DNA from: Bradyrhizobium agreste
GTDB lineage: Bacteria; Pseudomonadota; Alphaproteobacteria; Rhizobiales; Xanthobacteraceae
Assembly: GCF_016031625.1 (NCBI RefSeq)
Contig: NZ_JACCHP010000028.1
Span: 1 to 64,000, forward strand
Direction: 5' to 3'
Length of the DNA: 64,000 bases
Shown here: piece after piece, positions 1 through 64,000 of the stretch
How positions within the stretch are numbered: the first letter of the stretch is position 1
Layout of the letters: each line of letters begins with the position of its first letter
Notes under the pieces: model-generated
What the model saw: the letters and a program-made list of their open reading frames with translations, nothing else
Told to the model about the DNA's origin: nothing
Databases searched by the model: none
Translations under genes and position numbers: made by a program

Positions 1-1
1 C

Positions 2-499
2 CGCCTCCCCGACCTCCTCCTTCCCAACCTCCGCCTCGTCTTCGTCGGCACCGCCGCCTCGACGCGTTCGGCCGAGCTTGGGCACTATTACGCCCATCCC
101 GGCAACCGGTTCTGGCGCGCGCTCCATGAGGCCGGGATCACACCGCGACGCTATCAGCCGGGCGAGTTCGCTTCGCTGATCGCGCTCGGGATCGGCTTCA
201 CCGATCTCTGCAAGACCGGCGCCGGGATGGACCGCCAGATCGCGGCGGAGACGATCGACGTGCCGGGCTTTCGGGCGAAGATGGACAAGTATCGGCCGCG
301 GACGATTGCGTTCACGAGCAAGAAGGCGGCGAGCCTGTTTTACGGCAGGCCGTCGGCTGCGATTGCGCTGGGGCGGCAGGTGCGCGATCAAAGCCTGCCG
401 GAGATCTTCGTGCTGCCGTCGCCCTCAGGCGCGGCGTCGGGGAGTTGGGCGCTGGAGCCGTGGCGCGAGCTTGCGGCGTGGATTAGCCGCACACGCTGA
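2..499 (+). CDS. Mismatch-specific uracil-DNA glycosylase (Mug/TDG-like), 5' end outside window
   Basis: The frame is open from the window edge to a TGA at 497-499, so only the C-terminal ~165 residues are present. Near the start it reads VFVGTAAS, then GHYYAHPGNRFW, the layout of the Mug/TDG family active-site block. A later SPSG resembles the family's NPSG substrate-binding loop. These enzymes excise uracil or thymine from mismatches in base-excision repair. An internal ATG at 227 would leave out the catalytic block, so it is not the true start. The family call rests on motifs only; the residue matching the catalytic Asn is not clear. Confidence 0.75.
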   Translation, partial: RLPDLLLPNLRLVFVGTAASTRSAELGHYYAHPGNRFWRALHEAGITPRRYQPGEFASLIALGIGFTDLCKTGAGMDRQIAAETIDVPGFRAKMDKYRPRTIAFTSKKAASLFYGRPSAAIALGRQVRDQSLPEIFVLPSPSGAASGSWALEPWRELAAWISRTR

Positions 500-519
500 A
501 CGGCCGCTCTCGGATCTGC

Positions 520-648
520 TCTCGTGTCCCGGGCAAGCGTAGCGCAGACCCGGGACGCGAGAAGCTCCGGTACGCGTTCGTCATGGGCCCCGGCTCTGCA
601 GCGCATCACGCCGCAAGCGGCGGCGCGCTGCACTGCGTCCGGGGCACG
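520..648. repeat. Dispersed intergenic repeat, copy 1
   Basis: The segment starts CTCTCGTGTCCCGG and ends GCGTCCGGGGCACG, so the ends are roughly inverted. Its centre carries ATGGGCCCCGGCTCTGCAGC. The same outer and central blocks recur at 23092-23235. No coding frame is convincing. Confidence 0.7.
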
Positions 649-674
649 CCACTGCCGATATTTCGTGCGCAGCT

Positions 675-748
675 GCGTAGGGTGGGTTACGCCTCGCGCT
701 GCTCCGTGATGTTCGACCGCGCTCGTGAACGGCTAACCCACCCTACGC
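675..748. repeat. Palindromic repeat of the GTAGGGTGGGTTA type
   Basis: The left arm GCGTAGGGTGGGTTA (675-689) is answered by its inverse TAACCCACCCTACGC (734-748). It lies between two genes and is related in sequence to the palindromes beside the transposase-like gene at 24.1-24.6 kb. Confidence 0.75.
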
Positions 749-762
749 GATGACGCACGACG

Positions 763-987
763 TCATTCCTCGAACAATTCCTCGAACAGCGTCTTCGCGC
801 GTTCGAGTCCTTCTTCCGTGAACACCACCGACTTCACCTTGCCGACGGGATCGTGAATCATGCCCTTGTCGTGAAGGCGGCCGAGCACATCCCAGTCGAA
901 ACCTTTCCAGGCCCGATAGCCGTCGTGCAGGGTGAGATAGAGCAAGGCCAGCGCCGCGTCGTCAATCTTGTCTGTGTTGATGGCCAT
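763..987 (-). CDS. DUF6429 family small protein
   Basis: A 74-residue soluble protein beginning MAINTDKIDD and ending in an acidic EELFEE tail. The pattern (ALALLYLT, WKGFDWD, LHDKGMI, FTEEG) matches DUF6429, a family with no assigned function. I chose the ATG at 987 because AGGAG lies just upstream; the frame stays open further up but the extra part overlaps repeat DNA. It sounds like a small winged-helix-like fold, but that is inference. Confidence 0.8.
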   Translation of the reverse strand: MAINTDKIDDAALALLYLTLHDGYRAWKGFDWDVLGRLHDKGMIHDPVGKVKSVVFTEEGLERAKTLFEELFEE

Positions 988-1096
988 GGTGGGCTCCTGC
1001 AATGCAGTTTGCACCCATCCTATTGCGCGACCGGCAATCCGCAAGTTGCGGCCCGACGTCGCGCGGCCGCGGCTCGTCCGCCGTCGCTCGAACTTC

Positions 1097-1227
1097 GTAA
1101 GGTGGGCAAAGCGACTTGTCCGCCGTAGCTCGAAGAGCGAAGGCGGAAGCGTGCCCACCAACCAATTCGCTATTATGCTGATACTGATGGTGGGCACGGC
1201 GCCTGTGCGCCTTTGCCCGCCCTACGC
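1097..1227. repeat. Intergenic GGTGGGCA-type palindromic repeat cluster
   Basis: Arms GTAAGGTGGGCAAAGCG, GTGCCCACCA, TGGTGGGCAC and TTTGCCCGCCCTACGC pair with each other in inverted order. The segment fills the gap between the DUF6429 gene and the next gene. Confidence 0.7.
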
Positions 1228-1236
1228 GACCTGCCC

Positions 1237-1671
1237 CTACCGCATCGTGATCGCAAGCCCGCTCAAGTCCGCATTCGCCATCAACCCCACCTGCGTTCCC
1301 GTCAGCTCCAGCACCGCGCCCTTCTGGTTGGTCAGCACGATGGCGCGGGCGCCGGAGCCGACCGCGAGGCCCGCGCCGGCGGCACCGTAGACGCCAGCGA
1401 CGTCCGAAGGACGGTTGATGTTGGAGACGCGGCCGCGCAGCACGGTCTTGGAGCCCCCGAACACGAGGCCGTAGTCGAGGCCGCCGGTGGAGAGGGCGTA
1501 AGTGCGGCCGCGGAAGTTGAGCACGCCCGAGCCGCCCGAGCCGCCAATGATCCAGCCGGCCTTGTAGATCGTCAGCGTCACGAAGCCGCTGTCGGCCTGC
1601 GCGGTCGTCGAGAGGCCAGCCAGGGCGGCAATGGCGAGGCACGCGGCGCGGAGGGTGGATGCGAGCTTCAT
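1237..1671 (-). CDS. Exported glycine-rich protein of unknown function
   Basis: 144 residues with a clear Sec signal peptide (MKLAS, hydrophobic core, cleavage near AQADS at ~27). The mature part is rich in Gly and small residues (WIIGGSGGSG, GLVFGGSKT, VYGAAGAGLAVGSGA) and is likely beta-rich. The look is of small periplasmic proteins common in Bradyrhizobium. A distant link to the EipA/DUF1134 group is possible but I cannot show it. No catalytic motif is seen. Confidence 0.7.
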   Translation of the reverse strand: MKLASTLRAACLAIAALAGLSTTAQADSGFVTLTIYKAGWIIGGSGGSGVLNFRGRTYALSTGGLDYGLVFGGSKTVLRGRVSNINRPSDVAGVYGAAGAGLAVGSGARAIVLTNQKGAVLELTGTQVGLMANADLSGLAITMR

Positions 1672-1806
1672 GGGGGTCTCCGGGGGCTCAAGGGAGGGAT
1701 CGAATCAGACGCAGCGAATCTATCCGATCGATCGCGGCGGCAACATGATGGGGCGCGAGACAACCGCACATGACCTGAGCGTTGGGGCGTTTTAAAGCCT
1801 CCACAA

Positions 1807-1892
1807 CGTCATGGCCGGGCCTGTCCCGGCCATCCACGCCTTCCCCTCGGCATGAAGAACGTGGATGCCCGGGACAAGCCCGGGCATGACGA
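1807..1892. repeat. Palindromic repeat (CGTCATGGCCGGGC... GCCCGGGCATGACG)
   Basis: The arms are near-perfect inverses around CATCCACGCC/GTGGATGCC inner arms. The same element type recurs at 9493-9580 and 19806-19879. The rest of the 1672-2116 gap holds no convincing gene; it contains an AT-richer stretch and the start region of the next gene. Confidence 0.75.
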
Positions 1893-2116
1893 CGGAATTT
1901 GGTGCAGCGAACGACCGACCATCGCCATCATGCCATACTTACCCCTGTTTTGCCCGACGAACCAAACGGATTATTTCGTAATTCCGAATTCGAAAAATCC
2001 CAACGATTTCCGCACCATCCCTACTGTGCATGGGGTTGTTTTCGCACTTTTTGTTTTGAGCAGCCTCAGCCAGCCGCTACGCTCACCCCTTCCGCGACCA
2101 TACCTGAGGTGATCCC

Positions 2117-2500
2117 ATGCCGATCCAGCATTTCGCGCCCCCGCCGCACGTCAAGGCGCCGCCGCTGTCCTTTGCGACGCGCATCAGTGACCTCCTGTTC
2201 GTCTCCGGCATTCCCGGCTTCGATGCGACCGGCGCGCTGCCCGATGGCTTCGAGGCGCAGTTCGCCAACGTCGTCGTCAACATCAAGCGCGTGCTGGGCG
2301 AGGTCGGCGCGGGCATGCACGATCTCGTCAAGGTCAACGTGCTGCTGACCCGCGCCTCGGACGTCGCCGCCATGAACGCACTCTATGCCGGCGCCTTCGG
2401 CCCGCCGCCCTACCCGGCGCGCACCACGTGCGTGGTGCAGGCGCTGCCCGATCCGAAGATGCTGATCGAGATCGAGGCGGTCGCCTCGCTCGCCAAGTAA
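2117..2500 (+). CDS. RidA family protein (YjgF/YER057c/UK114)
   Basis: 127 residues, the normal length for this family. Arg102 in YPARTTC and Glu120 in IEIEAV match the Arg105/Glu120 pair that deaminates reactive enamines and imines in E. coli RidA. It probably forms a trimer in the cytoplasm. A weak GAGGTGATCCC precedes the ATG. It stands alone, so the physiological substrate is not shown. Confidence 0.9.
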   Translation: MPIQHFAPPPHVKAPPLSFATRISDLLFVSGIPGFDATGALPDGFEAQFANVVVNIKRVLGEVGAGMHDLVKVNVLLTRASDVAAMNALYAGAFGPPPYPARTTCVVQALPDPKMLIEIEAVASLAK

Positions 2501-2657
2501 GAGGCCGAGCAAGCTGCCTGTGGCCTGCCGGGCACGCGGTCCAACCAAATGCCTGGGGCACGGCTGACATGTCCGTGAATGGCGGCTCACCCGCTTGCAA
2601 AGGACCGGCTTTTACCGCACGAATTTTTCTGATCCCATGTCCACAAGGAGATACTTC

Positions 2658-2918
2658 ATGCGTCGCCTTCTCGCGCTCTGTGCCGTTGCCGGCATCACCT
2701 CTTCCGTGTTCGCCGTGCCCGCCTCCGCGAAGGTCGGCTATTACGTGATCCGCTGGGACAACACCGGCATCTGCCAGGTCTGGAACGAGGACCTGCAGGT
2801 CAAACCGTTCCAGTTCGGTGTCTCGACCTACAAGGTCGTCAGCAAGCCGCTCCCGACCTTCCAGCAGGCCTCGGACCTGCAGATCAAGATGCGCGCCGAG
2901 CGGAAGTGCACGCTCTGA
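2658..2918 (+). CDS. Small exported protein, first of a tandem paralogous pair
   Basis: 86 residues with a signal peptide (MRRLLALC, cleavage near ASAKV). The mature ~60 residues start YYVIRWDNTGICQVWNEDL and contain two Cys. The gene 240 bp downstream encodes the same pattern, IRW-x2-TG-x-CQ-[VI]-W-[ND]-E. AAGGAGAT sits 7 bp before the chosen ATG; in-frame ATGs further up lack a binding site. I do not recognise a named domain. Confidence 0.8.
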   Translation: MRRLLALCAVAGITSSVFAVPASAKVGYYVIRWDNTGICQVWNEDLQVKPFQFGVSTYKVVSKPLPTFQQASDLQIKMRAERKCTL

Positions 2919-2941
2919 GCCGGACGCGAGAACAGCGTTTG

Positions 2942-2974
2942 AAGGGCGGGTCGCGCGGGCGATCCGCCCTTTTG
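2942..2974 (+). terminator. Rho-independent terminator
   Basis: AAGGGCGG and CCGCCCTT form the stem of a hairpin followed by TTTTGCTTT, 24 bp after the stop of the gene at 2658-2918. Confidence 0.75.
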
Positions 2975-3157
2975 CTTTGCGCTGCCCTGAAGCGTTTCCC
3001 CGCCGAAATCGCGCACGTCCCCGCGCACTTTCTTTGAACCTCGGCGGCGGGTGGAGCTACTCACATCTTGTCCGGGGCGCATGCCAAGCGCGTCCCGCAC
3101 CACCCCTCCCCGTCATTGTCGGGAGGCGCATCACATCATTCATTTGAGGAGCTGATC

Positions 3158-3409
3158 ATGCGTCGTATTTCCATGCTGTGCGCTGCCGCCGGTCTTGCCG
3201 TCACCGCGTTCGTCGCAGCGAGCCCTGCCGAAGCCAGCTATCATCTGATCCGCTGGCAGGACACCGGCTTCTGCCAGATCTGGGACGAGAGCATCCCGAC
3301 CACGCCGTGGCCGGCCGGCTATCATCGCGCCAGCGCCACCGTGCCAACCTTCATCGACGCCCTCGCGATGAAGGATGCCGCGCTCAAGAGCGGTAGCTGC
3401 ACTTGGTAA
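3158..3409 (+). CDS. Small exported protein, second of the tandem paralogous pair
   Basis: 83 residues: signal peptide (MRRISMLC, cleavage near AEASY), then YHLIRWQDTGFCQIWDESI, matching the upstream paralogue. The C-terminal half is a short helix-like segment ending with a second Cys (SGSCTW). GAGGAGCTGATC precedes the ATG. Each gene has its own terminator, so the pair is probably made as two transcripts. Function unknown. Confidence 0.8.
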   Translation: MRRISMLCAAAGLAVTAFVAASPAEASYHLIRWQDTGFCQIWDESIPTTPWPAGYHRASATVPTFIDALAMKDAALKSGSCTW

Positions 3410-3433
3410 CAGTTCGATCGGCGGACGAAGAGC

Positions 3434-3473
3434 CGGGCAAGGACGCCAGCGTCCTTGCCCGATTTGCTTTTCG
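3434..3473 (+). terminator. Rho-independent terminator
   Basis: CGGGCAAGGACG (3434-3445) pairs with CGTCCTTGCCCG (3450-3461) around a 4-base loop, followed by a T-rich run. It serves the gene just upstream and may also act on the converging gene at 3488. Confidence 0.85.
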
Positions 3474-3487
3474 AAGGCCTGAAACGC

Positions 3488-3973
3488 TCAAGCGTCCTTG
3501 TGCGCGCCGGGATGGATCAGGACGTCGCGCGCAGCGGCGAGGTCGATGAAGGCTTGCGCGCTGCCGCCCTGGTCGGGATGCATGCCCTTGGCCGCGCGGC
3601 GATAGGCCTGGTTGATGTCCTCGCAGGTGAGCTGCACCGCGAGCGGCAGGCCGAGCATCTTGCGGGCGCGATCCTCGCTGGAGAGCTGCTTCGGCGCGGC
3701 GTTGCGGCGGCCGAAGCGTGGCGCGGTCAGATCGTGCACGACCTCGAGCACCACGCCGAGACGGCGTTGGGCCGCCAGCGTCACGCTGTGATCGTCATTG
3801 TCGACGGCCTGGCGCAGCACCGGCAGCGCCTGCTCGGCGGCCTGGCGCAGCGTGACGTCGCCGCTCATCCGCGCGATCTCGGCGACCAGCCGGCCGGCCT
3901 CGGCCCAATCCGGCGCATGCGCCGACCGCAGCCGTTCCAGAGCGAGTTTCCAGGTTTCGAGCCGTTCCATCAT
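3488..3973 (-). CDS. J-domain protein with C-terminal J domain
   Basis: 161 residues. The last ~60 carry a J-domain: LTCEDINQAYRRAAKGMHPDQGG, with the HPD signature needed to stimulate Hsp70 (DnaK) ATPase. The first ~100 residues are helical and resemble no known substrate domain. The usual place for a J domain is the N terminus, so the layout is of the DjlA-like, C-terminal type. I picked the paired ATGs at 3970-3973 over a TTG at 3991. Confidence 0.75.
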   Translation of the reverse strand: MMERLETWKLALERLRSAHAPDWAEAGRLVAEIARMSGDVTLRQAAEQALPVLRQAVDNDDHSVTLAAQRRLGVVLEVVHDLTAPRFGRRNAAPKQLSSEDRARKMLGLPLAVQLTCEDINQAYRRAAKGMHPDQGGSAQAFIDLAAARDVLIHPGAHKDA

Positions 3974-4083
3974 GCGCGCAACGTTTAGCAATCAGGATCA
4001 GTATGCCAAGGCCGCCGTTTCCGACCCCTTAATTTCGCGTTAGCTTTTCGTGAAACTTCGAAACGAAAACGGGAGGATATGCC

Positions 4084-4851
4084 ATGGCGTTGCTCGCAAA
4101 CCACATCGCCGTCGTCACCGGCGCCGGCTCGGGGATCGGCCGGGCGATCGCCGCCGGCTATGCGCGGGAGGGCGCGCAGGTCGTGCTGCTCGACGTCAAC
4201 GCCGAGACGGTTAAGGAGGCGGCGCAGGAGATCCGAGCATCGGGCGGCAGGGCCGAGAGCTTTGCGCTCGACGTCACCAGACGCGAGGATTGCTTTGCGC
4301 TCGCCAAGCAAATCGCGGACAAGATCGGGCAGGTCTCGATCCTGGTCAACAATGCCGGCATCACCCGCCGCAACGCCTTCACCGCGGAGACCGAGACGGT
4401 GGCGAAGGACTGGAACGACATCATCTCGCTCAACCTCAACGGCGTCTTCAACATGACGCAGGCGTTCCTGGCGCCCTTGCGTGCGAGCAAAGGCCGCATC
4501 GTCAATATCGGCTCGATCCAGTCCTTCGTGCATCTGCGCACGCCGAGCTCGGCGGCCTACACCACCTCGAAACACGGCGTGCTCGGCTTCACCAAGGCGC
4601 TCGCGGTCGAGCTCGGCAAGGAAGGCGTGCGCGTCAACGCGATCGGCCCCGGCTTCATCGAGACCAACATCAACGCCAATGTGCGCGCGACCAATCCGGC
4701 GCTGGTGCAGGCCTTCATCGATCACACCCCGCTGGCGCGCACCGGCAAGCCCGAGGACATCGTCGGCCCCGCGGTGTTCCTCGCCTCCGATCTGTCGGCC
4801 TATGTCACCGGAACCATCGTGATGGTGGACGGCGGCTATCGCACGGTGTGA
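4084..4851 (+). CDS. SDR family NAD(P)-dependent oxidoreductase
   Basis: 255 residues, classical SDR length. TGAGSGIG at 12-19 binds the cofactor, NNAG is at 89-92, and Ser144, Tyr159 and Lys163 form the catalytic set. Asp37 after the second strand (VVLLDVN) favours NAD over NADP. The C-terminal VTGTIVMVDGGY is typical of FabG/KDG-dehydrogenase-like members. GGGAGGATATGCC precedes the ATG. The substrate is not evident; no pathway genes adjoin. Confidence 0.9.
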   Translation: MALLANHIAVVTGAGSGIGRAIAAGYAREGAQVVLLDVNAETVKEAAQEIRASGGRAESFALDVTRREDCFALAKQIADKIGQVSILVNNAGITRRNAFTAETETVAKDWNDIISLNLNGVFNMTQAFLAPLRASKGRIVNIGSIQSFVHLRTPSSAAYTTSKHGVLGFTKALAVELGKEGVRVNAIGPGFIETNINANVRATNPALVQAFIDHTPLARTGKPEDIVGPAVFLASDLSAYVTGTIVMVDGGYRTV

Positions 4852-4920
4852 GAGGGAGCCTCCCGCCAATCGCGGCGGCATCTGGGCATTCTCAAGATCA
4901 ATCTGGTGCAGCACCCCCAA

Positions 4921-4936
4921 TTAACCCTTCATTAAC
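4921..4936 (+). promoter_or_regulatory. CtrA binding box
   Basis: TTAACCCTTCATTAAC is an exact TTAA-N7-TTAAC, the full CtrA consensus of alphaproteobacteria. It lies 94 bp before the start of the FlbD-like gene at 5030. Occupancy is inferred. Confidence 0.65.
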
Positions 4937-5029
4937 CAAACCCGACCACCGTAGACCTACGGCTTGGGGGTCGTTGGTTCTCGATCCGCTTCCGACGATG
5001 GAAGCGGGCGTTGATCGGGAGGTGTGTTG

Positions 5030-5278
5030 ATGACCACTGTTCATGTCGCCGCGTCCGAGCCGGACGCACAATTGCTTGCCCCGAACCAGATCGTTCCGCT
5101 TCTGATCGGCGCCACCGTCGACGAGGTCGAGCGTGAGCTCGTGCTCCAGACGCTGGCGCGCTGCGACGGCAACCGCACGCGCGCATCGCGCGTGCTCGGC
5201 CTGTCGGTGCGCACCCTGCGCAACAAGATCAGGCTCTACGCCGCCTCCGGCATCGACGTGCCTGCCTATCAAGACTAG
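5030..5278 (+). CDS. Stand-alone Fis-type DNA-binding protein, FlbD C-terminal-like
   Basis: 82 residues. Residues ~30-72 (VDEVERELVLQTLARCDGNR, then ASRVLGLSVRTLRNKIR) form a Fis/NtrC-type helix-turn-helix very like the C-terminal domain of the flagellar regulator FlbD. There is no receiver or sigma-54 ATPase domain. The ATG at 5030 has GGGAGG upstream; a GTG two codons earlier is possible. The CtrA box upstream suggests cell-cycle or motility-linked expression. Its stop overlaps the stop of the converging membrane protein gene by 4 bp. Confidence 0.85.
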   Translation: MTTVHVAASEPDAQLLAPNQIVPLLIGATVDEVERELVLQTLARCDGNRTRASRVLGLSVRTLRNKIRLYAASGIDVPAYQD

Positions 5279-5517
5279 CGCGCGAGAACGCGCCGCTGGA
5301 TCAGTCCGCCGACGATGACCGCAAGCGCGATCATCGCGACCGAGCCGGCAATCAGTTCGACGGCGCGGAGGAAGAAGGCCGTCATGACAGCCCATGACGG
5401 TTGCGGCTCCTCGGCGAATGCGACCGGGACGATGTCGGGCACCAGCAGGTGATCGAGGCCGAGCGAGGCCACGAGAATGACGGCGAACAGGCAGAAGGTC
5501 GTCCACGCTGCGCGCAT
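5275..5517 (-). CDS. Small membrane protein, two predicted helices
   Basis: 80 residues. Hydrophobic segments lie at about 5-25 and 52-73, joined by a loop containing FAEEPQPSW. GAGGAG precedes the ATG at 5517. The longer frame to 5601 has a charged, non-native-looking leader, so it was not used. Function unknown; it converges on the FlbD-like gene. Confidence 0.7.
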   Translation of the reverse strand: MRAAWTTFCLFAVILVASLGLDHLLVPDIVPVAFAEEPQPSWAVMTAFFLRAVELIAGSVAMIALAVIVGGLIQRRVLAR

Positions 5518-5674
5518 CGCTCGCTCCTCGCAAGGACTATGGCTGCGCGATCGATGACACGGCCGCTCACGCCGCCGATTGATGTTGATCAAGCCTGGCA
5601 CGATGCGCGGGCAGAATTGCTGCTGTCGTCAAACGCCGCTAAGTAGCTTGCTCCAGGTGAAAGGGAGCAATGGC

Positions 5675-6178
5675 GTGGCAGACGACCAGGGACGACGGCC
5701 GGGGCCTCAGGGGCCTCGCGGGCGGCAAGGCGAGCCGGGACGGCCGGGGCCACAGGGTCATCCGGGCCGGCGCGGCCCCGATGGCGCACGCGGCAAGCCC
5801 GGGCCGCAGGGCAAGCCGGGCCCGGTCGGAAAGGCCGGACCGCCCGGCAAGCCCGGTCCGCAAGGTAAGCAGGGCGAAGCCGGTCCGCGTGGGCCAGCTG
5901 GCGCGCCCGGACCTGCCGGACCGCAGGGGCCGCAAGGCCCGCGCGGCGAGCCGGGTCCGCCCGGCCAATTGCCGTCAATCGAGCAGGTGCTGCCGTGGCT
6001 CGACCAGCTCTTCGACGCCTGGGACGAACGCCGCCGCCAGCGCGAGCGCGAAGCCGCTGAGCGCGAAGCGCTCGAGGCCGCCGTCCAGGAGACCGACGCG
6101 GCAATCGCCGGTGACGAGAACGATGACGGCGATGATCCCAAGAAAAAGAAGAAGAAGAAGAAGCACGGCAAGGCTTAG
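5675..6178 (+). CDS. Collagen-like protein with Gly-X-Y repeats
   Basis: 167 residues. After a short polar start come about 30 uninterrupted Gly-X-Y triplets (residues ~10-100), rich in GPQ, GKP and GPR, with Pro mostly at X or Y. Then follows a ~55-residue charged helix ([20 protein letters not shown], then Arg/Glu-rich) that could trimerise as a coiled coil, and an acidic stretch ending in eight Lys. There is no signal peptide, transmembrane segment or LPXTG anchor. The start is the GTG at 5675, 7 bp after AGGGAG; the ATG at 5670 is in another frame that breaks the repeat. Confidence 0.8.
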
Positions 6179-6187
6179 CCGACGAGT

Positions 6188-6403
6188 CTAGTCGGGCCGA
6201 TCCTCGCGCCGCGGCAGCATGCCCATGCGCTCGAATTGCCAGCGCATGGCGCGATACCAGAGATAGCCGACCGCCGCGCCGCACAGGGCGAGGATGACCA
6301 CGTTCGCGCTCGAGAACGAGCCGCTCCACCACATCATCCACGCGGTCCATAGCAGCGTGAAGACGATGGCACCTGCTTTCAAGGGAAGAAGGGGGCGGCT
6401 CAT
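6188..6403 (-). CDS. Small membrane protein, two predicted helices
   Basis: 71 residues with hydrophobic segments near 10-28 (AGAIVFTLLWTAWMMWW) and 34-51. The C terminus is basic (MLPRREDRPD) and probably cytoplasmic. It starts MSRPLLPLK at 6403. No family recognised. Confidence 0.65.
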   Translation of the reverse strand: MSRPLLPLKAGAIVFTLLWTAWMMWWSGSFSSANVVILALCGAAVGYLWYRAMRWQFERMGMLPRREDRPD

Positions 6404-6493
6404 GTCGTGCTCCGGGCGATCAAAACCCCGGCCGCCACCATCGCAAGCCGAGGCAGCAGATACCGTGAGCCAGATCACGGAGCACGCTGAGGC

Positions 6494-6763
6494 TCACGTA
6501 CCGAAGCGCAGTCGCGAACGTTCTTTCGCCTTTTCCGCCTCAACCTCGCGGTCGCGCGCCGGCGCGTTTGTATGCAGCGAGATCAGGAGTTTTCGCGCCG
6601 CCTCGGAGACCTCGACCACCGCACGCTCGAACGCCGCCTCGTTGACCTGCGACGGCTTGTTGAAACCGGACAGCTTTCGCACGAATTGCAGCGCACTGGC
6701 GTGGATCTCATCCTCCGTCGCCGGCGGCTCGAAATTGAACAGCGTCTTGATGTTGCGGCACAT
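6494..6763 (-). CDS. DUF2277 family protein
   Basis: 89 residues beginning MCRNIKTLFNFEPPATEDEI, the hallmark of DUF2277, a small all-helical family of unknown function found in many bacteria. Two conserved features are the N-terminal CRNIK and the central LQFVRKLSG. A longer frame upstream to 6904 runs into the promoter of the divergent hydrolase gene and was rejected. Confidence 0.9.
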   Translation of the reverse strand: MCRNIKTLFNFEPPATEDEIHASALQFVRKLSGFNKPSQVNEAAFERAVVEVSEAARKLLISLHTNAPARDREVEAEKAKERSRLRFGT

Positions 6764-6887
6764 GCGGTCTCTCCCGAATTTCCATAAAGACGATCGGCCG
6801 AGGCGAAATCCTACAACCTTCCCCATACTTCTGCTAAGTTCCGCCCCAACGTGGCCGCTAACGACGAGCCGCAATGGGGAGGAAAAC

Positions 6888-7949
6888 ATGAAGCTGTTTT
6901 GCACGGCGCTGTCGGCCGTCCTGCTGTCGTTTTCGATGTCGGCGATGGCTGCCGACTACCCCACCCCCAAGCAGGGCGACTGGATCGCCCGGGATTTCAA
7001 GTTCCACACCGGCGAGACCATGCCGGAACTGAAGCTGCACTACACCACGGTCGGCGAACCCTCGGGCCAGCCGGTGCTGGTGCTGCACGGGACGGGTGGG
7101 TCGGGCGCGAGCATGCTGTCGCCAGCCTTTGCCGGCGAGCTGTTCGGCCCGGGGCAGCCGCTCGACGCCGCCAAATATTACATCATCATTCCCGACAATA
7201 TCGGCCACGGCAAATCGTCGAAGCCCTCCGACGGCATGAAGACGAGCTTTCCGAAATACAATTACGAGGACATGGTCGAGGCGCAATATCGCCTGGTGAC
7301 GGAAGGCCTCGGCGTCAAGCATCTGCGGCTCGTGATCGGCAATTCGATGGGCGGCATGCACACCTGGCTGTGGGGCGAGAAATATCCGAAGGCGATGGAC
7401 GTGCTGATCCCGATGGCCTCGCAGCCGACCGAGATGGCCTCGCGCAATTGGATGATGCGGCGGATCATGCTCGACACCATCCGCAACGATCCCGACTACA
7501 ATGGCGGCAATTACACCAGCCAGCCGCGCATGATGAAATACGCCATCACGGCCTACGGCATCGCCAGCATCGGCGGGACGCTCGCCTATCAATCGCAGGC
7601 GCCGACCGCGGCGAAGGCCGACAAGATCGTCGACGACCGGCTGGCGACGCCGATCACGGCGGACGCCAACGACTTCGTCTATCAATGGGAAGCCTCGCAC
7701 GACTACAATGCGAGCGAGAAGCTGGAGGCGATCGAGGCCTCGTTGCTGCTGATCAATTCCGCCGACGACGAGCGCAATCCGCCCGAGACCGGCCTCACGG
7801 ACGCCGCGATGAAGCGGGTCAAGAACGGCCGCCTTTATTTGATCCCGGCGAGCACCGAGACGCGCGGCCACGGCACCACCGGCAATGCTAAGTTCTACAG
7901 CGAGCAGGTCAGGCAATTGCTACAGACCGCGCCGCAGCGGACGATGTAG
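6888..7949 (+). CDS. Exported alpha/beta hydrolase of the homoserine acetyltransferase-like group
   Basis: 353 residues with a signal peptide (cleavage near SAMAADY at ~22). LVLHGTGGSG gives the oxyanion region and GNSMGG carries the nucleophile Ser153. Asp in INSADDE and His in TRGHGTTGN complete the triad. The overall layout follows the MetX-like subgroup, but export argues against a role in methionine synthesis; it is more likely a periplasmic esterase. GGGGAGGAAAAC precedes the ATG. A YjbR-like gene follows 18 bp downstream, probably co-transcribed. Confidence 0.85.
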   Translation: MKLFCTALSAVLLSFSMSAMAADYPTPKQGDWIARDFKFHTGETMPELKLHYTTVGEPSGQPVLVLHGTGGSGASMLSPAFAGELFGPGQPLDAAKYYIIIPDNIGHGKSSKPSDGMKTSFPKYNYEDMVEAQYRLVTEGLGVKHLRLVIGNSMGGMHTWLWGEKYPKAMDVLIPMASQPTEMASRNWMMRRIMLDTIRNDPDYNGGNYTSQPRMMKYAITAYGIASIGGTLAYQSQAPTAAKADKIVDDRLATPITADANDFVYQWEASHDYNASEKLEAIEASLLLINSADDERNPPETGLTDAAMKRVKNGRLYLIPASTETRGHGTTGNAKFYSEQVRQLLQTAPQRTM

Positions 7950-7967
7950 TAGCAGCAGCAAGACGAT

Positions 7968-8309
7968 ATGTCGAAAGCCCGTTTTCGTAAGGCTGCACTC
8001 GCGCTTCCCGGTGTTATCGAGGGCGCGCATCACGGCCATGCCGACTTCCGCGTCGGCAAGCGCGTGTTCGCGACGATAGGCTATCCCGATGACACATGGG
8101 GTATGGTGAAGCTGACGCCGGACCAGCAGGCCATGATTATCGATGCGGAGCCGGCGATGTTTCGGCCCGTGCCCGGCGCCTGGGGCAAGAACGGCAGCAC
8201 GAATGTGAAGCTGGCGAAAGTCGATCAGGTAACACTGCGAAGCGCGCTCGAGATGGCTTGGCGCAATGTCGCGCCAAAATCGCTGCTCGCGTCGATCGAG
8301 ATGCCATAG
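7968..8309 (+). CDS. MmcQ/YjbR family protein
   Basis: 113 residues with the family's CyaY-like fold pattern: ALALPGVIEGAHHGHADFRV near the start, then WGMVKLTPDQQ and a C-terminal AWRNVAPK helix. The family is often named DNA-binding but its role is not settled. Co-directional with and 18 bp from the hydrolase gene upstream. Confidence 0.85.
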   Translation: MSKARFRKAALALPGVIEGAHHGHADFRVGKRVFATIGYPDDTWGMVKLTPDQQAMIIDAEPAMFRPVPGAWGKNGSTNVKLAKVDQVTLRSALEMAWRNVAPKSLLASIEMP

Positions 8310-8435
8310 TGAAGATCATGCCGCAACGCATCATGCGCCGCGCCTCTCGCGCGCATATTATTTGAGCATGCAATGCGCCGACAGCTCGGGCTTAATCGCA
8401 TCAACGATACGAATCGGAATGCGGCGGAGGATCGC

Positions 8436-8789
8436 ATGCGAAGGCTCGCACTGTGCGTTTGGCTGATTGCGACGACGGCGCTGACGAGCGCCGCGTTCGC
8501 ATTCGACAACGGGCAATACGATCACGTCCCGCCCGACATCCGCGCCTGGTTCAAGAGCGTGATCGCGCCGAACGGCGTGCCCTGCTGCGACATCTCCGAC
8601 GGCCGTCGCACCGAATACGACGTGCGCAATGGCGCCTATTGGGTGCCGATCGAGGGACAATGGATGGAGGTGCCCGAACGCGCCATCATCCGCGACCAGG
8701 GCAATCCGGTCGGCCAAGCCGTGGTGTGGTACGTCCACCACCGCGGCGCCATCATCATCAGCTGCTTCGTGCCCGCGGATGCAGTGTAG
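8436..8789 (+). CDS. Exported protein of unknown function with a Cys-Cys motif
   Basis: 117 residues. A signal peptide (MRRLALCVWLIATTALTSAA) ends near AFAFD. The mature part has IRAWFKSV, then GVPCCDISDGRR with adjacent Cys, a W-rich strand (YWVPIEGQWMEVP) and a final Cys in IISCFVP. This pattern is frequent in Bradyrhizobium exported proteins, but no function is known to me. GGCGGAGG precedes the ATG. Confidence 0.75.
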   Translation: MRRLALCVWLIATTALTSAAFAFDNGQYDHVPPDIRAWFKSVIAPNGVPCCDISDGRRTEYDVRNGAYWVPIEGQWMEVPERAIIRDQGNPVGQAVVWYVHHRGAIIISCFVPADAV

Positions 8790-8865
8790 CGCGTCTTGAT
8801 GAATTCCATTGGCTGGAGATGGCCCGATCGGGTAGCTTGGAGCCAAGCTTGAAGCGGAGGCACGC

Positions 8866-9468
8866 TTGACCGATCTTAGCGCCGAAGACCTCGCCACCAT
8901 CTATGCCAAGCCGAGCCCGCGCGTGATCGCGAAGGCACGGCCCGCGATCGATGCGCATGCGAAGAAATTCATCGAGATGTCGCCGTTCTGCGTGCTCGCG
9001 ACATCGGGAGCGGACGGCAGCGTCGACGCTTCGCCGCGCGGCGGCGGCATCGGCTTCGTCCGCGTCGGCGGCCCCAACCAGCTGCTGATGCCCGACCGCT
9101 CCGGCAACAACCGCATCGACAGTTTCCGCAACGTGGTCGAAGGCTCAGGCTTCGTGCATTTGCTGTTCTTCGTGCCGGGCATCGACGAGACGCTGCGCGT
9201 CGGCGGACGCGGCACGCTGTCGGCCGACCCGGATCTGCTCGCCTCGATGGTGGAATTCGGCAAGCCGCCGCGCGCGGTGCTGAATGTCGCGGTCAGCGAG
9301 GTCTATTTCCATTGCGGCAAGGCGCTGATGCGCTCGAAGCTGTGGTCGTCGGAGAAGGTGCCGCGCTCGGTGATGCCGAGCATCGTCACGGTCGTTCACG
9401 AGCAGACCGGCCTCGGCGAGCCGGCGAGCCAGGAGGCCGTGGAAGAGCTCTACAAGACGCAACTGTAG
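8866..9468 (+). CDS. Pyridoxamine 5'-phosphate oxidase-like FMN flavoprotein
   Basis: 200 residues. The split-barrel core reads PFCVLATSGADGSVDASPRG near residue 45, then DRSGNNRIDSFRNV, matching the MSMEG_1061-type group of FMN-dependent PPOX proteins. Such proteins reduce or bind flavin-dependent substrates; the substrate is not predictable here. The start is a TTG with GGAGGCACGC upstream; no ATG lies near. Confidence 0.85.
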   Translation: MTDLSAEDLATIYAKPSPRVIAKARPAIDAHAKKFIEMSPFCVLATSGADGSVDASPRGGGIGFVRVGGPNQLLMPDRSGNNRIDSFRNVVEGSGFVHLLFFVPGIDETLRVGGRGTLSADPDLLASMVEFGKPPRAVLNVAVSEVYFHCGKALMRSKLWSSEKVPRSVMPSIVTVVHEQTGLGEPASQEAVEELYKTQL

Positions 9469-9492
9469 CTGGGGCGCTGTTCCGAAAACGAA

Positions 9493-9580
9493 CCGTCATG
9501 CGGCCATACCGTCGATGGCCGGGCCTTCGCCTCGCAGAAGCGGCTTCGGCCGCGCAGGCGGGACAAGCCCGGGCATGACG
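9493..9580. repeat. Palindromic repeat (CGTCATG...GGGCATGACG)
   Basis: Left arm with GATGGCCGGGCC and right arm GGACAAGCCCGGGCATGACG; same family as 1807-1892 and 19806-19879. It lies between two convergent genes. Confidence 0.7.
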
Positions 9581-9605
9581 AATGGAGAGAGCGGAACCTT
9601 AAAGC

Positions 9606-10094
9606 TTAGTGCCCGTCGCCCTCGAGCCCGCCGACATGCTTCTGGGTATAGAGCTCGAGGCCGATGCGGCCGATCAGATCGAGCTGGGTTTCGAGGAAGT
9701 CGATGTGGTGCTCCTCGTCGCTCATCAGCTTCTCGAACAGGTCGCGTGTGACATAGTCCTTGACGCTGTGGCAGTAGGTCGCCGCTTCCTGATAGAGCGC
9801 CCGCGCGCTCATCTCGGCGGCGAGATCGCACTCGATGATCTCCTTGACGTTCTGGCCGATGCGCAGGGGGTCGAGCACCTGCATGTTCGGGAAGCCGTCG
9901 AGGAACAAGATGCGCGCCGTGAGCTTGTCGGCATGCTCCATCTCCTCGATGGACTCCTTGCGCCAGACCTTGGCCATGTCCAGCAGACCCCAATTGTCGA
10001 GAAAGCGGTAGTGCAGCCAATACTGGTTGATCGCAGTCAGCTCGTGACGCAGCGCCTTGTTGAGATAGTCGATGACTTTTGGGTCGGCCTGCAT
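9606..10094 (-). CDS. bfr: Bacterioferritin
   Basis: 162 residues, the usual length. All ferroxidase ligands are in place: Glu18, Glu51, His54, Glu94, Glu127 and His130; Met52, the haem ligand of true bacterioferritins, is also present. It forms a 24-mer that oxidises and stores iron. The gene for its ferredoxin partner lies upstream on the same strand, and a palindromic Irr box sits 43 bp before the start, which points to iron control. Confidence 0.97.
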
Positions 10095-10136
10095 GGTTCA
10101 CTCCAGCTCTTGCAGTCCAAATCGGTCCTAACCGAA

Positions 10137-10153
10137 CTTAGAACGCTTCTAAG
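10137..10153. promoter_or_regulatory. Irr box (iron control element) upstream of bfr
   Basis: CTTAGAACGCTTCTAAG is a perfect inverted repeat with 7-bp arms and a 3-bp centre. It matches the TTTAGAA-N3-TTCTAAA type ICE bound by Irr in rhizobia. It is 43 bp before the bfr ATG. Confidence 0.8.
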
Positions 10154-10226
10154 TCAGTTTGCAGGCGAGGGCAACCGGCCACTCAGACGCAGCCGGGGAA
10201 AAGCTCAGCCGACCTTGCGGAAGTTT

Positions 10227-10499
10227 TTAGCAGGCAGCGAGGGCGAACTGGGCTGGTTCGGCCGTCTCGTCATTGGCCGCCACGGTGTGGCTGTGGGGAC
10301 AGCCGGCGCAGCAGGACTTGGCACAGGGGCCGAGCGCTTCGTCGATGATGGACTTGATGGTCCGGGCACAGCGACCGCATTCAGCACTACAGCCAAGACA
10401 TCCATAGACCTGCTTGGCGTGACGCACGGCATCGTCGGACTCGGCGACGGCAGCGCGGATGTCGTCATCGCTCAGCACGTTACAGGAACAAACGATCAT
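10227..10499 (-). CDS. bfd: Bacterioferritin-associated ferredoxin
   Basis: 90 residues. The [2Fe-2S] ligands are Cys4 and Cys6 (VCSC) and Cys41 and Cys44 (ECGRC), as in E. coli Bfd. It docks on bacterioferritin and passes electrons to the haem to release iron. Extra Cys residues (Cys34, Cys37 and CAKSCCAGCPHSH near 59-71) extend the usual ~64-residue protein with a Cys/His-rich tail. It lies 133 bp from bfr, each with its own Irr box. Confidence 0.93.
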   Translation of the reverse strand: MIVCSCNVLSDDDIRAAVAESDDAVRHAKQVYGCLGCSAECGRCARTIKSIIDEALGPCAKSCCAGCPHSHTVAANDETAEPAQFALAAC

Positions 10500-10609
10500 G
10501 GAAGCGGCAGGCCCTTTCGGTGATGCGCCATCATCGATATTTAACAGGCCCGCCGGATGCAAAAGGAAAAACCGATATTTGAAGCTATTCCAAACTGGCC
10601 TGATCAAAG

Positions 10610-10626
10610 CCTAGAACGGCTCTAAA
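10610..10626. promoter_or_regulatory. Irr box upstream of bfd
   Basis: On the minus strand it reads TTTAGAGCCGTTCTAGG, an imperfect copy of the ICE (TTTAGAA-N3-TTCTAAA). It is 111 bp before the bfd ATG and 35 bp from the stop of the gene at 10662. Confidence 0.6.
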
Positions 10627-10661
10627 ACAAGCCGTTGCGCTGGATCAAGGTTGTGGCCGGA

Positions 10662-10958
10662 CTAGTCGCCGCCCCCTCCGCCGTCGCCACCGCCTCCGCA
10701 ATCGCCCCCGCTACTGCTGCCGCTATCGTTGCTCGAACAGCTGCCGTCCTCGCTAGAGCTCCCCGAACTACCGCCGGAGAACCAGCTTCCCAGCGAGAAG
10801 CCGTCACTCGTCCCGGAATAGCTGTCCCCGCCGCTTCCGTCGCTGCCAGCAGTAGCGCGGGAACGCCGCGCGCGGTTCTGGAGATGTGCGATCCAGCCGT
10901 AGCCGATCGCAAAAACGATTCCGGCCGCAATCAAAGCATTGACCATCGCGTTGCCCAT
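10662..10958 (-). CDS. Membrane-anchored protein with Ser/Gly/Cys-rich tail
   Basis: 98 residues. One N-terminal hydrophobic segment (ALIAAGIVFAIGYGWIA) is followed by a basic stop-transfer (QNRARRSRA) and then a low-complexity tail of Ser, Gly and Asp with two or three Cys, ending GGGGDGGGGGD. GGAG precedes the paired ATGs. The tail resembles the ends of many small membrane proteins; no function can be assigned. It sits directly upstream of bfd on the same strand. Confidence 0.6.
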   Translation of the reverse strand: MGNAMVNALIAAGIVFAIGYGWIAHLQNRARRSRATAGSDGSGGDSYSGTSDGFSLGSWFSGGSSGSSSEDGSCSSNDSGSSSGGDCGGGGDGGGGGD

Positions 10959-11092
10959 CATCGTCTCCGGGTGAGGCTGGGACCCATACCAATGGGTCGT
11001 CTCTGGCAAAGGTGCCGTTCATTGATCATTCTAGCGAAATGTGGAACCTTGCGACCCAAAGGGTTCCCGCGTGTTCGTCTGAAAGGTCAACA

Positions 11093-11413
11093 ATGAAGAA
11101 GTCGCTCCTGGCGGTCGCCGCCGTTTCCACCCTGGTCCTGACGGCCGGAACGCCGGCCCATGCCCAGCGCGGTGTCGCCGCAGGCGTGGCGGCCGGGATC
11201 ATCGGCGGCGCCATTGTCGGCGGCGCGCTGGCATCTCCGTATTATTACGGACCCGGCTATGGCTACTATGAGCCGGGCTACTACCCGCCGCGCTACTACG
11301 CCCCCGGTCCAGGTTACGTTGCCGACGACTATTACGGCGGCTGTGTCTGGCAGAAGCAGCGATTCTGGGATGGTTATGCCTGGCGCGTCCGTCGCGTCCG
11401 AGTCTGCGGCTGA
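11093..11413 (+). CDS. Exported glycine-zipper protein, first of a tandem pair
   Basis: 106 residues. Signal peptide to AHAQR (~25), then a glycine-zipper-like helix GVAAGVAAGIIGGAIVGGALA, a Tyr/Pro/Gly-rich linker (~50-85), and a C-terminal module C-x-W-x3-R-F-W-D-G-Y-x-W ending VRRVRVCG. The two Cys could form a disulphide across the module. The next gene encodes the same three parts. Likely periplasmic or outer-membrane associated; role unknown. Confidence 0.75.
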   Translation: MKKSLLAVAAVSTLVLTAGTPAHAQRGVAAGVAAGIIGGAIVGGALASPYYYGPGYGYYEPGYYPPRYYAPGPGYVADDYYGGCVWQKQRFWDGYAWRVRRVRVCG

Positions 11414-11623
11414 GGCGCGCCAAACCGGTTGACTACGGATGCGCCGTTCATCTCAGGGCCTGAAAAAGACCGCTTTTTCTCGTCACAGCTCCGTGTGCGT
11501 TTACCGTGGATTGACCATTTGCGCGCTTCCTAGCTGCAAGGCCGATTCCATCAGAGTGTGCGTGAACCTTTGAAACCCGGGCGCCTCTTATAGGAGGACC
11601 CATCTCCCAGGAGAGCCAAGAGC

Positions 11624-11905
11624 ATGAACAAGACTTTAGTTGCCGCCCTGACGGTTGCAACGGTCGCCGGTTCGCTGGTGACCGCAACCCCGCCTGCCAA
11701 GGCTGATAACGGCGTCGGCGCCGGCATCGCGGCCGGCCTGATCGGCGGCGCCATCGTCGGCGGCGCCATCGCCTCGAGCCGTCCCGCCTATGGCGGCCCC
11801 GTCTACGTTGCGGAGCCCCCGCCGCCTGCGCCCTGCTACTGGCGCCGCGAGCGCTATTGGGACGGCTACGGCTGGGTCATCCGCCCGGTTCGCGTCTGCT
11901 ACTGA
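11624..11905 (+). CDS. Exported glycine-zipper protein, second of a tandem pair
   Basis: 93 residues: signal peptide to AKADN, glycine-zipper helix GVGAGIAAGLIGGAIVGGAIA, short Pro-rich linker, then C-x-W-x3-R-Y-W-D-G-Y-x-W ending RPVRVCY. CCAGGAGAGCCAAGAGC precedes the ATG. A terminator follows. The linker is shorter than in the paralogue at 11093 and lacks the Tyr repeats. Confidence 0.8.
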   Translation: MNKTLVAALTVATVAGSLVTATPPAKADNGVGAGIAAGLIGGAIVGGAIASSRPAYGGPVYVAEPPPPAPCYWRRERYWDGYGWVIRPVRVCY

Positions 11906-11941
11906 TCTGATCGCCTTGGCGCATGTGCGCCGCAATCAAGT

Positions 11942-11972
11942 GCCCGGTCGAGACCATCGGCCGGGCTTTTTC
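11942..11972 (+). terminator. Rho-independent terminator
   Basis: GCCCGG and CCGGGC form a stem followed by TTTTTCTTT, 36 bp after the stop of the gene at 11624-11905. Confidence 0.8.
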
Positions 11973-12037
11973 TTTGGCGACATACTAAAGCGCGATGAGA
12001 TTTGGACGAATCGTCATCGCGCTTTAGGTCTTTGTTT

Positions 12038-12086
12038 GAGCATGATCTTTTCGGAAAACCGCTTCACACTTTTCCGGATCATGCTC
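12038..12086. repeat. GAGCATGATC-type 49-bp palindromic repeat, copy 1
   Basis: GAGCATGATC-(T)TTTTCGGAAAA is answered by TTTTCCGGATCATGCTC. The same element is at 45716-45762. It abuts the stop codon of the lytic transglycosylase gene and could act as its terminator. Confidence 0.85.
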
Positions 12087-13312
12087 TAGCGCGCAGCCTG
12101 GATCGAGCGCAGCACCTCTTCACTCGGCCAGCAATCGACCTTGATGCCCGCCGACTTCTGATAGGCGCCCAGCGCGGCGCGCGTCTGCATGCCGGCCTTG
12201 CCGTCGATCTTGTCCTTGTAAAGTCCGATGCGCGTCAGCGCTCGCTGCATGGTCTCGACGTCCTTGGTGCGCAACTGCTTCGAGGCCGACCAGGGGGTTG
12301 CGAACGGCAGCGGGCTCGTCATGCGGTCGCTGAGATGGCCGACGAACAGCACATAGAGATCGGAGAAATTGTATTCCTTGATGACGAAGTAGTTCTTCGT
12401 GGTCAGGAACGATGGGCCGTAGATGCCTTCGGGCTGTAGCAGCGAGGCCGGCTGTGCCTGCTCGGCGGCGCTGAGCTTTTGGCCGCGCACCGGGACAAAA
12501 CCCTCGCGCAGCCATTGCCCGATCGGCTTCGTCACCTCCGGCACGCCCGTCGTGCAATCGACCTTCGCCGGCGCCTGCACCTCGTAGGCCCAGCGCAGCC
12601 CGCCCTGCCAGCCTTTGTTGACGAGCTGCTGGGCAGCCGAGGCCAGCGCATCCGGCACGGAGTGCCAGATATCGATGCGGCCATCACCGTCGAAATCGAC
12701 GCCATGCTTGTAATATTCGGACGGCAGGAATTGCGTCAGCCCGGTGGCACCCGCCCAGGACGAGCGCATGTCCTTGCGCGTCACGACGCCTTCGCCGAGG
12801 ATCTTCAGCGCGAGGATGAACTCGTTGCGGTACTGATCCTTGCGCCGCCCGACATAGGCCTGCGTCGCGAGCACGCGGACGAGATCGTAGGGCAGCGCGT
12901 AGCGACCATAGTCGGTCTCACGGCCCCAGATCGCGAGCATGACGGTGGCAGGCACGCCGGAGCTCTTCTCGATCTCGGTCAGCGCCGTGCGGTATTTCTG
13001 CAGCAGCCGCTGCCCCTCGCCCGCCAGCCGCGCGATCGAGGCTTCCTTGACGTAGTCCGCCGGCACTTGCACGAACTCGGCCTGCGACGGCGCGCCAGTC
13101 GCAGGCCGTCCCGGCAGGATCAGGTCGGGCAGCTTGTAATCGGGTTCGAGCCCGCGCGTCTCCCGCTCGAACGTCTCACGCGAGACGCCCGCCTGTTGAG
13201 CTTCCGGCCACAGCGAGGCGATGAACTGCGTGAAGGCAGCGTCGGCGGCGTGGGCGGACGTCCAACCGCAGGCGATGACAATTACCGCAGCGATAAGCGT
13301 CCGCCGCGTCAT
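12086..13312 (-). CDS. Lytic murein transglycosylase (MltB-like) with peptidoglycan-binding domain
   Basis: 408 residues. Signal peptide to AHAAD (~23). The SLT_2/GH103 domain spans ~25-330, with the catalytic Glu132 in WGRETDYGRY and the family's GLTQFLPSEYYKHGVDFDGD. Residues ~345-405 are a PG-binding_1 domain (MQRALTRIGLYKDKIDGKAG). It cleaves the glycan strand to 1,6-anhydro products in the periplasm. It starts 7 bp after the ettA stop, so the two are probably co-transcribed. Confidence 0.93.
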   Translation of the reverse strand: MTRRTLIAAVIVIACGWTSAHAADAAFTQFIASLWPEAQQAGVSRETFERETRGLEPDYKLPDLILPGRPATGAPSQAEFVQVPADYVKEASIARLAGEGQRLLQKYRTALTEIEKSSGVPATVMLAIWGRETDYGRYALPYDLVRVLATQAYVGRRKDQYRNEFILALKILGEGVVTRKDMRSSWAGATGLTQFLPSEYYKHGVDFDGDGRIDIWHSVPDALASAAQQLVNKGWQGGLRWAYEVQAPAKVDCTTGVPEVTKPIGQWLREGFVPVRGQKLSAAEQAQPASLLQPEGIYGPSFLTTKNYFVIKEYNFSDLYVLFVGHLSDRMTSPLPFATPWSASKQLRTKDVETMQRALTRIGLYKDKIDGKAGMQTRAALGAYQKSAGIKVDCWPSEEVLRSIQAAR

Positions 13313-13319
13313 GCAGGCA

Positions 13320-14969
13320 TCACCGCGTCAGCTTCTTGTACTTCACGCGGTGCGGGATGATGCTGTCCTGGCCGAGCCGGCGCATCTTGTCCTTCTCGTA
13401 GTCCTGGAAGTTGCCTTCGAACCATTCGACGTGGCTCTCGCCCTCGAAGGCGAGGATGTGGGTCGCGATGCGGTCGAGGAACCAGCGATCATGGCTGATG
13501 ATGACGGCGCAACCGGCAAAGTCCTCCAGCGCCTCCTCGAGCGCGCGCAGCGTGTCGACGTCGAGGTCGTTGGTCGGTTCGTCAAGCAGCAGGACGTTGG
13601 CGCCGGACTTCAGCATTTTCGCCAGATGCACGCGGTTGCGTTCACCGCCCGAGAGCGCGCCGACCTTCTTCTGCTGGTCGGCGCCCTTGAAGTTGAACGC
13701 CGAGCAATAGCCGCGCGAGTTCACTTCCTTCTTGCCGAGCAGGATCAATTCGTTACCGCCGGAGATCTCCTCCCACACCGTCTTCTTGCCGTCGAGCGCG
13801 TCGCGCGACTGGTCGACATAGCCGAGATGCACGGTCTCGCCGACCGTGATCGTGCCGGAGTCCGGCTTCTCCTGGCCGGTGATCATCCTGAACAGCGTGG
13901 TTTTGCCGGCACCGTTGGGACCGATCACGCCGACGATGCCGCCGGGCGGCAGCTTGAAGGTGAGATTGTCGATCAGGAGACGATCGCCAAAGCCTTTGCT
14001 GAGCCCCTCGAAATCGACCACGTTGGCGCCGAGCCGCTCGGCCACCGGGATGATGATCTGCGCGGTCTGGGTCTGCTTCTCGCTCGCCTTCTTGAGCAGC
14101 TCCTCATAGCGCTGATAGCGCGCCTTCGACTTGGCTTGGCGAGCCTTGGGCGAGGACGCGACCCATTCCTGCTCGCGCGCGAGCGTCTTCTGGTGCGCGG
14201 CATCCTCGCGCCCCTCCTGCTCCAGACGCTTCTGCTTCTGCACCAGCCAGGACGAGTAATTGCCCTCGTAGGGAATGCCGCGGCCGCGATCGAGCTCGAG
14301 GATCCAGCCCGTGACGTTGTCGAGGAAGTAGCGGTCGTGGGTGACGATCAGGATCGCGCCGGGATAGTTACGCAGGTGACCTTCCAGCCACGACACGGAT
14401 TCAGCGTCGAGATGGTTGGTCGGTTCGTCCAGCAGCAAGAGTTCGGGCTGGTCAAGCAGCAGGCGGCACAGCGCGACGCGGCGGCGCTCGCCGCCCGAGA
14501 GTTTTGTCACGTCGGCATCGTCGGGGGGGCAGCGCAGCGCGTCCATGGCCTGGTCGACCTTGCTGTCGAGATCCCACAGGCCCTGGGCCTCGATCTCGTC
14601 CTGCAGCTTGGTCATCTCGTCGGCGGTCTCGTCCGAATAGTTGACCGCGAGCTCGTTGTAACGGTCGAGGATCGCCTTCTGCTTGGCGACACCCTGCATC
14701 ACGTTCTCGCGCACGGTCAGCTTGGGATCGAGCTGCGGCTCCTGCTCGAGATAGCCGACGCGGGCACCCTCGGCGACCCAGGCCTCGCCGGTATATTCCT
14801 TGTCGAGGCCGGCCATGATCCTGAGCAGGGTCGACTTGCCCGAGCCGTTGACGCCGAGCACGCCGATCTTGGCATCCGGGTAGAAGCTCAGATGGATATT
14901 ATCGAGCACCTTCCGGGTCGGGTAGCTCTTGGTCAGGCCCTGCATGAAATAGATGAACTGGCGCGCCAT
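13320..14969 (-). CDS. ettA: Energy-dependent translational throttle protein EttA (ABC-F)
   Basis: 549 residues, close to E. coli EttA. Two ABC domains are joined by a charged helical linker. Walker [10 protein letters not shown] (39-47) and GPNGAGKTT; signatures: [11 protein letters not shown] and [11 protein letters not shown]; Walker [13 protein letters not shown] and [12 protein letters not shown]. The ending is typical ([18 protein letters not shown]). There are no membrane segments. It binds the ribosomal E site and gates translation by ATP/ADP ratio. The ATG at 14969 gives the family N terminus [10 protein letters not shown]. Confidence 0.97.
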
Positions 14970-15204
14970 CGGTCCCGTGAAACCTTCGATTTGAGGAAAT
15001 TTGCTTCGCCGCCGATGTAGCGATCCCGCCCCCAAAGGGCAACGTTTTCCGTCCGTTCACCACGGTTGAATACGGAGCCGACACCATCTGGCCACCGATC
15101 CAGACAATTGAAACCATTTTTTAATAAAGCAGGCCAAAGCTCGGTTTCGCGCGGAAACAGCGCCACCCGCTCAGAACGAACGGGGAGCACAGCGAGGCCG
15201 CATC

Positions 15205-15420
15205 ATGGCTCTGATCGAGACCAATTCTCTGCCCGTTCCGGCGGGAGCCGGGCGCGTCTCCGGCTTCGCCTCGGAGATCAAGGCCTTCTGGAAGCGCTTC
15301 TTCGCCACCGCCTTCAATCCCTACCGGCCCGAGCTGCACTACATGCGCGGCCCCGGCCCCGCCTGGCGCGCCAAGCACGGCATGGATGCGCCGTTCCGCT
15401 TGAAGCCCCGCGACCTCTGA
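15205..15420 (+). CDS. Small conserved-looking protein of unknown function
   Basis: 71 residues, basic and aromatic-rich (FWKRFFATAFNPYRPELHYMRG), with no signal peptide or membrane helix. Codon use fits its neighbours. The 170 bp before it separate it from divergent ettA. No family recognised. Confidence 0.6.
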   Translation: MALIETNSLPVPAGAGRVSGFASEIKAFWKRFFATAFNPYRPELHYMRGPGPAWRAKHGMDAPFRLKPRDL

Positions 15421-15549
15421 GCGACCTTCTATCGGATTTTTGAAGACGCAGGCTGCTTGCGCGCTGGCGCGATTGCGCGCAACCATGGCCAGGTTCCCGA
15501 CGACGGCGCCCGCCCGGCGCCCCTCACCTCTCGCCATGGATGAACGCTG

Positions 15550-16512
15550 ATGAGCCGGCTGCGCTGCGCAATCCTCGACGACTATTTCAATCTCGCCCTC
15601 GACGTCGCCGACTGGCCGAAACTGTCAGACCGCATCGACGTCACCGTGTTCAGCCATCCCTTCGCCTCCGAGCAGGCGGCAGCCAGTGCGCTCGCCGACT
15701 TCGAGATCATCTGCGCGATGCGCGAGCGCACGGCGTTTCCCAACAGCCTGTTCGATCGTCTGCCGAAGCTGAAGCTGCTGCTGACGTCGGGCATGCGCAA
15801 CGCCGCCATCGACATCGAGGCCGCGAAAGCGCGCGGCATCGCCATCGGCGGCACGCAATATTCCCGCGATCCGACGGCGCCGCTCGCCATGGGCCTGATC
15901 CTGGAATTGACCCGCGGCATCGGCCGCGAGAATGCACGCATGCATGCCGGCGAGCCCTGGCAGACATTTGCCGGCGTCGAGATCGACGGCCTGACGCTCG
16001 GCATCGTCGGGCTCGGCAAGCTCGGCAGCAAGATGGCTGGGATCGCGAAAGCGTTCGGCATGAACGTGATCGCCTGGAGCCCGAACCTGACGCCCGAGAA
16101 GTGCGCTTCTGTTGGCGTCGGCTGCGCCACCAAGGAGGAGCTGTTCGCCAAAGCCGACATCGTCACCATCCACGTGGTCTTGAGCGAGCGCTCGCGTGGC
16201 CTGGTGAGCCGCGCGGATCTTGCGCGGATGAAGCCGACGGCCTTCCTGATCAACACCGCGCGCGGGCCGATCGTGGACGAGCAGGCGCTGCTGGAAGCCT
16301 TGCAGCAGCGCAAGATCGCGGGTGCAGGCCTAGACGTGTTCTCGGTCGAGCCGCTGCCGGTCGACCATCCCTTCCGCAAGCTCGACAATGTCGTGCTGAC
16401 GCCGCATCTGGGCTACGCGACCACGGATGGCTTGCGCATCCATTACGGCCAGATGGTCGAGGCGATCGACGCCTTCACCAGAGGCGGCGAGCTGCCGCGG
16501 AAGCTGGCCTGA
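15550..16512 (+). CDS. D-2-hydroxyacid dehydrogenase family protein
   Basis: 320 residues. The NAD-binding domain holds GIVGLGKLGSKMA (~150-162). The catalytic Arg is in NTARGPIVDE, the Glu in GLDVFSVEPLP and the His in TPHLGYAT. It likely reduces 2-keto acids to D-2-hydroxy acids or the reverse. Substrate undefined. The ATG at 15550 overlaps another ATG 10 bp upstream in a different frame that is not coding. It converges on the L,D-transpeptidase gene with a shared terminator between. Confidence 0.9.
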   Translation: MSRLRCAILDDYFNLALDVADWPKLSDRIDVTVFSHPFASEQAAASALADFEIICAMRERTAFPNSLFDRLPKLKLLLTSGMRNAAIDIEAAKARGIAIGGTQYSRDPTAPLAMGLILELTRGIGRENARMHAGEPWQTFAGVEIDGLTLGIVGLGKLGSKMAGIAKAFGMNVIAWSPNLTPEKCASVGVGCATKEELFAKADIVTIHVVLSERSRGLVSRADLARMKPTAFLINTARGPIVDEQALLEALQQRKIAGAGLDVFSVEPLPVDHPFRKLDNVVLTPHLGYATTDGLRIHYGQMVEAIDAFTRGGELPRKLA

Positions 16513-16518
16513 AACGAA

Positions 16519-16543
16519 AAGGGCGTGCCAACGGCACGCCCTT
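16519..16543. terminator. Bidirectional hairpin terminator
   Basis: AAGGGCGTGCC and GGCACGCCCTT form an 11-bp stem with a 3-base loop. It lies between convergent stop codons at 16512 and 16569, with short A and T runs on each side. Confidence 0.75.
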
Positions 16544-16568
16544 CGCAAACTCATTGATGTTGAGGCGC

Positions 16569-17771
16569 TCAGCGCACGGTGACCGGCGCGGGCAGCGGCG
16601 GCACAACGGTGGGCTGCGTCCCCGGGACCGGGCCCGCCTGGGCGGACATCGGAGCCGGCGCGGCGGCGCTCTGCGTCGGCGCGGCGGAGGCCGTCGCCGT
16701 TCCCGGCGGCGGGCCGCCCGGCAGCACTACGACGCGGGTGCCAACCTTGACGCGATCGAACAGGTCGGAGACGTCCTCGTTCAGCATGCCGATGCAGCCG
16801 GAGGAGACGAACTTGCCGATGGTCGAGGGCTGGTTGGTGCCGTGGATGCGATAGACAGTCGAACCGAGATACATCGCGCGGGCGCCGAGCGGATTGCCCG
16901 GGCCGCCGGCCATGAAGCGCGGCAGATAGGGCTGGCGCTCGATCATCTCGGTCGGCGGATGCCAATCCGGCCACTCCGCCTTGCGGGTGATCTTCTGCAC
17001 GCCGGTCCAGGTGAAGCCGTCGCGGCCGACGCGGACGCCGTAGCGGATCGCACGGCCGCCTCCGAGCACGTAATAGAGGTAGGTGTTGGGCGTATCGACC
17101 ACGAGCGTGCCGGCCGGCTCCTTGGTCTGGAACGCGACCTCCTGACGGCGCAGGTTCGGCGGCAGCTGCACCGGCGCAGCATCGGGCTGCTCCTCGGGCG
17201 GCAGCGCGGCCAAGGTCACTGGGCGGCCATCCGTTCCCACGGGCGGCTGCCCGGCCTGGACCGTCCCGGTCGCGGCGGGACCGCCGACAGCTTCCGGCGG
17301 ACGCAGGCCATCATTGGCAGGAGCCTGCTGGGGCGGACGATCGGCGTAGATCACAGCCGGCGGACCGGCGGGCCGGCCGTAGCGGGGATCGTCGGGCGAC
17401 ATCACGGGGCCCTGGGGCGGCGCTGCCGAATAGGCCGGCGGGGCGCCAGCCGGGCGCCCATAACGCGGATCATCCGGCGACATCACTGGGCCTTGCGGCG
17501 GGGCGGCCGAATAGACCGGAGGCGCGCCCATCGGACGGCCGTAGCGCGGATCGTCGGCCGGACCGGGCGGCGGCAGCGACGCATGCGGCATCGCGTCGTC
17601 GTCTTCGTCGAGCGCATCGAAATTCGGCACACGGTCACCGGGCCGATATTCGGCGGGTGCGCCATAGCCCGGCACCTGCTGAATCGGATAGCTCTGAGCC
17701 TGAGCGAGCGAGGTTCCCGCCGCAGCGACTGTTGCGGCAGCGCATATCGTCAGAAAGTGTTTGATCATCAT
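16569..17771 (-). CDS. L,D-transpeptidase with N-terminal proline-rich repeats
   Basis: About 400 residues. Signal peptide to AQAQS (~26). Residues ~70-150 hold a ~27-residue unit starting DDPRYGRP, twice complete (GAPP-x-YSAAPPQGPVMSP) and a third partial copy. The YkuD domain follows (~215-350), with His in YRIHGTNQPS and the catalytic Cys in SSGCIGM. It makes 3-3 peptidoglycan cross-links or attaches proteins. The C-terminal ~50 residues are Pro/Ala-rich. Two adjacent ATGs compete for the start; the longer frame to 17891 crosses the promoter region. Confidence 0.9.
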   Translation of the reverse strand: MMIKHFLTICAAATVAAAGTSLAQAQSYPIQQVPGYGAPAEYRPGDRVPNFDALDEDDDAMPHASLPPPGPADDPRYGRPMGAPPVYSAAPPQGPVMSPDDPRYGRPAGAPPAYSAAPPQGPVMSPDDPRYGRPAGPPAVIYADRPPQQAPANDGLRPPEAVGGPAATGTVQAGQPPVGTDGRPVTLAALPPEEQPDAAPVQLPPNLRRQEVAFQTKEPAGTLVVDTPNTYLYYVLGGGRAIRYGVRVGRDGFTWTGVQKITRKAEWPDWHPPTEMIERQPYLPRFMAGGPGNPLGARAMYLGSTVYRIHGTNQPSTIGKFVSSGCIGMLNEDVSDLFDRVKVGTRVVVLPGGPPPGTATASAAPTQSAAAPAPMSAQAGPVPGTQPTVVPPLPAPVTVR

Positions 17772-18001
17772 CGCTCTTGTATAGTCCCCAAGCCCGATCG
17801 GACCGTTAACGGCCAGATGACGGAAGATAGCGGCACATTCAAGACATATCAGGCCTATTTGCGCCGGATTTGCCGTTTTGTGATCCGGCAAGATTACCGT
17901 TGCCCCGTTGCATCACGGGGCTGAAATCGTATCGCGACATCAATTGCCGCCATGTTGGGCCGCGAATTTAACGGAACGATGCCGAGGCGTTGCGATATGG
18001 T

Positions 18002-18018
18002 CGAATCAGCCTGATTCG
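18002..18018. promoter_or_regulatory. 17-bp perfect palindrome, possible operator
   Basis: CGAATCAGCCTGATTCG has 8-bp arms around a single C. It lies in the 366-bp divergent gap between the L,D-transpeptidase gene and the gene at 18138, 120 bp from the latter. The rest of the gap shows another hairpin near 17902 (CCCCGT/ACGGGG) and no gene. Confidence 0.4.
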
Positions 18019-18137
18019 CCACCTTTTTGAGCTCCGATCCCGCGTGGCGAACGCGGCAAGCAGTACCGTCACCGCGTTCAGATGGCTCTTGGGCCCCGGC
18101 CATTCCGGCTGCTGGGGCGGAAATTCGCAATCGCTCG

Positions 18138-18914
18138 ATGCTTCCCGGCTTTCGCTTCCTGTTTGCCGCGATCCTGCTGTCAACCTCCGTCCTGGTGTTC
18201 GGCCTAGGGGCCGCCGCGCTGCTCCGGGCGACCCATCAGCAATATGTCAGCAACCCCGGCTGGCGGACCGGGCCGCAGGAGCAGGTGTTTGCGCAAGCGC
18301 CCGAGCCGGTGCTCGCGGTGCTGCGGGCCGAACCGGAGCCGCCCCCCGAGACCACGCCATCGCTGCGCGACCAGGTGCCGACCATCGCTCTGCCCATGAG
18401 CGAGCCCGAACAGGTTGCCGCACTCACGACCGAGACCGACGTCCAGCCTGAGGCCGCCGCGCCCCTGGCTGAAGTGCCGGCCGTCGAACCAGCGAAGCCC
18501 GAACCAGCCCAGCCCGAACCGACCGTGGCGGCCGCAGCGCCGGCTGCCACCGATACGCTGACCCCCGCCGACACCACGGCCGCGATTCCCAATCCCGAGC
18601 CTGCCGCAACCGCCGGCGAGCCGGGACCGGCTGACCCCTCCCTCGCCGCCGCGCCGCTCGATGTCGCTTCCGCAAGGCTCGCTGCACTGAGCGCCGCCAC
18701 GGCGGCGACGGACGCGCCGGCGAAGGCCAGAACCGAGAACAGCAAGGCCGAGAGCACCAAGTCGGACAGCAAGGCGACCAAGCGCAAGGCGAAGGCCAAG
18801 AAGCGCCACCGCGTGGTGCGGCGCCCGCCGCCTCAGCCGCTGCAGCAGCAGCTCGATCCGTTCGGTCAGCAGCAGCCGGCTTTCGCGACAACAACGACCG
18901 CACGCACGCGCTGA
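18138..18914 (+). CDS. Membrane-anchored Pro/Ala/Glu-rich protein
   Basis: 258 residues. One N-terminal membrane helix (FLFAAILLSTSVLVFGLGAA). Residues ~45-215 are low complexity, dominated by Ala, Pro, Glu and Thr, and probably extended in the periplasm. The end is strongly basic (TKRKAKAKKRHRVVRRPPPQ) with Gln/Pro. No catalytic domain. The layout is that of a wall-spanning or scaffold protein. The frame opens at 18027, but the first ATG before the membrane helix is used. Confidence 0.6.
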   Translation: MLPGFRFLFAAILLSTSVLVFGLGAAALLRATHQQYVSNPGWRTGPQEQVFAQAPEPVLAVLRAEPEPPPETTPSLRDQVPTIALPMSEPEQVAALTTETDVQPEAAAPLAEVPAVEPAKPEPAQPEPTVAAAAPAATDTLTPADTTAAIPNPEPAATAGEPGPADPSLAAAPLDVASARLAALSAATAATDAPAKARTENSKAESTKSDSKATKRKAKAKKRHRVVRRPPPQPLQQQLDPFGQQQPAFATTTTARTR

Positions 18915-18932
18915 CTCTTCACTCCGACAACC

Positions 18933-19787
18933 TCACGCCGGGCCGGTCGCGATGGCCGGGCCGCCGGCCTGACCCCATTCCGACCACGACCCGTCATAGA
19001 GCGCGGTGTCGGTGATGCCGAGGCGGTAGAGCGCGAGCGTCAGCACGCCGGCCGACACGCCCGAGCCGCAGCTCGTCACGATCGGTGCATCGAGCTTGAC
19101 GCCAGCGTTCGTGAAGGCGGCGCGGAGCTCGTCGAGCGGCTTCATCTCGCCGGTCGCGGCATCGAACAAGAGGTTGTACGGCACGTTGCGGGCGCCAGGG
19201 ATGTGGCCAGAGCGGATGCCCGGCCGCGGCTCGGGCGCGCGGCCTTCGAACCGATCGGCAGCGCGCGCGTCGATCACCTGCTCCTTGCGGCTTTCGAGGT
19301 TGGCGATCAGCTGCTGCATGCTGCGCACGCGATTTGAATCGTAGTTCGCCGTGAAGGTCGCAGGCTTCGGCTTGACCTCGCCGCTCTCGGTCGCGCGTCC
19401 CTCGGCGCGCCATTTCTTCAAACCGCCATTGAGGATACGCACATTGCTGTGGCCGTAGGAGAGGAACATCCACCACGCACGCGGCGCTGCGACCCAGCCG
19501 CCGGCATCGTAGAGCACGACGGTGTCGCTGTTTCCGATGCCGAGATTGCCGACGTCGCGGCCGAACTGCTCGGCGCTCGGAAACATGTGCGGCAACGGGT
19601 TGGAATGGTCCGACACCGCATCGACGTCGAAGAACACGGCGCCCGGCAGATGCGCGGCGAGATAATCGTCCTTCGGCAGCGGCAGCACGCCCGGCAGCTT
19701 GAAGCTGGCGTCGAGGATCTTGACGTTGGCATCGTCCATGTGCGCGGCGAGCCATTCGGTGGAGACGAGGGGGTCGGTGGCGGTCAT
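18933..19787 (-). CDS. sseA: 3-mercaptopyruvate sulfurtransferase (two rhodanese domains)
   Basis: 284 residues with two rhodanese domains (~8-125 and ~155-275). The catalytic Cys240 sits in CGSGVSA, the loop typical of mercaptopyruvate rather than thiosulfate sulfurtransferases. The N-terminal domain is inactive, as in the family. It moves sulfur from 3-mercaptopyruvate to thiols or cyanide. A single-domain rhodanese gene lies just upstream on the same strand, with a palindromic repeat between. Confidence 0.93.
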   Translation of the reverse strand: MTATDPLVSTEWLAAHMDDANVKILDASFKLPGVLPLPKDDYLAAHLPGAVFFDVDAVSDHSNPLPHMFPSAEQFGRDVGNLGIGNSDTVVLYDAGGWVAAPRAWWMFLSYGHSNVRILNGGLKKWRAEGRATESGEVKPKPATFTANYDSNRVRSMQQLIANLESRKEQVIDARAADRFEGRAPEPRPGIRSGHIPGARNVPYNLLFDAATGEMKPLDELRAAFTNAGVKLDAPIVTSCGSGVSAGVLTLALYRLGITDTALYDGSWSEWGQAGGPAIATGPA

Positions 19788-19805
19788 ACGTCTGTACTCT
19801 CCAGT

Positions 19806-19879
19806 CGTCATGGCCGGGCTTGACCCGGCCATCCATTTTTCTTGAGATGATGGACACGCGGGTCAAGCCCGCGTGTGAC
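19806..19879. repeat. Palindromic repeat (GTCATGGCCGGGCTTGACCC type)
   Basis: Arms GTCATGGCCGGGCTTGACCC and GGGTCAAGCCCGCGTGTGAC are near inverses. Same family as 1807-1892 and 9493-9580. It lies between the two sulfurtransferase genes. Confidence 0.75.
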
Positions 19880-19883
19880 AAGT

Positions 19884-20297
19884 TCACCCCTTCTTCTTCG
19901 GCTCCCACTTCTCCGTGGGCCCGCCGGCGTCGCGCCAGGCGGCGTAGCCGCCGGCGATGTGGGCGACGGGCTTGAGGCCCATGTCCTGCGCGGTCTTGGC
20001 CGCGAGCGCGGAGCGCAGGCCCCCCGCGCAATGGAACACGAACTTCTTGTCCTCTTGAAAGATCGGCTTGGCGTAGGGGCTCTGCGGATCGATCCAGAAT
20101 TCGAGCATGCCGCGGGTGCAGGCGAAGGCGCCGGGGATGCGGCCGTCGCGTTCGATCTCGCGGGGGTCGCGGATGTCGACGATGACGACGTCGCCGTTCT
20201 TGGAGATCTCGATCGCGTCCTTGGCGGAGAGCGTCTCGATCTCGGCATTGGCCTCGTCGATCAGCGCCTTGATGCCGCGGGTGATGGTCTGGGGCAT
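19884..20297 (-). CDS. Single-domain rhodanese-like sulfurtransferase
   Basis: 137 residues. A helical lead (ALIDEANAEIETLSAKDA) precedes a rhodanese fold: VVIVDIRDPREIERDGRIPG and the active-site loop FHCAGGLRSA with Cys90. The loop length is that of GlpE/PspE-like sulfurtransferases. Cytoplasmic. Co-directional with sseA. Confidence 0.88.
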   Translation of the reverse strand: MPQTITRGIKALIDEANAEIETLSAKDAIEISKNGDVVIVDIRDPREIERDGRIPGAFACTRGMLEFWIDPQSPYAKPIFQEDKKFVFHCAGGLRSALAAKTAQDMGLKPVAHIAGGYAAWRDAGGPTEKWEPKKKG

Positions 20298-20313
20298 ATG
20301 GTTCTCCCTCTTT

Positions 20314-20415
20314 GTCATTCCGGGGCGCGCGCAGCGCGAACCCGGAATCCATTTCTCTACACGCGCTGCGGCCTGATGGATTCCGGGCTCGATGCTTCGC
20401 ATCGCCCCGGAATGA
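20314..20415. repeat. Palindromic repeat (GTCATTCCGGGGCGCG...CGCCCCGGAATGAC)
   Basis: The ends are near-perfect inverses and the inner CCCGGAATCCAT/ATGGATTCCGGG pair as well. A second copy is at 27287-27389. Confidence 0.85.
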
Positions 20416-20424
20416 CGGCGGGAG

Positions 20425-21600
20425 CTAGTGCGTCAATTCCTTCATCGCAGCTTCCAGCCCTTCGATCGTGATCGGGTACATGCGGTTCGCGAAGATGCGT
20501 CTGATGATGGTGGTGGATTCCGAATAGTCCCAGTGCTTCTGCTGCACCGGGTTCAGCCACACCGTGTGCGGATAGGTGCGGATGATGCGGTCGAGCCAGA
20601 CCGAGCCGGGCTCCTCGTTGACGTGCTCGACCGAGCCGCCGGGCACCATGATCTCGTAAGGCGACATCGAGGCGTCGCCGACGAACACGACCTTGTAGTC
20701 GTGCGGGTATTTGTGCAGCACGTCCCAGGTCGGCGTTCGGTCGGTGAAGCGGCGCTTGTTCTGCTTCCACACGCCTTCATAGAGGCAGTTGTGGAAGTAG
20801 AAATACTCCATGTGCTTGAACTCGCTCTTCGCCGCCGAGAACAGCTCCTCGACCTGCTCGATATGCGCATCCATCGAGCCGCCGATGTCGAAGAACACCA
20901 GGAGCTTCACCGCATTGCGCCGCTCGGGGCGCATGTGTACGTCGAGATAGCCGTGATTGGCGGTCTCGCGGATGGTGGTCTCGAGATCGAGCTCGTCGGG
21001 CGCGCCGGTGCGCGCGAATTTGCGCAGGCGGCGCAGGGCCACCTTGATGTTGCGAATGCCGAGCTCGACATTGCCGTCCAAATCCTTGAACTCGCGCTTG
21101 TCCCACACCTTCACGGCGCGGTTGTTGCGGTTCTTCTCCTGGCCGATACGCACGCCTTCGGGGTTATAGCCGTGCGCGCCGAACGGCGAGGTGCCGGCGG
21201 TGCCAATCCACTTGCTGCCGCCCTGGTGGCGGCCCTTCTGCTCCTCGAGCCGCTTCTTCAAGGTCTCCATGAGCTTGTCCCAGCCCATGGCCTCGATCTG
21301 CTTCTTCTCTTCTTCCGTCAGATACTTCTCGGCGAGCTTCTTCAGCCACTCCTCGGGGATCTCCGCCTTCTCCATGGCGTCGAGCAGGCTTTCCAGCCCC
21401 TTGAAGACGGTGCCGAAGACACGGTCGAACTTGTCGAGGTTGCGCTCGTCCTTCACCAGTGAGGCGCGCGACAGGTAATAGAAATTCTCGACCGTGTAGT
21501 CCGCAAGGTCGGCGTCGAGCGCCTCCATCAGCGTGAGGTATTCGCGCAGCGTCACGGGGACCTGCGCATCGCGCAGAGAGGTGAAGAATTGCAGGAACAT
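20425..21600 (-). CDS. VWA domain protein, CoxE-like
   Basis: 391 residues. Helical N-terminal part (~1-130), then a linker with SPFGAHGYNPEG, then a VWA domain (~230-390) with the metal site DIGGSMDAH (a DxGxS form of MIDAS). This COG3552-like type usually works with a MoxR AAA ATPase as a metal-insertion or complex-assembly pair, as in CO dehydrogenase maturation. A MoxR gene lies divergently 650 bp away, so the pair is likely a unit even though no CO dehydrogenase gene is in the window. Confidence 0.88.
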   Translation of the reverse strand: MFLQFFTSLRDAQVPVTLREYLTLMEALDADLADYTVENFYYLSRASLVKDERNLDKFDRVFGTVFKGLESLLDAMEKAEIPEEWLKKLAEKYLTEEEKKQIEAMGWDKLMETLKKRLEEQKGRHQGGSKWIGTAGTSPFGAHGYNPEGVRIGQEKNRNNRAVKVWDKREFKDLDGNVELGIRNIKVALRRLRKFARTGAPDELDLETTIRETANHGYLDVHMRPERRNAVKLLVFFDIGGSMDAHIEQVEELFSAAKSEFKHMEYFYFHNCLYEGVWKQNKRRFTDRTPTWDVLHKYPHDYKVVFVGDASMSPYEIMVPGGSVEHVNEEPGSVWLDRIIRTYPHTVWLNPVQQKHWDYSESTTIIRRIFANRMYPITIEGLEAAMKELTH

Positions 21601-21647
21601 GGGTGACAGATTGCCCGTCGGGTGGCTGACGTCAAGGGGCGGCCCTT

Positions 21648-21808
21648 CACCTCTCCCATCGGGAGAGGTCGCACCCACCGGGTCGTGCCGAAGGCGCGCC
21701 CGATGACAGGCTCCGGGCGCGGGTGAGGGGTTTCGGTCTCTCGTGGGACCGGCGCCCCCTCACCCGATTTGCTGCGCAAATCGACCTCTCCCCGCCGGGG
21801 AGAGGTGA
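21648..21808. repeat. Palindromic repeat with CACCTCTCCC/GGGGAGAGGTG ends
   Basis: About 160 bp; outer arms CCTCTCCC and GGGAGAGG, inner blocks with GGGTGAGGGG and CCCCTCACCC. A relative lies at 26486-26627. It fills the gap between the VWA gene and the GlsB gene. Confidence 0.8.
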
Positions 21809-21895
21809 AGCGCGAGCGCGGCGATTCAGCGTGGACCCACGGACATTTTGCACTAGAATTGCCGGCCTTACGGGGTTGTTTGGGGGACGTTTGCA

Positions 21896-22141
21896 ATGGG
21901 AATTGTCGCAGCGCTCATCATCGGCGCGATCGCCGGCTGGCTGGCCGGCAAGATTGTCCATGGGGCGGGATTTGGGCTGATCGGCAACATCGTCGTCGGC
22001 ATCATCGGCGCGCTGGTCGCGAGCTGGGTGCTGCCGCAGCTGCACATCCAGCTCGCTACCGGCACAATCGGCTCCATCGTGGACGCCACGATCGGCGCGG
22101 TGATTGTGCTCGTCATCCTTTCGCTGATAAGACGGGTCTGA
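21896..22141 (+). CDS. GlsB/YeaQ/YmgE family stress membrane protein
   Basis: 81 residues, three hydrophobic segments (~3-20, 26-46, 56-76). IIGAIAGWLAGKIV and GLIGNIVVGIIGALV are the family's signature. Members are small inner-membrane proteins induced under stress, of unclear mechanism. A strong hairpin follows. Confidence 0.92.
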   Translation: MGIVAALIIGAIAGWLAGKIVHGAGFGLIGNIVVGIIGALVASWVLPQLHIQLATGTIGSIVDATIGAVIVLVILSLIRRV

Positions 22142-22157
22142 CAGCCTGACCGAACCT

Positions 22158-22184
22158 GGAACGGCCGCCCTGCGCGGCCGTTCC
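22158..22184 (+). terminator. Hairpin, probable terminator
   Basis: GGAACGGCCGC and GCGGCCGTTCC form a perfect 11-bp stem with loop CCTGC, 17 bp after the GlsB gene. There is no T run, so factor-independent action is uncertain. Confidence 0.55.
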
Positions 22185-22246
22185 CATGTCGCGACCGGGG
22201 CGATGCAATTGGCAATCCCCGTGACGACGACCAACAAGGACGCGCG

Positions 22247-23089
22247 ATGAAATTTACCGGCACCAAGGACTATGTTGCGACCGATGACCTCAAGGTCGCC
22301 GTCAACGCTTCGATCGTACTCGAGCGCCCGCTGCTGGTGAAGGGGGAGCCCGGCACCGGCAAGACGGTGCTGGCGGAGGAAGTCGCAAAGGCGCTGAACG
22401 CGCCGCTTCTGACCTGGCACATCAAGTCCACCACCAAGGCGCAGCAGGGCCTCTACGAATACGACGCGGTGTCGCGCCTGCGCGACAGCCAGCTCGGCGA
22501 TGCGCGCGTGTCCGACATCAGAAACTACATCAAGCGCGGCAAGCTGTGGGAGGCCTTCACCAGCGAGCAGCGCCCGGTGCTGCTGATCGACGAGATCGAC
22601 AAGGCCGACATCGAATTCCCCAACGATCTGCTGCTCGAGCTCGACCGCATGGAATTCCATGTCTACGAGACCGGCGAGACGATCAAGGCCAAGCAGCGCC
22701 CGATCATGATGATCACCTCCAACAACGAGAAGGAGCTGCCGGACGCGTTCCTGCGTCGCTGCTTCTTCCACTACATCAAGTTCCCTGACGCCGACACGAT
22801 GGGCCGCATCGTCGACGTCCACTTCCCCGGCATCAAGAAGCGCCTGGTCGAGGAAGCCTTGCGCATCTTCTTCGAGGTGCGCGAGGTGCCGGGCCTGAAG
22901 AAGAAGCCGTCCACCTCGGAGCTGCTCGACTGGCTCAAGCTGCTGCTCAACGAAGACATGAGCGCCGAGCAGCTGCGCGAGCGCGATCCGCGAAAACTGA
23001 TCCCGCCGCTGCACGGCGCGCTCTTGAAGAACGAGCAGGACGTGCATCTGTTCGAGCGGCTGGCGTTTCTGAGCCGACGGGAAGTCTGA
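22247..23089 (+). CDS. MoxR family AAA+ ATPase
   Basis: 280 residues. Walker A GEPGTGKT at 33-40, Walker B LLIDEIDKAD (~115-124), sensor 1 in ITSNNEKELPDAFLRR with the arginine finger. It probably remodels a protein complex together with the VWA protein encoded divergently at 20425-21600. ATG preceded by weak GGACGCGCG. The GlsB gene between the two may be unrelated. Confidence 0.93.
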   Translation: MKFTGTKDYVATDDLKVAVNASIVLERPLLVKGEPGTGKTVLAEEVAKALNAPLLTWHIKSTTKAQQGLYEYDAVSRLRDSQLGDARVSDIRNYIKRGKLWEAFTSEQRPVLLIDEIDKADIEFPNDLLLELDRMEFHVYETGETIKAKQRPIMMITSNNEKELPDAFLRRCFFHYIKFPDADTMGRIVDVHFPGIKKRLVEEALRIFFEVREVPGLKKKPSTSELLDWLKLLLNEDMSAEQLRERDPRKLIPPLHGALLKNEQDVHLFERLAFLSRREV

Positions 23090-23091
23090 GG

Positions 23092-23235
23092 GCTCTCGTG
23101 TCCCGGATGCGCTGCAGCGTGAAACGCTGCTGCGCAGAGCGGGACCCAGAAGGCGACACGGATTGCTCCGAGACATGGGCCCCGGCTCTGCAGCGCACCG
23201 TCGAAGTGACGCTGCGCTGCGTCCGGGGCACGAGA
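23092..23235. repeat. Dispersed intergenic repeat, copy 2
   Basis: Starts GGCTCTCGTGTCCCGGATGC, contains ATGGGCCCCGGCTCTGCAGC, and ends GCGTCCGGGGCACGAGAGC. It matches 520-648 in order and orientation. The ends are inverted. Confidence 0.75.
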
Positions 23236-23266
23236 GCGGAGTTTGGCGCGAGCCTGCCTCCAGGTC

Positions 23267-23352
23267 GTCATTGCGAGGAGCCCTTGCGACGAAGCAATCC
23301 AGGATCTTTCCGCGGAAAGACTCTGGATTGCTTCGCTACGCTCGCAATGACG
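23267..23352. repeat. Palindromic repeat GTCATTGCGAGGAG...CTCGCAATGAC
   Basis: Outer arms GTCATTGCGAG and CTCGCAATGAC, inner arms GAAGCAATCCAG and CTGGATTGCTTC. It is the only copy of this family seen in the window. Confidence 0.85.
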
Positions 23353-23399
23353 GAGCATGAGGCACGGGCTTCGCTCTTTCAGCTTGCACTTTGAATCGC

Positions 23400-24000
23400 A
23401 CACGCACGCCTGCATTCTCGCGGCGCATATCGCCCGAGCTTTGCGTCATTCCATCGCCCAAAGGAAGGAGGGCGCAGGGAAGGCCGGGTGCTGACCTCGC
23501 ACCCGCGGTCTGCTGCGCAAAAGGCACACGCAGAAAACCGCACAGCAGCATACAGGTGGTGCCGAACACACGGCCTTCCCTGCGCGATGGTCGGACGGCT
23601 TATGCCGTGCTCTCCCGGGAGCCGAACTTTCCCTCTGGCCTCCCTCGCCGTTCGAATTGACGATGCCGTCCGCCCGGTTGGGCTCGCGCGCATCTTCGAA
23701 GGGCTTGGCCGTAGCAACGACGGCCAGGACCACACGGTTTTGCCGTACGCGTTCAGCGCCGTCCGTCTACACGCGGTCGCGGACTCACAGGGACTACCCG
23801 CCCTGCCCGCTACCATCTCGTGCCGACGCTGCCGCGTCCACCGCAACCCGGCCCGCGTTTCGAACGACTCGCGAACCGCCCCTCTTCGTCGGGCCGGGCT
23901 GCGTCGATGTATGCCGCAATTCCGAATTTCGGTAAAGTGAAATATTTTCGCGGAGAGGGGTTGACGCGGATGCGGGGTGTTTTGCCCGACGGGACAGTCG
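23400..24000. other. Gene-free segment of unexplained composition
   Basis: About 600 bp with no frame that looks coding on either strand: the frames present are short, overlap each other and have no binding sites or domains. It contains GTGTTTTGCCCGACGGGAC near 23978, and a related TGTTTTGCCCGACG near 1946. It reads like a degenerate or repeated intergenic element next to the transposase-like gene. Confidence 0.5.
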
Positions 24001-24007
24001 GAGCTTC

Positions 24008-24093
24008 GTAGGATGGGTAGAGCGCAGCGAAACCCATCATCTTGCTGCGCTTGCCGAAGGACGATGGGTTTCGCTTCGCTCTACCCATCCTAC
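24008..24093. repeat. REP-like palindrome, left of the transposase-like gene
   Basis: GTAGGATGGGTAGAGCGCAG, then AACCCAT, is answered by ATGGGTT and CTCTACCCATCCTAC. It ends 7 bp from the stop of the gene at 24101 and matches the palindrome at 24686-24771. Confidence 0.85.
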
Positions 24094-24100
24094 AGCTGGT

Positions 24101-24643
24101 TCAACTGCGCTCTCCGAACTTTGCACCATCATCGCACTGCGACAGATCACCGGCCCAGTCCGCCGGATAGATGCCGAGTTCCACGTGGCGGTGGAATGAC
24201 GATGGCGCCCAATCGCAGACTCGATTGACCAGTCCGTGCTTGACCGGATTGATGTGCACGTAGTCGATATGCCGGGCGTAATCCTCCTCGTCGCGGATGG
24301 TGTGCTCCCAATAGCGACGCTGCCAGATGCCTCGCTCTCCTCTGGCGGCGCGACCAGCCGAGACCGGTTCGTCAGGCGCAAGCTTGCGTGAGAAGGCTGA
24401 CTTGATCTGCCGCCAGCGCATTGCGAAATCGGCATCTCCGTCCGGCATCGTCCACACGGTGTGAAGATGCTCAGGCAGGATCACGATTGCGTCGATCCTG
24501 AATGGGTGCCGTTGACGGATCTCGCGAAAGGCCGCACGCAAAGGCTCGATGTTTGCCGTCAGAAGCGACTGCCCGCGATCGAGCAGGTTGACGGTGAAGA
24601 AGAAGCTTCCACCTGGGACGAAGTTACGCCGATAGGAGGTCAT
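24101..24643 (-). CDS. REP-associated tyrosine transposase (RAYT)
   Basis: 180 residues, closely patterned on E. coli RayT (TnpA-REP): YRRNFVPGGSFFFTVNL at the start, the metal-binding HUH motif as His59 and His61 in LPEHLH, and the catalytic Tyr128 in HIDYVHINPVKHG. Such single-copy Y1 nucleases cut and join REP DNA in ssDNA form; they do not move as an insertion sequence does. REP-like palindromes lie on both sides, the expected arrangement. ATAGGAGGTC overlaps the start. Confidence 0.93.
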   Translation of the reverse strand: MTSYRRNFVPGGSFFFTVNLLDRGQSLLTANIEPLRAAFREIRQRHPFRIDAIVILPEHLHTVWTMPDGDADFAMRWRQIKSAFSRKLAPDEPVSAGRAARGERGIWQRRYWEHTIRDEEDYARHIDYVHINPVKHGLVNRVCDWAPSSFHRHVELGIYPADWAGDLSQCDDGAKFGERS

Positions 24644-24685
24644 ACTTCATCATAACACAACCTTAGATCGAGTCCACGAGTCTTG

Positions 24686-24771
24686 CAGGATGGGTAGAGC
24701 GCAGCGAAACCCATCCTGCTTCGGCACGCGCTGCACGATGATGGGTTTCGCTGCGCTCTACCCATCCTACG
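24686..24771. repeat. REP-like palindrome, right of the transposase-like gene
   Basis: GCAGGATGGGTAGAGCGCAG, AACCCAT and the inverse ATGGGTT, CTCTACCCATCCTAC. Arms and spacing match the left copy; the centres differ. It abuts the stop of the GMC gene at 24778. Confidence 0.85.
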
Positions 24772-24777
24772 AAGAAA

Positions 24778-26424
24778 TCACGCCACCGCCGTATCCGGAA
24801 TCCTTGCGGCTTCCAGCGGCTGTTTGCCGCGGATCAGGTCCGAGGCGCGGTCGGCGATCATCATGGTGGAGGCGTTGAGGTTCGCCGAGATCATGCGCGG
24901 CATGACCGAGGCGTCGATCACGCGGAGGCCTTCGAGTCCGTGGACGCGGAGGTGGTCGTCGACCACAGCCCACGTCGAGTCCGCCGGGCCCATGCGGCAG
25001 GTGCAGCCGGGGTGGAAGGTGGTGGTGCCGCGCTGGGTGGCGGCTGCCAAAAATTCGTCGTCGGTGTTGACGTTGGGGCCGGGGAAATCCTCGTAGGCGT
25101 AATAGGGCGACAGCGGCGCGCTCTTCAAAAGCTTGCGCGCGAGCTTCATGCCGCCGACGATGACGCGACGGTCGAGCTCGGCGTCGAGATAATTGGTCTG
25201 GATGATCGGCGGCGCGAACGGATCGCTCGAGCGGATCCGGACATAGCCGCGGCTCTCGGGGCGCTGCTGCCAGGACGCCACGGTCATGCCGGGCTCGTCC
25301 TCGAGCTGGCCCTGCACGCCTTCCTTGTAGCTCGCCGGCGTGAAGGTGAGCTGCAGGTCGGAGCTCTCGGCGCTCTCGCCGGAATGCCAGAAGCAATAGA
25401 CCATGGTCGGCGACAGCGACAGCAGGCCGCGGCGCGCGGTCGCCCATTTCGCCGCTTCGACCCAGAGACGCCAGCCGCGGCGGAGCTCGTTGATGGTCTT
25501 GATGTCCTTGACCCGCGCCACCGTACGCGGGGCGTAATGGTCCTGCAGGCCCTCGCCGACGGGCAGCGCGTGACGCACGGCGATGCCGTGCTGCTGCAGC
25601 AGATCGGGCGAGCCGATGCCGGAGAGCTGCAGCAGCTGCGGCGAATTATAGCTGCCGCCGGAGAGGATGACTTCCTTGTTGGCGCGCACTTCGACCGGCT
25701 GGCCGCCGCGGCCGCCCTTGGTGTAGCGTACGCCGACGGCGCGTTTGCCCTCGAAGATGATCTCGGTCGCGTGCGCATGGGTGCGCACATGCACGTTGGG
25801 CCGCTTCATCGCGGGCTTGAGGAACGCGGTGGCGCCGGAGACGCGCAGGCCGTTGTTGATGGTGCGCTGGCAGTAGGAGACGCCTTCCTGGGTCTTGCCG
25901 TTGTAATCGGGGTTGCGGGGAATGCCGAGCGAGACCGCGCCTTCCATGAAGGCCTCGCAGAGCGGATCGCGCCAGTTCATGGTGGTGACGATGAGATTGC
26001 CGTCGCGGCCGCGATAGATGTCCTCGCCCTCGCCGATTCGCTTCTCCAGCCGGCGGAAATAGGGCAGCACGTCGGCATAGCCCCAGCCGCGATTGCCCAT
26101 CTGCGCCCAGGTGTCGAAATCCATGCGCTGGCCGCGATTATAGATGTGGCCGTTGATCGAGGACGAGCCGCCCAGCGTCTTTCCGCGCGGCGCGTAGATG
26201 CTGCGCCCGCCGGTCCACGGCCCCGGCTCCTGCTGATAGGCCCAGTTGATGCTCTTCATGTGGAAGGTCTTGATGAAGCCGGCCGGCAGATGGATGTAGG
26301 GATGCCAGTCGGAAGGGCCCGCCTCGAGCACGCAGACGCTGGTGTTGGGGTCTTCGCTGAGCCGGCTTGTGAGCACGCAACCGGCGGAGCCCGCGCCGAC
26401 GATCACATAATCAAATCTATCCAT
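24778..26424 (-). CDS. GMC family oxidoreductase (choline dehydrogenase-like)
   Basis: 548 residues. FAD-binding GAGSAGCV near 10-18, then GKTLGGSSSINGH and GSYNSPQLLQLSGIG, both GMC signatures. The C-terminal catalytic region has FHPGCTCRMG and SANLNAS with the paired His/Asn. It oxidises an alcohol to an aldehyde. The substrate is not known; no betaine genes adjoin, so choline is not certain. The ATG at 26424 gives MDRFDYVIVGAG. Confidence 0.93.
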   Translation of the reverse strand: MDRFDYVIVGAGSAGCVLTSRLSEDPNTSVCVLEAGPSDWHPYIHLPAGFIKTFHMKSINWAYQQEPGPWTGGRSIYAPRGKTLGGSSSINGHIYNRGQRMDFDTWAQMGNRGWGYADVLPYFRRLEKRIGEGEDIYRGRDGNLIVTTMNWRDPLCEAFMEGAVSLGIPRNPDYNGKTQEGVSYCQRTINNGLRVSGATAFLKPAMKRPNVHVRTHAHATEIIFEGKRAVGVRYTKGGRGGQPVEVRANKEVILSGGSYNSPQLLQLSGIGSPDLLQQHGIAVRHALPVGEGLQDHYAPRTVARVKDIKTINELRRGWRLWVEAAKWATARRGLLSLSPTMVYCFWHSGESAESSDLQLTFTPASYKEGVQGQLEDEPGMTVASWQQRPESRGYVRIRSSDPFAPPIIQTNYLDAELDRRVIVGGMKLARKLLKSAPLSPYYAYEDFPGPNVNTDDEFLAAATQRGTTTFHPGCTCRMGPADSTWAVVDDHLRVHGLEGLRVIDASVMPRMISANLNASTMMIADRASDLIRGKQPLEAARIPDTAVA

Positions 26425-26485
26425 GGTGCCTCGGCCGCCTTTAGCGTGTCGTGAGATTGAATGAATTACAGCCGCGCGTGATGAC

Positions 26486-26627
26486 ACCTCTCCCAGAGGG
26501 AAAGGTCGATTTGCTCCCGGCGATGCGCAGCATCGTCCGGCGCAAATCGGGTGAGGGACTCAGGTCCCACGAGAGAGCGGTCCCCTCACCCGGCGCTACG
26601 CGCCGACCTCTCCCTATGGGAGAGGTA
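26486..26627. repeat. Palindromic repeat with CACCTCTCCC/GGGAGAGGT ends
   Basis: Arms ACACCTCTCCCAGAGGG and CTCCCTATGGGAGAGGT, with inner GGGTGAGGG and CCCCTCACCC. Related to 21648-21808. Confidence 0.75.
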
Positions 26628-26670
26628 ATCGAGCCCGCGGCGACATCGTTACGAAAACCACACATGATTC

Positions 26671-27264
26671 CTAGCGCGGCTTGTCGTTGAGTTGAAATTC
26701 CAGATGCGCCTGCACCGTCGGCCATTCGGCGGCGGTGATGCTGTAGACGACAGTGTCGCGCAACGTGCCGTTCGGCGCGACCTGGTGGCTGCGCAAAATG
26801 CCGTCCTGCTTGGCGCCCAGGCGTTCGATGGCGCGGCGGCTCTGGTGGTTGAAGAAATGCGTTCGGAACTCGACCGCGATGCAATTCAGGGTCTCGAAGG
26901 CGTGGCGCAGCAGCATCAGCTTGCACTGCGTGTTGAGCGGGCCGCGCTGCGCGCTCTTGCCATACCAGGTCGAGCCGATCTCGACGCGGCGGTTGGCGGC
27001 GTCGATGTTCATGTAGGTGGTCATGCCGACGATCCGGCCGCCGGCGTCGAACACCGTGAACGGCAGCATCGAGCCTGCGGCCTGCAGGCCCAAGCGGCGG
27101 TCGATCTCCTTGCCCATATTCTCCGGCAGCGGGATTGCGGTGTACCAGAGTTTTGACAGCTCGCCGTCCTTGACGGCCTCGACCAGCCCCTCGCGGTGAT
27201 CATGCGACAGCGGCTCCAGACGGGCGTGCTGTCCGCGCAGGGTGATGGGGTCGGGCCAGGGCAT
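26671..27264 (-). CDS. GNAT family N-acetyltransferase (RimJ/RimL-like)
   Basis: 197 residues. Core: LEPLSHDHREGL, FDAGGRIVGMTTYMN, EIGSTWYGKSAQRGPLNTQC and the acetyl-CoA-binding helix with ALNC/EFRTHFFNHQSRRAIERLGAK. The RIVEIGST-W pattern is typical of the RimJ/RimL branch that acetylates N termini or small molecules. Target unknown. Confidence 0.88.
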   Translation of the reverse strand: MPWPDPITLRGQHARLEPLSHDHREGLVEAVKDGELSKLWYTAIPLPENMGKEIDRRLGLQAAGSMLPFTVFDAGGRIVGMTTYMNIDAANRRVEIGSTWYGKSAQRGPLNTQCKLMLLRHAFETLNCIAVEFRTHFFNHQSRRAIERLGAKQDGILRSHQVAPNGTLRDTVVYSITAAEWPTVQAHLEFQLNDKPR

Positions 27265-27286
27265 ATCTCACTCCATAATGACTGCC

Positions 27287-27389
27287 GTCATTCCGGGGCG
27301 CGACGAAGTCGCGAGCCCGGAATCCATAACCACCGCCTGGGGTTATGGATTCCGGGCCTGCGTGCTGGCGCACGCATCCCGGAATGACG
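27287..27389. repeat. Palindromic repeat (GTCATTCCGGGGCGCG...ATCCCGGAATGACG)
   Basis: Second copy of the family at 20314-20415: outer CGTCATTCCGGG and CCCGGAATGACG, inner CCCGGAATCCATAACC and GGTTATGGATTCCGGG. Confidence 0.85.
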
Positions 27390-27422
27390 ACGGATGTATT
27401 GGCACGGCTTGTCCAGATACAT

Positions 27423-28349
27423 TCACTTGTTCAAAAAATTCAACGCCAATCCGCCGCGCGGCCAGTCCATCGCGATCAGCTCGCCCTTGCCCGAGAGCGT
27501 GACGTAGGCCGTCTTCAGCTCGGGGCCGCCGAAGGCGATGTTGGTGGTGACGCGGTCGCCGGTCGGGACCTGTTCCACCAGGGTGCCGTCGGGCGCGATC
27601 ACCGAGATGCAGCCGGAGACGAGCGTGGCGACGCAGACACTGCCGTTCGCTTCCACCGCGAGCGAGTCGAACATCTGGTAGCCGCCGAGGCCGCAGATCG
27701 GCTTGCCGCGCTCGCCACGATAGATCGGATCGCGCGGCTTGAGCGTGCCCGGCGCCGAGAGCTCATAGGCCCAGAGCCGCCCGGTCGGCGTTTCCGCGAT
27801 GTAGACCGTATTCTCGTCCGGCGACAGGCCGATGCCGTTCGCCGGCAAGATGCCATGCACGACCTCGACGATCTCGCTCATGCCGGGCTTGAGGTAATAC
27901 ATGCCGCCGACGTCCATATCGCGCGCGCGGCGCTTGCCGAGATCGGAGAACCAGAGCCCGCCCTGTTTGTCGAAGACGAGGTCATTCGGCCCGCGCAGAT
28001 CGTGCGCGCCGCATTTGGTCACGACGGTCTCGACCTTGCCGGACTGCAGGTCGACGCGCTGGATCGCGCCGCCGAGATAATCGTCCGGTTGGGGGCCCGG
28101 CATGATCATCTTGCCGGCCGGGATCCAGGAGAAGCCGCCATTGTTGCAGATGTAGATCTTGCCGTCGGGCCCGAGCGCGGCGCCATTCGGGCCGCCTGGC
28201 ACCTTCGCGACGATCTCCTTGCGGCCGTCGGGATAAACGCGCGTCAGGCGCTGGCCGCGGATCTCCACCAGCACGACCGAGCCATCCGGCATCACGACCG
28301 GCCCTTCAGGAAATTCGAGGTCGGTGGCAAGAACGCGGACGTTGGACAT
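27423..28349 (-). CDS. SMP-30/gluconolactonase/LRE family protein
   Basis: 308 residues, a six-bladed propeller. LEFPEGPVVMPDGSVVLVE carries the N-terminal metal-ligand Glu; GLGPNDLVFDKQGGLWFSDL-like and NGIGLSPDENTVYIAET supply the Asn and Asp ligands. It hydrolyses a lactone, likely of a sugar acid. A downstream AraC gene and a mandelate-racemase family gene lie next to it, which fits sugar-acid catabolism but does not prove it. Confidence 0.9.
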   Translation of the reverse strand: MSNVRVLATDLEFPEGPVVMPDGSVVLVEIRGQRLTRVYPDGRKEIVAKVPGGPNGAALGPDGKIYICNNGGFSWIPAGKMIMPGPQPDDYLGGAIQRVDLQSGKVETVVTKCGAHDLRGPNDLVFDKQGGLWFSDLGKRRARDMDVGGMYYLKPGMSEIVEVVHGILPANGIGLSPDENTVYIAETPTGRLWAYELSAPGTLKPRDPIYRGERGKPICGLGGYQMFDSLAVEANGSVCVATLVSGCISVIAPDGTLVEQVPTGDRVTTNIAFGGPELKTAYVTLSGKGELIAMDWPRGGLALNFLNK

Positions 28350-28484
28350 GTGGGACCCTCCCGGCTGCTTGTTATGGCTTGCACGGGATGTCCGGCACGG
28401 GCCCCACACGCAAGATTTGCCTGTGGTTATGACAAAGTCACCCGGGCTTGCCAAGCAAGCGGGATGGTATGCCAGCCTTGCAGC

Positions 28485-29318
28485 TTACTCCCGCACTGGC
28501 ACCCAGATCTCGAAACCGCCATGGCCGGTCGCGGGATCGAATTTCTCGTCATAGCGCTCGAAGTTCGGCGCGTCCGCGGCTTTCAGGCCGGACGCCGGCA
28601 GCCATTGATTCCAGATCGTGTTGACGGTGCGCCGGATCGAGGCGACGTGGTCCTTGTGGGTGAACACCGCATAACGCTGCTCCGGAATGCGGATGCGGCC
28701 GAAGCGGCGCGGCAGGTCGGAGAAATCGGCGACCTCGACGCCGGCGATGTAATCGAAATTGCCGGCATCATCGCCGTTGCAGCAGACGCCGTAGGCGACG
28801 CTGCCGACGCGCGCGGGGATGTCGGCAACCTCCTGATGGAAGCGGTGCCACAGACCGGGGATCATGGCACCGTTGTCGCAGGAGATGCGCTCGGCGGGAC
28901 CGGCGACGAGGAAGGCCTTGGCGGTCTCAAAACGCGGCGGGGCAAGATGGTCGAGCATGGTGGAGTCCATGAGGATCGGCTCCTGTAGCCTGAGTTGGTT
29001 GACGCACGCTGCCGCCCTCACCGCTTCGGGCGTGGTGCCGAATTGGTCGCGGAACGCGCGGGTGAAAGCTTCGTGCGAGCCGTAATCCGCCTCCAGCGCC
29101 AGTGACAGGATGTCGGGTGCGCCCTTTGCCAGACTGCGCGCCGCCTCCGTCAGCCGCCGCGCGCGCACGTAGCGCATCACCGGCAGACCGACGGCTGCGG
29201 CAAACGCACGCACGATGTGGAACCGCGACACGCCCGAGATCGCAGCGATCTCGTCGAGCGTCATCGGCTCGGCCAGATGGCTCTCGATGTACCAGAGCGC
29301 ACGCTGGGCTGGATTCAT
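28485..29318 (-). CDS. AraC family regulator with GyrI-like effector domain
   Basis: 277 residues. The AraC DNA-binding domain is N-terminal (~8-105, with the two HTH motifs in LDEIAAISGVSRFHIVRAF and ALEADYGSHEAFTRAFR). The C-terminal ~150 residues resemble the GyrI/Rob small-molecule-binding domain (PEQRYAVFTHKDHVASIRRT). So it is of the Rob/SoxS-like, ligand-sensing type. Divergent from the mandelate-racemase family gene at 29491, a possible target. Confidence 0.85.
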   Translation of the reverse strand: MNPAQRALWYIESHLAEPMTLDEIAAISGVSRFHIVRAFAAAVGLPVMRYVRARRLTEAARSLAKGAPDILSLALEADYGSHEAFTRAFRDQFGTTPEAVRAAACVNQLRLQEPILMDSTMLDHLAPPRFETAKAFLVAGPAERISCDNGAMIPGLWHRFHQEVADIPARVGSVAYGVCCNGDDAGNFDYIAGVEVADFSDLPRRFGRIRIPEQRYAVFTHKDHVASIRRTVNTIWNQWLPASGLKAADAPNFERYDEKFDPATGHGGFEIWVPVRE

Positions 29319-29490
29319 GGTGGTTCAGACCCTCGTTCGAAGCGCGACGATGGTGCGCCTGTTACCATCGCTCTGCTTGATCGGCATTGCTGTCCTTCGC
29401 ATGAGGATAGCCGGCCAATGCAAGCTGGCAACGCCCCGGCGTTCGTGGCTACACTCGTCCGAACCGCTCACGAGAAAGAGGAACCGGGTC

Positions 29491-30594
29491 ATGGAAATCA
29501 CCGATGTGCGGGCGCACCATATCCGCATCCCCTATGATTCCGGTGTCGCGAGCTTCCGCCAGGGCGCTTCCGCCATCACTGCCCTCGACATGGTCCTCGT
29601 CGAGGTCACGACCGATGCCGGGCTGACCGGCTGGGGCGATGCTTTCGCCTATGTCTGTCCGCGCACGACGCGCAGCGCGGTCGAGGAGATGATCGCGCCG
29701 CAGGCCCGCGGGCTGAAGGTGCCCGATGCGACCGGCATTGCCGCGGTGATGGAGCAGATCCAGCGCAACCTGCATCTGTTCGGCCGCTACGGCATCACCA
29801 TGTTCGCGATCTCCGGGCTCGATATCGCATTGTGGGACCTCGCCGCGAAGGTCGCGCGCGTGCCGCTGCATCGGCTACTGGGCGAGATCAGGCGCACCGC
29901 CATTCCGGCTTACGCGAGCCTCCTTCGGATCGGCGCGCCCGACGACATCGCCGCCGAATGCAGGAAGGCGCTGGCGCTCGGCTATGGCGCGATCAAGCTG
30001 CACGAGACCACGACACCCGCGGTGCTCGCCGCGCGCGCGGCGATCGGCCCGAGCATTCCACTGATGGTCGACATGAACTGCCCGCTGACCGGAGAGCAGG
30101 CGATCGCGTTCGCGACGACATGCCGCGACGCACAGCCGATGTTCCTGGAAGAGCCGGTCTGGCCGCCGGAAGACTTCGCCGCGCTGGCCGAGGTGCGCAG
30201 CAAGAGCGGGCTCGGCATTGCGGCCGGCGAGAATGCCTGCACCGAGTACCAATTCCGCCAGATGATGGAGGCGGGCGCGGTCAGCCACGCCCAGCCGTCA
30301 GTGATCAAGGTCGGCGGCATCACGGAATTCCTGAAGGTCGCAGGCTTGGCCGATCGGCTCGGCATCAAGATCGTCCCGCACTCTCCTTACTTTGGTCCGG
30401 GCCTGCTGGCGACGCTGCATCTGCTCGCAACGCGCGACGACGGGCTGGTCGAGATGTTCTATCTGAAACGCGAAGCCTGCCTCTGGGGCGGCCGCGCCGA
30501 TGTCGATGCAAGCGGCCATGTCGCGGTGCCCTCGGGCCCCGGGCTCGGCTACGAGCCCGATCGTGGCGTGATGGAGCGTTATCGCGTGGCGTGA
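29491..30594 (+). CDS. Mandelate racemase/muconate lactonizing enzyme family protein
   Basis: 367 residues of the enolase superfamily. The barrel carries the Mg ligands Asp (MVDMNC), Glu (FLEEPVWPPED) and Glu (AAGENACTE), with Lys in AIKLHE and His in VPHSPYFGPG as likely acid/base residues. The final His favours a mandelate-racemase type over a lactonising type. Substrate unknown. GAAAGAGGAACCGGGTC precedes the ATG. The 29319-29490 gap holds the divergent promoters. Confidence 0.9.
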   Translation: MEITDVRAHHIRIPYDSGVASFRQGASAITALDMVLVEVTTDAGLTGWGDAFAYVCPRTTRSAVEEMIAPQARGLKVPDATGIAAVMEQIQRNLHLFGRYGITMFAISGLDIALWDLAAKVARVPLHRLLGEIRRTAIPAYASLLRIGAPDDIAAECRKALALGYGAIKLHETTTPAVLAARAAIGPSIPLMVDMNCPLTGEQAIAFATTCRDAQPMFLEEPVWPPEDFAALAEVRSKSGLGIAAGENACTEYQFRQMMEAGAVSHAQPSVIKVGGITEFLKVAGLADRLGIKIVPHSPYFGPGLLATLHLLATRDDGLVEMFYLKREACLWGGRADVDASGHVAVPSGPGLGYEPDRGVMERYRVA

Positions 30595-30603
30595 CCGGCG
30601 CAC

Positions 30604-30960
30604 TTATTTCGTTGCGTCCTTCGCCGGCGGCGCGTCCTGCTTCTTCTTTGGATCCTCGGCGGTCTTCGCCTGCGCGGCCTGAAGATCGAGAAGCGTCTTC
30701 TGCAGGCCGGCGATGCTTGTCTTCAACGCGTCGATCTGGCGATTGGCTGCATCCAGCTTCTGCTGATGATCGAGGGTGAGCTTGGTGATCGTCTTCTGCA
30801 GGAAGTCGACATTGCTCTGGAGGCAGCTGGTGCGGCGCTCCATGGTCTTCTCGACCGTGCAGATCTCGATGCCGGGCACGTCCTGCGCGTGCACCGGCAG
30901 AGGCGCCAGCGTGGCGAGCAGCAACATTGCGAAACAAATGCCGGCGTTTCGAAGCAGCAT
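30604..30960 (-). CDS. Exported coiled-coil protein
   Basis: 118 residues. Signal peptide to VHAQD (~26). Two Cys lie near 34 and 46. Residues ~45-95 are a heptad-rich helix (LQSNVDFLQKTITKLTLDHQ, then ANRQIDALKTSIAGLQKTLL), likely a coiled coil, with a Lys/Ala/Pro tail. No domain name fits. It converges closely with the gene at 29491. Confidence 0.7.
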   Translation of the reverse strand: MLLRNAGICFAMLLLATLAPLPVHAQDVPGIEICTVEKTMERRTSCLQSNVDFLQKTITKLTLDHQQKLDAANRQIDALKTSIAGLQKTLLDLQAAQAKTAEDPKKKQDAPPAKDATK

Positions 30961-31143
30961 GAAAGTTCCTCGCCAGTCGATCACATCAATGTGCGCTGTT
31001 TGCGCGCTGCAGCGTGAGGCTACCACACTCGTACCGCATTCTCGCGTTGAGCTTGCGTCCGTTCCTTCTGACGGGGAACGATGATCCGCGCGCGGAAGAG
31101 GTGGGCGCTCTAGCCGCGGCTTTGTTTAGGGGAGAATTTTGGA

Positions 31144-31368
31144 ATGGCAACGCGCGATAGACGTTTGGCGGAATTCGACGGCGCCGGAGAACCACCGCCG
31201 GGCCTGCCACTCGAAGTGCTGTGCGAGGATCACAGCGGGACATATCAACTGCCGTTCGCCTGCCGCTATGTCGAGGGACGCTGGCAGAACCACGAGGCCG
31301 GCATTGCGGTGGAAGCAACCGTGATCGGCTGGCGCCTGCCGCGCGTGAAGCAGCGCGGGGCCGCCTGA
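31144..31368 (+). CDS. Small protein of unknown function
   Basis: 74 residues; GGGGAGAATTTTGGA gives a good binding site for the ATG. Contains LEVLCEDHSGTYQLPFACRYVEGRW, two Cys, and a basic end. No signal peptide. The next 281 bp (31369-31649) hold a short hairpin (GCCGCCTGAAGGCGG) and nothing else I can support. Confidence 0.6.
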   Translation: MATRDRRLAEFDGAGEPPPGLPLEVLCEDHSGTYQLPFACRYVEGRWQNHEAGIAVEATVIGWRLPRVKQRGAA

Positions 31369-31649
31369 AGGCGGTCTCTGTTTCAAAATGCGACGGGGCC
31401 GCACTCCGCTTTAACCTTCGGAACGCGGCCCGAACGAATCACGTCCGAATCAGCCGAATCGCCTTGTACGCACCTGTTCACGGCTAGATCTCGCTGCGGT
31501 TCGGCAGGCGCGCACAATATCTGCGCAGCTCGCCGGATCGCAGGCGCCTGTCACCGGGCCCAAAGGTTAATTCTTGCAAAGGCATAGCGCTGCAGTCCGC
31601 AGCGGGAGGGCCGCCGCCCCCGAAACAGGCAGGGCCCTGCGACGCGTGC

Positions 31650-32306
31650 CTAATATTCGACCTCGAGCTCCTCGATCTCGGCCGGCTCCTCCTTCGCCGC
31701 CGCAATCCATTCCTGCATCTCGGGCATGGCCATGATGGTGTCGGCATAGGCCTTCAATGGCGGCGCGAGCTTGACGTCGTAGGTCACGAAGCGAGTCACG
31801 ACGGGAGCGTACATCGCGTCCGCCATGGTGCGCTTCTCGCCAAACAGGAAGGGGCCGCCCGATTTCTCCAGGCAGTCGCGCCAGATGAACCAGACCCGGT
31901 CGATATCGGCCTGCGCCCGCGACCAGATCTTGAACCCGGGAAAGTGTCCCTTCAGGTTGACGGGCAGCGAGGCGCGCAGCGTGGTGAAGCCGGAATGGAT
32001 TTCGCCTGAGATCGAGCGGCAGTGGGCGCGCTGGATGCGGTCGGCCGGCAACAGGCCGGCGTCCGGCATGACCTCGTTGAGATATTCGGCAATGGCCAGC
32101 GTATCCCAGACCACGGCGCCCTCGTGCCGCAGGCACGGCACCAGGATCGACGAGGACAGCAGCAGGATCTCGGCGCGCGCCGACGGATCGTCCGGCGCGG
32201 TGACGATCTCCTCGAAGTCGAGCCCGGAGAATTTCGTCAGCAGCCAGCCACGCAGCGACCAGGACGAGTAGTTCTTGCTGCTGATGGTCAGTGTCGCCTT
32301 CGCCAT
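31650..32306 (-). CDS. Glutathione S-transferase family protein
   Basis: 218 residues. Thioredoxin-like N domain with SSKNYSSWSLRGWLL and the cis-Pro ILVPCLRHEG-x-VWDTLAIAEYLNE; all-helical C domain with FGEKRTMADAMYAPVVTRF (N-capping box). It conjugates or carries glutathione; substrate unknown. The conserved Ser pair near residue 14 suggests a Ser-type GST. Confidence 0.9.
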   Translation of the reverse strand: MAKATLTISSKNYSSWSLRGWLLTKFSGLDFEEIVTAPDDPSARAEILLLSSSILVPCLRHEGAVVWDTLAIAEYLNEVMPDAGLLPADRIQRAHCRSISGEIHSGFTTLRASLPVNLKGHFPGFKIWSRAQADIDRVWFIWRDCLEKSGGPFLFGEKRTMADAMYAPVVTRFVTYDVKLAPPLKAYADTIMAMPEMQEWIAAAKEEPAEIEELEVEY

Positions 32307-32462
32307 ATGACCCTTTCCCTGGTCCCCGACATCGGCCCGGCCTGCCCGTGGCCTCGTGCTTCCACCGCATAAACAGCAAGCGACGTGCCAGTTTTACGCG
32401 GAGCCTGATCGCCGTCTGGCGTCCTTATTGCATAGCAGCACGGGAGGGATGGGCATTTCAGT

Positions 32463-33686
32463 ATGATGTCGATGTACTATCAGGCTTTTCAGAACCACAT
32501 GGACCTGACGGCGCCATGGCGCGCGGGGGCTTCGTCCGCGCTCAAATTCCTCAACCTGGTTCCTCAGGGCCTCTCGGACCACGTGGTCGGCCGGCTGTCG
32601 GCCGCGCTGGAGCTGATCTCGCGCTCCACACTTACCTACGACCGTCCCGCCTACGGCATCGACAGCGTCATGGTGGGCAACCGCGAGGTCGCGGTCAGCG
32701 AGGAGATCGCCTACGCCACGCCGTTCGGCTCGCTGCTGCACTTCAAGAAAGACGGCGTGGCCGAGCAGCCGCGCATGCTGCTGGTGGCGCCGATGTCCGG
32801 ACACTTCGCGACGCTCCTGCGCGGCACCGTGAAGACGCTGCTGCAGGACCACGACGTCTACATCACCGACTGGCACAATCCGCGCGACATCCCGCGCAGC
32901 GAGGGCCGCTTCGGGCTCGACGACTACACCGAGCACCTGATCGACTTCCTCGGACAACTCGGGCCGCGCCCGCACATGGTGGCGATCTGCCAGCCGTCCG
33001 TCTCCGCGCTCGCGGCCGCCGCGATCATGTGCGAGGACAACCATCCCTCGCGCCCGGCGACGCTGACGCTGATGGCAGGTCCCATCGACACGCGGATCCA
33101 GCCGACCAGGGTCAACGAGTTCGCCAAGAGCAAGCCGATCGAATGGTTCGAGCGCAATCTGATCAACTACGTGCCGGTGCAGTGCCGCGGCGCCTTGCGC
33201 AAGGTCTATCCCGGTTTCGTGCAGCTCACGGCCTTCGTCTCGATGAATCTCGAGCGCCACATCAAGCAGCATCTCGATCTCGCCAGCCACATCGCCAAGG
33301 GCGAGAAAGAGAAGGCCGCGACCATCAAGACCTTCTACGACGAATATTTCGCCGTGATGGATCTGCCGGCCGAGTTCTACATCGAGACCGTGCGCGACGT
33401 GTTCCAGGAGCATCTCCTGCCGCAAGGCAAGCTGATGCATCGCGGCCGTCCCGTGAACACCAGGGCCGTCAGCCGCATGGGGCTGATGACGGTCGAGGGC
33501 GAGAAGGACGACATCTGCTCGATCGGCCAGACGCTGGCCGCCCAGGACCTCTGCACCGGCGTGCGCGCCTATCGCCGCGTCCACCACATGCAGGCCGGCG
33601 TCGGCCATTACGGCGTGTTCTCCGGCAAGCGCTGGAACAACGAGATCTATCCGTTGCTGCGCGATTTCGTGCACGTCAATTCGTGA
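32463..33686 (+). CDS. phaZ: Intracellular polyhydroxyalkanoate depolymerase
   Basis: 407 residues. Starts MMSMYYQAFQNHMDLTAPWR, the hallmark of PhaZ1-type intracellular depolymerases; the nucleophile Cys sits in CQPSVSA, and TDWHNPRDIP and GVGHYGVFSG are further family blocks. It degrades stored PHB. The final ~34 codons are present again, truncated, at 43189-43281 and 43494-43595. Convergent gene order here is broken by inserted DNA. Confidence 0.95.
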   Translation: MMSMYYQAFQNHMDLTAPWRAGASSALKFLNLVPQGLSDHVVGRLSAALELISRSTLTYDRPAYGIDSVMVGNREVAVSEEIAYATPFGSLLHFKKDGVAEQPRMLLVAPMSGHFATLLRGTVKTLLQDHDVYITDWHNPRDIPRSEGRFGLDDYTEHLIDFLGQLGPRPHMVAICQPSVSALAAAAIMCEDNHPSRPATLTLMAGPIDTRIQPTRVNEFAKSKPIEWFERNLINYVPVQCRGALRKVYPGFVQLTAFVSMNLERHIKQHLDLASHIAKGEKEKAATIKTFYDEYFAVMDLPAEFYIETVRDVFQEHLLPQGKLMHRGRPVNTRAVSRMGLMTVEGEKDDICSIGQTLAAQDLCTGVRAYRRVHHMQAGVGHYGVFSGKRWNNEIYPLLRDFVHVNS

Positions 33687-33750
33687 GACGGCCCGAAGGC
33701 GACGATGAAATCGCGATCGCCGGACGCCTGTTCATGAGCTCTGCCTCCGG

Positions 33751-34680
33751 TCAGACCGTTGCGCGTACCGCCGGCGAGGCCAGTTCGGCCCCGCGCTCGC
33801 GGATGAATTGCTCGAAAGTCTTCGGCTTGGCGCCACCGATCGTCTCGATCGTGTCGCTTGCGCTGAAGCGCGCTGCCTCCACCGTAGCACTCGCAGCACG
33901 CAGCGACTTCCAGAGCGAGGAGAGATGTTCGACCGCGTGCGCGTTCCAGCCCCGCGCGAGCGCTTCGTCTCGCCACTGCTCGTCGGTGATCTCCTCGTAG
34001 TGCGTGTCTCTCTTGAGGACGCGCGCAAACGTCTCGACAACATCGCGGACGGAGATCACGCTTCCGATCACGGGATAGGCGGCTCCGGCCTCCAGCGCAG
34101 GCGCCGTCAGCAGGCCGACGGCGATCCGCGAGACGTCCTCGGCCGCGATCAGTGGGAGAAGCGTATTCTCGTCGCCGAGCGGCAGCCGGATGGCTCCCTT
34201 CGCAGGCAGGTTCGCCCCCACGAGACGCGCGACGTTTTCATAGAAGACGGTGGCGCGGATATGGACCGGTCCGACGCCGGCCCATTCGAACACCTGCTCG
34301 GACAGGTAGTTCTGCCGCATGCGCGGCGTGGGCGCATCGAGCGAGGATTGATACATGACGAGGTTGACGAGGCGGGACACGCCATGCCTGCGCGCTGCGA
34401 GCGCCATCGCCGCCGTCGCATCCGCCAGCCCATCCTGAACCGGATAGGCGAAATAGATCGATGACACACCCTGTGCGGCCGCGTCCACCGATCTCGCATC
34501 GAGGAAGTCGCCGACGACGATGTCGGCACCGAGCGACTTCAAGCGATCGGACCGCTCGTCGCGCTGGCGTACGAACGCGCGGACACCGACGCCGCGTTCG
34601 AGCAGCATTTCCGCAACATGCCTGCCTGTCCTCCCCTGCGTGCCGCCGGCCGCAGAGGTCACGAGAACTGTCTTCGACAT
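33751..34680 (-). CDS. NmrA-like NAD(P)-binding protein
   Basis: 309 residues. Rossmann start LVTSAAGGTQGRTGRHVAEML, then VGDFLDARSVDAAAQG and SSIYFAYPVQDG, as in NmrA/quinone-reductase-like SDRs. It lacks the classic YxxxK, so it may sense NAD(P) or reduce quinones. Divergent from the TetR gene at 34782, with two matching operators in the 101-bp gap, so it is probably the repressor's target. Confidence 0.88.
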   Translation of the reverse strand: MSKTVLVTSAAGGTQGRTGRHVAEMLLERGVGVRAFVRQRDERSDRLKSLGADIVVGDFLDARSVDAAAQGVSSIYFAYPVQDGLADATAAMALAARRHGVSRLVNLVMYQSSLDAPTPRMRQNYLSEQVFEWAGVGPVHIRATVFYENVARLVGANLPAKGAIRLPLGDENTLLPLIAAEDVSRIAVGLLTAPALEAGAAYPVIGSVISVRDVVETFARVLKRDTHYEEITDEQWRDEALARGWNAHAVEHLSSLWKSLRAASATVEAARFSASDTIETIGGAKPKTFEQFIRERGAELASPAVRATV

Positions 34681-34712
34681 CACAATGGTCCTTTACCGTT
34701 GCCACGCCCCTT

Positions 34713-34728
34713 GGTACTGATCGGTACC
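34713..34728. promoter_or_regulatory. Operator 1, GGTAC-N6-GTACC palindrome
   Basis: GGTACTGATCGGTACC, with 5-bp arms. Centre-to-centre distance to operator 2 is 31 bp, about three helix turns. It lies 33 bp before the NmrA-like ATG. Confidence 0.65.
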
Positions 34729-34743
34729 CACCGATCGCAATAT

Positions 34744-34759
34744 GGTACTGGCTGGTACC
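34744..34759. promoter_or_regulatory. Operator 2, GGTAC-N6-GTACC palindrome
   Basis: GGTACTGGCTGGTACC, same arms and spacing as operator 1. It lies 22 bp before the TetR ATG, so binding would block both divergent genes. Confidence 0.65.
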
Positions 34760-34781
34760 AAGTCAAGCGGAAAGTTTGTCG

Positions 34782-35411
34782 ATGAGCGCGAAGAGCAAGC
34801 CGCCGGTTAAGGAGGCGGAGGGCCCCGAGATCCGAAAACGAATCCTTGGTGCGGCCCTGTCGGCCTTCATGGAGGGGGGTTATGCGCAGACCAGCACGCT
34901 CGAGATCGCGACGCGTGCCCGCGTTTCGAAGCGGGATCTCTACACCCTGTTCGGCAACAAGGAAGCGATGCTCGTCGCATGCATCTCGGAGCGCGCCCAA
35001 CGGCTCCAGGCGCCGATCGATCTGCCCGCACTGCGCGACAGGAAAACGCTCGCCGGCGTGCTCACCGCGTTTGGAACGAAGCTCCTGACGGAAACGACCG
35101 ACCCGGTGGTCGTTGCCGTGTTCCGGCTGGCGATATCCGAAACCGTCAATGCGCCGAAAGTCGCGCAAACCCTGGAGACGATGGCACGCAAGCCGATCCG
35201 CGAAGCATTGCGGACCATCATGGCGAACGCGGTGTCGGCAGGGCTGCTGACCGGAGAGCCGGAGGCGATGACTGATACTTTCCTGGGCGTGCTATGGGGA
35301 GACCTGATGACGGGGCTTCTGCTCCAGACCATCGATCGACCGAGTACCGCCGACATCGCACGGCGGGCAGGCGAGGCGTCGACGGTCCTGATCGAACGTC
35401 ATGCGGCTTGA
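34782..35411 (+). CDS. TetR/AcrR family repressor
   Basis: 209 residues. N-terminal TetR HTH (IRKRILGAALSAFMEGGY, then TSTLEIATRARVSKRDLYTLFGNKEAM). C-terminal TetR_C-like helices with a conserved LRTIMANAVSAGLL. It likely represses itself and the NmrA-like gene through the paired GGTAC operators. Inducer unknown. Confidence 0.92.
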   Translation: MSAKSKPPVKEAEGPEIRKRILGAALSAFMEGGYAQTSTLEIATRARVSKRDLYTLFGNKEAMLVACISERAQRLQAPIDLPALRDRKTLAGVLTAFGTKLLTETTDPVVVAVFRLAISETVNAPKVAQTLETMARKPIREALRTIMANAVSAGLLTGEPEAMTDTFLGVLWGDLMTGLLLQTIDRPSTADIARRAGEASTVLIERHAA

Positions 35412-35468
35412 GGTACTGTCGAGACAGGACACCCGATAAACTTGTGAGGCAGCCCGACTTCTGAAATT

Positions 35469-36164
35469 ATGCGCCTCATGCACGATAGATCACCACCACG
35501 ACGGCAAAAGACTTCGCAAGTCCCTGCAAGCGAGGCCGCCATCACCCGCAAAGCTCCGGCAAGATCGAAGGGCCAGGCGCGCACGACCCGTGCAGGCGAC
35601 GATGCCCTTATCGTCGAGCTCGGCAGCCGCGTCAAGCGCCTGAGGACACAGGCCGGCCTCACCCTTGAAGAGTTTGCGGCCCAGTCGGGCGTCAGCCGTG
35701 CCATGCTGTCCAAGGTCGAGCGCGGCGAGAAGAGCCCGACACTGGCGATCATCGTGAGGATCGCCAAGGGGCTCAACGTCTCGATGTCCGCTCTGATGGG
35801 CGCAGAGCCGGATGCAGCCCAGGTCGCGGTGATCCGGAAGGCGAATCGCCTCGCCTTCAAGGATCCTGAGACCGGCTTCGAACGTCACAACCTGTCGCCC
35901 TCGCACCTCGACAACGATCTCGAGTTTCTGCTGCACCGGATTCCACCGGGCGAATCCTCGGGCGAGCTACCGCCCTACAAGGTCCCGACCGAGAAATACC
36001 TCGTGGTGCACGAGGGCGAGTTGACGGTGCAGACCGGTGACGCCAACTACGTCCTCGGCACCGGCGACTCCTTCTACTTCGACGTGCGCGAGCCCTACCG
36101 CTTCATCAATGCCGGCAGGATTCCGTGCGCCTACTACCTCGTGATCCGCCGCCGCCGGGTCTGA
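35469..36164 (+). CDS. XRE family regulator with C-terminal cupin
   Basis: 231 residues. A basic, disordered ~45-residue lead, a Cro/CI HTH (~50-105: LGSRVKRLRTQAGLTLEEFA, QSGVSRAMLSKVERGEKSPT), and a cupin (~150-225: PTEKYLVVHEGELTVQTGD, then GDSFYFDVREPYRF). This PuuR/SutR-like layout senses small ligands. It converges on the aldehyde dehydrogenase gene, and is the best candidate regulator of the catabolic locus at 36-43 kb. Confidence 0.9.
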   Translation: MRLMHDRSPPRRQKTSQVPASEAAITRKAPARSKGQARTTRAGDDALIVELGSRVKRLRTQAGLTLEEFAAQSGVSRAMLSKVERGEKSPTLAIIVRIAKGLNVSMSALMGAEPDAAQVAVIRKANRLAFKDPETGFERHNLSPSHLDNDLEFLLHRIPPGESSGELPPYKVPTEKYLVVHEGELTVQTGDANYVLGTGDSFYFDVREPYRFINAGRIPCAYYLVIRRRRV

Positions 36165-36176
36165 GCCGTTTCCCGC

Positions 36177-37715
36177 CTATTGCAATGTGAACGGGTTGGT
36201 GATCGCGGGCCTCGGATTGATGAAGACGCTCTTGGCTTCCATGTACTCGTAGATCGCTTCGAGCCCGTTCTCCCGGCCGAGGCCGGACTCCTTGAAGCCT
36301 CCGAAGGGCGACAGGTAGCTCACCACGCGGTAGGCGTTGACCCAGACCGTTCCCGCCCGCAGCCGCTTCGGCAGCGACAGCGAACGGGCGAGGTCGGTGG
36401 TCCACAGGCCTGCAGCGAGGCCAAACGGCGTGTCGTTGGCGAGCGCGACCGCCTCGTCGTCGGAGTCGAACTTGATCACGCTGAGCACCGGCCCGAACAC
36501 CTCCTCGCGCGCGATGCGCATGTCGTTGGTGACGTCGGCGAAGATGGTCGGCTCCACGAACCAGCCCTCGCCGCATTCGGGGCGAGTCGCCCGCCGCCCG
36601 CCGAGGATGCAGCGGGCGCCCTCCTCCTTGGCAAGCTCGATATAGTCCAGCACCTTTTGCAATTGCTGTTCGGTCGCGACCGGCCCAACGTCGGTGTCCG
36701 GGCTGTTGGGATCGCCGAGGCGCGCTGCCTTCATCACCTCGACGAGGCGCGCGAGAAAGGCGTCGTGGATCGAGGAATGCAGCAGCAGCCGCGATCCCGC
36801 CATACAGGTCTGGCCGCTCGCGGCGAAGATGCCCGAGATGACACCCTTGACCGCGTCTTCGATGCCGGCATCGCCGAAGACGATGTTCGGTGACTTGCCG
36901 CCGAGCTCGAGCGAGACCCGCTTGAACTGCCGTGCCGCGGCTTCATAGATGTTGCGGCCGGCAAGGTTGCCCCCGGTGAAGGCAATGCGATCGACGCAAG
37001 GATGCTCGACCAGAGGCTCGCCCGTCTCGGCGCCGAGTCCGGTCACGACGTTGACCACGCCCTTGGGAAAACCCGCCTGCTCGAACAGCTCCACCAAGGC
37101 AAGCAGCGAGGTCGAGGCGTATTCGGACGGCTTGATCACGACGGTATTGCCGGCAGCCAGCGCCGGCGCGAGCTTCCAGACCGTGAGCAGCAAGGGTGAA
37201 TTCCAGGGCGTGATCGCGCCGACGACGCCGACCGGCTCATAGGACACGTAGTGCAGCATGCCCTTCTTGTCGGTCGGCGGCATTCGACCCTCGATCTTGT
37301 CGGCGAGCCCGCCATAATACTGGAACCAGCGCGGCAGATATTTCATCTGCCCGAGCATCTCAACCCTGAGCTTGCCGTTGTCGCGCACCTCCAGTTCGGC
37401 CAGCCGCTCCGCATTTGCCGCGATCAAGTCGCCAAGCCGATGCAACAACAGGCCGCGATCGCTCGGATGCATGCTGGCCCACGGGCCGCTCACGAAGGCA
37501 CGATTGGCTGCCTGCACGGCGCGATCGACGTCTTGCGCATTGCCGCGCGGGATCACGGCCCAGGCCTTTCCCGTGTACGGGTTCTTGGTCTCCAGCCACC
37601 GTCCCGAAGCCGACTCGCACCATTCACCGTCGATATACAGCTTGAATGCCTCGAGCCGCGGCGAGCCATCTGCTCGCACCTGCCCAGACGACACCGACGA
37701 ACCTTCCGCATTCAT
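36177..37715 (-). CDS. NAD(P)-dependent aldehyde dehydrogenase
   Basis: 512 residues. Catalytic Cys in GQTCMAGSR, general-base Glu in LELGGKSPN, Asn in PWNSPL, and cofactor loop VIKPSEYAS. FTGGNLAGR replaces the usual FTGGTEVGR. It oxidises an aldehyde to an acid. It is the last gene of the minus-strand run esterase, binding protein, dehydrogenase (29-bp and 44-bp gaps), so it probably acts on a product of that system. Confidence 0.93.
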   Translation of the reverse strand: MNAEGSSVSSGQVRADGSPRLEAFKLYIDGEWCESASGRWLETKNPYTGKAWAVIPRGNAQDVDRAVQAANRAFVSGPWASMHPSDRGLLLHRLGDLIAANAERLAELEVRDNGKLRVEMLGQMKYLPRWFQYYGGLADKIEGRMPPTDKKGMLHYVSYEPVGVVGAITPWNSPLLLTVWKLAPALAAGNTVVIKPSEYASTSLLALVELFEQAGFPKGVVNVVTGLGAETGEPLVEHPCVDRIAFTGGNLAGRNIYEAAARQFKRVSLELGGKSPNIVFGDAGIEDAVKGVISGIFAASGQTCMAGSRLLLHSSIHDAFLARLVEVMKAARLGDPNSPDTDVGPVATEQQLQKVLDYIELAKEEGARCILGGRRATRPECGEGWFVEPTIFADVTNDMRIAREEVFGPVLSVIKFDSDDEAVALANDTPFGLAAGLWTTDLARSLSLPKRLRAGTVWVNAYRVVSYLSPFGGFKESGLGRENGLEAIYEYMEAKSVFINPRPAITNPFTLQ

Positions 37716-37743
37716 GGGGCACCTCGACTTCCAGACACTGGTC

Positions 37744-38949
37744 CTACCTCACGGCGAGGTAAGGACATCCACTCTTCTCTGCCGGCACGAACAGACCATC
37801 ACCCGGCAGCGTTGCCACGAGCTTGTAGAGGTCCGCCGGACTCTTGGAGTCCTGCGGTCCCTTCACCTCGAAGATGTGCATGTCGGACACGACGCGCCCA
37901 TTGGCCTGAATGTGCGCATGCTGAATTAGATTGCCCTCGATCGGCTGCTGCAGCATCTTGGCCTGGACTTGCGCGGGCTCGTCCGTGCCGATCGCCGCGA
38001 CCGCCTTCAGGTAGTGAGTGGCGGCAAGGTAAGCGAGCACATGGCCCATGGTGGGAACGGCATTGCCGCTGCGGGCCATGAAGCGCTTCGACCAGGCGCG
38101 GGTCTCCTCGTTCATGTCCCAGTAGAAGGATGCGGCGAGCCGCAGGCCCTGCGCGGTCGAAAGGCCGAGCGCCGTCACGTTGTTCTCGAACACCAGCATG
38201 GTCGCAAGCTTGGCGCTGACGCCGAACTCCTTTGCCTGCTTGATGGCCAGCACGAGGTCGGGACCGGCATTGGCAAGCCCGATGACGTCGGCGCCGGACC
38301 CTTGCGCAGCGAGAAGCTGCGATGCCAGATCGGTGACGTTGAGGGGATGCAACACCTGACCCACGACCTGGCCGCCGGAGGCCTTCACGGTCTCGCCCGC
38401 ATCGGCAGCGAGATTCTTGCCGAACACGTAGTCGGCGACGATGAAGAACCATTTCTTACCGCCGCTATCGACAATGCCCTTGGCGATGGTCTTGGACAGC
38501 TCGCTGGTCGACGGCGCCCATTGCGTGCCATACGGCGAGCAGCCGTCGCCACTGAAATTCGAGGCGTAACCGCCGCTGACCAGCGTGGTCTTCTTCAGCG
38601 TGCGGGCGATCGCCTGCACCGCCAGCCCTACCGAACTCGCCCCACCGGGAATGATGGCGCTGACGCCCTGCTGCTCGATGAACTGACGGGCCAACGCGGC
38701 GCCAATATCCGGCTTGCTCTGATGGTCGGCCGAGACCACTTCGATCTGGCGGCCCAGCACTTTGCCGCCAAAATCTTCGACCGCCATCCTGGTCGCCAGC
38801 ACGGTACCCGGCCCGCCGTTGCCGGAATAGACGCCCGACATGTCGTCGATCACGCCGATTCGGAACGGTGCGTCCTGCGCGCGCGCGGCGGCGGGAACAA
38901 CGCCGAGCAGCACCGCGACAGAGGCCGCGCGAAGCAGTGAAACGATCAT
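37744..38949 (-). CDS. ABC transporter substrate-binding protein, LivJ-like
   Basis: 401 residues. Signal peptide to ARAQD (~23); Peripla_BP_6 fold with FRIGVIDDMSGVYSGNGGPG and VVSADHQSKPDIGAALARQF. Members bind amino acids, aromatic acids or short carboxylates. No permease or ATPase gene is nearby, so it must use a distant transporter. GGGAGGAGACC precedes the ATG. Confidence 0.93.
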   Translation of the reverse strand: MIVSLLRAASVAVLLGVVPAAARAQDAPFRIGVIDDMSGVYSGNGGPGTVLATRMAVEDFGGKVLGRQIEVVSADHQSKPDIGAALARQFIEQQGVSAIIPGGASSVGLAVQAIARTLKKTTLVSGGYASNFSGDGCSPYGTQWAPSTSELSKTIAKGIVDSGGKKWFFIVADYVFGKNLAADAGETVKASGGQVVGQVLHPLNVTDLASQLLAAQGSGADVIGLANAGPDLVLAIKQAKEFGVSAKLATMLVFENNVTALGLSTAQGLRLAASFYWDMNEETRAWSKRFMARSGNAVPTMGHVLAYLAATHYLKAVAAIGTDEPAQVQAKMLQQPIEGNLIQHAHIQANGRVVSDMHIFEVKGPQDSKSPADLYKLVATLPGDGLFVPAEKSGCPYLAVR

Positions 38950-38992
38950 GGTCTCCTCCCTTGTGAATGGCGGATAGTTCATTTTCCACGGA

Positions 38993-40921
38993 TCAGAACG
39001 CGACTTTCACCGCGCCCTGCAGGGCGAATTGCGGATTGCTGTTTCCGAAGGTGCCCGCTGCGGTCAGCAAGCCGCTGACATTGCCTGTCAATACGGTCGA
39101 AACGCCGCCCACCAGCTTGCCATAGGTTCGGTCCGGATTGCCCGGCACAATCGTGTAGATCGGCAGCGCCAGCGCGGCCGTCTCGGCGGCGAGCAGCGTG
39201 CGCGCGCCGCCCAGGAAGTCGTGCTCGGCCGTCAGATTGACGAAGGAGTTGAAGGCGCGGGCGCCAACCAGAAAGGGGACGCGGAGCTGCACGCCCGCAC
39301 TTCCGGTCAGGCCCTCGAGCTTCTGCCGCGCCACGAACTGGGTGATGATGGGATCGCCGGTCTCGGTATAAGGATCGACGTTGGTGTAGTCATAGAGCAG
39401 GCCGACCAGCGGGCCGACGCGCACGCGGCCAATGTCGAACAGATAGGCCGATCTGAAGCCGGCCGTGACGGTGTCGCCTCTCGTGCTGCCGCGGATCGTA
39501 TCGACGACGCCAGGCCGATCGATGCGATAGTTGTTGTAGCCGTAGGTCGCGACGAGATCGGTCAGAAGATGCGAATAGGTCAAGGACGCATAGCCGCCGA
39601 CCTGATAGCTGTCGAGATCGAGGTGACCGGTGCCGCCATGCAGATTGGCGACCGGATTGGTGTAGTTGAGCGCGCCGCCGATGCGGATGTTGGGACCGAG
39701 CTTGACGTCGGCACCGAGTGTGCCACCCGCCAGCGTGTAGTCGAAACCGATGGCGTTTCCGTCGGCGCCGAAGCGGTCGCCGCGGCTGCCGCTGCCATAG
39801 GCGGCGGCGAGATAGACCGACAGAGGCAGCTCGGGCGCAAGACGTCGCGGCGCCTTCGTGGTCATGCCAGGCCGGTCCATGGATGCGAAGGCCTCAGACG
39901 GTCCACCCGTGACACGCGGATCGTCGGCACGAAAAGCGTCGAGCCGCGAGAAGATCGAGCTGGAGAAGTTCTGTGCGGTCAGCTGCGCGATATCGGCCTG
40001 CGCCGCGAGCCCATCCTGCGCCGCGAGCAGGTTGGCCTCGTAGCGCGCGATCACGGCATAACCGGCTTCGGTCGGGTGCAGGTCGAACATGAAATGCTGG
40101 TTCTGCACGTCCTTGGACGCGGTGAGGCAATTGCCGTCGAAAACGCAGGCCGTACCGGTGGTAAAGCCGAGGCTCTTCGGGTCGGTATAGGCCTTGGTGT
40201 AAATTGCAGCGAGATCAACGACGTGAATGCGTACGCCTGGCCGCGCCAGCGGCGCAAGCGTGGCCGCGAGGTTGTCGTTGACCAAGCCGAAGAAGGTCGT
40301 CGCTCCCGGAATGTTCGGGAAATTGTAGGGCGGGCCCAGCGGATAGAAGCCGCCGATCGTATAGAAGTTGTGTGTCGACGAGGAAAAGTTGTTCTCGACC
40401 ACGAAGTTGTGGCCGCCCGCTTTGATCAATTGCGAGACGTTGCTGAACTGCTGAGCCAGCGTTGCCGCTGCCAGCGTTTGCGGCGTGTAGGGGACACCGT
40501 TCGGATCGAGAATTCCGAGCAAGGGCGCAGCCGAGTTGTTGGGCATGCCGCCGACGACGATCAGGTCGCTCGGCTGAAAGCTCCGGCCAGCGGCCGTGAA
40601 CTCGACGATCTGTTGCGCGACGGTCGGCCCGCCGTTGAACGCGGGAAAGACGCCATTGCCGACACCGTTGTACGCGTAGTCGTTGGTCTTGATGAAGCTG
40701 TAGCTCGTGAGCTGCGAGAGCCATTGCAGCGTCCCGCGGCCATTGCCGCAGGCGCCATAGGGCGCCGATTGCGGGAATACGATCGGACAATTGCGCGACA
40801 CGTCGAGCAGACTGTCGCCAAACCCAAAGATCGTTCCGAGCTGCTGCGCCTGGGCGCTGGCAACAGGCATTCCTGCGGCCAGCAGCCAAGCTGCGGCCGA
40901 CACCGCTGACTTTAGTCTCAC
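38993..40921 (-). CDS. Autotransporter GDSL/SGNH esterase
   Basis: 642 residues. Signal peptide to SAQAQ (~26). The passenger is an SGNH hydrolase: block I IFGFGDSLLDVS with the nucleophile Ser, a middle GGMPNN block, and FDLHPTEAGY with the catalytic Asp and His. Residues ~370-642 form the beta-barrel ending in the aromatic VKVAF needed for insertion. So the esterase is displayed on the outer membrane. The start is a GTG with GGGGGA 7 bp upstream; no ATG fits. First gene of the minus-strand run. Confidence 0.9.
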   Translation of the reverse strand: MRLKSAVSAAAWLLAAGMPVASAQAQQLGTIFGFGDSLLDVSRNCPIVFPQSAPYGACGNGRGTLQWLSQLTSYSFIKTNDYAYNGVGNGVFPAFNGGPTVAQQIVEFTAAGRSFQPSDLIVVGGMPNNSAAPLLGILDPNGVPYTPQTLAAATLAQQFSNVSQLIKAGGHNFVVENNFSSSTHNFYTIGGFYPLGPPYNFPNIPGATTFFGLVNDNLAATLAPLARPGVRIHVVDLAAIYTKAYTDPKSLGFTTGTACVFDGNCLTASKDVQNQHFMFDLHPTEAGYAVIARYEANLLAAQDGLAAQADIAQLTAQNFSSSIFSRLDAFRADDPRVTGGPSEAFASMDRPGMTTKAPRRLAPELPLSVYLAAAYGSGSRGDRFGADGNAIGFDYTLAGGTLGADVKLGPNIRIGGALNYTNPVANLHGGTGHLDLDSYQVGGYASLTYSHLLTDLVATYGYNNYRIDRPGVVDTIRGSTRGDTVTAGFRSAYLFDIGRVRVGPLVGLLYDYTNVDPYTETGDPIITQFVARQKLEGLTGSAGVQLRVPFLVGARAFNSFVNLTAEHDFLGGARTLLAAETAALALPIYTIVPGNPDRTYGKLVGGVSTVLTGNVSGLLTAAGTFGNSNPQFALQGAVKVAF

Positions 40922-40994
40922 GGCTGCGTCCCCCGATGTCGTGTTCGTCCCTTGGATGGCGTCTTGCGTGCGCCTCGTTGTGAGGAAGCCTAGC

Positions 40995-41026
40995 AGAAAT
41001 TTTCTATTATGAAAGAGAAATCTTCT
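40995..41026. promoter_or_regulatory. Twin operator-like palindromes AGAA-N3-TTCT
   Basis: AGAAATTTTCTAT (40995-41007) and AGAAATCTTCTAT (41016-41028) share the palindromic core AGAA-AT[TC]-TTCT. Centres are 21 bp apart, two helix turns. They lie between the divergent esterase (GTG 40921) and CoA-transferase (ATG 41066) genes. Confidence 0.6.
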
Positions 41027-41065
41027 ATAGGAGATTTTGCGGCACCAGCGGAGGAGAGGTTCGAG

Positions 41066-42256
41066 ATGGAAGGTCCACTTGCCGGCATTCGCGTGCTCGA
41101 GCTCGGCACGTTGATCGCCGCGCCTTTTGCAGCACGGCTGTTCGCCGAGTTCGGCGCCGAGGTGATCAAGATCGAGCAGCCGGGCCAAGGCGATCCCTTG
41201 CGCAAGTGGCGCAAGCTGCATCAAGGCACCTCGCTGTGGTGGTACCTGCAATCGCGTAACAAGAAATCGATCGCGCTCGATCTCAAATCGACGGATGGCG
41301 TTGCAATTGCGAAGGCACTCGCGGCCAGAGCGGACGTCGTCATCGAGAACTTCAGGCCGGGCGCGCTCGAGAAGATGGGCCTCGGCTGGAACGTGCTTTC
41401 GGAGCTCAACCCGAAGCTGACGCTGGTGCGCATCTCAGGCTATGGACAGACGGGCCCCTACCACGATCGGCCCGGCTTTGGTGCGATCGGCGAGGCGATG
41501 GGCGGACTGCGCTATACGACGGGAGACCCCCAATCTCCACCTGCGCGCACCGGCATCAGCATCGGCGACAGCCTCGCCTCACTGCATGCGGTGATCGGCG
41601 CCTTGATGTCGCTGCTGCACGTCAGGACCGGCGGCGAGGGGCAGATCGTCGACGTCTCGCTGTTCGAAAGCGTGTTCAATCTGATGGAGAGCCTCGTCCC
41701 GGAATACGACCTCATGGGCCATGTGCGCGCGCGCAGCGGCGGCTCGCTTCCGGGCATCAGCCCATCCAACACCTATCCGACGAGCGACGGCAGTTACGTC
41801 GTCATCGCCGGTAACAGCGATGCGATCTTCAAGCGGCTGATGACCACGATCGGCAGATCCGATCTTGCCGCGGATGGGACGCTTGCGACCAACGACGGAC
41901 GTGTGGCGCGCAACGCCGAACTTGATGCAGCGATCGCCGATTGGACCCGTCGGCATACGGTTGCGGAAGCGCTCGAGGCTCTCGAAGCGGCCGGCGTGCC
42001 CGCGGGACGCATCTATTCGGTCGCCGACATCGTCGACGACCCACACTATGCCGCGCGCGAGATGATCGTTCCGACCATCCTACCCGGCGAGGTGTCCGTG
42101 AAGATGCCTGGCATTGTGCCGAAGCTCTCGGGCACCCCCGGCACGATTCGCTGGAGCGGCCCTGAGCTCGGCGAGCACACCGAAGTTGTCCTTGCCGAAC
42201 TCGGCAAGACCGAACAGGACATTCGGGAGCTGCGGCAGCGTGGTGTCGTCCAATGA
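41066..42256 (+). CDS. CaiB/BaiF family CoA-transferase
   Basis: 396 residues. Typical start LAGIRVLELGTLIAAPFAARLFAEFGAEVIKIEQPG, then YLQSRNKKSIALDLKS and ADVVIENFRPG with the catalytic Asp region. It moves CoA from a donor such as succinyl-CoA onto a carboxylate. GAGGAGAGGTTCGAG marks the start at 41066; the longer frame to 41009 would run through the operator pair. It overlaps the lyase gene by 4 bp, so the two products act in series. Confidence 0.93.
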   Translation: MEGPLAGIRVLELGTLIAAPFAARLFAEFGAEVIKIEQPGQGDPLRKWRKLHQGTSLWWYLQSRNKKSIALDLKSTDGVAIAKALAARADVVIENFRPGALEKMGLGWNVLSELNPKLTLVRISGYGQTGPYHDRPGFGAIGEAMGGLRYTTGDPQSPPARTGISIGDSLASLHAVIGALMSLLHVRTGGEGQIVDVSLFESVFNLMESLVPEYDLMGHVRARSGGSLPGISPSNTYPTSDGSYVVIAGNSDAIFKRLMTTIGRSDLAADGTLATNDGRVARNAELDAAIADWTRRHTVAEALEALEAAGVPAGRIYSVADIVDDPHYAAREMIVPTILPGEVSVKMPGIVPKLSGTPGTIRWSGPELGEHTEVVLAELGKTEQDIRELRQRGVVQ

Positions 42257-43188
42257 ACGCCACACCTGATATCATCATTCAGGAGGTCTGTCCGCGCGAC
42301 GGCCTCCAGATCGAACCGGTCATCGTGTCAACGCAGCGCAAGGTCGCGCTGATCGACCGCTTGTCGGCGTTCGGCTTTCGCCGGATCGAGGCGGGCTCGT
42401 TCGTCTCGCCCAAGGCGGTCCCTGCCCTCGCCGATGGAGAGGCCGTGTTCCGTTCGATCGTCCGACGTAAGACCGTGGTCTTCGTTGCCCTTGTCCCCAA
42501 TCTCAGGGGCGCCGAACGCGCGCTGGCGGCCGGTGCCGACGAGCTGAATTTCGTGATGTCGGCGAGCGTGACCCACAACCGCGCCAATATGGGCATGGAC
42601 CACGAGGGCTCACTATCGGCCCTGGCCGAGGCCGCCGCAGCGACCGCGGGGCGCATTCCTGTCAATGCGACCCTCGCGACCGCCTTCGGTTGTCCATTCG
42701 AAGGCGAGCAGGACGAGGGCAAGGTGCTGCGCCTGATCGAGGCATATCTTTGCTTTGGCGCACGAAGCATCACGCTTGCAGATACCACGGGCATGGCGAA
42801 TCCGAAGCTCGTGAGGCAGCGCGTCAAGTCCGTGCTCGGTCTCGTCCCACGCGAGGCGTTGACCTTGCATTTCCACAATACGAGGGGACTCGGACTCGTC
42901 AATGTGATGGCCGCTTTCGACGCAGGCGCGCTCCGTTTCGATGCGTCTCTGGGCGGTCTCGGCGGCTGCCCGTTTGCGCCGGGCGCGTCGGGCAATGTCT
43001 GCACCGAAGACCTCGTCAATCTCTGCGAGGAGATCGGCCTGAACACCGGCCTCGATCTCGCAGGCCTGATTGCACTGTCCCGTGAATTGCCGTCGATCGT
43101 CGGACATCCTGGGCCGGGACAGGTCGTCAAGGCGGGCCGCTCCTGCGAGCTCCATCCGGCTCCGCTCAGGATCACGCTGACGGACTAG
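42253..43188 (+). CDS. Hydroxymethylglutaryl-CoA lyase family protein
   Basis: 311 residues of the DRE-TIM metallolyase family. EVCPRDGLQ holds the Arg-Asp pair, LHFHNTRGLGLVNV the metal-binding His pair, and GGLGGCPFAPGASGNVCTED the catalytic Cys loop of HMG-CoA lyases. It splits HMG-CoA or a similar 3-hydroxy-acyl-CoA to acetyl-CoA and a ketoacid. The ATGA overlap with the CoA-transferase gene suggests translational coupling. Its TAG is followed directly by a copy of the phaZ tail. Confidence 0.92.
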   Translation: MNATPDIIIQEVCPRDGLQIEPVIVSTQRKVALIDRLSAFGFRRIEAGSFVSPKAVPALADGEAVFRSIVRRKTVVFVALVPNLRGAERALAAGADELNFVMSASVTHNRANMGMDHEGSLSALAEAAAATAGRIPVNATLATAFGCPFEGEQDEGKVLRLIEAYLCFGARSITLADTTGMANPKLVRQRVKSVLGLVPREALTLHFHNTRGLGLVNVMAAFDAGALRFDASLGGLGGCPFAPGASGNVCTEDLVNLCEEIGLNTGLDLAGLIALSRELPSIVGHPGPGQVVKAGRSCELHPAPLRITLTD

Positions 43189-43281
43189 GCCGCCGTCGTC
43201 CATCGCGCCGTGTTCTCCGGCAAGCGCTGGAACAACGAGGTCTATCCGCTCCTGCGCGATTTCGTGCACGTGAATTCGTGA
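43189..43281 (+). pseudogene. phaZ 3'-end fragment, copy 1
   Basis: 93 bp aligning without gaps to phaZ 33594-33686. The inferred residues AAVVHRAVFSGKRWNNEVYP, then LLRDFVHVNS-stop, match PhaZ's last 30, with mostly synonymous changes in the second half and divergence at the 5' edge. It begins directly after the lyase TAG, in the same frame. Similarity ends at the TGA. Confidence 0.85.
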
Positions 43282-43328
43282 CCGACATCCCCTAGATCGC
43301 AGGCCGTCCCGCTAGGCACGCGGCGTCG

Positions 43329-43491
43329 TCAACGCTCTTGCCTGAGCAGCTCTGTCGCCTGCTCGACTTCGGGAAAACTTCGTTCGGCATCGAATTGGGC
43401 GAGCACGGGAGCGAGCACTTCGAATGCCGCGCCCGCGCGACCACGCCTCTTGTGCAGGCGCGCAAGTCCCAGGGCGCTGCGCAGCTCGAAA
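43329..43491 (-). pseudogene. Cyclase-gene 3'-end fragment
   Basis: On the minus strand it encodes FELRSALGLARLHKRRGRAG, then a diverged tail ending LLRQER-stop. This matches the last 53 codons of the cyclase gene at 49605 (FELRSALGLARLHKRRGRAG ... LLRNGR-stop). The stop is 47 bp from the phaZ copy 1 stop, tail to tail. The match ends at 43491. Confidence 0.85.
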
Positions 43492-43493
43492 AT

Positions 43494-43595
43494 CACATTC
43501 AGGCCGGCGTCGGCCATTACGGCGTGTTCTCCGGCAAGCGCTGGAACAACGAGATCTATCCGTTGCTGCACGATTTCGTGCACCTGAATTCGTGA
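43494..43595 (+). pseudogene. phaZ 3'-end fragment, copy 2
   Basis: 102 bp aligning without gaps to phaZ 33585-33686. I count only four differences, all but one near the end or start (for example CGC to CAC, GTC to CTG). It starts within 2 bp of the cyclase fragment and ends with the same TGA. A longer minus-strand reading frame runs across both fragments and is an artefact of the joint. Confidence 0.88.
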
Positions 43596-43626
43596 GGGTC
43601 ACGCCGCGGCGCACGAGAGCTGCTCT

Positions 43627-45531
43627 TCAAGCCCGTATCGCGCTGGACCACGCGATGACTTGCCCTGACATCACAAGGCGGTTGCGTCCGCTCTCCTTGG
43701 CGGCGTAGAGCGCCTTATCCGCAGCCGCTATCAACGACGTGCAATCTGCCTTGTCGCCGAACGACGTATGTGTCGCGCCACCAATACTGAGGGTGACCTG
43801 CTTGGATGGCGAGTTGAGCGCGTGCAGGATGCCGAGGTCCTGAATCGCTTGCCGGATTCGCTCGCCGACCTGCTCGCACCCTCCCGCGTCGGTATTTGGT
43901 AGCAGCAAGGCGAATTCCTCACCACCATACCGAGCGGCCAAGTCTGCCGGCCGCCTGGCCTGCTCCGCCAGGACCCCAGCGACCGAGCGGAGACATGCAT
44001 CGCCCGCCTGATGCCCGTACTGATCATTGAAGCTCTTGAAATGATCGACGTCCATCAGCAACAGTGACAGAGGCCTTCCTTCGCGCCTGGCCCGGTCCCA
44101 TTCCGCCTCTAGCCGCTCGTCGAAGTGTCTGCGGTTCGCCAACGCCGTCAGGCCATCCGAAATGGCGAGAGCCCCCAGCTTTTTCTCGAGATCCTTGTGC
44201 TCGGTCACGTCGCGCGAGATCGCCACCACGCCGTTGATGTCGCCACTCTGCGGACTCCTGGTGATGCGCAGCGCGGCTTCGATCCAGATTTCTCCTTTCT
44301 CTCGATGACGAGTGCGATACGCGATTCTCGCCTCCTCGGCTTCGCCGTTCTTCAACGCGGCGATCGTGTGCTCAACCCGTGCTAGATCCGCGGGATTTAT
44401 GCCGGCGAGGGCTGACGTATCCACCAATTGGTTCGGAGCCCAGCCAAGAATACGAGCGCTGGACGGTGACGCATAGAGGATCTGTCCATCAACCCCTATG
44501 CGCATGACCATGTCTCCCGACGCCTCCGCGAGGAGGCGAAAGTCGGCCTCCTTGGCAACCAGAGCAGCGGCCATCTTTTGCCGTTGGTGCAACTGATGCA
44601 CCAGCAAGAGCCCCGCGACGGCGAGCCCACATGTCAGCCCCAGTACCGCTGCGACGCGTGTTAGCGCGGCGCCGCGCCAGGGGGCCAAGACGTCATCTTC
44701 CGATTCTGTGGCAACCACGAGAACAGGGTAGCGACTGCTGAGTTGATAAAAGCTCAGACGCCGGACGCCGTCGAGAGGCGACGTGAAGTAGTAGGCGTCG
44801 GCAGCCGGCCGCTCGCGGATTTTCTTGAAGAGCGGAGCACTCGATAGATCGCGGCCCGTATATCCGTGGTCCGGGCTACGTGCCAGGACAACGCCGTCAG
44901 TGGCCGCCAGCGCAATTGAGCCGTTCTGGCCAACGTCGAATCCGCGATAAAACTGCAGAAAATAGTCGACATCGATCGTTGTAAGGGCAACTCCGGCAAA
45001 ACGGCCGTCAGGATGATTGAAGCGCCTCGACGCGGTGATGATCCATTGTCCGCCCGACTTGCTCTTCACCGGATGTCCAATGAAGGTTCCCCGTTCGGGC
45101 ACGGCACGATGATGCTGGAAATAGTCTCGGTCGCTGTTGTTGAGACCGGCGAAATCCAAGGGCTCGCTGGTTGCAAGCCAGCGGCCGGTCTCGTCATAGA
45201 CGAACACGGCACGGATCCGGTTCGCGGCTTTGCGTCGGGTCAGCAAGGTCTGAATCTTGCCGATTGCCGCTGGGCTGATTCCTTCGAGCTCGAGTTGACC
45301 GACCAACATGTTTAGAACGGTGTCCGCGAGCTCGAACGTGTCGTCCGCGTGCTGCGTCACCGATCGAGCCAGATTCGCCATGTCCGTTTCGGCGTTCCTC
45401 AGCACCGCCAGTCGCGAGGACCACTCGCGCCAGCCGCTGAGCGCGACAATCGCCATGCAGGCGACCGCCACAAATACCGAGGCCCAGAACGTCAAACGCG
45501 CTTGGCGGGGATCGCTGCCGTGATCGGTCAA
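43627..45531 (-). CDS. Diguanylate cyclase with Cache and PAS sensor domains
   Basis: 634 residues. Two membrane helices (~15-33 and ~285-305) frame a periplasmic Cache domain (IDVDYFLQFYRGFDVGQNGS), followed by PAS (~325-440) and GGDEF (~455-620). The active site RYGGEEFALLL is intact and RxxD five residues before it forms the product-inhibition I-site. It makes c-di-GMP in response to a periplasmic ligand. It lies beside a PilZ glycan synthase, a likely consumer of that signal. Start: TTG with GGAGGGAACATCTC. Confidence 0.93.
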   Translation of the reverse strand: MTDHGSDPRQARLTFWASVFVAVACMAIVALSGWREWSSRLAVLRNAETDMANLARSVTQHADDTFELADTVLNMLVGQLELEGISPAAIGKIQTLLTRRKAANRIRAVFVYDETGRWLATSEPLDFAGLNNSDRDYFQHHRAVPERGTFIGHPVKSKSGGQWIITASRRFNHPDGRFAGVALTTIDVDYFLQFYRGFDVGQNGSIALAATDGVVLARSPDHGYTGRDLSSAPLFKKIRERPAADAYYFTSPLDGVRRLSFYQLSSRYPVLVVATESEDDVLAPWRGAALTRVAAVLGLTCGLAVAGLLLVHQLHQRQKMAAALVAKEADFRLLAEASGDMVMRIGVDGQILYASPSSARILGWAPNQLVDTSALAGINPADLARVEHTIAALKNGEAEEARIAYRTRHREKGEIWIEAALRITRSPQSGDINGVVAISRDVTEHKDLEKKLGALAISDGLTALANRRHFDERLEAEWDRARREGRPLSLLLMDVDHFKSFNDQYGHQAGDACLRSVAGVLAEQARRPADLAARYGGEEFALLLPNTDAGGCEQVGERIRQAIQDLGILHALNSPSKQVTLSIGGATHTSFGDKADCTSLIAAADKALYAAKESGRNRLVMSGQVIAWSSAIRA

Positions 45532-45715
45532 GAGATGTTCCCTCCACCCCTGGAACCCCAGAGCCTTGGGTAAGACAGGCTTGCTTATTTCGATCCAGGT
45601 TTGTGGCAGAACCTAGAAGGAGACTGACGACATTCACAGTGGGCTTGCGCGCAATCGACCAGCTGCGGACCGGTCGACGGACCCAACAGCAATCAGCTCA
45701 GCTTGATGGCCTAAG

Positions 45716-45762
45716 GCATGATCCGGAAAAGTGAGCAGCTGTTTTCCGAAAAGATCATGCTC
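45716..45762. repeat. GAGCATGATC-type palindromic repeat, copy 2
   Basis: GCATGATCCGGAAAA and TTTTCCGAAAAGATCATGC are the arms; same element as 12038-12086 in inverse orientation. The gap 45532-45816 holds nothing else supported. Confidence 0.85.
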
Positions 45763-45816
45763 AAACAGAGCGCTAAAGCGCGCTGGCGATTCGACCTGAA
45801 GCCATCGCGCATTAGC

Positions 45817-47991
45817 TTAGAGCACCGTGCCGGCTACCGGGCCAAAGCCAGATTCAGTGAAACTTGCCGGATGCCCGCTTCGAACTCCCGCAAGATGTGC
45901 CAAATCGTCGATCCGCGGTTGAGGTCGAATGAGCAGGCTCTCTGCCGGCAGACGCTCAGCCGGCAAAAGCGATGCGGGCTTGGCGCCGTTTGTAACAATT
46001 TGAGGCAACGGCGCGGCCATTGACCAGATGTTCTTGAGCATCGTCCTGTTCACCGAGCACGCGACGGCACCGTTCCCCTTCAGGCGGGCGACGGTAAAGA
46101 GCTTGCGGATCAGCAGGTCTCGTTCAAGCGATTGCGGCAATTTGAACTGCACCCCGACGAGCTGGCCTCTTTGTTGCACAATCATCGCGTCGATCCAGCC
46201 CACCTGCATGATGTGCATGCGCAGCGGTTCTCCGGGAGGAGGACCGTCAATGCTGGAACCGAGCAGGACGCCGGCGCCGGAAAGGGAGATGTTGCTCACG
46301 CGCCCGGAAAACCGCTCGCCGGTCTCAGTCTCGATCAAGACTGATTCGTCGACATCGAAACGCTCCTCGGAACGCCCCATCCGCGCCTGCAGCGAGGTCA
46401 TGCAGACGAAGAAAAGCACGACGATGTTCACGACCGACCAGAAGGCGACCATCGGCAATGCGGCCGGATGATCGATGATGCGCCATTCCGGGATGGTGTT
46501 CAGAACCAGACCGATAACAGTCAGCGCTATGAGAGCCGCCGACGGCCAGAATATGTCCGCGGCGTAGCTTGAGCACCGTGCTGCAGCACCCTTGGGCGTC
46601 ACCCTGAACGCATGTCCCTTCGGCTTGACGAGAGTCCCGAGCACCGTCGGCAGGAGCTTGAAGCTTTGGATAGTCGCCGATACTTGAGCGGCGAGCGGAA
46701 AATGTTCGTGCGGCGCGAACCAGGAGATGCCGCCGTTGAGCACCAGGATCGCGGGGAACAAGTAGTAGAAGACCGACTCAGGGGTGACGTCGACGACAGG
46801 CGCTAGCCCAGTCCACATGAACACGATCGGAACCACCACGACCGCGAGCGCGCGCAGGCCCATTGAGAGCCAATGCGTAGGGAAGAAGAGGAGCCGTTGC
46901 ATCAAACCCAGTCCGGGGCCGAGCGGGCCGGCGGCGAGATACAGCGTCTGGATCGCGCCACGCGCCCAGCGTTGCCGCTGCACGAAAAAGGCGTCAAGGC
47001 TTTCTGGCGCCAAGCCGATCGCCAGCGGCTCGCGAAGATATCGGGTTATGTATCCTTTGCGTAGCAGGACCAGCGTCAGCAGAATGTCTTCCGTAATGGA
47101 CTGGGTCGGCAGGGCATCTCCGATTGCGTGGAGTGCTCCACGCCGTGTGACGGAGTTGGAACCACAACAGAAGGCTCCATCCCAGCCGTCGCGCGCGGGC
47201 ATGATGGAATCGAAGAAGAACCGTTGTTCGTCCGGCAGTCCCCTATGCAGGCCGAGATTCGCCTGCATCGGGTCCTCATTGTAGAAGGTGTGCGGGATCT
47301 GAACGATCCCTATCTTTGGATCGGCGAAGAAGCCCATTGTGCGCATCAGGAAATTGCGCTGCGGCACGAAATCCGCATCAAAGATCGCGAAGAACTCGCC
47401 ACTAGTCTTCGTCAGGGCATGATTGATATTGCCGGCCTTGGCATTTACGTTGTCGGCGCGCGTGAGATACCCGGCGCCCTTTTGCTCGCAGAGTTCCTTG
47501 AGCCAAGGCCTGCGACCATCATCCAGGACCCAGACCTGGAAGTTTGGATAGTCCAGGCACAGCGCGCCGGTGATCGTCTTTTCCAGCACCTCGAATGGCT
47601 CGTCATAGGTCGGAATAAGGACGTCGACCGAGGGCAGCACGTCATCCGGCAGGCTGCGAAGCCGACGTTCGTGCTGATCAGCTTCACTGCGGCGATCAGT
47701 CCTGCGAAGAAAAGTCAGATAGAGAATGAACTGATCCGTGAAGGTCAGAAGCTCGACGAGGAGACAGAACCAGATCCAGCCGACCTGATACCAGGTCCCG
47801 CTTGCCGGCAGCACGGTGGAGAAAATACGCCATTCGAGATAGCGGGCAACCACGAGCCAAACCGCGACAAAAACCGCGACACGTGCCCAAAGGCGCGCGA
47901 CTGGAAAGGTCGGCGCCAACAGGTACATCGCGGCAAAGCTGATCAGCATCGGCGCGAACAGCTGAGAGAAAGGCAGAGTCATGGCCTGCAT
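45817..47991 (-). CDS. Family 2 glycan synthase with PilZ domain (BcsA-like)
   Basis: 724 residues. Membrane helices at the N terminus, GT2 catalytic domain with VLDDGRRPW, DADFVP, the TED motif and QRQRWARGA (QxxRW), then more membrane helices, then PilZ (~535-640: RSEERFDV with RxxxR, and NISLSGAG), the c-di-GMP site. An 80-residue tail follows PilZ. It polymerises and exports a beta-glucan in the inner membrane. GGGAGATGTTCC precedes the start. 12 bp from the HlyD-like gene. Confidence 0.93.
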   Translation of the reverse strand: MQAMTLPFSQLFAPMLISFAAMYLLAPTFPVARLWARVAVFVAVWLVVARYLEWRIFSTVLPASGTWYQVGWIWFCLLVELLTFTDQFILYLTFLRRTDRRSEADQHERRLRSLPDDVLPSVDVLIPTYDEPFEVLEKTITGALCLDYPNFQVWVLDDGRRPWLKELCEQKGAGYLTRADNVNAKAGNINHALTKTSGEFFAIFDADFVPQRNFLMRTMGFFADPKIGIVQIPHTFYNEDPMQANLGLHRGLPDEQRFFFDSIMPARDGWDGAFCCGSNSVTRRGALHAIGDALPTQSITEDILLTLVLLRKGYITRYLREPLAIGLAPESLDAFFVQRQRWARGAIQTLYLAAGPLGPGLGLMQRLLFFPTHWLSMGLRALAVVVVPIVFMWTGLAPVVDVTPESVFYYLFPAILVLNGGISWFAPHEHFPLAAQVSATIQSFKLLPTVLGTLVKPKGHAFRVTPKGAAARCSSYAADIFWPSAALIALTVIGLVLNTIPEWRIIDHPAALPMVAFWSVVNIVVLFFVCMTSLQARMGRSEERFDVDESVLIETETGERFSGRVSNISLSGAGVLLGSSIDGPPPGEPLRMHIMQVGWIDAMIVQQRGQLVGVQFKLPQSLERDLLIRKLFTVARLKGNGAVACSVNRTMLKNIWSMAAPLPQIVTNGAKPASLLPAERLPAESLLIRPQPRIDDLAHLAGVRSGHPASFTESGFGPVAGTVL

Positions 47992-48003
47992 GGAACATCT
48001 CCC

Positions 48004-49284
48004 TCACAGGGGCGACTGGTCGAGCTCCAGGCGAGCGGTCAACCACTTCAACTTCGAGCTGACCAATCGCAGCAGGCCGTCGGCTCTGCGCTCGAAGCGC
48101 ACTTCAGCCAACCGTCCGATATCGCAGGAGCCGTTGCTGTCGGCCGGCGTCACATTCGGCGGAAGCGATATCTCAACGGTAATGTTGCCCGGATCAGGCC
48201 GCGGCACCCGAGCCGCAAGCAGCCGATCATCGCCGTACGCGGCCGATCCGCGGACCTGCCGGATCTGGCCGCTCTTCCATTCGCGACTCCCAATCAGGCG
48301 GACGGTAGCCGCATCTCCGGCCTTGATCTTCTCGAAATCGCGCTCGGGCAGTTCAACAACGATGAATCGGCGTTCGCAATCTGCAAAATCGAAGACCGAT
48401 TGCCCCTCCGTCACCATCGAGCCCGGGCTGGCCGCGACCGACCAGACCACATGGGCGGCGGGCAAGGACAGATCGTAGTGATCGAGACGATCAAGCCGAG
48501 CGCGCTCCTCTGCGATTTCCGCGGCCAGCTGCGCGGAACGTGAGCTGTTTTGCAATTGGTCTGTCTCGAGCTCCTGGCGGCGGAGAACAAGTCGCTCGCG
48601 TTGCTGCTGGGAATAGGGCACGTCATTGGCATCGCCGCGAAGATAGATGCCCTTCTCGGCCGCCCCCAACTCGGTCCTGAGGCGCCGCAGGCGTTCGTCG
48701 GCCATCTGGCAGCGCGCTGCGGTTGCCTCCTGCGAGGCTTGGGCCTCACCGGAGCGGATCTGCGAACTGACGCCGAGCTTCACGAGCCTCTCCATCCGGC
48801 CCGCGACATCGTTCCGCTGCCGCGCCTCGGCGAGACAGCCGCCTTTTTCAGCTTCCGTTTCTCCGATCTCGTGGCTCAGGCGCGCTACCATCCCCAAACG
48901 ATGGTCCTCGCTGCGCTCGCGGAGCTTGCGATCGAGCTCGGCGATTTCCTCCAGTTGCCGGCGTGCCAGCTCGGCGCGCTTGGTGGACACGGCAAGCTGC
49001 TGATCGAGGTCCATGAGGTGCCGGCGATCCGGCGAACGCGCCTCGATCAGCGGCACCACCCGGGTGCGCTGGAAATATTCGCCCTTGCGTGGAAGATCAG
49101 GCGAGAGCTGACCCGCGATCGGTGCAGTCACCCGCATGAGCTCGGCATTGACAAATGCGGAAGGAGCGATTCGGTAGGTCACATACGGTAACAGCGCCCA
49201 TCCGCCCAGAGCGATGATTCCGAGCGCCAGGGATCGGCGAACAATCCGGCTGCGGATGATACGTTCGACATGCAAGCGAACCAC
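48004..49284 (-). CDS. HlyD-family membrane-fusion partner of the glycan synthase
   Basis: About 426 residues. One membrane helix (SLALGIIALGGWALLPYV), a biotinyl-like half (VNAELMRVTAPIAGQLSPDL), a long coiled coil (~90-270, rich in Gln/Glu/Arg), then the second half and a beta domain. Such proteins link an inner-membrane synthase to the periplasm, as BgsB does for the mixed-linkage glucan synthase BgsA. The start is uncertain: GTG at 49284 has GGAGATCCAGTC, but the frame opens to a TTG at 49395. The 320-bp gap to the cyclase gene carries nothing else. Confidence 0.82.
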   Translation of the reverse strand: MVRLHVERIIRSRIVRRSLALGIIALGGWALLPYVTYRIAPSAFVNAELMRVTAPIAGQLSPDLPRKGEYFQRTRVVPLIEARSPDRRHLMDLDQQLAVSTKRAELARRQLEEIAELDRKLRERSEDHRLGMVARLSHEIGETEAEKGGCLAEARQRNDVAGRMERLVKLGVSSQIRSGEAQASQEATAARCQMADERLRRLRTELGAAEKGIYLRGDANDVPYSQQQRERLVLRRQELETDQLQNSSRSAQLAAEIAEERARLDRLDHYDLSLPAAHVVWSVAASPGSMVTEGQSVFDFADCERRFIVVELPERDFEKIKAGDAATVRLIGSREWKSGQIRQVRGSAAYGDDRLLAARVPRPDPGNITVEISLPPNVTPADSNGSCDIGRLAEVRFERRADGLLRLVSSKLKWLTARLELDQSPL

Positions 49285-49604
49285 GACTGGATCTCCAAAT
49301 GGGCTTTGGTCGCTCCGCCTGCCCCTTCGAAGGCAAGCCAATCGCCGCATGGCCCGGGCGTTGGCTTGAAGCCTGCGCCTTGAGGCAATGAGCAATCCGA
49401 CAACATTGCTGCTGATCGAAAATCAGGATTCGCCGCCGCAGCAGATTCGTCTCTCGCAACCACGAGAAGCATATCCAGCTTTCACCACAACAGGTTAAGA
49501 CGTGTCAAAACCGGAGAACTACGGCTCCGGAATCGAGAACAAGATGCCGACCTATTCTGGCTTGAAGTCGGCGCGGCGCTCGTACCGATCGAATGGCGGC
49601 GCGG

Positions 49605-52600
49605 CTAACGCCCATTCCTGAGCAGCTCTTTCGCTTCCGCGAATTCGTGAAGACCATGCTCCGCCTCGAATTGAGCGACCACGGGAGCGAGCACTTCGGA
49701 TGCCGCACCCGCGCGACCACGCCTCTTGTGCAGGCGCGCAAGTCCAAGGGCGCTGCGCAGCTCGAAAGTCTTCGTCTGCTGGCCTCGTGCAATTTCCAGC
49801 GCTCGCGTGAGAGCGTTCTCGGCACCGGAATCGTCCGCGGGGTCTTGCCGCAACAAAAGCTCGCCGTGGACGCGGTGCAGCTCGGCGTCAAGCCAACGCT
49901 GACCGGTCTGTCGCGCCCATGCAATCAGCTCACTCAAGATTTCGAGCCCGGTTTCGACCTGGCCCACCTCGGCGTCCGCCATGGCGACATGCATTCCCCA
50001 AAACGGTTCGCAGAGGTAGCAATCGTTCTCGTGCAGCAAGGTCCAGCCGTGACGCATGTCTGCCAAACCAGCCATTCGGTCTCCAGCACGCCACTTGGCG
50101 AGGCCGTTGAGGTAGGTGCCGGCGGCGACGTACAGCGGCATCGTATGGTCGCGTGCGAGACCGAGCGCCAGGATCGTCTCTGTCTGCTGCAACATGCCCC
50201 CGCATACCCCATCGAACACGGCGCGATGAACCAGTGCATTGGCCTGGGACAGCGCCCGTTTCTCGCCCGGAGTACCCACCGCGTCCGCGGCGAGCTCGCG
50301 CGCACGAGCGGTGCTACCGAGCGGCCAGAGCACCAGGGCGAGAAATCGCATGATCACGAACGGGAGATCCAGCGCCGAAGCCCTGAAGGTCGCGGGCTCT
50401 GGTTCGGCCCGATAGATCGCCAGCGCCCGCTCAAGATGCGTACGCGCGTTCAAATACTCGCCGGCGAACCAGCAGGTCACGCCGCCGGTCCAATGGGCCA
50501 CGACGGCGGCCACCGGCGAATCTGGCCGCCGCTCAGCGGCGCTCCTGATGGCATCCGCCAGCTCCCGCATCGGAGCAAGTTCGCCATGCGTCAGGCAGGC
50601 ATTGAAGAGCCCGGAATGGACCGGCGCAAGTTCAACGGGATCATCGATACCGGCCGCGAATTGTCGCGCGCGCGTCCATGCCGCGACGGTTTCCGGAGCG
50701 CTGTGGCCGAGGCTGCCCCGCAAGGCACGGCCATATGCGATCTGAAGATGCAGCCTGCTCATCATCCGGCGGGACTCGTCAGGCAATTGATCGGCGATCG
50801 CAATGGCCTTGCCGAGATGCGCGATCGCCTCGGAATAGGCCGAGCGTTTCAACGCCTGCTGGCCCGCCTTGCGCCACCATTCGAGGGCGACTTCGCTCAG
50901 CCCCGCCTCGGTGAAGTGGTGCGCCAGGACTTCCGGCTCGGTCTCGGCGACGACTGGAAACTTCTCGCGCAGGACATCGCCAATTCGTGTGTGAAGCACC
51001 TGCCGTCTGCTCTTGAGCAGACTCTCGTAGGCCGCTTCCTGAACAAGGGCGTGCTTGAAACTATAATTTGCCTCGGGCGGCGTTCCATGACGCAACAGCA
51101 GTTCGGCCTCTTCAAGCTGAAGAAGCGCAGCGCTCAGCGTCAAATCATCACGTCCCGCCACGGTTTTCAGCAGCGCGTATGAGAAGTCACGGCCAATGGC
51201 GGCGCCTATCTGGGCCACCTCCTTGACCGGAGCGAGCCGGTCAAGCCGCGCCATCAGCGAATCCTGCAGCGTCGCCGGAATGGCAAGCGGCGGCAACGGG
51301 CTATTCAGGCGGTAGCGCCCGGCATCTTCGACAAGTAGACCGGACTCCAGCACCATCTTGGTCAACTCCTCGACGAATAGCGGGATGCCATCGGTCTTGT
51401 CGATGATCTGCTTCATCATCTCGCGGGGCAGCTGGCGGCCGACGACGACCTGCTCGACCAGCGCGCGCGTGTCCTGCCGATCGAGCCGGTCGAGCCGCAA
51501 CAGACTGACGTTGGCAAGGCCCAACCAGGAGGGCTCGAACTCCGGCCGGGACGTCAAGAGCACGAGTATCGGCAGTCCTCTGATCCGATCAACCGCGAGA
51601 TCGAACAGCTCAAGTGTCGTGGCATCGGCCCAATGCATATCCTCGCAGATGATCAGCAGCGGCTGGTCTCGCGCCAGTCCCTCAAGCTGATCGAGAAGGG
51701 CGGCAAATGTCTGTCGCCGCTGCTGCGCCGGGCTCAAGCCGAGGGGCGGGCAATGGTTGCCGGTGGGAATCGAAAGCAGAGCCGCAATGAGCGGTGTCGC
51801 CCGGGCGACCTGCTGGGTTCCTATTGCGAGCATTGCCTCGAGCTTGTCGAGCTTTTGATCCGGCGTGTCGTGCGAGCGAATTCCGGCGGCGCGCTCGAGC
51901 TGCGCGACAAAGGGATGAAGCGCACTGTTGGTGTGGTAAGGCGAACACTGATACCGCACGCGACGGTGCGTCCCCAATGAGGGGCTTTCGGACAGCGTTG
52001 CCACAATACGCGACTTGCCAATGCCCGCTTCGCCGGAAATCAATACGATCTGGCCCCGGCCCTGCCATGCCTCCCGCTGGCGCGAGAGGATGAACTCGAT
52101 CTCGTTCTTGCGGCCGACAAAACCGATCGAGCGCGCGGCACGGACTGCCTCGAAGCGACTCTCGGATGCGGCCGCTCCTTCCACCGCCCAGACTGCGATG
52201 AGGTCTGCCATTCCCTTGACCTCACGGCGGCCGAGATTGCGAAAGGTGAAGAGATCGCCAAGCAGCCGGCGCGTCGATGACGCAACGACGACGACCCCCG
52301 GCTCCGCCAGGCTCTGGAGCCGGGCGGCGAGGTTTGGCGTGTCGCCGATGGTTGCGTGCTCCTCCGACGCATCTCCGCTGACGAGGTCGCCGACCACCAC
52401 AAGTCCGGTCGCAATTGCGATCCGCAGTTCAGCTCGTTCGTCAGTCCCTGTTTTGAGCTGGCCTATCGCGGAGATCATGTCGAGGCCGGCGCGCACCGCA
52501 CGCTCGGCATCGTCTTCGTGAGCGCGCGGATAGCCGAAATAGACGAGTATTCCGTCACCGACGAATCTGGCTATCCTGCCATCATAAGCAGCAACCACGC

Positions 52601-52934
52601 TCGCGCAGGCTGCCCGATAGGCCCGGATCACCTCCCACATATCCTCGGGATCGAGACGCGCGGAGAGCGCAGTCGAGCCGACCAGATCGCAAAACATCAC
52701 GGTAAGGTGACGCCGCTCGGCGTCCTGAGGAGGAACGGGCGATGCGATCAACGCGGCCGGATCGAGGTCAGCGATAGAACGCAGCATTTTGCGGCGATGG
52801 CCGAGCAAGACTCCGAGCTTATCGAAGTCCTCGTCCATCAGTTCGGGAAGGACGCCTATGTCGATCCCATTTTGGGCAAAACGCTCTGCGTATTGCCCAA
52901 GCCCCAGCTTCCCGAGCCACTCCGCAATCTGCAT
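49605..52934 (-). CDS. SAM domain-class III cyclase-ATPase-TPR signalling protein
   Basis: 1109 residues. SAM domain (~1-55), class III nucleotide cyclase (~75-235, metal Asp83 in MFCDLVGST and Asp127 in FVGDGILVYFG), AAA/STAND ATPase with GEAGIGKSR (Walker A) and LLIICEDMHWAD, then TPR-like helices to the end. The layout suggests a signal-gated adenylate cyclase. A diverged copy of its last 53 codons lies at 43329-43491. The ATG at 52934 is preferred; a GTG lies 3 codons upstream. Confidence 0.9.
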   Translation of the reverse strand: MQIAEWLGKLGLGQYAERFAQNGIDIGVLPELMDEDFDKLGVLLGHRRKMLRSIADLDPAALIASPVPPQDAERRHLTVMFCDLVGSTALSARLDPEDMWEVIRAYRAACASVVAAYDGRIARFVGDGILVYFGYPRAHEDDAERAVRAGLDMISAIGQLKTGTDERAELRIAIATGLVVVGDLVSGDASEEHATIGDTPNLAARLQSLAEPGVVVVASSTRRLLGDLFTFRNLGRREVKGMADLIAVWAVEGAAASESRFEAVRAARSIGFVGRKNEIEFILSRQREAWQGRGQIVLISGEAGIGKSRIVATLSESPSLGTHRRVRYQCSPYHTNSALHPFVAQLERAAGIRSHDTPDQKLDKLEAMLAIGTQQVARATPLIAALLSIPTGNHCPPLGLSPAQQRRQTFAALLDQLEGLARDQPLLIICEDMHWADATTLELFDLAVDRIRGLPILVLLTSRPEFEPSWLGLANVSLLRLDRLDRQDTRALVEQVVVGRQLPREMMKQIIDKTDGIPLFVEELTKMVLESGLLVEDAGRYRLNSPLPPLAIPATLQDSLMARLDRLAPVKEVAQIGAAIGRDFSYALLKTVAGRDDLTLSAALLQLEEAELLLRHGTPPEANYSFKHALVQEAAYESLLKSRRQVLHTRIGDVLREKFPVVAETEPEVLAHHFTEAGLSEVALEWWRKAGQQALKRSAYSEAIAHLGKAIAIADQLPDESRRMMSRLHLQIAYGRALRGSLGHSAPETVAAWTRARQFAAGIDDPVELAPVHSGLFNACLTHGELAPMRELADAIRSAAERRPDSPVAAVVAHWTGGVTCWFAGEYLNARTHLERALAIYRAEPEPATFRASALDLPFVIMRFLALVLWPLGSTARARELAADAVGTPGEKRALSQANALVHRAVFDGVCGGMLQQTETILALGLARDHTMPLYVAAGTYLNGLAKWRAGDRMAGLADMRHGWTLLHENDCYLCEPFWGMHVAMADAEVGQVETGLEILSELIAWARQTGQRWLDAELHRVHGELLLRQDPADDSGAENALTRALEIARGQQTKTFELRSALGLARLHKRRGRAGAASEVLAPVVAQFEAEHGLHEFAEAKELLRNGR

Positions 52935-53221
52935 TGGCTCCACCGATCGTGTGGTTGGCGGTTAGCAGAATTTTGGACCACGGCGCGCGGACAATATACC
53001 AACACCGCCATGATGGCACGCCTTGTTTGTTGCGCGATAACCTAGGTTTCTCAATGCCGATATCGCAAGCTGTGACGCTGCTCGAGGCGAACGACTCTGC
53101 TACCAAACATCGCTGGCACGCAGCATTGGAGGCAGAGGTTGCGATCAGTTCGTCGCGGTCCTTTCCGAACCAAAACCGACACTGCGGCTTGCGCCAAGCG
53201 GATGTTTTCCGCGACTGTCCT

Positions 53222-53737
53222 TCATTGCTCGCTGATCGGCGCTTCATAACTGCGAGCCATCGTGCCCGCCGCAACCTGGAGCGAAGAGCCAACCACCCAG
53301 CAGCCGGCAACAAAGCCGATCAGGCCGTTAGGCAGGTTTTGATCAAGGACAAGGATGCTGACGGACAGCGTTGCGGCAATCGCGGCGCTGAACGTTCCGG
53401 CCGCACTCATGATCTCAGCCGGCTCGGAACCATTCCATTCTTCCGAGATGTTCGACGTCCGCCTCCGCGCGATATTGCCGGACAAATCAATACCGAGATA
53501 ATAGCTGAGAGCTCCATAGAGCACTGTTACCAGCACGATCCAGCCGCTTTCAAACAGTCCGGCTTTCTGACGTAACAGAGTCGCACCAACATAGAGGCCG
53601 CCGGAGGCCCCAACAGCGGCCAGCCCGATTCTTTCGAGAAGATGGGCCGATTTGATCAGACTGGAACGGGCAATCCGAAGATTGGTGACGCGCCTTGTTG
53701 CAGAGAAGGCGCTGGAAATTGCGCTGCTTATCTTCAT
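53222..53737 (-). CDS. Integral membrane protein, unknown family
   Basis: 171 residues. Hydrophobic segments at about 38-56, 66-82, 115-130 and 138-158 suggest four helices. The N terminus is polar and basic. GAGGAGCTCCT precedes the ATG. No domain recognised. The 278-bp gap 52935-53221 before it holds a plausible promoter region for the cyclase gene and no gene. Confidence 0.65.
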   Translation of the reverse strand: MKISSAISSAFSATRRVTNLRIARSSLIKSAHLLERIGLAAVGASGGLYVGATLLRQKAGLFESGWIVLVTVLYGALSYYLGIDLSGNIARRRTSNISEEWNGSEPAEIMSAAGTFSAAIAATLSVSILVLDQNLPNGLIGFVAGCWVVGSSLQVAAGTMARSYEAPISEQ

Positions 53738-54149
53738 AGGAGCTCCTTCTGAGTAAGTAGCAGCCTACCGGCCGACCCCGAACAGAAGCTGCGTGAGTTG
53801 CGCGATGCCCTTTCATTCCAATTTCTGAAGGATCTTTGCTGAGTGATGGGACTGGCTTTGCTCATGAGCGAGACGGAGCCAATCCAAAGCTGCGAGCATG
53901 TGGCTGCGCAGGCATTGCATCTCACCCGTGTTTGAAATGATCCGGGTGCGGCAATTTTCGTTGCAAGAGTGGTAATCCGGAAAGAGAGCGATTGAGTATG
54001 AAGCGGTTCACACAGTGCTCGCCCTGTCGCTCTATTCGGATCATAATTTCCGGAGGATGCGTCTCCATTGTCGCGATAACGCACGGCGAACACGCTGGAT
54101 CTGCAACGCGTGGTTGGTGCGCCCGGCATCTACGCGCGGTGACATGGAC
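53738..54149. other. Intergenic gap without a supported gene
   Basis: 412 bp between two minus-strand genes. Open frames are short, poor in codon bias and lack binding sites. No repeat family from elsewhere in the window is seen here. Confidence 0.5.
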
Positions 54150-55175
54150 CTAGCTCAACCTTCGCCGCAGCGTGGCCGATGGCGTCTCGCCGAACTTCTC
54201 GCGATAGGCGCCGGCCATACGGCCGAGATGGGTGAAGCCGAGATCGAACGCGATCTCGGTGATGGAGGCATCGGGGGCGGCATGCGCGAGGCGCGCGTTA
54301 AGGCCGGCGAGACGCATGTCGAGCAGCATCTGCGAGATCGACACGCCGAAGTGACGGCGGAAGCCGAGCTGCAGCGCGCGAATGCCGATGCCGGAGGCGC
54401 AGGCAAGCTGCGCGAGGTCGAGTGGCTCGCCGGCATTGTCGGCAAGGTGATCGCGCGCGGCGCGGAGCGCGCGCGGCAGGCGCTCGGCCTGGCCTGAGAA
54501 CGTTTCAATCGCATCCGAGTGGCTATGCCGCTGCCCATTGAGCAGATGATCGAGCAACGCTTCGCGCCAATCGGCCATCGCGGCCGGCGAGAGCCGGCCT
54601 GATGGTCCGAGACGCTCGGCGAGTGCCATCAACTCGGCGAGCCTCGTCTGCAGAGCCCGCCCGGACGGTGCATCCAGCTCGATCACCGGATCGAACTCGA
54701 CCACCCCGGCCGGCCTGCCCGACAATGCCGCGGCGCGCTGCTCGACCATGCGGCGGTCGAGCAGCAGGATTGCCTGTGCGCAATCGCTCCACATCATCCG
54801 GGTCGGAATGTTCGGCGACAGCAGCGACGCCGTCCGTCCCGGGGCCGCATCGAGCTCGCAATCACCAGCACGAATGCGCGCGCTCCCAGCGAGCGGGACC
54901 TGCACCAGGAAGAAGCGCTCGAGGCAGCCCGGATCGATGCTGACCGATCCGCCATAGGCGACGTAATTGATGGAGAAACCCTCGAACGCCGCGCAATTGT
55001 GCCGGGCCGAGAAGCCGGCCGCCCGCGCCTGTGTCGGCTTGAGATCATGCGGGCAGAAGATGCGCCCGATCTGCTCGGCCGCCTCGTCGACGTCGTCCGT
55101 GCTGACGCGGGCGAAGCCCGCAAGCCGTTCGGCTGCAGAGGCTGTTGCGCTCATTTCCTGCTCGGCTGCGGACAT
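54150..55175 (-). CDS. AraC family regulator with cupin-like sensor domain
   Basis: 341 residues. N-terminal AraC_binding_2-like part (~60-200, with AAFEGFSINYVAYGGSVSID) and C-terminal AraC HTH (LDLAQLACASGIGIRALQLG, then SITEIAFDLGFTHLGRMAGAY). This form (AndR-like) often controls aromatic or monooxygenase catabolism. Divergent from the cupin/monooxygenase pair at 55363, its likely target. A TATAAT lies in the gap at 55213. Confidence 0.9.
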   Translation of the reverse strand: MSAAEQEMSATASAAERLAGFARVSTDDVDEAAEQIGRIFCPHDLKPTQARAAGFSARHNCAAFEGFSINYVAYGGSVSIDPGCLERFFLVQVPLAGSARIRAGDCELDAAPGRTASLLSPNIPTRMMWSDCAQAILLLDRRMVEQRAAALSGRPAGVVEFDPVIELDAPSGRALQTRLAELMALAERLGPSGRLSPAAMADWREALLDHLLNGQRHSHSDAIETFSGQAERLPRALRAARDHLADNAGEPLDLAQLACASGIGIRALQLGFRRHFGVSISQMLLDMRLAGLNARLAHAAPDASITEIAFDLGFTHLGRMAGAYREKFGETPSATLRRRLS

Positions 55176-55362
55176 CGTCGACCATGCTTCGCGCCCGGAA
55201 TTACTTTAAGCCTATAATAGTTCCGCGGGGGCGAAAAGGGCCGTAGCTCGTAAATTCGTCGTGCTGCACGGCAATAGCGCACCCGGATTCGTTTAGCGGA
55301 TAGACAGGCGGCCCGTCCTCGGCCGATGCTCCGTCCCCGCCGGAATCCAAGAGGAGCAAGCC

Positions 55363-55812
55363 ATGACTGCACTCGAAAAAGGCATTACCGCGAACGGCAC
55401 AGGCTACGGCGGCAAGAGCTGGAACATCCTGGGCCAGGTTTATTTCCCCAAGGCCGTCACCGACTCCACATTCGCGTTCGAGACCAACAGCGATCCCGGC
55501 CAGTTCGTGCCGGTGCACATCCATCCGACCCAGGACGAGTTCATCCTGGTGCAGGAGGGCACGCTCGATCTCAAGCTCGACGGTCAATGGGTCAAGGCTC
55601 ATGCCGGCGACCTCGTGCGCATGCCCCGCGGCATTCCACACGGCTATTTCAACAAGTCCGACAAGCCGTGCCGGGCGCTGTTCTGGGTCTCGCCGATGCA
55701 GAAGCTGGAGGCGCTGTTCAACCAGTTGCACAATCTGACCGACCCGGCCGAGGTCGTGCGCATCTCGGCGCTGCATGAGGTCGACTTCCTGCCGCCCGAG
55801 GCCAACGACTAG
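55363..55812 (+). CDS. Cupin domain protein
   Basis: 149 residues. Metal-binding cupin motifs: HIHPTQDEFILVQEGTL and PRGIPHGYF. Probably a small-molecule oxygenase, isomerase or storage cupin. 100 bp from the monooxygenase gene that follows. GGAGCAAGCC precedes the ATG. Confidence 0.85.
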   Translation: MTALEKGITANGTGYGGKSWNILGQVYFPKAVTDSTFAFETNSDPGQFVPVHIHPTQDEFILVQEGTLDLKLDGQWVKAHAGDLVRMPRGIPHGYFNKSDKPCRALFWVSPMQKLEALFNQLHNLTDPAEVVRISALHEVDFLPPEAND

Positions 55813-55912
55813 GCGGCCGCCTCCTCGTCCACCTTCATCTGCTTGCAGCCCGGCCGGCCGCGCCTTGCGGCCGAACGCGGCCGCTTGCGCGCCAAACACA
55901 TTGAGCAATCCC

Positions 55913-57403
55913 ATGGTCAGCCCAAAACATGTCTGCGTGATCGGCGCCGGCGTCTCCGGCCTTGCCGCCGCGAAAGCATTCTCCACCCGAGGCCACCGCG
56001 TCTCGATCGTCGAGCGCAGCTCAGATCTCGGCGGCGTCTGGGAGCCGGCGCGCTCCTACCCTGAGGTGCAGACCCAAAGCCCGAAGGAGCTCTATCGCTA
56101 CACCGACCGCGCCATGCCGGAGGCCTATCCGGAATGGCCGACCGGGCCGCAGGTCCACGCCTACCTCGCCGGTTATGCCAAGAGCTTCGGCCTCGACCGC
56201 ATGCTGCGGCTCAACACCGAGGTCGCCGGCATGGCGCGCCGTGCCGACGGCAGGCCGGGATGGACGCTCGCCTTGAAGGACAAGAACGGCACGACCACGA
56301 ACGAGGATTTCGATTTCGTCGCGGTCTGCACCGGGCAGTTCAACGAGCCGCGCGAGCTGCATTGCCCCGGCGAGGACGGCTTTCTGGCGCAGGGTGGCCA
56401 GATCCTGCATTCGTCGAAATACGGCGATCCGACACTGGCGAAGGGACGCCGCGTCGTCGTGCTCGGCGGCTCGAAGTCTGCAACCGACATCGCCGTGAAC
56501 GCGGTGAAGTCAGGCGCGCGCGAGGTCACCATCGTGATGCGCGAGCCGGTCTGGCGCATTCCCTATTTCATTGGCGGTCTCGTGAATTTCAAGCGCATCC
56601 TCTACATCCGGGCGCAGGAGGAGATGTTTCCGCCCTGGGGCATCGGCGCGATGGGACGGCTTGCGCACCGCATCGCTGCACCGCTGGTCTGGGCCAACTG
56701 GCGCGGGCTGGAGAGCCTCTTGAAGGCGCAGCTGAAGCTCGGCCGCTGCAACATGGTGCCGAAGGAGCGGATCGAGGACGGCGTCAATTGCTCGGTGCCG
56801 ATCGCAACGCCGGGCTTCTATCCGATGGTCGCCGACGGCCGCATCAAGGCCGTGTTCGGCACGTTCGACCACTACGAAGGCGACAGCATCGTGATGAGCG
56901 GCGGCGAGCGCGTGGGCGCCGACGTCGCCGTGCTCGCGATCGGCTACAAGCTCGGCGTGCCCTTCCTGCCCGAGGTCTACCGGCAGAAACTGGTCGATGC
57001 CGACGGGCAGTACCGGCTCTATCGCCTGATCGCCAACCCCGATCTGCCTGAGCTCGGCTTCGTCGGCTTCAACTCCTCGTTCTGCACCGTGCTCTGCGCC
57101 GACCTCGCGGCCAACTGGCTGGTGCGTTATGCCGACGGCCAGCTCGCCAACCAGCCGACGGCGCAGGCGATGCGCGACAACATCGAGATGATGCTGCACT
57201 TCAAGCGCGTCGAGCGGCCGGCGGCAGGCGTCTATGGCGGCCTCTGCGTTGCGCCCTATCACTTCCGCCATTTCGACGAGTTGATGGCCGACATCGGCGC
57301 GAAGCAGCAGAAACGCGGCGGACTCGCAGGCCGCTTTCTGCCGCCGGATGCGGATGCTTACGCCAAGTTCCTGGCGACGGCGCCGGACTACCGGGCGGCG
57401 TGA
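55913..57403 (+). CDS. Flavin-containing monooxygenase
   Basis: 496 residues. FAD-binding GAGVSGLAAAK (~10-20), NADPH-binding VVVLGGSKSATD (~180-191), and a GxxxHxxxY pattern in GGQILHSSKY that follows the FMO/BVMO fingerprint. It hydroxylates or oxygenates an N, S or ketone substrate. Its upstream cupin gene and divergent AraC gene make a likely catabolic unit. The start ATG at 55913 gives MVSPKHVCVIGAG; the frame is open further up but overlaps the cupin gene's end. Confidence 0.9.
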   Translation: MVSPKHVCVIGAGVSGLAAAKAFSTRGHRVSIVERSSDLGGVWEPARSYPEVQTQSPKELYRYTDRAMPEAYPEWPTGPQVHAYLAGYAKSFGLDRMLRLNTEVAGMARRADGRPGWTLALKDKNGTTTNEDFDFVAVCTGQFNEPRELHCPGEDGFLAQGGQILHSSKYGDPTLAKGRRVVVLGGSKSATDIAVNAVKSGAREVTIVMREPVWRIPYFIGGLVNFKRILYIRAQEEMFPPWGIGAMGRLAHRIAAPLVWANWRGLESLLKAQLKLGRCNMVPKERIEDGVNCSVPIATPGFYPMVADGRIKAVFGTFDHYEGDSIVMSGGERVGADVAVLAIGYKLGVPFLPEVYRQKLVDADGQYRLYRLIANPDLPELGFVGFNSSFCTVLCADLAANWLVRYADGQLANQPTAQAMRDNIEMMLHFKRVERPAAGVYGGLCVAPYHFRHFDELMADIGAKQQKRGGLAGRFLPPDADAYAKFLATAPDYRAA

Positions 57404-57473
57404 GAGGAGAATTGCGGCGGCTCGCCTCCGACGTTTACGATCTCCCTGGCCATCGAATCGACGGGAACCAGCC

Positions 57474-58547
57474 ATGGGATCGAGACGACTTGCCGCCGTA
57501 GCATTTGCGGCTGTTGCCTTCTTCGTCGCGGCGCCCGCCATTGCGCAGAAGGCGGCGCCGACGCCACAGCAATCGGACGCGCTCGCAGCTTACGAGCGCG
57601 CGCTCGGCGACTTCAAATCCATCCTCGCCGAGCGGCGGCGCCAGATCGAGGCGAAGGAGCCGCTGCCGAACCTGCCGGGACAGGCGCTCTATCTCGCGCG
57701 GGTCGCTGTGATCAGTGCTTACAAGGACCTCACCGACGTCATGCCGGCGCGGATCGGCCGGCCAAACAAGTTCGAGATTCCTCCGGCCTATTTCGATGCC
57801 GAGATCGAGCCGCTGATCGACGAATACGGCAGGCTGTTCGATCTCATGGAGGCGCCGCCTGCCAGCGCGCAGAACTCGCCGACGCCGTTCAAGGACGTCG
57901 TCGATCTTGCCGTTGCGATTGCGGGCGCCAAGGGGCTCGCCGGCGAACATGCCGAAGCTGCCGGGCGGATCAGCCTCGGGCTGTTCTTTGCCGAGACCAA
58001 TGGCAAGCAGAATGTCCGCAATGCACGCTCGAACACCTATATGGGCAGCTTCCAGACCGGCCCCTCCGAAGACCGTAGCGGCAGGCGGAAATGGGAGGCC
58101 ATCAAGAGCGACATCGCCGCGATCGATCCGCACGTGAGCGCGCGCGACGACAAGGAACAGGCGCGCGCCCGCGGCACCGATCACCGCTTCAACCACTGGA
58201 CCAACGTGCGCAACGGGTTGATGAATGCGCACGCCGATCTGTTTCGTGATATCCCGGAAATCGTGAAGACGCTGCCCGACCCGATCGACCAGATGAAGCT
58301 GTTCGAGCTGATCCAGATCGTTCCCACCCCGACACGGTCCGCGCTCAAATCGGGCGATCTCCTGAATTACCGGGTGTCCAGCCCGACGGTCATGAAGCAC
58401 CTGCGCAACAACAGCATCTTTGCGTTCGGACGGGCCGACCGGGCGAAAACCTCGGCAAGCTACCGCGAGATCCTCGCCGCGATGTGGCTGTTCAACCGGA
58501 AGTTCGATAAAGCGATGGCGAAATACGCGGAGATCAGGGCGCGCTGA
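57474..58547 (+). CDS. Exported protein of unknown function
   Basis: 357 residues. Signal peptide to AIAQK (~25), then mainly helical: AYERALGDFKSILAERRRQI, AYKDLTDVMPARI, LRNNSIFAFGRADRAKT. No membrane helix after the signal. The pattern is not one I recognise. Confidence 0.7.
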   Translation: MGSRRLAAVAFAAVAFFVAAPAIAQKAAPTPQQSDALAAYERALGDFKSILAERRRQIEAKEPLPNLPGQALYLARVAVISAYKDLTDVMPARIGRPNKFEIPPAYFDAEIEPLIDEYGRLFDLMEAPPASAQNSPTPFKDVVDLAVAIAGAKGLAGEHAEAAGRISLGLFFAETNGKQNVRNARSNTYMGSFQTGPSEDRSGRRKWEAIKSDIAAIDPHVSARDDKEQARARGTDHRFNHWTNVRNGLMNAHADLFRDIPEIVKTLPDPIDQMKLFELIQIVPTPTRSALKSGDLLNYRVSSPTVMKHLRNNSIFAFGRADRAKTSASYREILAAMWLFNRKFDKAMAKYAEIRAR

Positions 58548-58614
58548 GGAAGCGGGTTGCAACTGCCAGCGCAGGTTGTAGTCTCGCGGTGGCATCAATC
58601 ACGCGGACCTTTTC

Positions 58615-59610
58615 ATGCGCATTCTCGTTCTCGGCGGCAGCCAGTTTCTCGGCCGGGCGATCGCGAGCCATGCTTGCGCTGGCGGTCATGACGTGACCTG
58701 CGCGGCCCGCGGCCTTGCGGGACCGATTGCCGCCGGCGCCCGCTTCGTGCGGATCGACCGCGACCTGGCCGACGGACTTGCGCCGCTCGCCGGTGAGACA
58801 TTCGAGGCCGTGGTCGATGTCTCGCGTCATCCCGGCCAGGTCCGCCGCGCGGTCGCCGCGCTGAAGCGGCCGGGCGTGCATTGGACCTTCGTTTCGACGA
58901 TCAGCGTCTACGCCGACAACCGCATCCCGGGGCAACGCGCCGACACCGCTCCCCTACGCGAGCCTGTTACAGCGGATATCGAGCACAGCACCGAGGCGAT
59001 CTACGGCGCCGCCAAGGTCGCCTGCGAACAGGCGGTCGGCGATGATGCCTTCATCTGCCGCGCCGGCCTGATCGCAGGGCCTGAGGACCCGACCGGACGG
59101 TTCGCCTACTGGCCGGCGCGGCTTGCGCGCGGCGGCGAGGTGCTGGCACCGGGGTCGCCGGAGGACGCGGTCCAGTTCATCGACGTGCGCGATCTCGCGC
59201 AGTGGATCGTGCATGCGGCAGAGACCGGTCTCACGGGCATCTATGACGGGATCGGGCCGATCCGCACGCGTGGCGAATTCCTGAGCGAATGCGCATCCGC
59301 GCTGAACGCATCCTGCACCTTCACCTGGGTCGATCGCGCCTTTCTGGAAGCGCATGACGTCAGGCGCTGGGCGGGCCCGCGGTCATTGCCGCTGTGGCTG
59401 CCGTTGCCGGACTACGCCGGCTTCCTGACGCGCGATACCTCGCCCGCACGCGCGGCCGGATTGACCTCGCGACCACCGGGAGACACCGCGCGCGATACGC
59501 TTCTTTGGCTCCGCGCCAACAACGGGCCCGTGATCGGACTGACCAGCGACGAGGAGAAGGACGTGCTCGCCGCCTGGCATGCGCGAGACGCTGAGAACAT
59601 GCGCCCGTAA
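58615..59610 (+). CDS. NAD-dependent epimerase/dehydratase
   Basis: 331 residues. Rossmann start ILVLGGSQFLGRAI, FVSTISVYAD and, at about residue 125, YGAAKVACEQ, the YxxxK active site. An extended SDR of the kind acting on nucleotide sugars or reductive substrates; the Thr/Ser pattern is intact. Substrate unknown. It converges on a hydrolase gene whose frame runs past its normal stop into this one. Confidence 0.85.
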   Translation: MRILVLGGSQFLGRAIASHACAGGHDVTCAARGLAGPIAAGARFVRIDRDLADGLAPLAGETFEAVVDVSRHPGQVRRAVAALKRPGVHWTFVSTISVYADNRIPGQRADTAPLREPVTADIEHSTEAIYGAAKVACEQAVGDDAFICRAGLIAGPEDPTGRFAYWPARLARGGEVLAPGSPEDAVQFIDVRDLAQWIVHAAETGLTGIYDGIGPIRTRGEFLSECASALNASCTFTWVDRAFLEAHDVRRWAGPRSLPLWLPLPDYAGFLTRDTSPARAAGLTSRPPGDTARDTLLWLRANNGPVIGLTSDEEKDVLAAWHARDAENMRP

Positions 59611-59620
59611 GCCGGCATGT

Positions 59621-60882
59621 CTAGTGCTGCCGGTGAAGAGAGACGAGGAATTCGTCGGCAATCGCCTGCCACCGGTCGGGATAGAGCCGCAGCAAGTGGC
59701 CATCGCCGGGGACGCCGTGAAGGAGCTCGAAGCGCGCGCGTTGCCGCCTGCGGCCGCGAATGCCTGCTGATATTCGCGGATCAGATCCTCCCTGTAGAGG
59801 CGATCGTTGTCGGAATAGAGCCAGAGCTGCTTGACCGCAGCACTGGCGCCACGCCCGGCATTCGCATAATAGGACGTCGTCACCGGTCCGTAGGGGTACC
59901 AACCGCCGCAGAAATTCACCACACCCAACACCTCGCCGGGCTTGAGGCCGGCATAGTGCATGGCGAGAAAGCCGCCGCGCGATTGGCCCGCGAGCAGCAC
60001 CGCGCCCGGCTTGACGCCAGGCAGCGTGCGGCCATAGGCAATCGCGGACTCGAGATCCTCGACGGCCTCCGCGACACCTGAGGAGACATCGATGAGGCTG
60101 CCGTCGTGATCGCGCCCGAAGGTTTCCTCACCGTTGATGCCCTCGGAGCTGCCACGTCCGCGACGCATCAGCGCCAGCACCGCAAATCCATTGTCGCGCA
60201 GCCAATGCGCCTCGGTCGAGAACGACCAAGACCTGAGCTGGTTGCGGCCGACGTCAGATCCATGGGTGAAGATCGCGAGCGGTGCCGGACCATGCCCCGA
60301 CGGCGGATAGAAGGTGCCCTCGAGCGTGATCGGCCGCGCACCATCGGGCGTTCGAACCATGAGATGCGGAATCCGCACGCGTTCTCCGGGCCATGGCCAG
60401 TCGTTCGGCCGCTCGCCCGCGGACAGGCGCGCCGGATTGGCGCGGACCAGCACTCCGGAGGAGACGGCGCCATTCTTGAGCGTGGCCGTCATGTACAACC
60501 GGTCGGGACCATCGAAGGCATAACGGAAGATGCGAAACCCCGTCATGGTCAGCACACCGTCAATAACCCTCGCCCGGTCTCGCCACCATTCGCGATTCAT
60601 GCCGTTGAAGGCCGAGTCCGAGCGAGCAAACACGAGGTCTGCATGCCCGTCCGCCTTGACGCGCTCGACCACAAGGATGTGCCGGTCATCTTGCCAGGTC
60701 CCGATCCAAGCGCCCTGGAAGCGAGCGATCTCGGGTGGCACGTCGGCCGCCGGCGCCTCCATCTCGAACCGCGGCGGCAATGGGACGATGGTTTCAGGAT
60801 CGACCGTCAAGGGTTGGGCCTGAGCACTCTGCATCATCAAGACCAGGGATACGATCGAGGTTGCAATCCAACGTCCAAGCAT
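59621..60882 (-). pseudogene. Alpha/beta hydrolase with a frameshift in a GC run
   Basis: Signal peptide (to SAQAQ), a beta-rich N-terminal region, then an alpha/beta hydrolase with the nucleophile in AGQSRGGF. About 380 residues in, after GGNARA, the frame breaks at a run GCGCGCGCG (59732-59740); the correct continuation, RFELLHGVPGDGHLLRLYPD, ends at 59621 in another frame and carries the catalytic His (GDGHL). The shifted frame runs to 59383, into the neighbour. Two extra bases (or one missing) would explain it. A sequencing error or switchable run is possible. Confidence 0.7.
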
Positions 60883-61076
60883 GTGCGCCCAACTGTGTTT
60901 GACACAATTCTGATCGATCGTGTGCACCGTGGAAAGCGGTTTGTACTGACAAAACTGCCAAAGGCCACGGCTGGGATCGCAGTGCAAGGCCCGTGACCGC
61001 CATGGCTATGGTGTTCCACGACCGTGCATTTGTTGGTAGCCTGCCGCACCGACAGACAGCAATCGGGGACCACCGA

Positions 61077-62270
61077 ATGACGCGCGCGAATCCCACCTCT
61101 CCCGCACGACGCAATGAAGCGTGGACGCGTATCGGGCAGGTCCTTTCCACTGCCGCCGCCGTGATTGTGCTCGCCGGCTGCGAAGACAAGAACACGTTCG
61201 TGGCGCCGCCGCCGCCCAAGGTGGACGTCGCGACGCCGGTGCAGCGCCCCGTGACGCGCTATATCGAGGCCACCGGCAACACGGCACCGATCAAGAGCGT
61301 CGATCTCGTCGCGCGCGTGCAGGGCTTTCTGCAAACGATCGACTATCAGGACGGCGCGTTCGTCAAGCAGGGTACCCAGCTGTTCACGATCGAGCCCGAA
61401 ACCTACAAGCTCAAGCTCGAACAGGCGCAGGCGGCCGAAACCGGCGCGCAGGCCTCGCTGCGGCAGGCGGAAGCCGATTACAAGCGGCAGGCCGAGCTGG
61501 TGCAGCGCCAAGCCGTGTCGCAGGCAACCCTCGACACCTCGACCTCGAACCGCGACAACGCCCAGGCCAATCTGCAGCAGGCCCAGGCCAACACCAGGCT
61601 CGCCGAGGTCAATTACGGCTACACCAAGGTCACGGCGCCGTTCGACGGCATCGTGAGCGCGCACATGGTCTCGATCGGCGAGCTCGTCGGCGTTTCCTCG
61701 CCGACCCAGCTCGCCACCATCGTCGCGATGGATCCGATCTATGTGAACTTCACCGTCAACGAGCAGGACGTGCTGCGCATCCGCGCCGAGGCGGCCCGCC
61801 GTGGACTGACGCCCGCAGACATGAAGCACTTCCCGATCCAAGTGGGGTTGCAGACCGAGACCGGCTACCCGCATGAGGGCAAGCTCGACTACGTCTCGCC
61901 GACCCTCAATCAGTCGACCGGCACGCTGGCGGTGCGCGGCCTCGTTCCCAACGACAAGCGGGTGCTGCTGCCCGGCTATTTCGTCCGCGTCCGCGTGCCC
62001 TTCGACCAGGAGAAGAGCGCCCTGCTCGTTCCCGATACCGCGCTCGGCAGCGACCAGGGCGGCCGCTATCTGCTGGTGGTCAACGGTGACAACATCGTCG
62101 AGCAGCGCAAAGTGCAGATCGGCCCGGTCGACAACGGCCTGCGCGTGATCGAGAGCGGCCTGAAGCCGGAGGACCGCGTCGTGACCGCGGGGCTCTTGCG
62201 CGTCATTCCGGGCCAGAAGATCGACCCGCAGGTGACGAAGATCGAGCAGACGCAGGCCTCGAGCAAGTAA
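61077..62270 (+). CDS. RND efflux periplasmic adaptor, MexA/AcrA-like
   Basis: 397 residues. Lipobox LAGC (~32-35) makes it a lipoprotein. Biotinyl-lipoyl half SVDLVARVQGFLQTIDYQDG, a helical hairpin (~95-200) and a beta-barrel domain with a conserved PNDKRVLLPGYFVRVRVP. It couples an inner-membrane RND pump to an outer-membrane channel. Starts at ATG 61077; the frame opens further up. The permease gene follows 12 bp downstream. Confidence 0.93.
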   Translation: MTRANPTSPARRNEAWTRIGQVLSTAAAVIVLAGCEDKNTFVAPPPPKVDVATPVQRPVTRYIEATGNTAPIKSVDLVARVQGFLQTIDYQDGAFVKQGTQLFTIEPETYKLKLEQAQAAETGAQASLRQAEADYKRQAELVQRQAVSQATLDTSTSNRDNAQANLQQAQANTRLAEVNYGYTKVTAPFDGIVSAHMVSIGELVGVSSPTQLATIVAMDPIYVNFTVNEQDVLRIRAEAARRGLTPADMKHFPIQVGLQTETGYPHEGKLDYVSPTLNQSTGTLAVRGLVPNDKRVLLPGYFVRVRVPFDQEKSALLVPDTALGSDQGGRYLLVVNGDNIVEQRKVQIGPVDNGLRVIESGLKPEDRVVTAGLLRVIPGQKIDPQVTKIEQTQASSK

Positions 62271-62282
62271 AGGCTGCCAGCC

Positions 62283-64000
62283 ATGATCTCAAAGTTCTTC
62301 ATCGAGCGGCCGGTCCTCTCGAACGTCATCGCGCTCCTGATGATCCTGATCGGCGGCGTCGCGCTGTTCAACCTCGCCATCGCGCAATACCCCGACGTGG
62401 TGCCGCCGACCGTGCAGGTCACCACGCGCTATCCGGGCGCCAGCGCCAAGACCGTGATCGACACCGTGGCGCTGCCGATCGAGCAGCAGGTCAACGGCGT
62501 CGAGGACATGCTGTACATGCAATCCTACAGCGGCTCCGATGGCACCTACACGCTGACCGTCACCTTCAAGATCGGCACCGACCTCAACTTCGCGCAGGTG
62601 CTGGTGCAGAACCGCGTCTCCAGCGCATTGTCGCAATTGCCGCAGGCGGTGCAGAACCAGGGCGTCACCGTGCAGAAGCGGTCGACCTCGATCCTGTTGT
62701 TCGTGACGCTGACCTCGCCGGATGCGAGATACGACAGCCTCTACTTGAGCAACTACGCCACCATCAACATCCGCGACGAGCTCTCCCGCCTGCCGGGCGT
62801 CGGCAACGTCACCGTGTTCGGCGCCGGCCAGTACTCGATGCGGATCTGGCTTGATCCCAACAAGCTGCAGGTGCGCGGCCTGGTGCCGCAGGACGTCATC
62901 AACGCAATTCAGCAGCAGAGCCAGCAGGTCTCAGCCGGCCAGGTCGGCGCGCCGCCAACGCCGCCGGGACAGGCGTTCCAGTACACGCTGAACGTCAACG
63001 GACGGCTCGACGACGCCGGCCAGTTCGAGAACATCATCGTCAAGACGGGATCGAGCGGCGACGTCACGCGGGTGCGCGACGTCGGCTGGGTCGAGCTCGG
63101 CGCGCAGACCTACAGCCAGATCTTCTCGCTCAACAAGCAGCCGGCGGTCGGCATCGGCGTGTTCCAGTCGCCGGGCGCCAACGCGCTCCAGGTCGAACAG
63201 GCCGTCGAGAAGAAGATGGCGGAGCTCGCCAAGCGCTTCCCCGAAGGCATCAAGTACGACACGCCGTTCGACACCACCAAGTTCGTCGAAGCCTCGGTGC
63301 ACGAGGTCTACATGACCCTGATCGAGGCCGGCCTCTTGGTGCTGGTCGTCATCCTGGTCTTCCTGCAGGACTGGCGCGCGATGCTGGTGCCGGCGACGAC
63401 CGTGCCTGTCACCATCATCGGCGCCTTCGCGGCCATGGCGGCACTCGGCTTCACCATCAACATGTCGACGCTGTTTGCGATCGTGCTCGCGATCGGCATC
63501 GTTGTCGACGACGCCATCGTCGTGGTCGAGGGCGCCGCGCACAATATCGAGCAAGGCATGAACGGCCACGACGCCGCGATCCGCGCGATGGATCAGCTGT
63601 TCGCGCCGATCGTCGGCATCACGCTGGTGCTGATCTCGGTGTTCCTGCCGGCTTCGTTCCTCGCCGGACTGACCGGGCGCATCTATTCGCAATTCGCGCT
63701 GGTGATCGCCGCGACCGCGCTGCTCTCCGCCATCAACGCCGCGACCTTGAAGCCGACGCAATGCGCGCTGTGGCTGCGGCCGGCGGTGCCGCCGGAGCAG
63801 CGCAATTTCTTCTATCGCGGGTTCAACGCGGTCTACAACCGCGTCGAGCGCGGCTACACCAGGCTGATCACGTTTCTGGTCAAGCACGCCACCATCTCGG
63901 TCGCGTTCGCCCTGCTGGTCATCGCAGCCAGCGGCTATGGCCTGTCGCGGGTGCCGACCGGCTTCCTGCCGATCGAGGACCAGGGCTATCTGATCGCCGC
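62283..64000 (+). CDS. RND multidrug efflux permease (HAE1), cut off at the window end
   Basis: The first 572 residues. MISKFFIERPVLSNVIALLM starts the first membrane helix. The proton-relay Asp pair is in IGIVVDDAIVVVE (TM4). The TLxPxLCA motif of the family reads TLKPTQCALWL. It exports hydrophobic compounds, with the adaptor upstream. No outer-membrane factor gene is inside the window. Confidence 0.95.
   Translation, partial: MISKFFIERPVLSNVIALLMILIGGVALFNLAIAQYPDVVPPTVQVTTRYPGASAKTVIDTVALPIEQQVNGVEDMLYMQSYSGSDGTYTLTVTFKIGTDLNFAQVLVQNRVSSALSQLPQAVQNQGVTVQKRSTSILLFVTLTSPDARYDSLYLSNYATINIRDELSRLPGVGNVTVFGAGQYSMRIWLDPNKLQVRGLVPQDVINAIQQQSQQVSAGQVGAPPTPPGQAFQYTLNVNGRLDDAGQFENIIVKTGSSGDVTRVRDVGWVELGAQTYSQIFSLNKQPAVGIGVFQSPGANALQVEQAVEKKMAELAKRFPEGIKYDTPFDTTKFVEASVHEVYMTLIEAGLLVLVVILVFLQDWRAMLVPATTVPVTIIGAFAAMAALGFTINMSTLFAIVLAIGIVVDDAIVVVEGAAHNIEQGMNGHDAAIRAMDQLFAPIVGITLVLISVFLPASFLAGLTGRIYSQFALVIAATALLSAINAATLKPTQCALWLRPAVPPEQRNFFYRGFNAVYNRVERGYTRLITFLVKHATISVAFALLVIAASGYGLSRVPTGFLPIEDQGYLIA

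Follow-up and report, generated by a model that had tools for sequence, protein, structure and literature searches.

Probable stacking of incoming alleles behind phaZ at an integrase-less insertion hotspot in Bradyrhizobium

Introduction

Type VI effector–immunity modules of Vibrio cholerae undergo sequential displacement, and homology-facilitated illegitimate recombination (HFIR) has been proposed as the route (PMC5361080). HFIR and the circularise-and-single-crossover pathway are known from laboratory assays and from genome inference (PMC3240628, PMC2884548). Transfer hotspots without integrases lie between core genes, where double crossover at both flanks replaces alleles (PMC5635113). In Streptococcus pneumoniae, natural transformation yields merodiploids with duplications of ~100-900 kb, formed by unequal crossing-over at repeats (PMC3784515).

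Gene gain at integrase-less hotspots has mostly been inferred from flanking-gene statistics. Among open-access texts, looking for island stacks flanked by truncated genes turned up one paper, on Mesorhizobium integrative elements. A search on illegitimate recombination in Bradyrhizobium gave no title on the phaZ locus, nor did one on Bradyrhizobium phaZ and hotspots among the matches listed.

Here we analyse a stretch of 64,000 nucleotides from Bradyrhizobium agreste (the window). An earlier note, made from the sequence alone, read part of it as two allelic versions of a phaZ–cyclase insertion spot joined in tandem. Our analysis points to an integrase-less insertion hotspot behind phaZ at which incoming DNA is repeatedly added, not exchanged. 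We put the probability of this reading at roughly 0.75.

Results

Repeated gene ends and cargo blocks in the window

Intact phaZ and an intact gene with SAM, guanylate cyclase and AAA domains (the cyclase gene) converge, as their ORF positions bear out (Table 1). Self-BLAST of the window recovered the repeated 3' ends, three of phaZ and two of the cyclase gene, that the earlier note had placed correctly to within 10 bp. Positions 33585-33687 match 43494-43596 over 103 bp (96.1%), and 33592-33686 match 43187-43281 over 95 bp (90.5%). The two displaced copies (43187-43281 and 43501-43595) match each other at 89.5%. The cyclase end at 49596-49770 recurs at 43320-43494 (175 bp, 85.1%). All repeat pairs are direct and gap-free, with E values of 1e-29 to 1e-51. 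The first two bases of displaced phaZ copy 2 (43187) complete the TAG stop codon of A8.

The blocks between these ends differ in cargo, as the note had also claimed on the basis of the letters and as Pfam searches of the ORFs now show. Block A holds catabolic-type genes: a TetR regulator, an XRE-cupin regulator, an aldehyde dehydrogenase, a periplasmic binding protein, an autotransporter, a class III CoA-transferase and an HMG-CoA-lyase-like protein. Block B is a GGDEF/glycosyltransferase-PilZ/HlyD-like module. GC content per 1-kb windows is 0.615-0.657 in block A and 0.579-0.647 in block B.

Table 1. Features of the window around the stacked gene ends
Feature	Position	Strand	Basis or remark
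Intact phaZ (PHB depolymerase), left anchor of hotspot	32463..33686	+	PF06850, E 1.2e-100
phaZ 3' end, copy 1, within intact gene	33585..33686	+	self-BLAST
Block A	33687..43186		homology to L130 (A1-A2), L111 and L137 (A3-A8)
Seam A1-A2 / A3-A8 within block A	35414..35437		L111 and L137 homology begins at 35438
phaZ 3' end, copy 2, displaced, starting at phaZ nt 1130	43187..43281	+	self-BLAST
Spacer of truncated phaZ/cyclase junction	43282..43319		43282-43340: 87% to L003, 77% to L130
Displaced cyclase 3' end	43320..43494	-	self-BLAST; 43331-43490 94.4% to L130
phaZ 3' end, copy 3, displaced, starting at phaZ nt 1123	43494..43595	+	self-BLAST
Block B	43596..49604	all genes -	homologous to L091, L107, L097 at 88-92%
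GGDEF cyclase (block B)	43627-45531	-	
Cellulose-synthase-like glycosyltransferase with PilZ (block B)	45817-47991	-	
HlyD-like protein (block B)	48004-49395	-	
Intact cyclase gene (SAM, guanylate cyclase, AAA)	49605..52943	-	self-BLAST, Pfam; 3' end 49596-49770 is the second copy

Single alleles in relatives

We compared 221 loci, which comprise 175 distinct phaZ genes; loci with identical phaZ were dropped before counting. The sample is non-random, since 80 loci are the best 80 of 434 phaZ matches and the rest come from further down the match lists. Downstream sequence extends at least 3 kb in 172/175 loci and at least 9.9 kb in 164/175.

The right flank common to hotspot loci is an ABC-transporter ATPase gene (D). 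It was found in 86 of the 175 loci, less than 300 bp from phaZ in 19, and its distance from phaZ reaches 13.6 kb. In the proposed phaZ–cyclase insertion spot, phaZ stands as the left anchor; the cyclase gene is itself cargo, and D takes its place on the right. Among 64 loci, upstream 500-bp tiles are common to 0.61-1.00 of the other loci in the nearest 7.5 kb and to 0.42-0.47 beyond; downstream tiles are common to 0.28-0.33. The locus fits a horizontal-transfer hotspot, with conserved flanks and high turnover between them. Behind phaZ, some relatives carry cargo genes whose products have domains characteristic of phage defence.

The adjacent, single-A and single-B states predicted by a tandem of two alleles are all present in relatives, which supports that interpretation. 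The cyclase gene directly follows phaZ (<260 bp) in 41/175 loci. The full set of three B genes is present in 11 loci, the window among them; L002, L091 and L107 are examples of relatives that have block B behind phaZ but no A. A3, A4, A7 and A8 occur together in four loci including the window: behind phaZ in L111 and L126 (the latter without A6), and beyond the cyclase gene in L137. Among the 175 loci, A and B are found together in the window only. The two blocks with their tails are not a fixed or ancestral arrangement in the relatives. L091 and L107 (block B) and L111 (A3-A8) hold their cargo between phaZ and the cyclase gene with no phaZ tail at the right end. Most cargo-bearing loci lack a phaZ tail, and other routes or complete erosion are therefore needed for these.

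Two alleles meet at position 43494

The two alleles join at 43494, where the halves have 1 bp in common. From there onward the window is collinear with L091 and follows single phaZ-B-cyclase alleles. To judge from its matches, the segment 43187-43494 is what is left of a phaZ/cyclase junction after truncation, and its nearest counterpart is L130, which has the order phaZ-A1-A2-phaZ tail-cyclase. Identity of the copied cyclase tail is 94.4% to L130 and 86.9% to the tail of the window's intact cyclase gene, evidence in favour of two alleles and against local duplication. The tail of the intact gene matches the B-type L097 best (90.6%), marginally ahead of L130 (90.0% over 150 of 160 nt). The join is whole in no other genome (1/265 genomes, among the matches listed).

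Block A is a composite of A1-A2 and then A3-A8. A1 and A2 (33723-35413) match L130 at 96.5%, and in L130 a phaZ tail lies directly behind A2. A3-A8 (35438-43186) match L111 and L137 at 83%.

The window's two displaced phaZ tails appear to have lost coding constraint. They carry 8 nonsynonymous and 2 synonymous codon changes, against 365 nonsynonymous to 1676 synonymous changes between intact genes and the window's phaZ. Eight tails pooled give 13 nonsynonymous to 29 synonymous changes (p 0.04); these comparisons are not independent, and the loss of constraint they indicate is weak.

Displaced phaZ ends recur in one orientation

Queries made from the final 70 nt of nine phaZ alleles found downstream copies of the gene end on the same strand in 12/175 loci and on the opposite strand in 0/175. 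Reversed phaZ tails, used as control queries, gave 0 matches in the 175 loci. The copies are at least 67 bp long in 8 of the 12 and 25-44 bp in L111, L148, L170 and L202; several tails are reduced to about 45 bp. Not counted among the 12 are eroded tails in L044, L183, L201 and L215, which came from a laxer, same-strand-only search (E up to 0.05), and L045, which holds internal phaZ pieces only, one of them an inverted 34-bp piece that tells against additive insertion. Tails start at phaZ nt 953, 1062, 1071, 1108, 1114, 1123, 1130, 1149 and 1156. Eight of these nine starts fall in the last 163 nt of the 1224-nt phaZ, more clustered than random joining would lead one to expect, barring a loss of long copies. 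L147 and L154 retain pieces from further upstream in phaZ, and longer copies have therefore shrunk.

Three loci besides the window look stacked by their alignments (L049/L199, L154 and L147). In all four, the copied right piece runs directly into the displaced phaZ tail, with an overlap at the join of 1 bp in the window, 4 bp in L049/L199, 2 bp in L154 and 11 bp in L147. L199 is the clearest case, and both of its parent alleles occur singly: -200..2318 forms a single alignment with L074 (phaZ-X-D) and 2315..7800 a single alignment with L183 (phaZ-cyclase-D). The L154 stack is based on a 67-bp copy, with parent alleles shown for L199 but not for L154. L130, L097, L092 and L017 have a phaZ tail without a copied right piece.

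A crossover inside phaZ would leave an intact end from the donor and a displaced end from the recipient; this pattern is clear in L092. Its phaZ body (3.8%) and displaced tail (6 differences) are nearest L116, and its intact phaZ tail (15 differences) is not. Between the displaced tail and the intact end there are 15 synonymous and 0 nonsynonymous codon differences, a retained constraint that fits recent displacement. The picture is mixed over eight tails: in four (L092, L130, L147, L017) relatives are closer to the displaced copy than to the intact end, and in the other four (both window tails, L097, L154) they are further from it. A scan of the window's phaZ gave no usable crossover point and identified no donor.

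Alternative explanations

Duplication of a gene end around cargo is the classic mark of integrase-borne islands. Such duplicates would be left by an island that attached at the 3' end of phaZ, rebuilt the end of the gene with every insertion and has since shed the integrase, but this is very unlikely here. The tail starts spread over phaZ nt 953-1156 with no single core site. In line with the earlier note's statement that no integrase is present, the window's contig (C21) has no tyrosine integrase (PF00589), and the genome's seven lie elsewhere. Nor did PF00589 turn up in the 50 kb around phaZ in seven relatives, to the extent that their contigs allow: it is absent from the phaZ contigs of G080, G060, G023, G022 and G071, and in two single-contig genomes the nearest copy lies ~210 kb (G193) and ~50 kb (G141) from phaZ. 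No serine recombinases or transposases were found among 16 Pfam-scanned ORFs. The two marks of such an island, a fixed core repeat at every insertion and an integrase gene in or beside the insert, were looked for and not found, the latter by PF00589. We give equally little credence to a local tandem duplication of the phaZ-cyclase segment, with cargo lost or gained later. Direct repeats would also result from it, but the affinity of the copied cyclase tail to L130, the single A-type and B-type alleles of relatives and the two-allele composition of L199 all speak against it.

That contigs of two strains were wrongly joined in assembly is most improbable, even in a draft genome of 75 contigs with a join unique to it. 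The join lies outside any long repeat, the displaced tails have changes of their own, most of them nonsynonymous, similar joins occur in other assemblies such as L049 and L199, and contamination is given as 1.02%. It is scarcely credible that selection maintains the tails as small working genes or regulatory elements. Eight of ten changed codons are nonsynonymous in the window, which defeats the proposal of separate short genes; tail starts also differ between loci and several tails are worn down, against which stand their single orientation and the purely synonymous changes in L092. A serious contender, which we put at somewhat under even odds, is a fragment that first forms a circle by end joining and then enters phaZ by a Campbell-type single crossover, not as linear DNA by HFIR. 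Ligated fragment ends would abut just as the copied right piece and displaced tail do in 4/4 stacked loci, and five Ku genes scored over the cut-off, a finding that also counts for additive insertion in general. Nothing specific speaks against this route, but HFIR with linear DNA gives the same product and the two cannot be told apart here; loci without a copied right piece fit either.

Discussion

Additive insertion behind phaZ is our preferred reading, and it agrees with the earlier proposal that homologous or illegitimate recombination of incoming DNA is the simplest one. We infer the step order and enzymology as follows. A fragment with phaZ sequence and downstream cargo would meet the resident phaZ in one homologous crossover, and its other end would be joined to the resident phaZ near the 3' end with little shared sequence. 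phaZ would remain intact, and its old 3' end would be shifted downstream as a useless tail that erodes afterwards. The partial duplicates of the anchor that such insertion leaves are present as the phaZ tails at 43187 and 43494 and at other loci, and the 1-11 bp overlaps in the four stacked loci are those of an end joined with little or no homology.

At least two and probably three additions would account for the window. A1-A2 may have entered a phaZ-cyclase junction, a state that persists in L130. A3-A8 would then have been inserted between A2 and the displaced phaZ tail. Lastly, the A allele would have been cut within its cyclase gene and fused to a phaZ-B-cyclase allele at phaZ nt 1123, which placed the two in tandem.

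A more speculative idea, which we consider doubtful, is that DNA is captured preferentially at the 3' end of phaZ and that the locus resembles an integrase-less cassette array with cargo circles released by RecA. If so, the last ~160 nt of phaZ, or a factor acting there, would make joining frequent. New cargo would always enter beside phaZ, and distance from phaZ would record age. The short direct tails would let RecA free circular cargo able to re-enter the phaZ of another strain.

Under additive insertion, incoming alleles can accumulate beside resident ones, and two modules are kept at once. Single alleles, tandem product, breakpoints and erosion are visible within one genus, and the join is readable at single-base level. 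Similar events elsewhere could be recognised by a signature that is easily scored, namely gene ends displaced in one orientation.

The phaZ locus resembles the V. cholerae type VI modules in that additions occur at a conserved upstream anchor, old 3' ends and genes are pushed downstream and intermediate states exist in other strains. In V. cholerae, the anchor's own variable end is replaced and immunity genes are kept by selection (PMC5361080). At phaZ, by contrast, a constant housekeeping gene serves as anchor, the genes added are unrelated, and the stacks consist of whole alleles together with some of the right flank. As in HFIR and circularisation, one end is homologous and the other illegitimate, or ligation precedes a single crossover (PMC3240628, PMC2884548). 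Unlike laboratory HFIR, these are natural products with parent-like single alleles in one genus. High turnover, conserved flanks and the lack of recognisable mobility genes are features of core-gene hotspots (PMC5635113), yet additions at phaZ, unlike double crossovers, leave tails and tandem alleles. The coexistence of two forms of one region recalls S. pneumoniae merodiploids, in which it follows the uptake of DNA (PMC3784515); at phaZ, however, the alleles are of kilobase size and the join formed without a long repeat.

Results

Comparison of the window with itself confirmed the repeated gene ends on which the earlier note built its reading, two allelic versions of a phaZ–cyclase insertion spot in tandem. 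The intact PHB depolymerase gene (phaZ) and cyclase gene converge, as that note described. The window lies on contig C21 of a genome of 75 contigs (7.88 Mb), and its relatives place it in Bradyrhizobium. Among named strains, the best phaZ match comes from B. yuanmingense CCBAU 10071 (99% protein identity).

Repeated sequences and junctions in the window
Feature	Position	Copy	Identity
phaZ tail	33585-33687	43494-43596	96.1%
phaZ tail	from 33592	43187-43281	90.5%
Cyclase tail	49596-49770	43320-43494	85.1%
Truncated junction (phaZ tail, spacer, cyclase tail)	43187-43494
Dispersed repeat, ~100 bp	45716-45815	11985-12084	85%
Repeat pair, ~91 bp	24004-24094	24684-24774	92% inverted, 85% direct
Backbone absent relative to L130	54115-54149

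The truncated junction is 90.6% identical to L130 and 89.7% to L003, phaZ loci of relatives in which the phaZ tail likewise adjoins the cyclase. From 43494 onward, the sequence tracks the phaZ–block B–cyclase allele of L091, beginning at position -101 of phaZ. The copied cyclase tail clearly differs in ancestry from the window's own, because its nearest match is L130 (94.4%) and its identity to the own tail is 86.9%. For the latter, the nearest match is L097, a B-type strain (90.6%), with L130 almost equal (90.0% over 150/160 nt). A 181-base probe over the join matched 249 of 265 genomes; among the matches listed, sorted by E-value, only the window's genome covers the whole probe and the others end at the join.

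Block A itself arose in at least two steps, since in L130 phaZ is followed by a stretch of ~1.1 kb that holds a hydrolase gene, then by A1, A2, a phaZ tail starting at nt 1114 and the cyclase, while in the window A3-A8 sits between A2 and the displaced tail. The A8 stop is TGA in L111 and L137 and TAG in the window, where its last two bases are phaZ sequence.

The dispersed repeat matches the genome at 40 or more places; in L097 a copy separates block B from the displaced phaZ tail. Members of the ~91-bp pair match in both orientations, so each is nearly palindromic.

We sampled 221 phaZ loci, representing 175 distinct phaZ genes. A convergent cyclase lies downstream in 55/175, and the adjacency that the earlier note expected in some relatives was found, with direct contact (<260 bp) in 41/175. 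The three-gene B set is complete in 11/175, A3, A4, A7 and A8 share a locus in 4/175, and A1 and A2 occur in 4/175. A3 and A4 combined with B occur in the window only, of 175 loci. A genes also lie beyond the cyclase (A3-A6 in L035, A3-A8 in L137) and therefore move to a neighbouring spot too. Cargo behind phaZ in L092, L154, L097 and L017 includes AbiJ/Abi_C, TIR-nSTAND, metallophosphatase-pYEATS and, below cut-off, a HicA-like protein, all of them possible phage-defence genes.

D, the oligopeptide-type ABC ATPase gene that forms the common right flank, falls within the fetched stretch of 86/175 loci and <300 bp from phaZ in 19. Across 64 loci, a 500-bp tile taken from the downstream side of phaZ is common to 0.28-0.33 of other loci; upstream, the nearest 7.5 kb are common to 0.61-1.00 and farther tiles to 0.42-0.47. 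Relative to L130, the window lacks ~10.5 kb of backbone including D, with homology again from 54149.

In three other loci, L049/L199, L147/L055 and L154, a displaced phaZ tail adjoins a copy of downstream sequence. The clearest is L199, where -200..2318 aligns in one piece with L074 (phaZ-X-D; 89.2%), 2315..7800 likewise with L183 (phaZ-cyclase-D; 87.7%), and the two alignments overlap by 4 bp. L147 is a mosaic of pieces resembling L053, L199 and L141, and for L154 the evidence is a 67-bp copy. In L092, L097, L017 and L130 a displaced tail is present and no right-flank copy was detected (4.4 kb downstream covered in L017). Very eroded phaZ tails 46-48 bp ahead of D (L183, L199, L111) and of copied D (L147) suggest that the cyclase module itself came by the same kind of insertion. 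L148 carries a 44-bp phaZ remnant ahead of X, in the register of the L074 phaZ-X allele. Eroded tails lie behind the cyclase module in L148 (4698-4750), L044, L215 and L170; that of L148 is closer to the L074 phaZ end than to its own.

As a control for chance, the terminal 70 nt of the 3' end from nine phaZ alleles served as queries against the sequence downstream of phaZ in the 175 loci, giving same-strand matches in 12 and opposite-strand matches in 0. Other 70-nt pieces, in order toward the 5' end, matched 6, 1, 1, 1 and 0 loci, and reversed tails matched none of the 175. A survey of 127 loci yielded 101 repeats 60-600 bp long, and all 10 involving phaZ are direct; the remaining 91 comprise 72 direct and 19 inverted, many being diverged paralogous stretches (65-72% identity).

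Discussion

One homologous crossover within phaZ plus one end-joining event would produce such loci. This is favoured because tail starts vary (phaZ nt 953-1156), joins in stacked loci share 1-11 bp and contig C21 has no tyrosine integrase, in line with the earlier note on the integrase and on homologous or illegitimate recombination. Homology-facilitated illegitimate recombination (HFIR) and circularisation with a single crossover yield an identical product; of the two, circularisation with a single crossover was ten times more frequent in E. coli (PMC3240628). End joining is plausible given five Ku genes. Ku reportedly aids capture of foreign DNA in Sinorhizobium.

In L092, the phaZ body and displaced tail are closest to L116 (3.8%; 6 differences) but the intact tail is not (15 differences), the pattern to be expected had the intact phaZ end arrived with the cargo; the displaced-versus-intact ancestry comparison over eight tails split 4 vs 4. 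Counting against a simple form of the crossover and end-joining model, no phaZ tail lies at the right end of block B (L091, L107) or of A3-A8 (L111), which implies complete tail loss or other routes. Nor does the model fully explain why 8/9 tail starts cluster within the last 163 nt of phaZ. The simplest reading is that long direct repeats have been lost; a bolder one is a preferred joining site at the phaZ end. Pieces from farther upstream in phaZ persist in L147 and L154, and longer displaced copies have therefore shrunk.

Integrase-less hotspots (PMC5635113), HFIR (PMC3240628, PMC2884548) and sequential displacement (PMC5361080) are already known. The loci described here add an example from nature: the single alleles can be seen alongside the tandem product, and a constant housekeeping gene anchors several rounds of addition.
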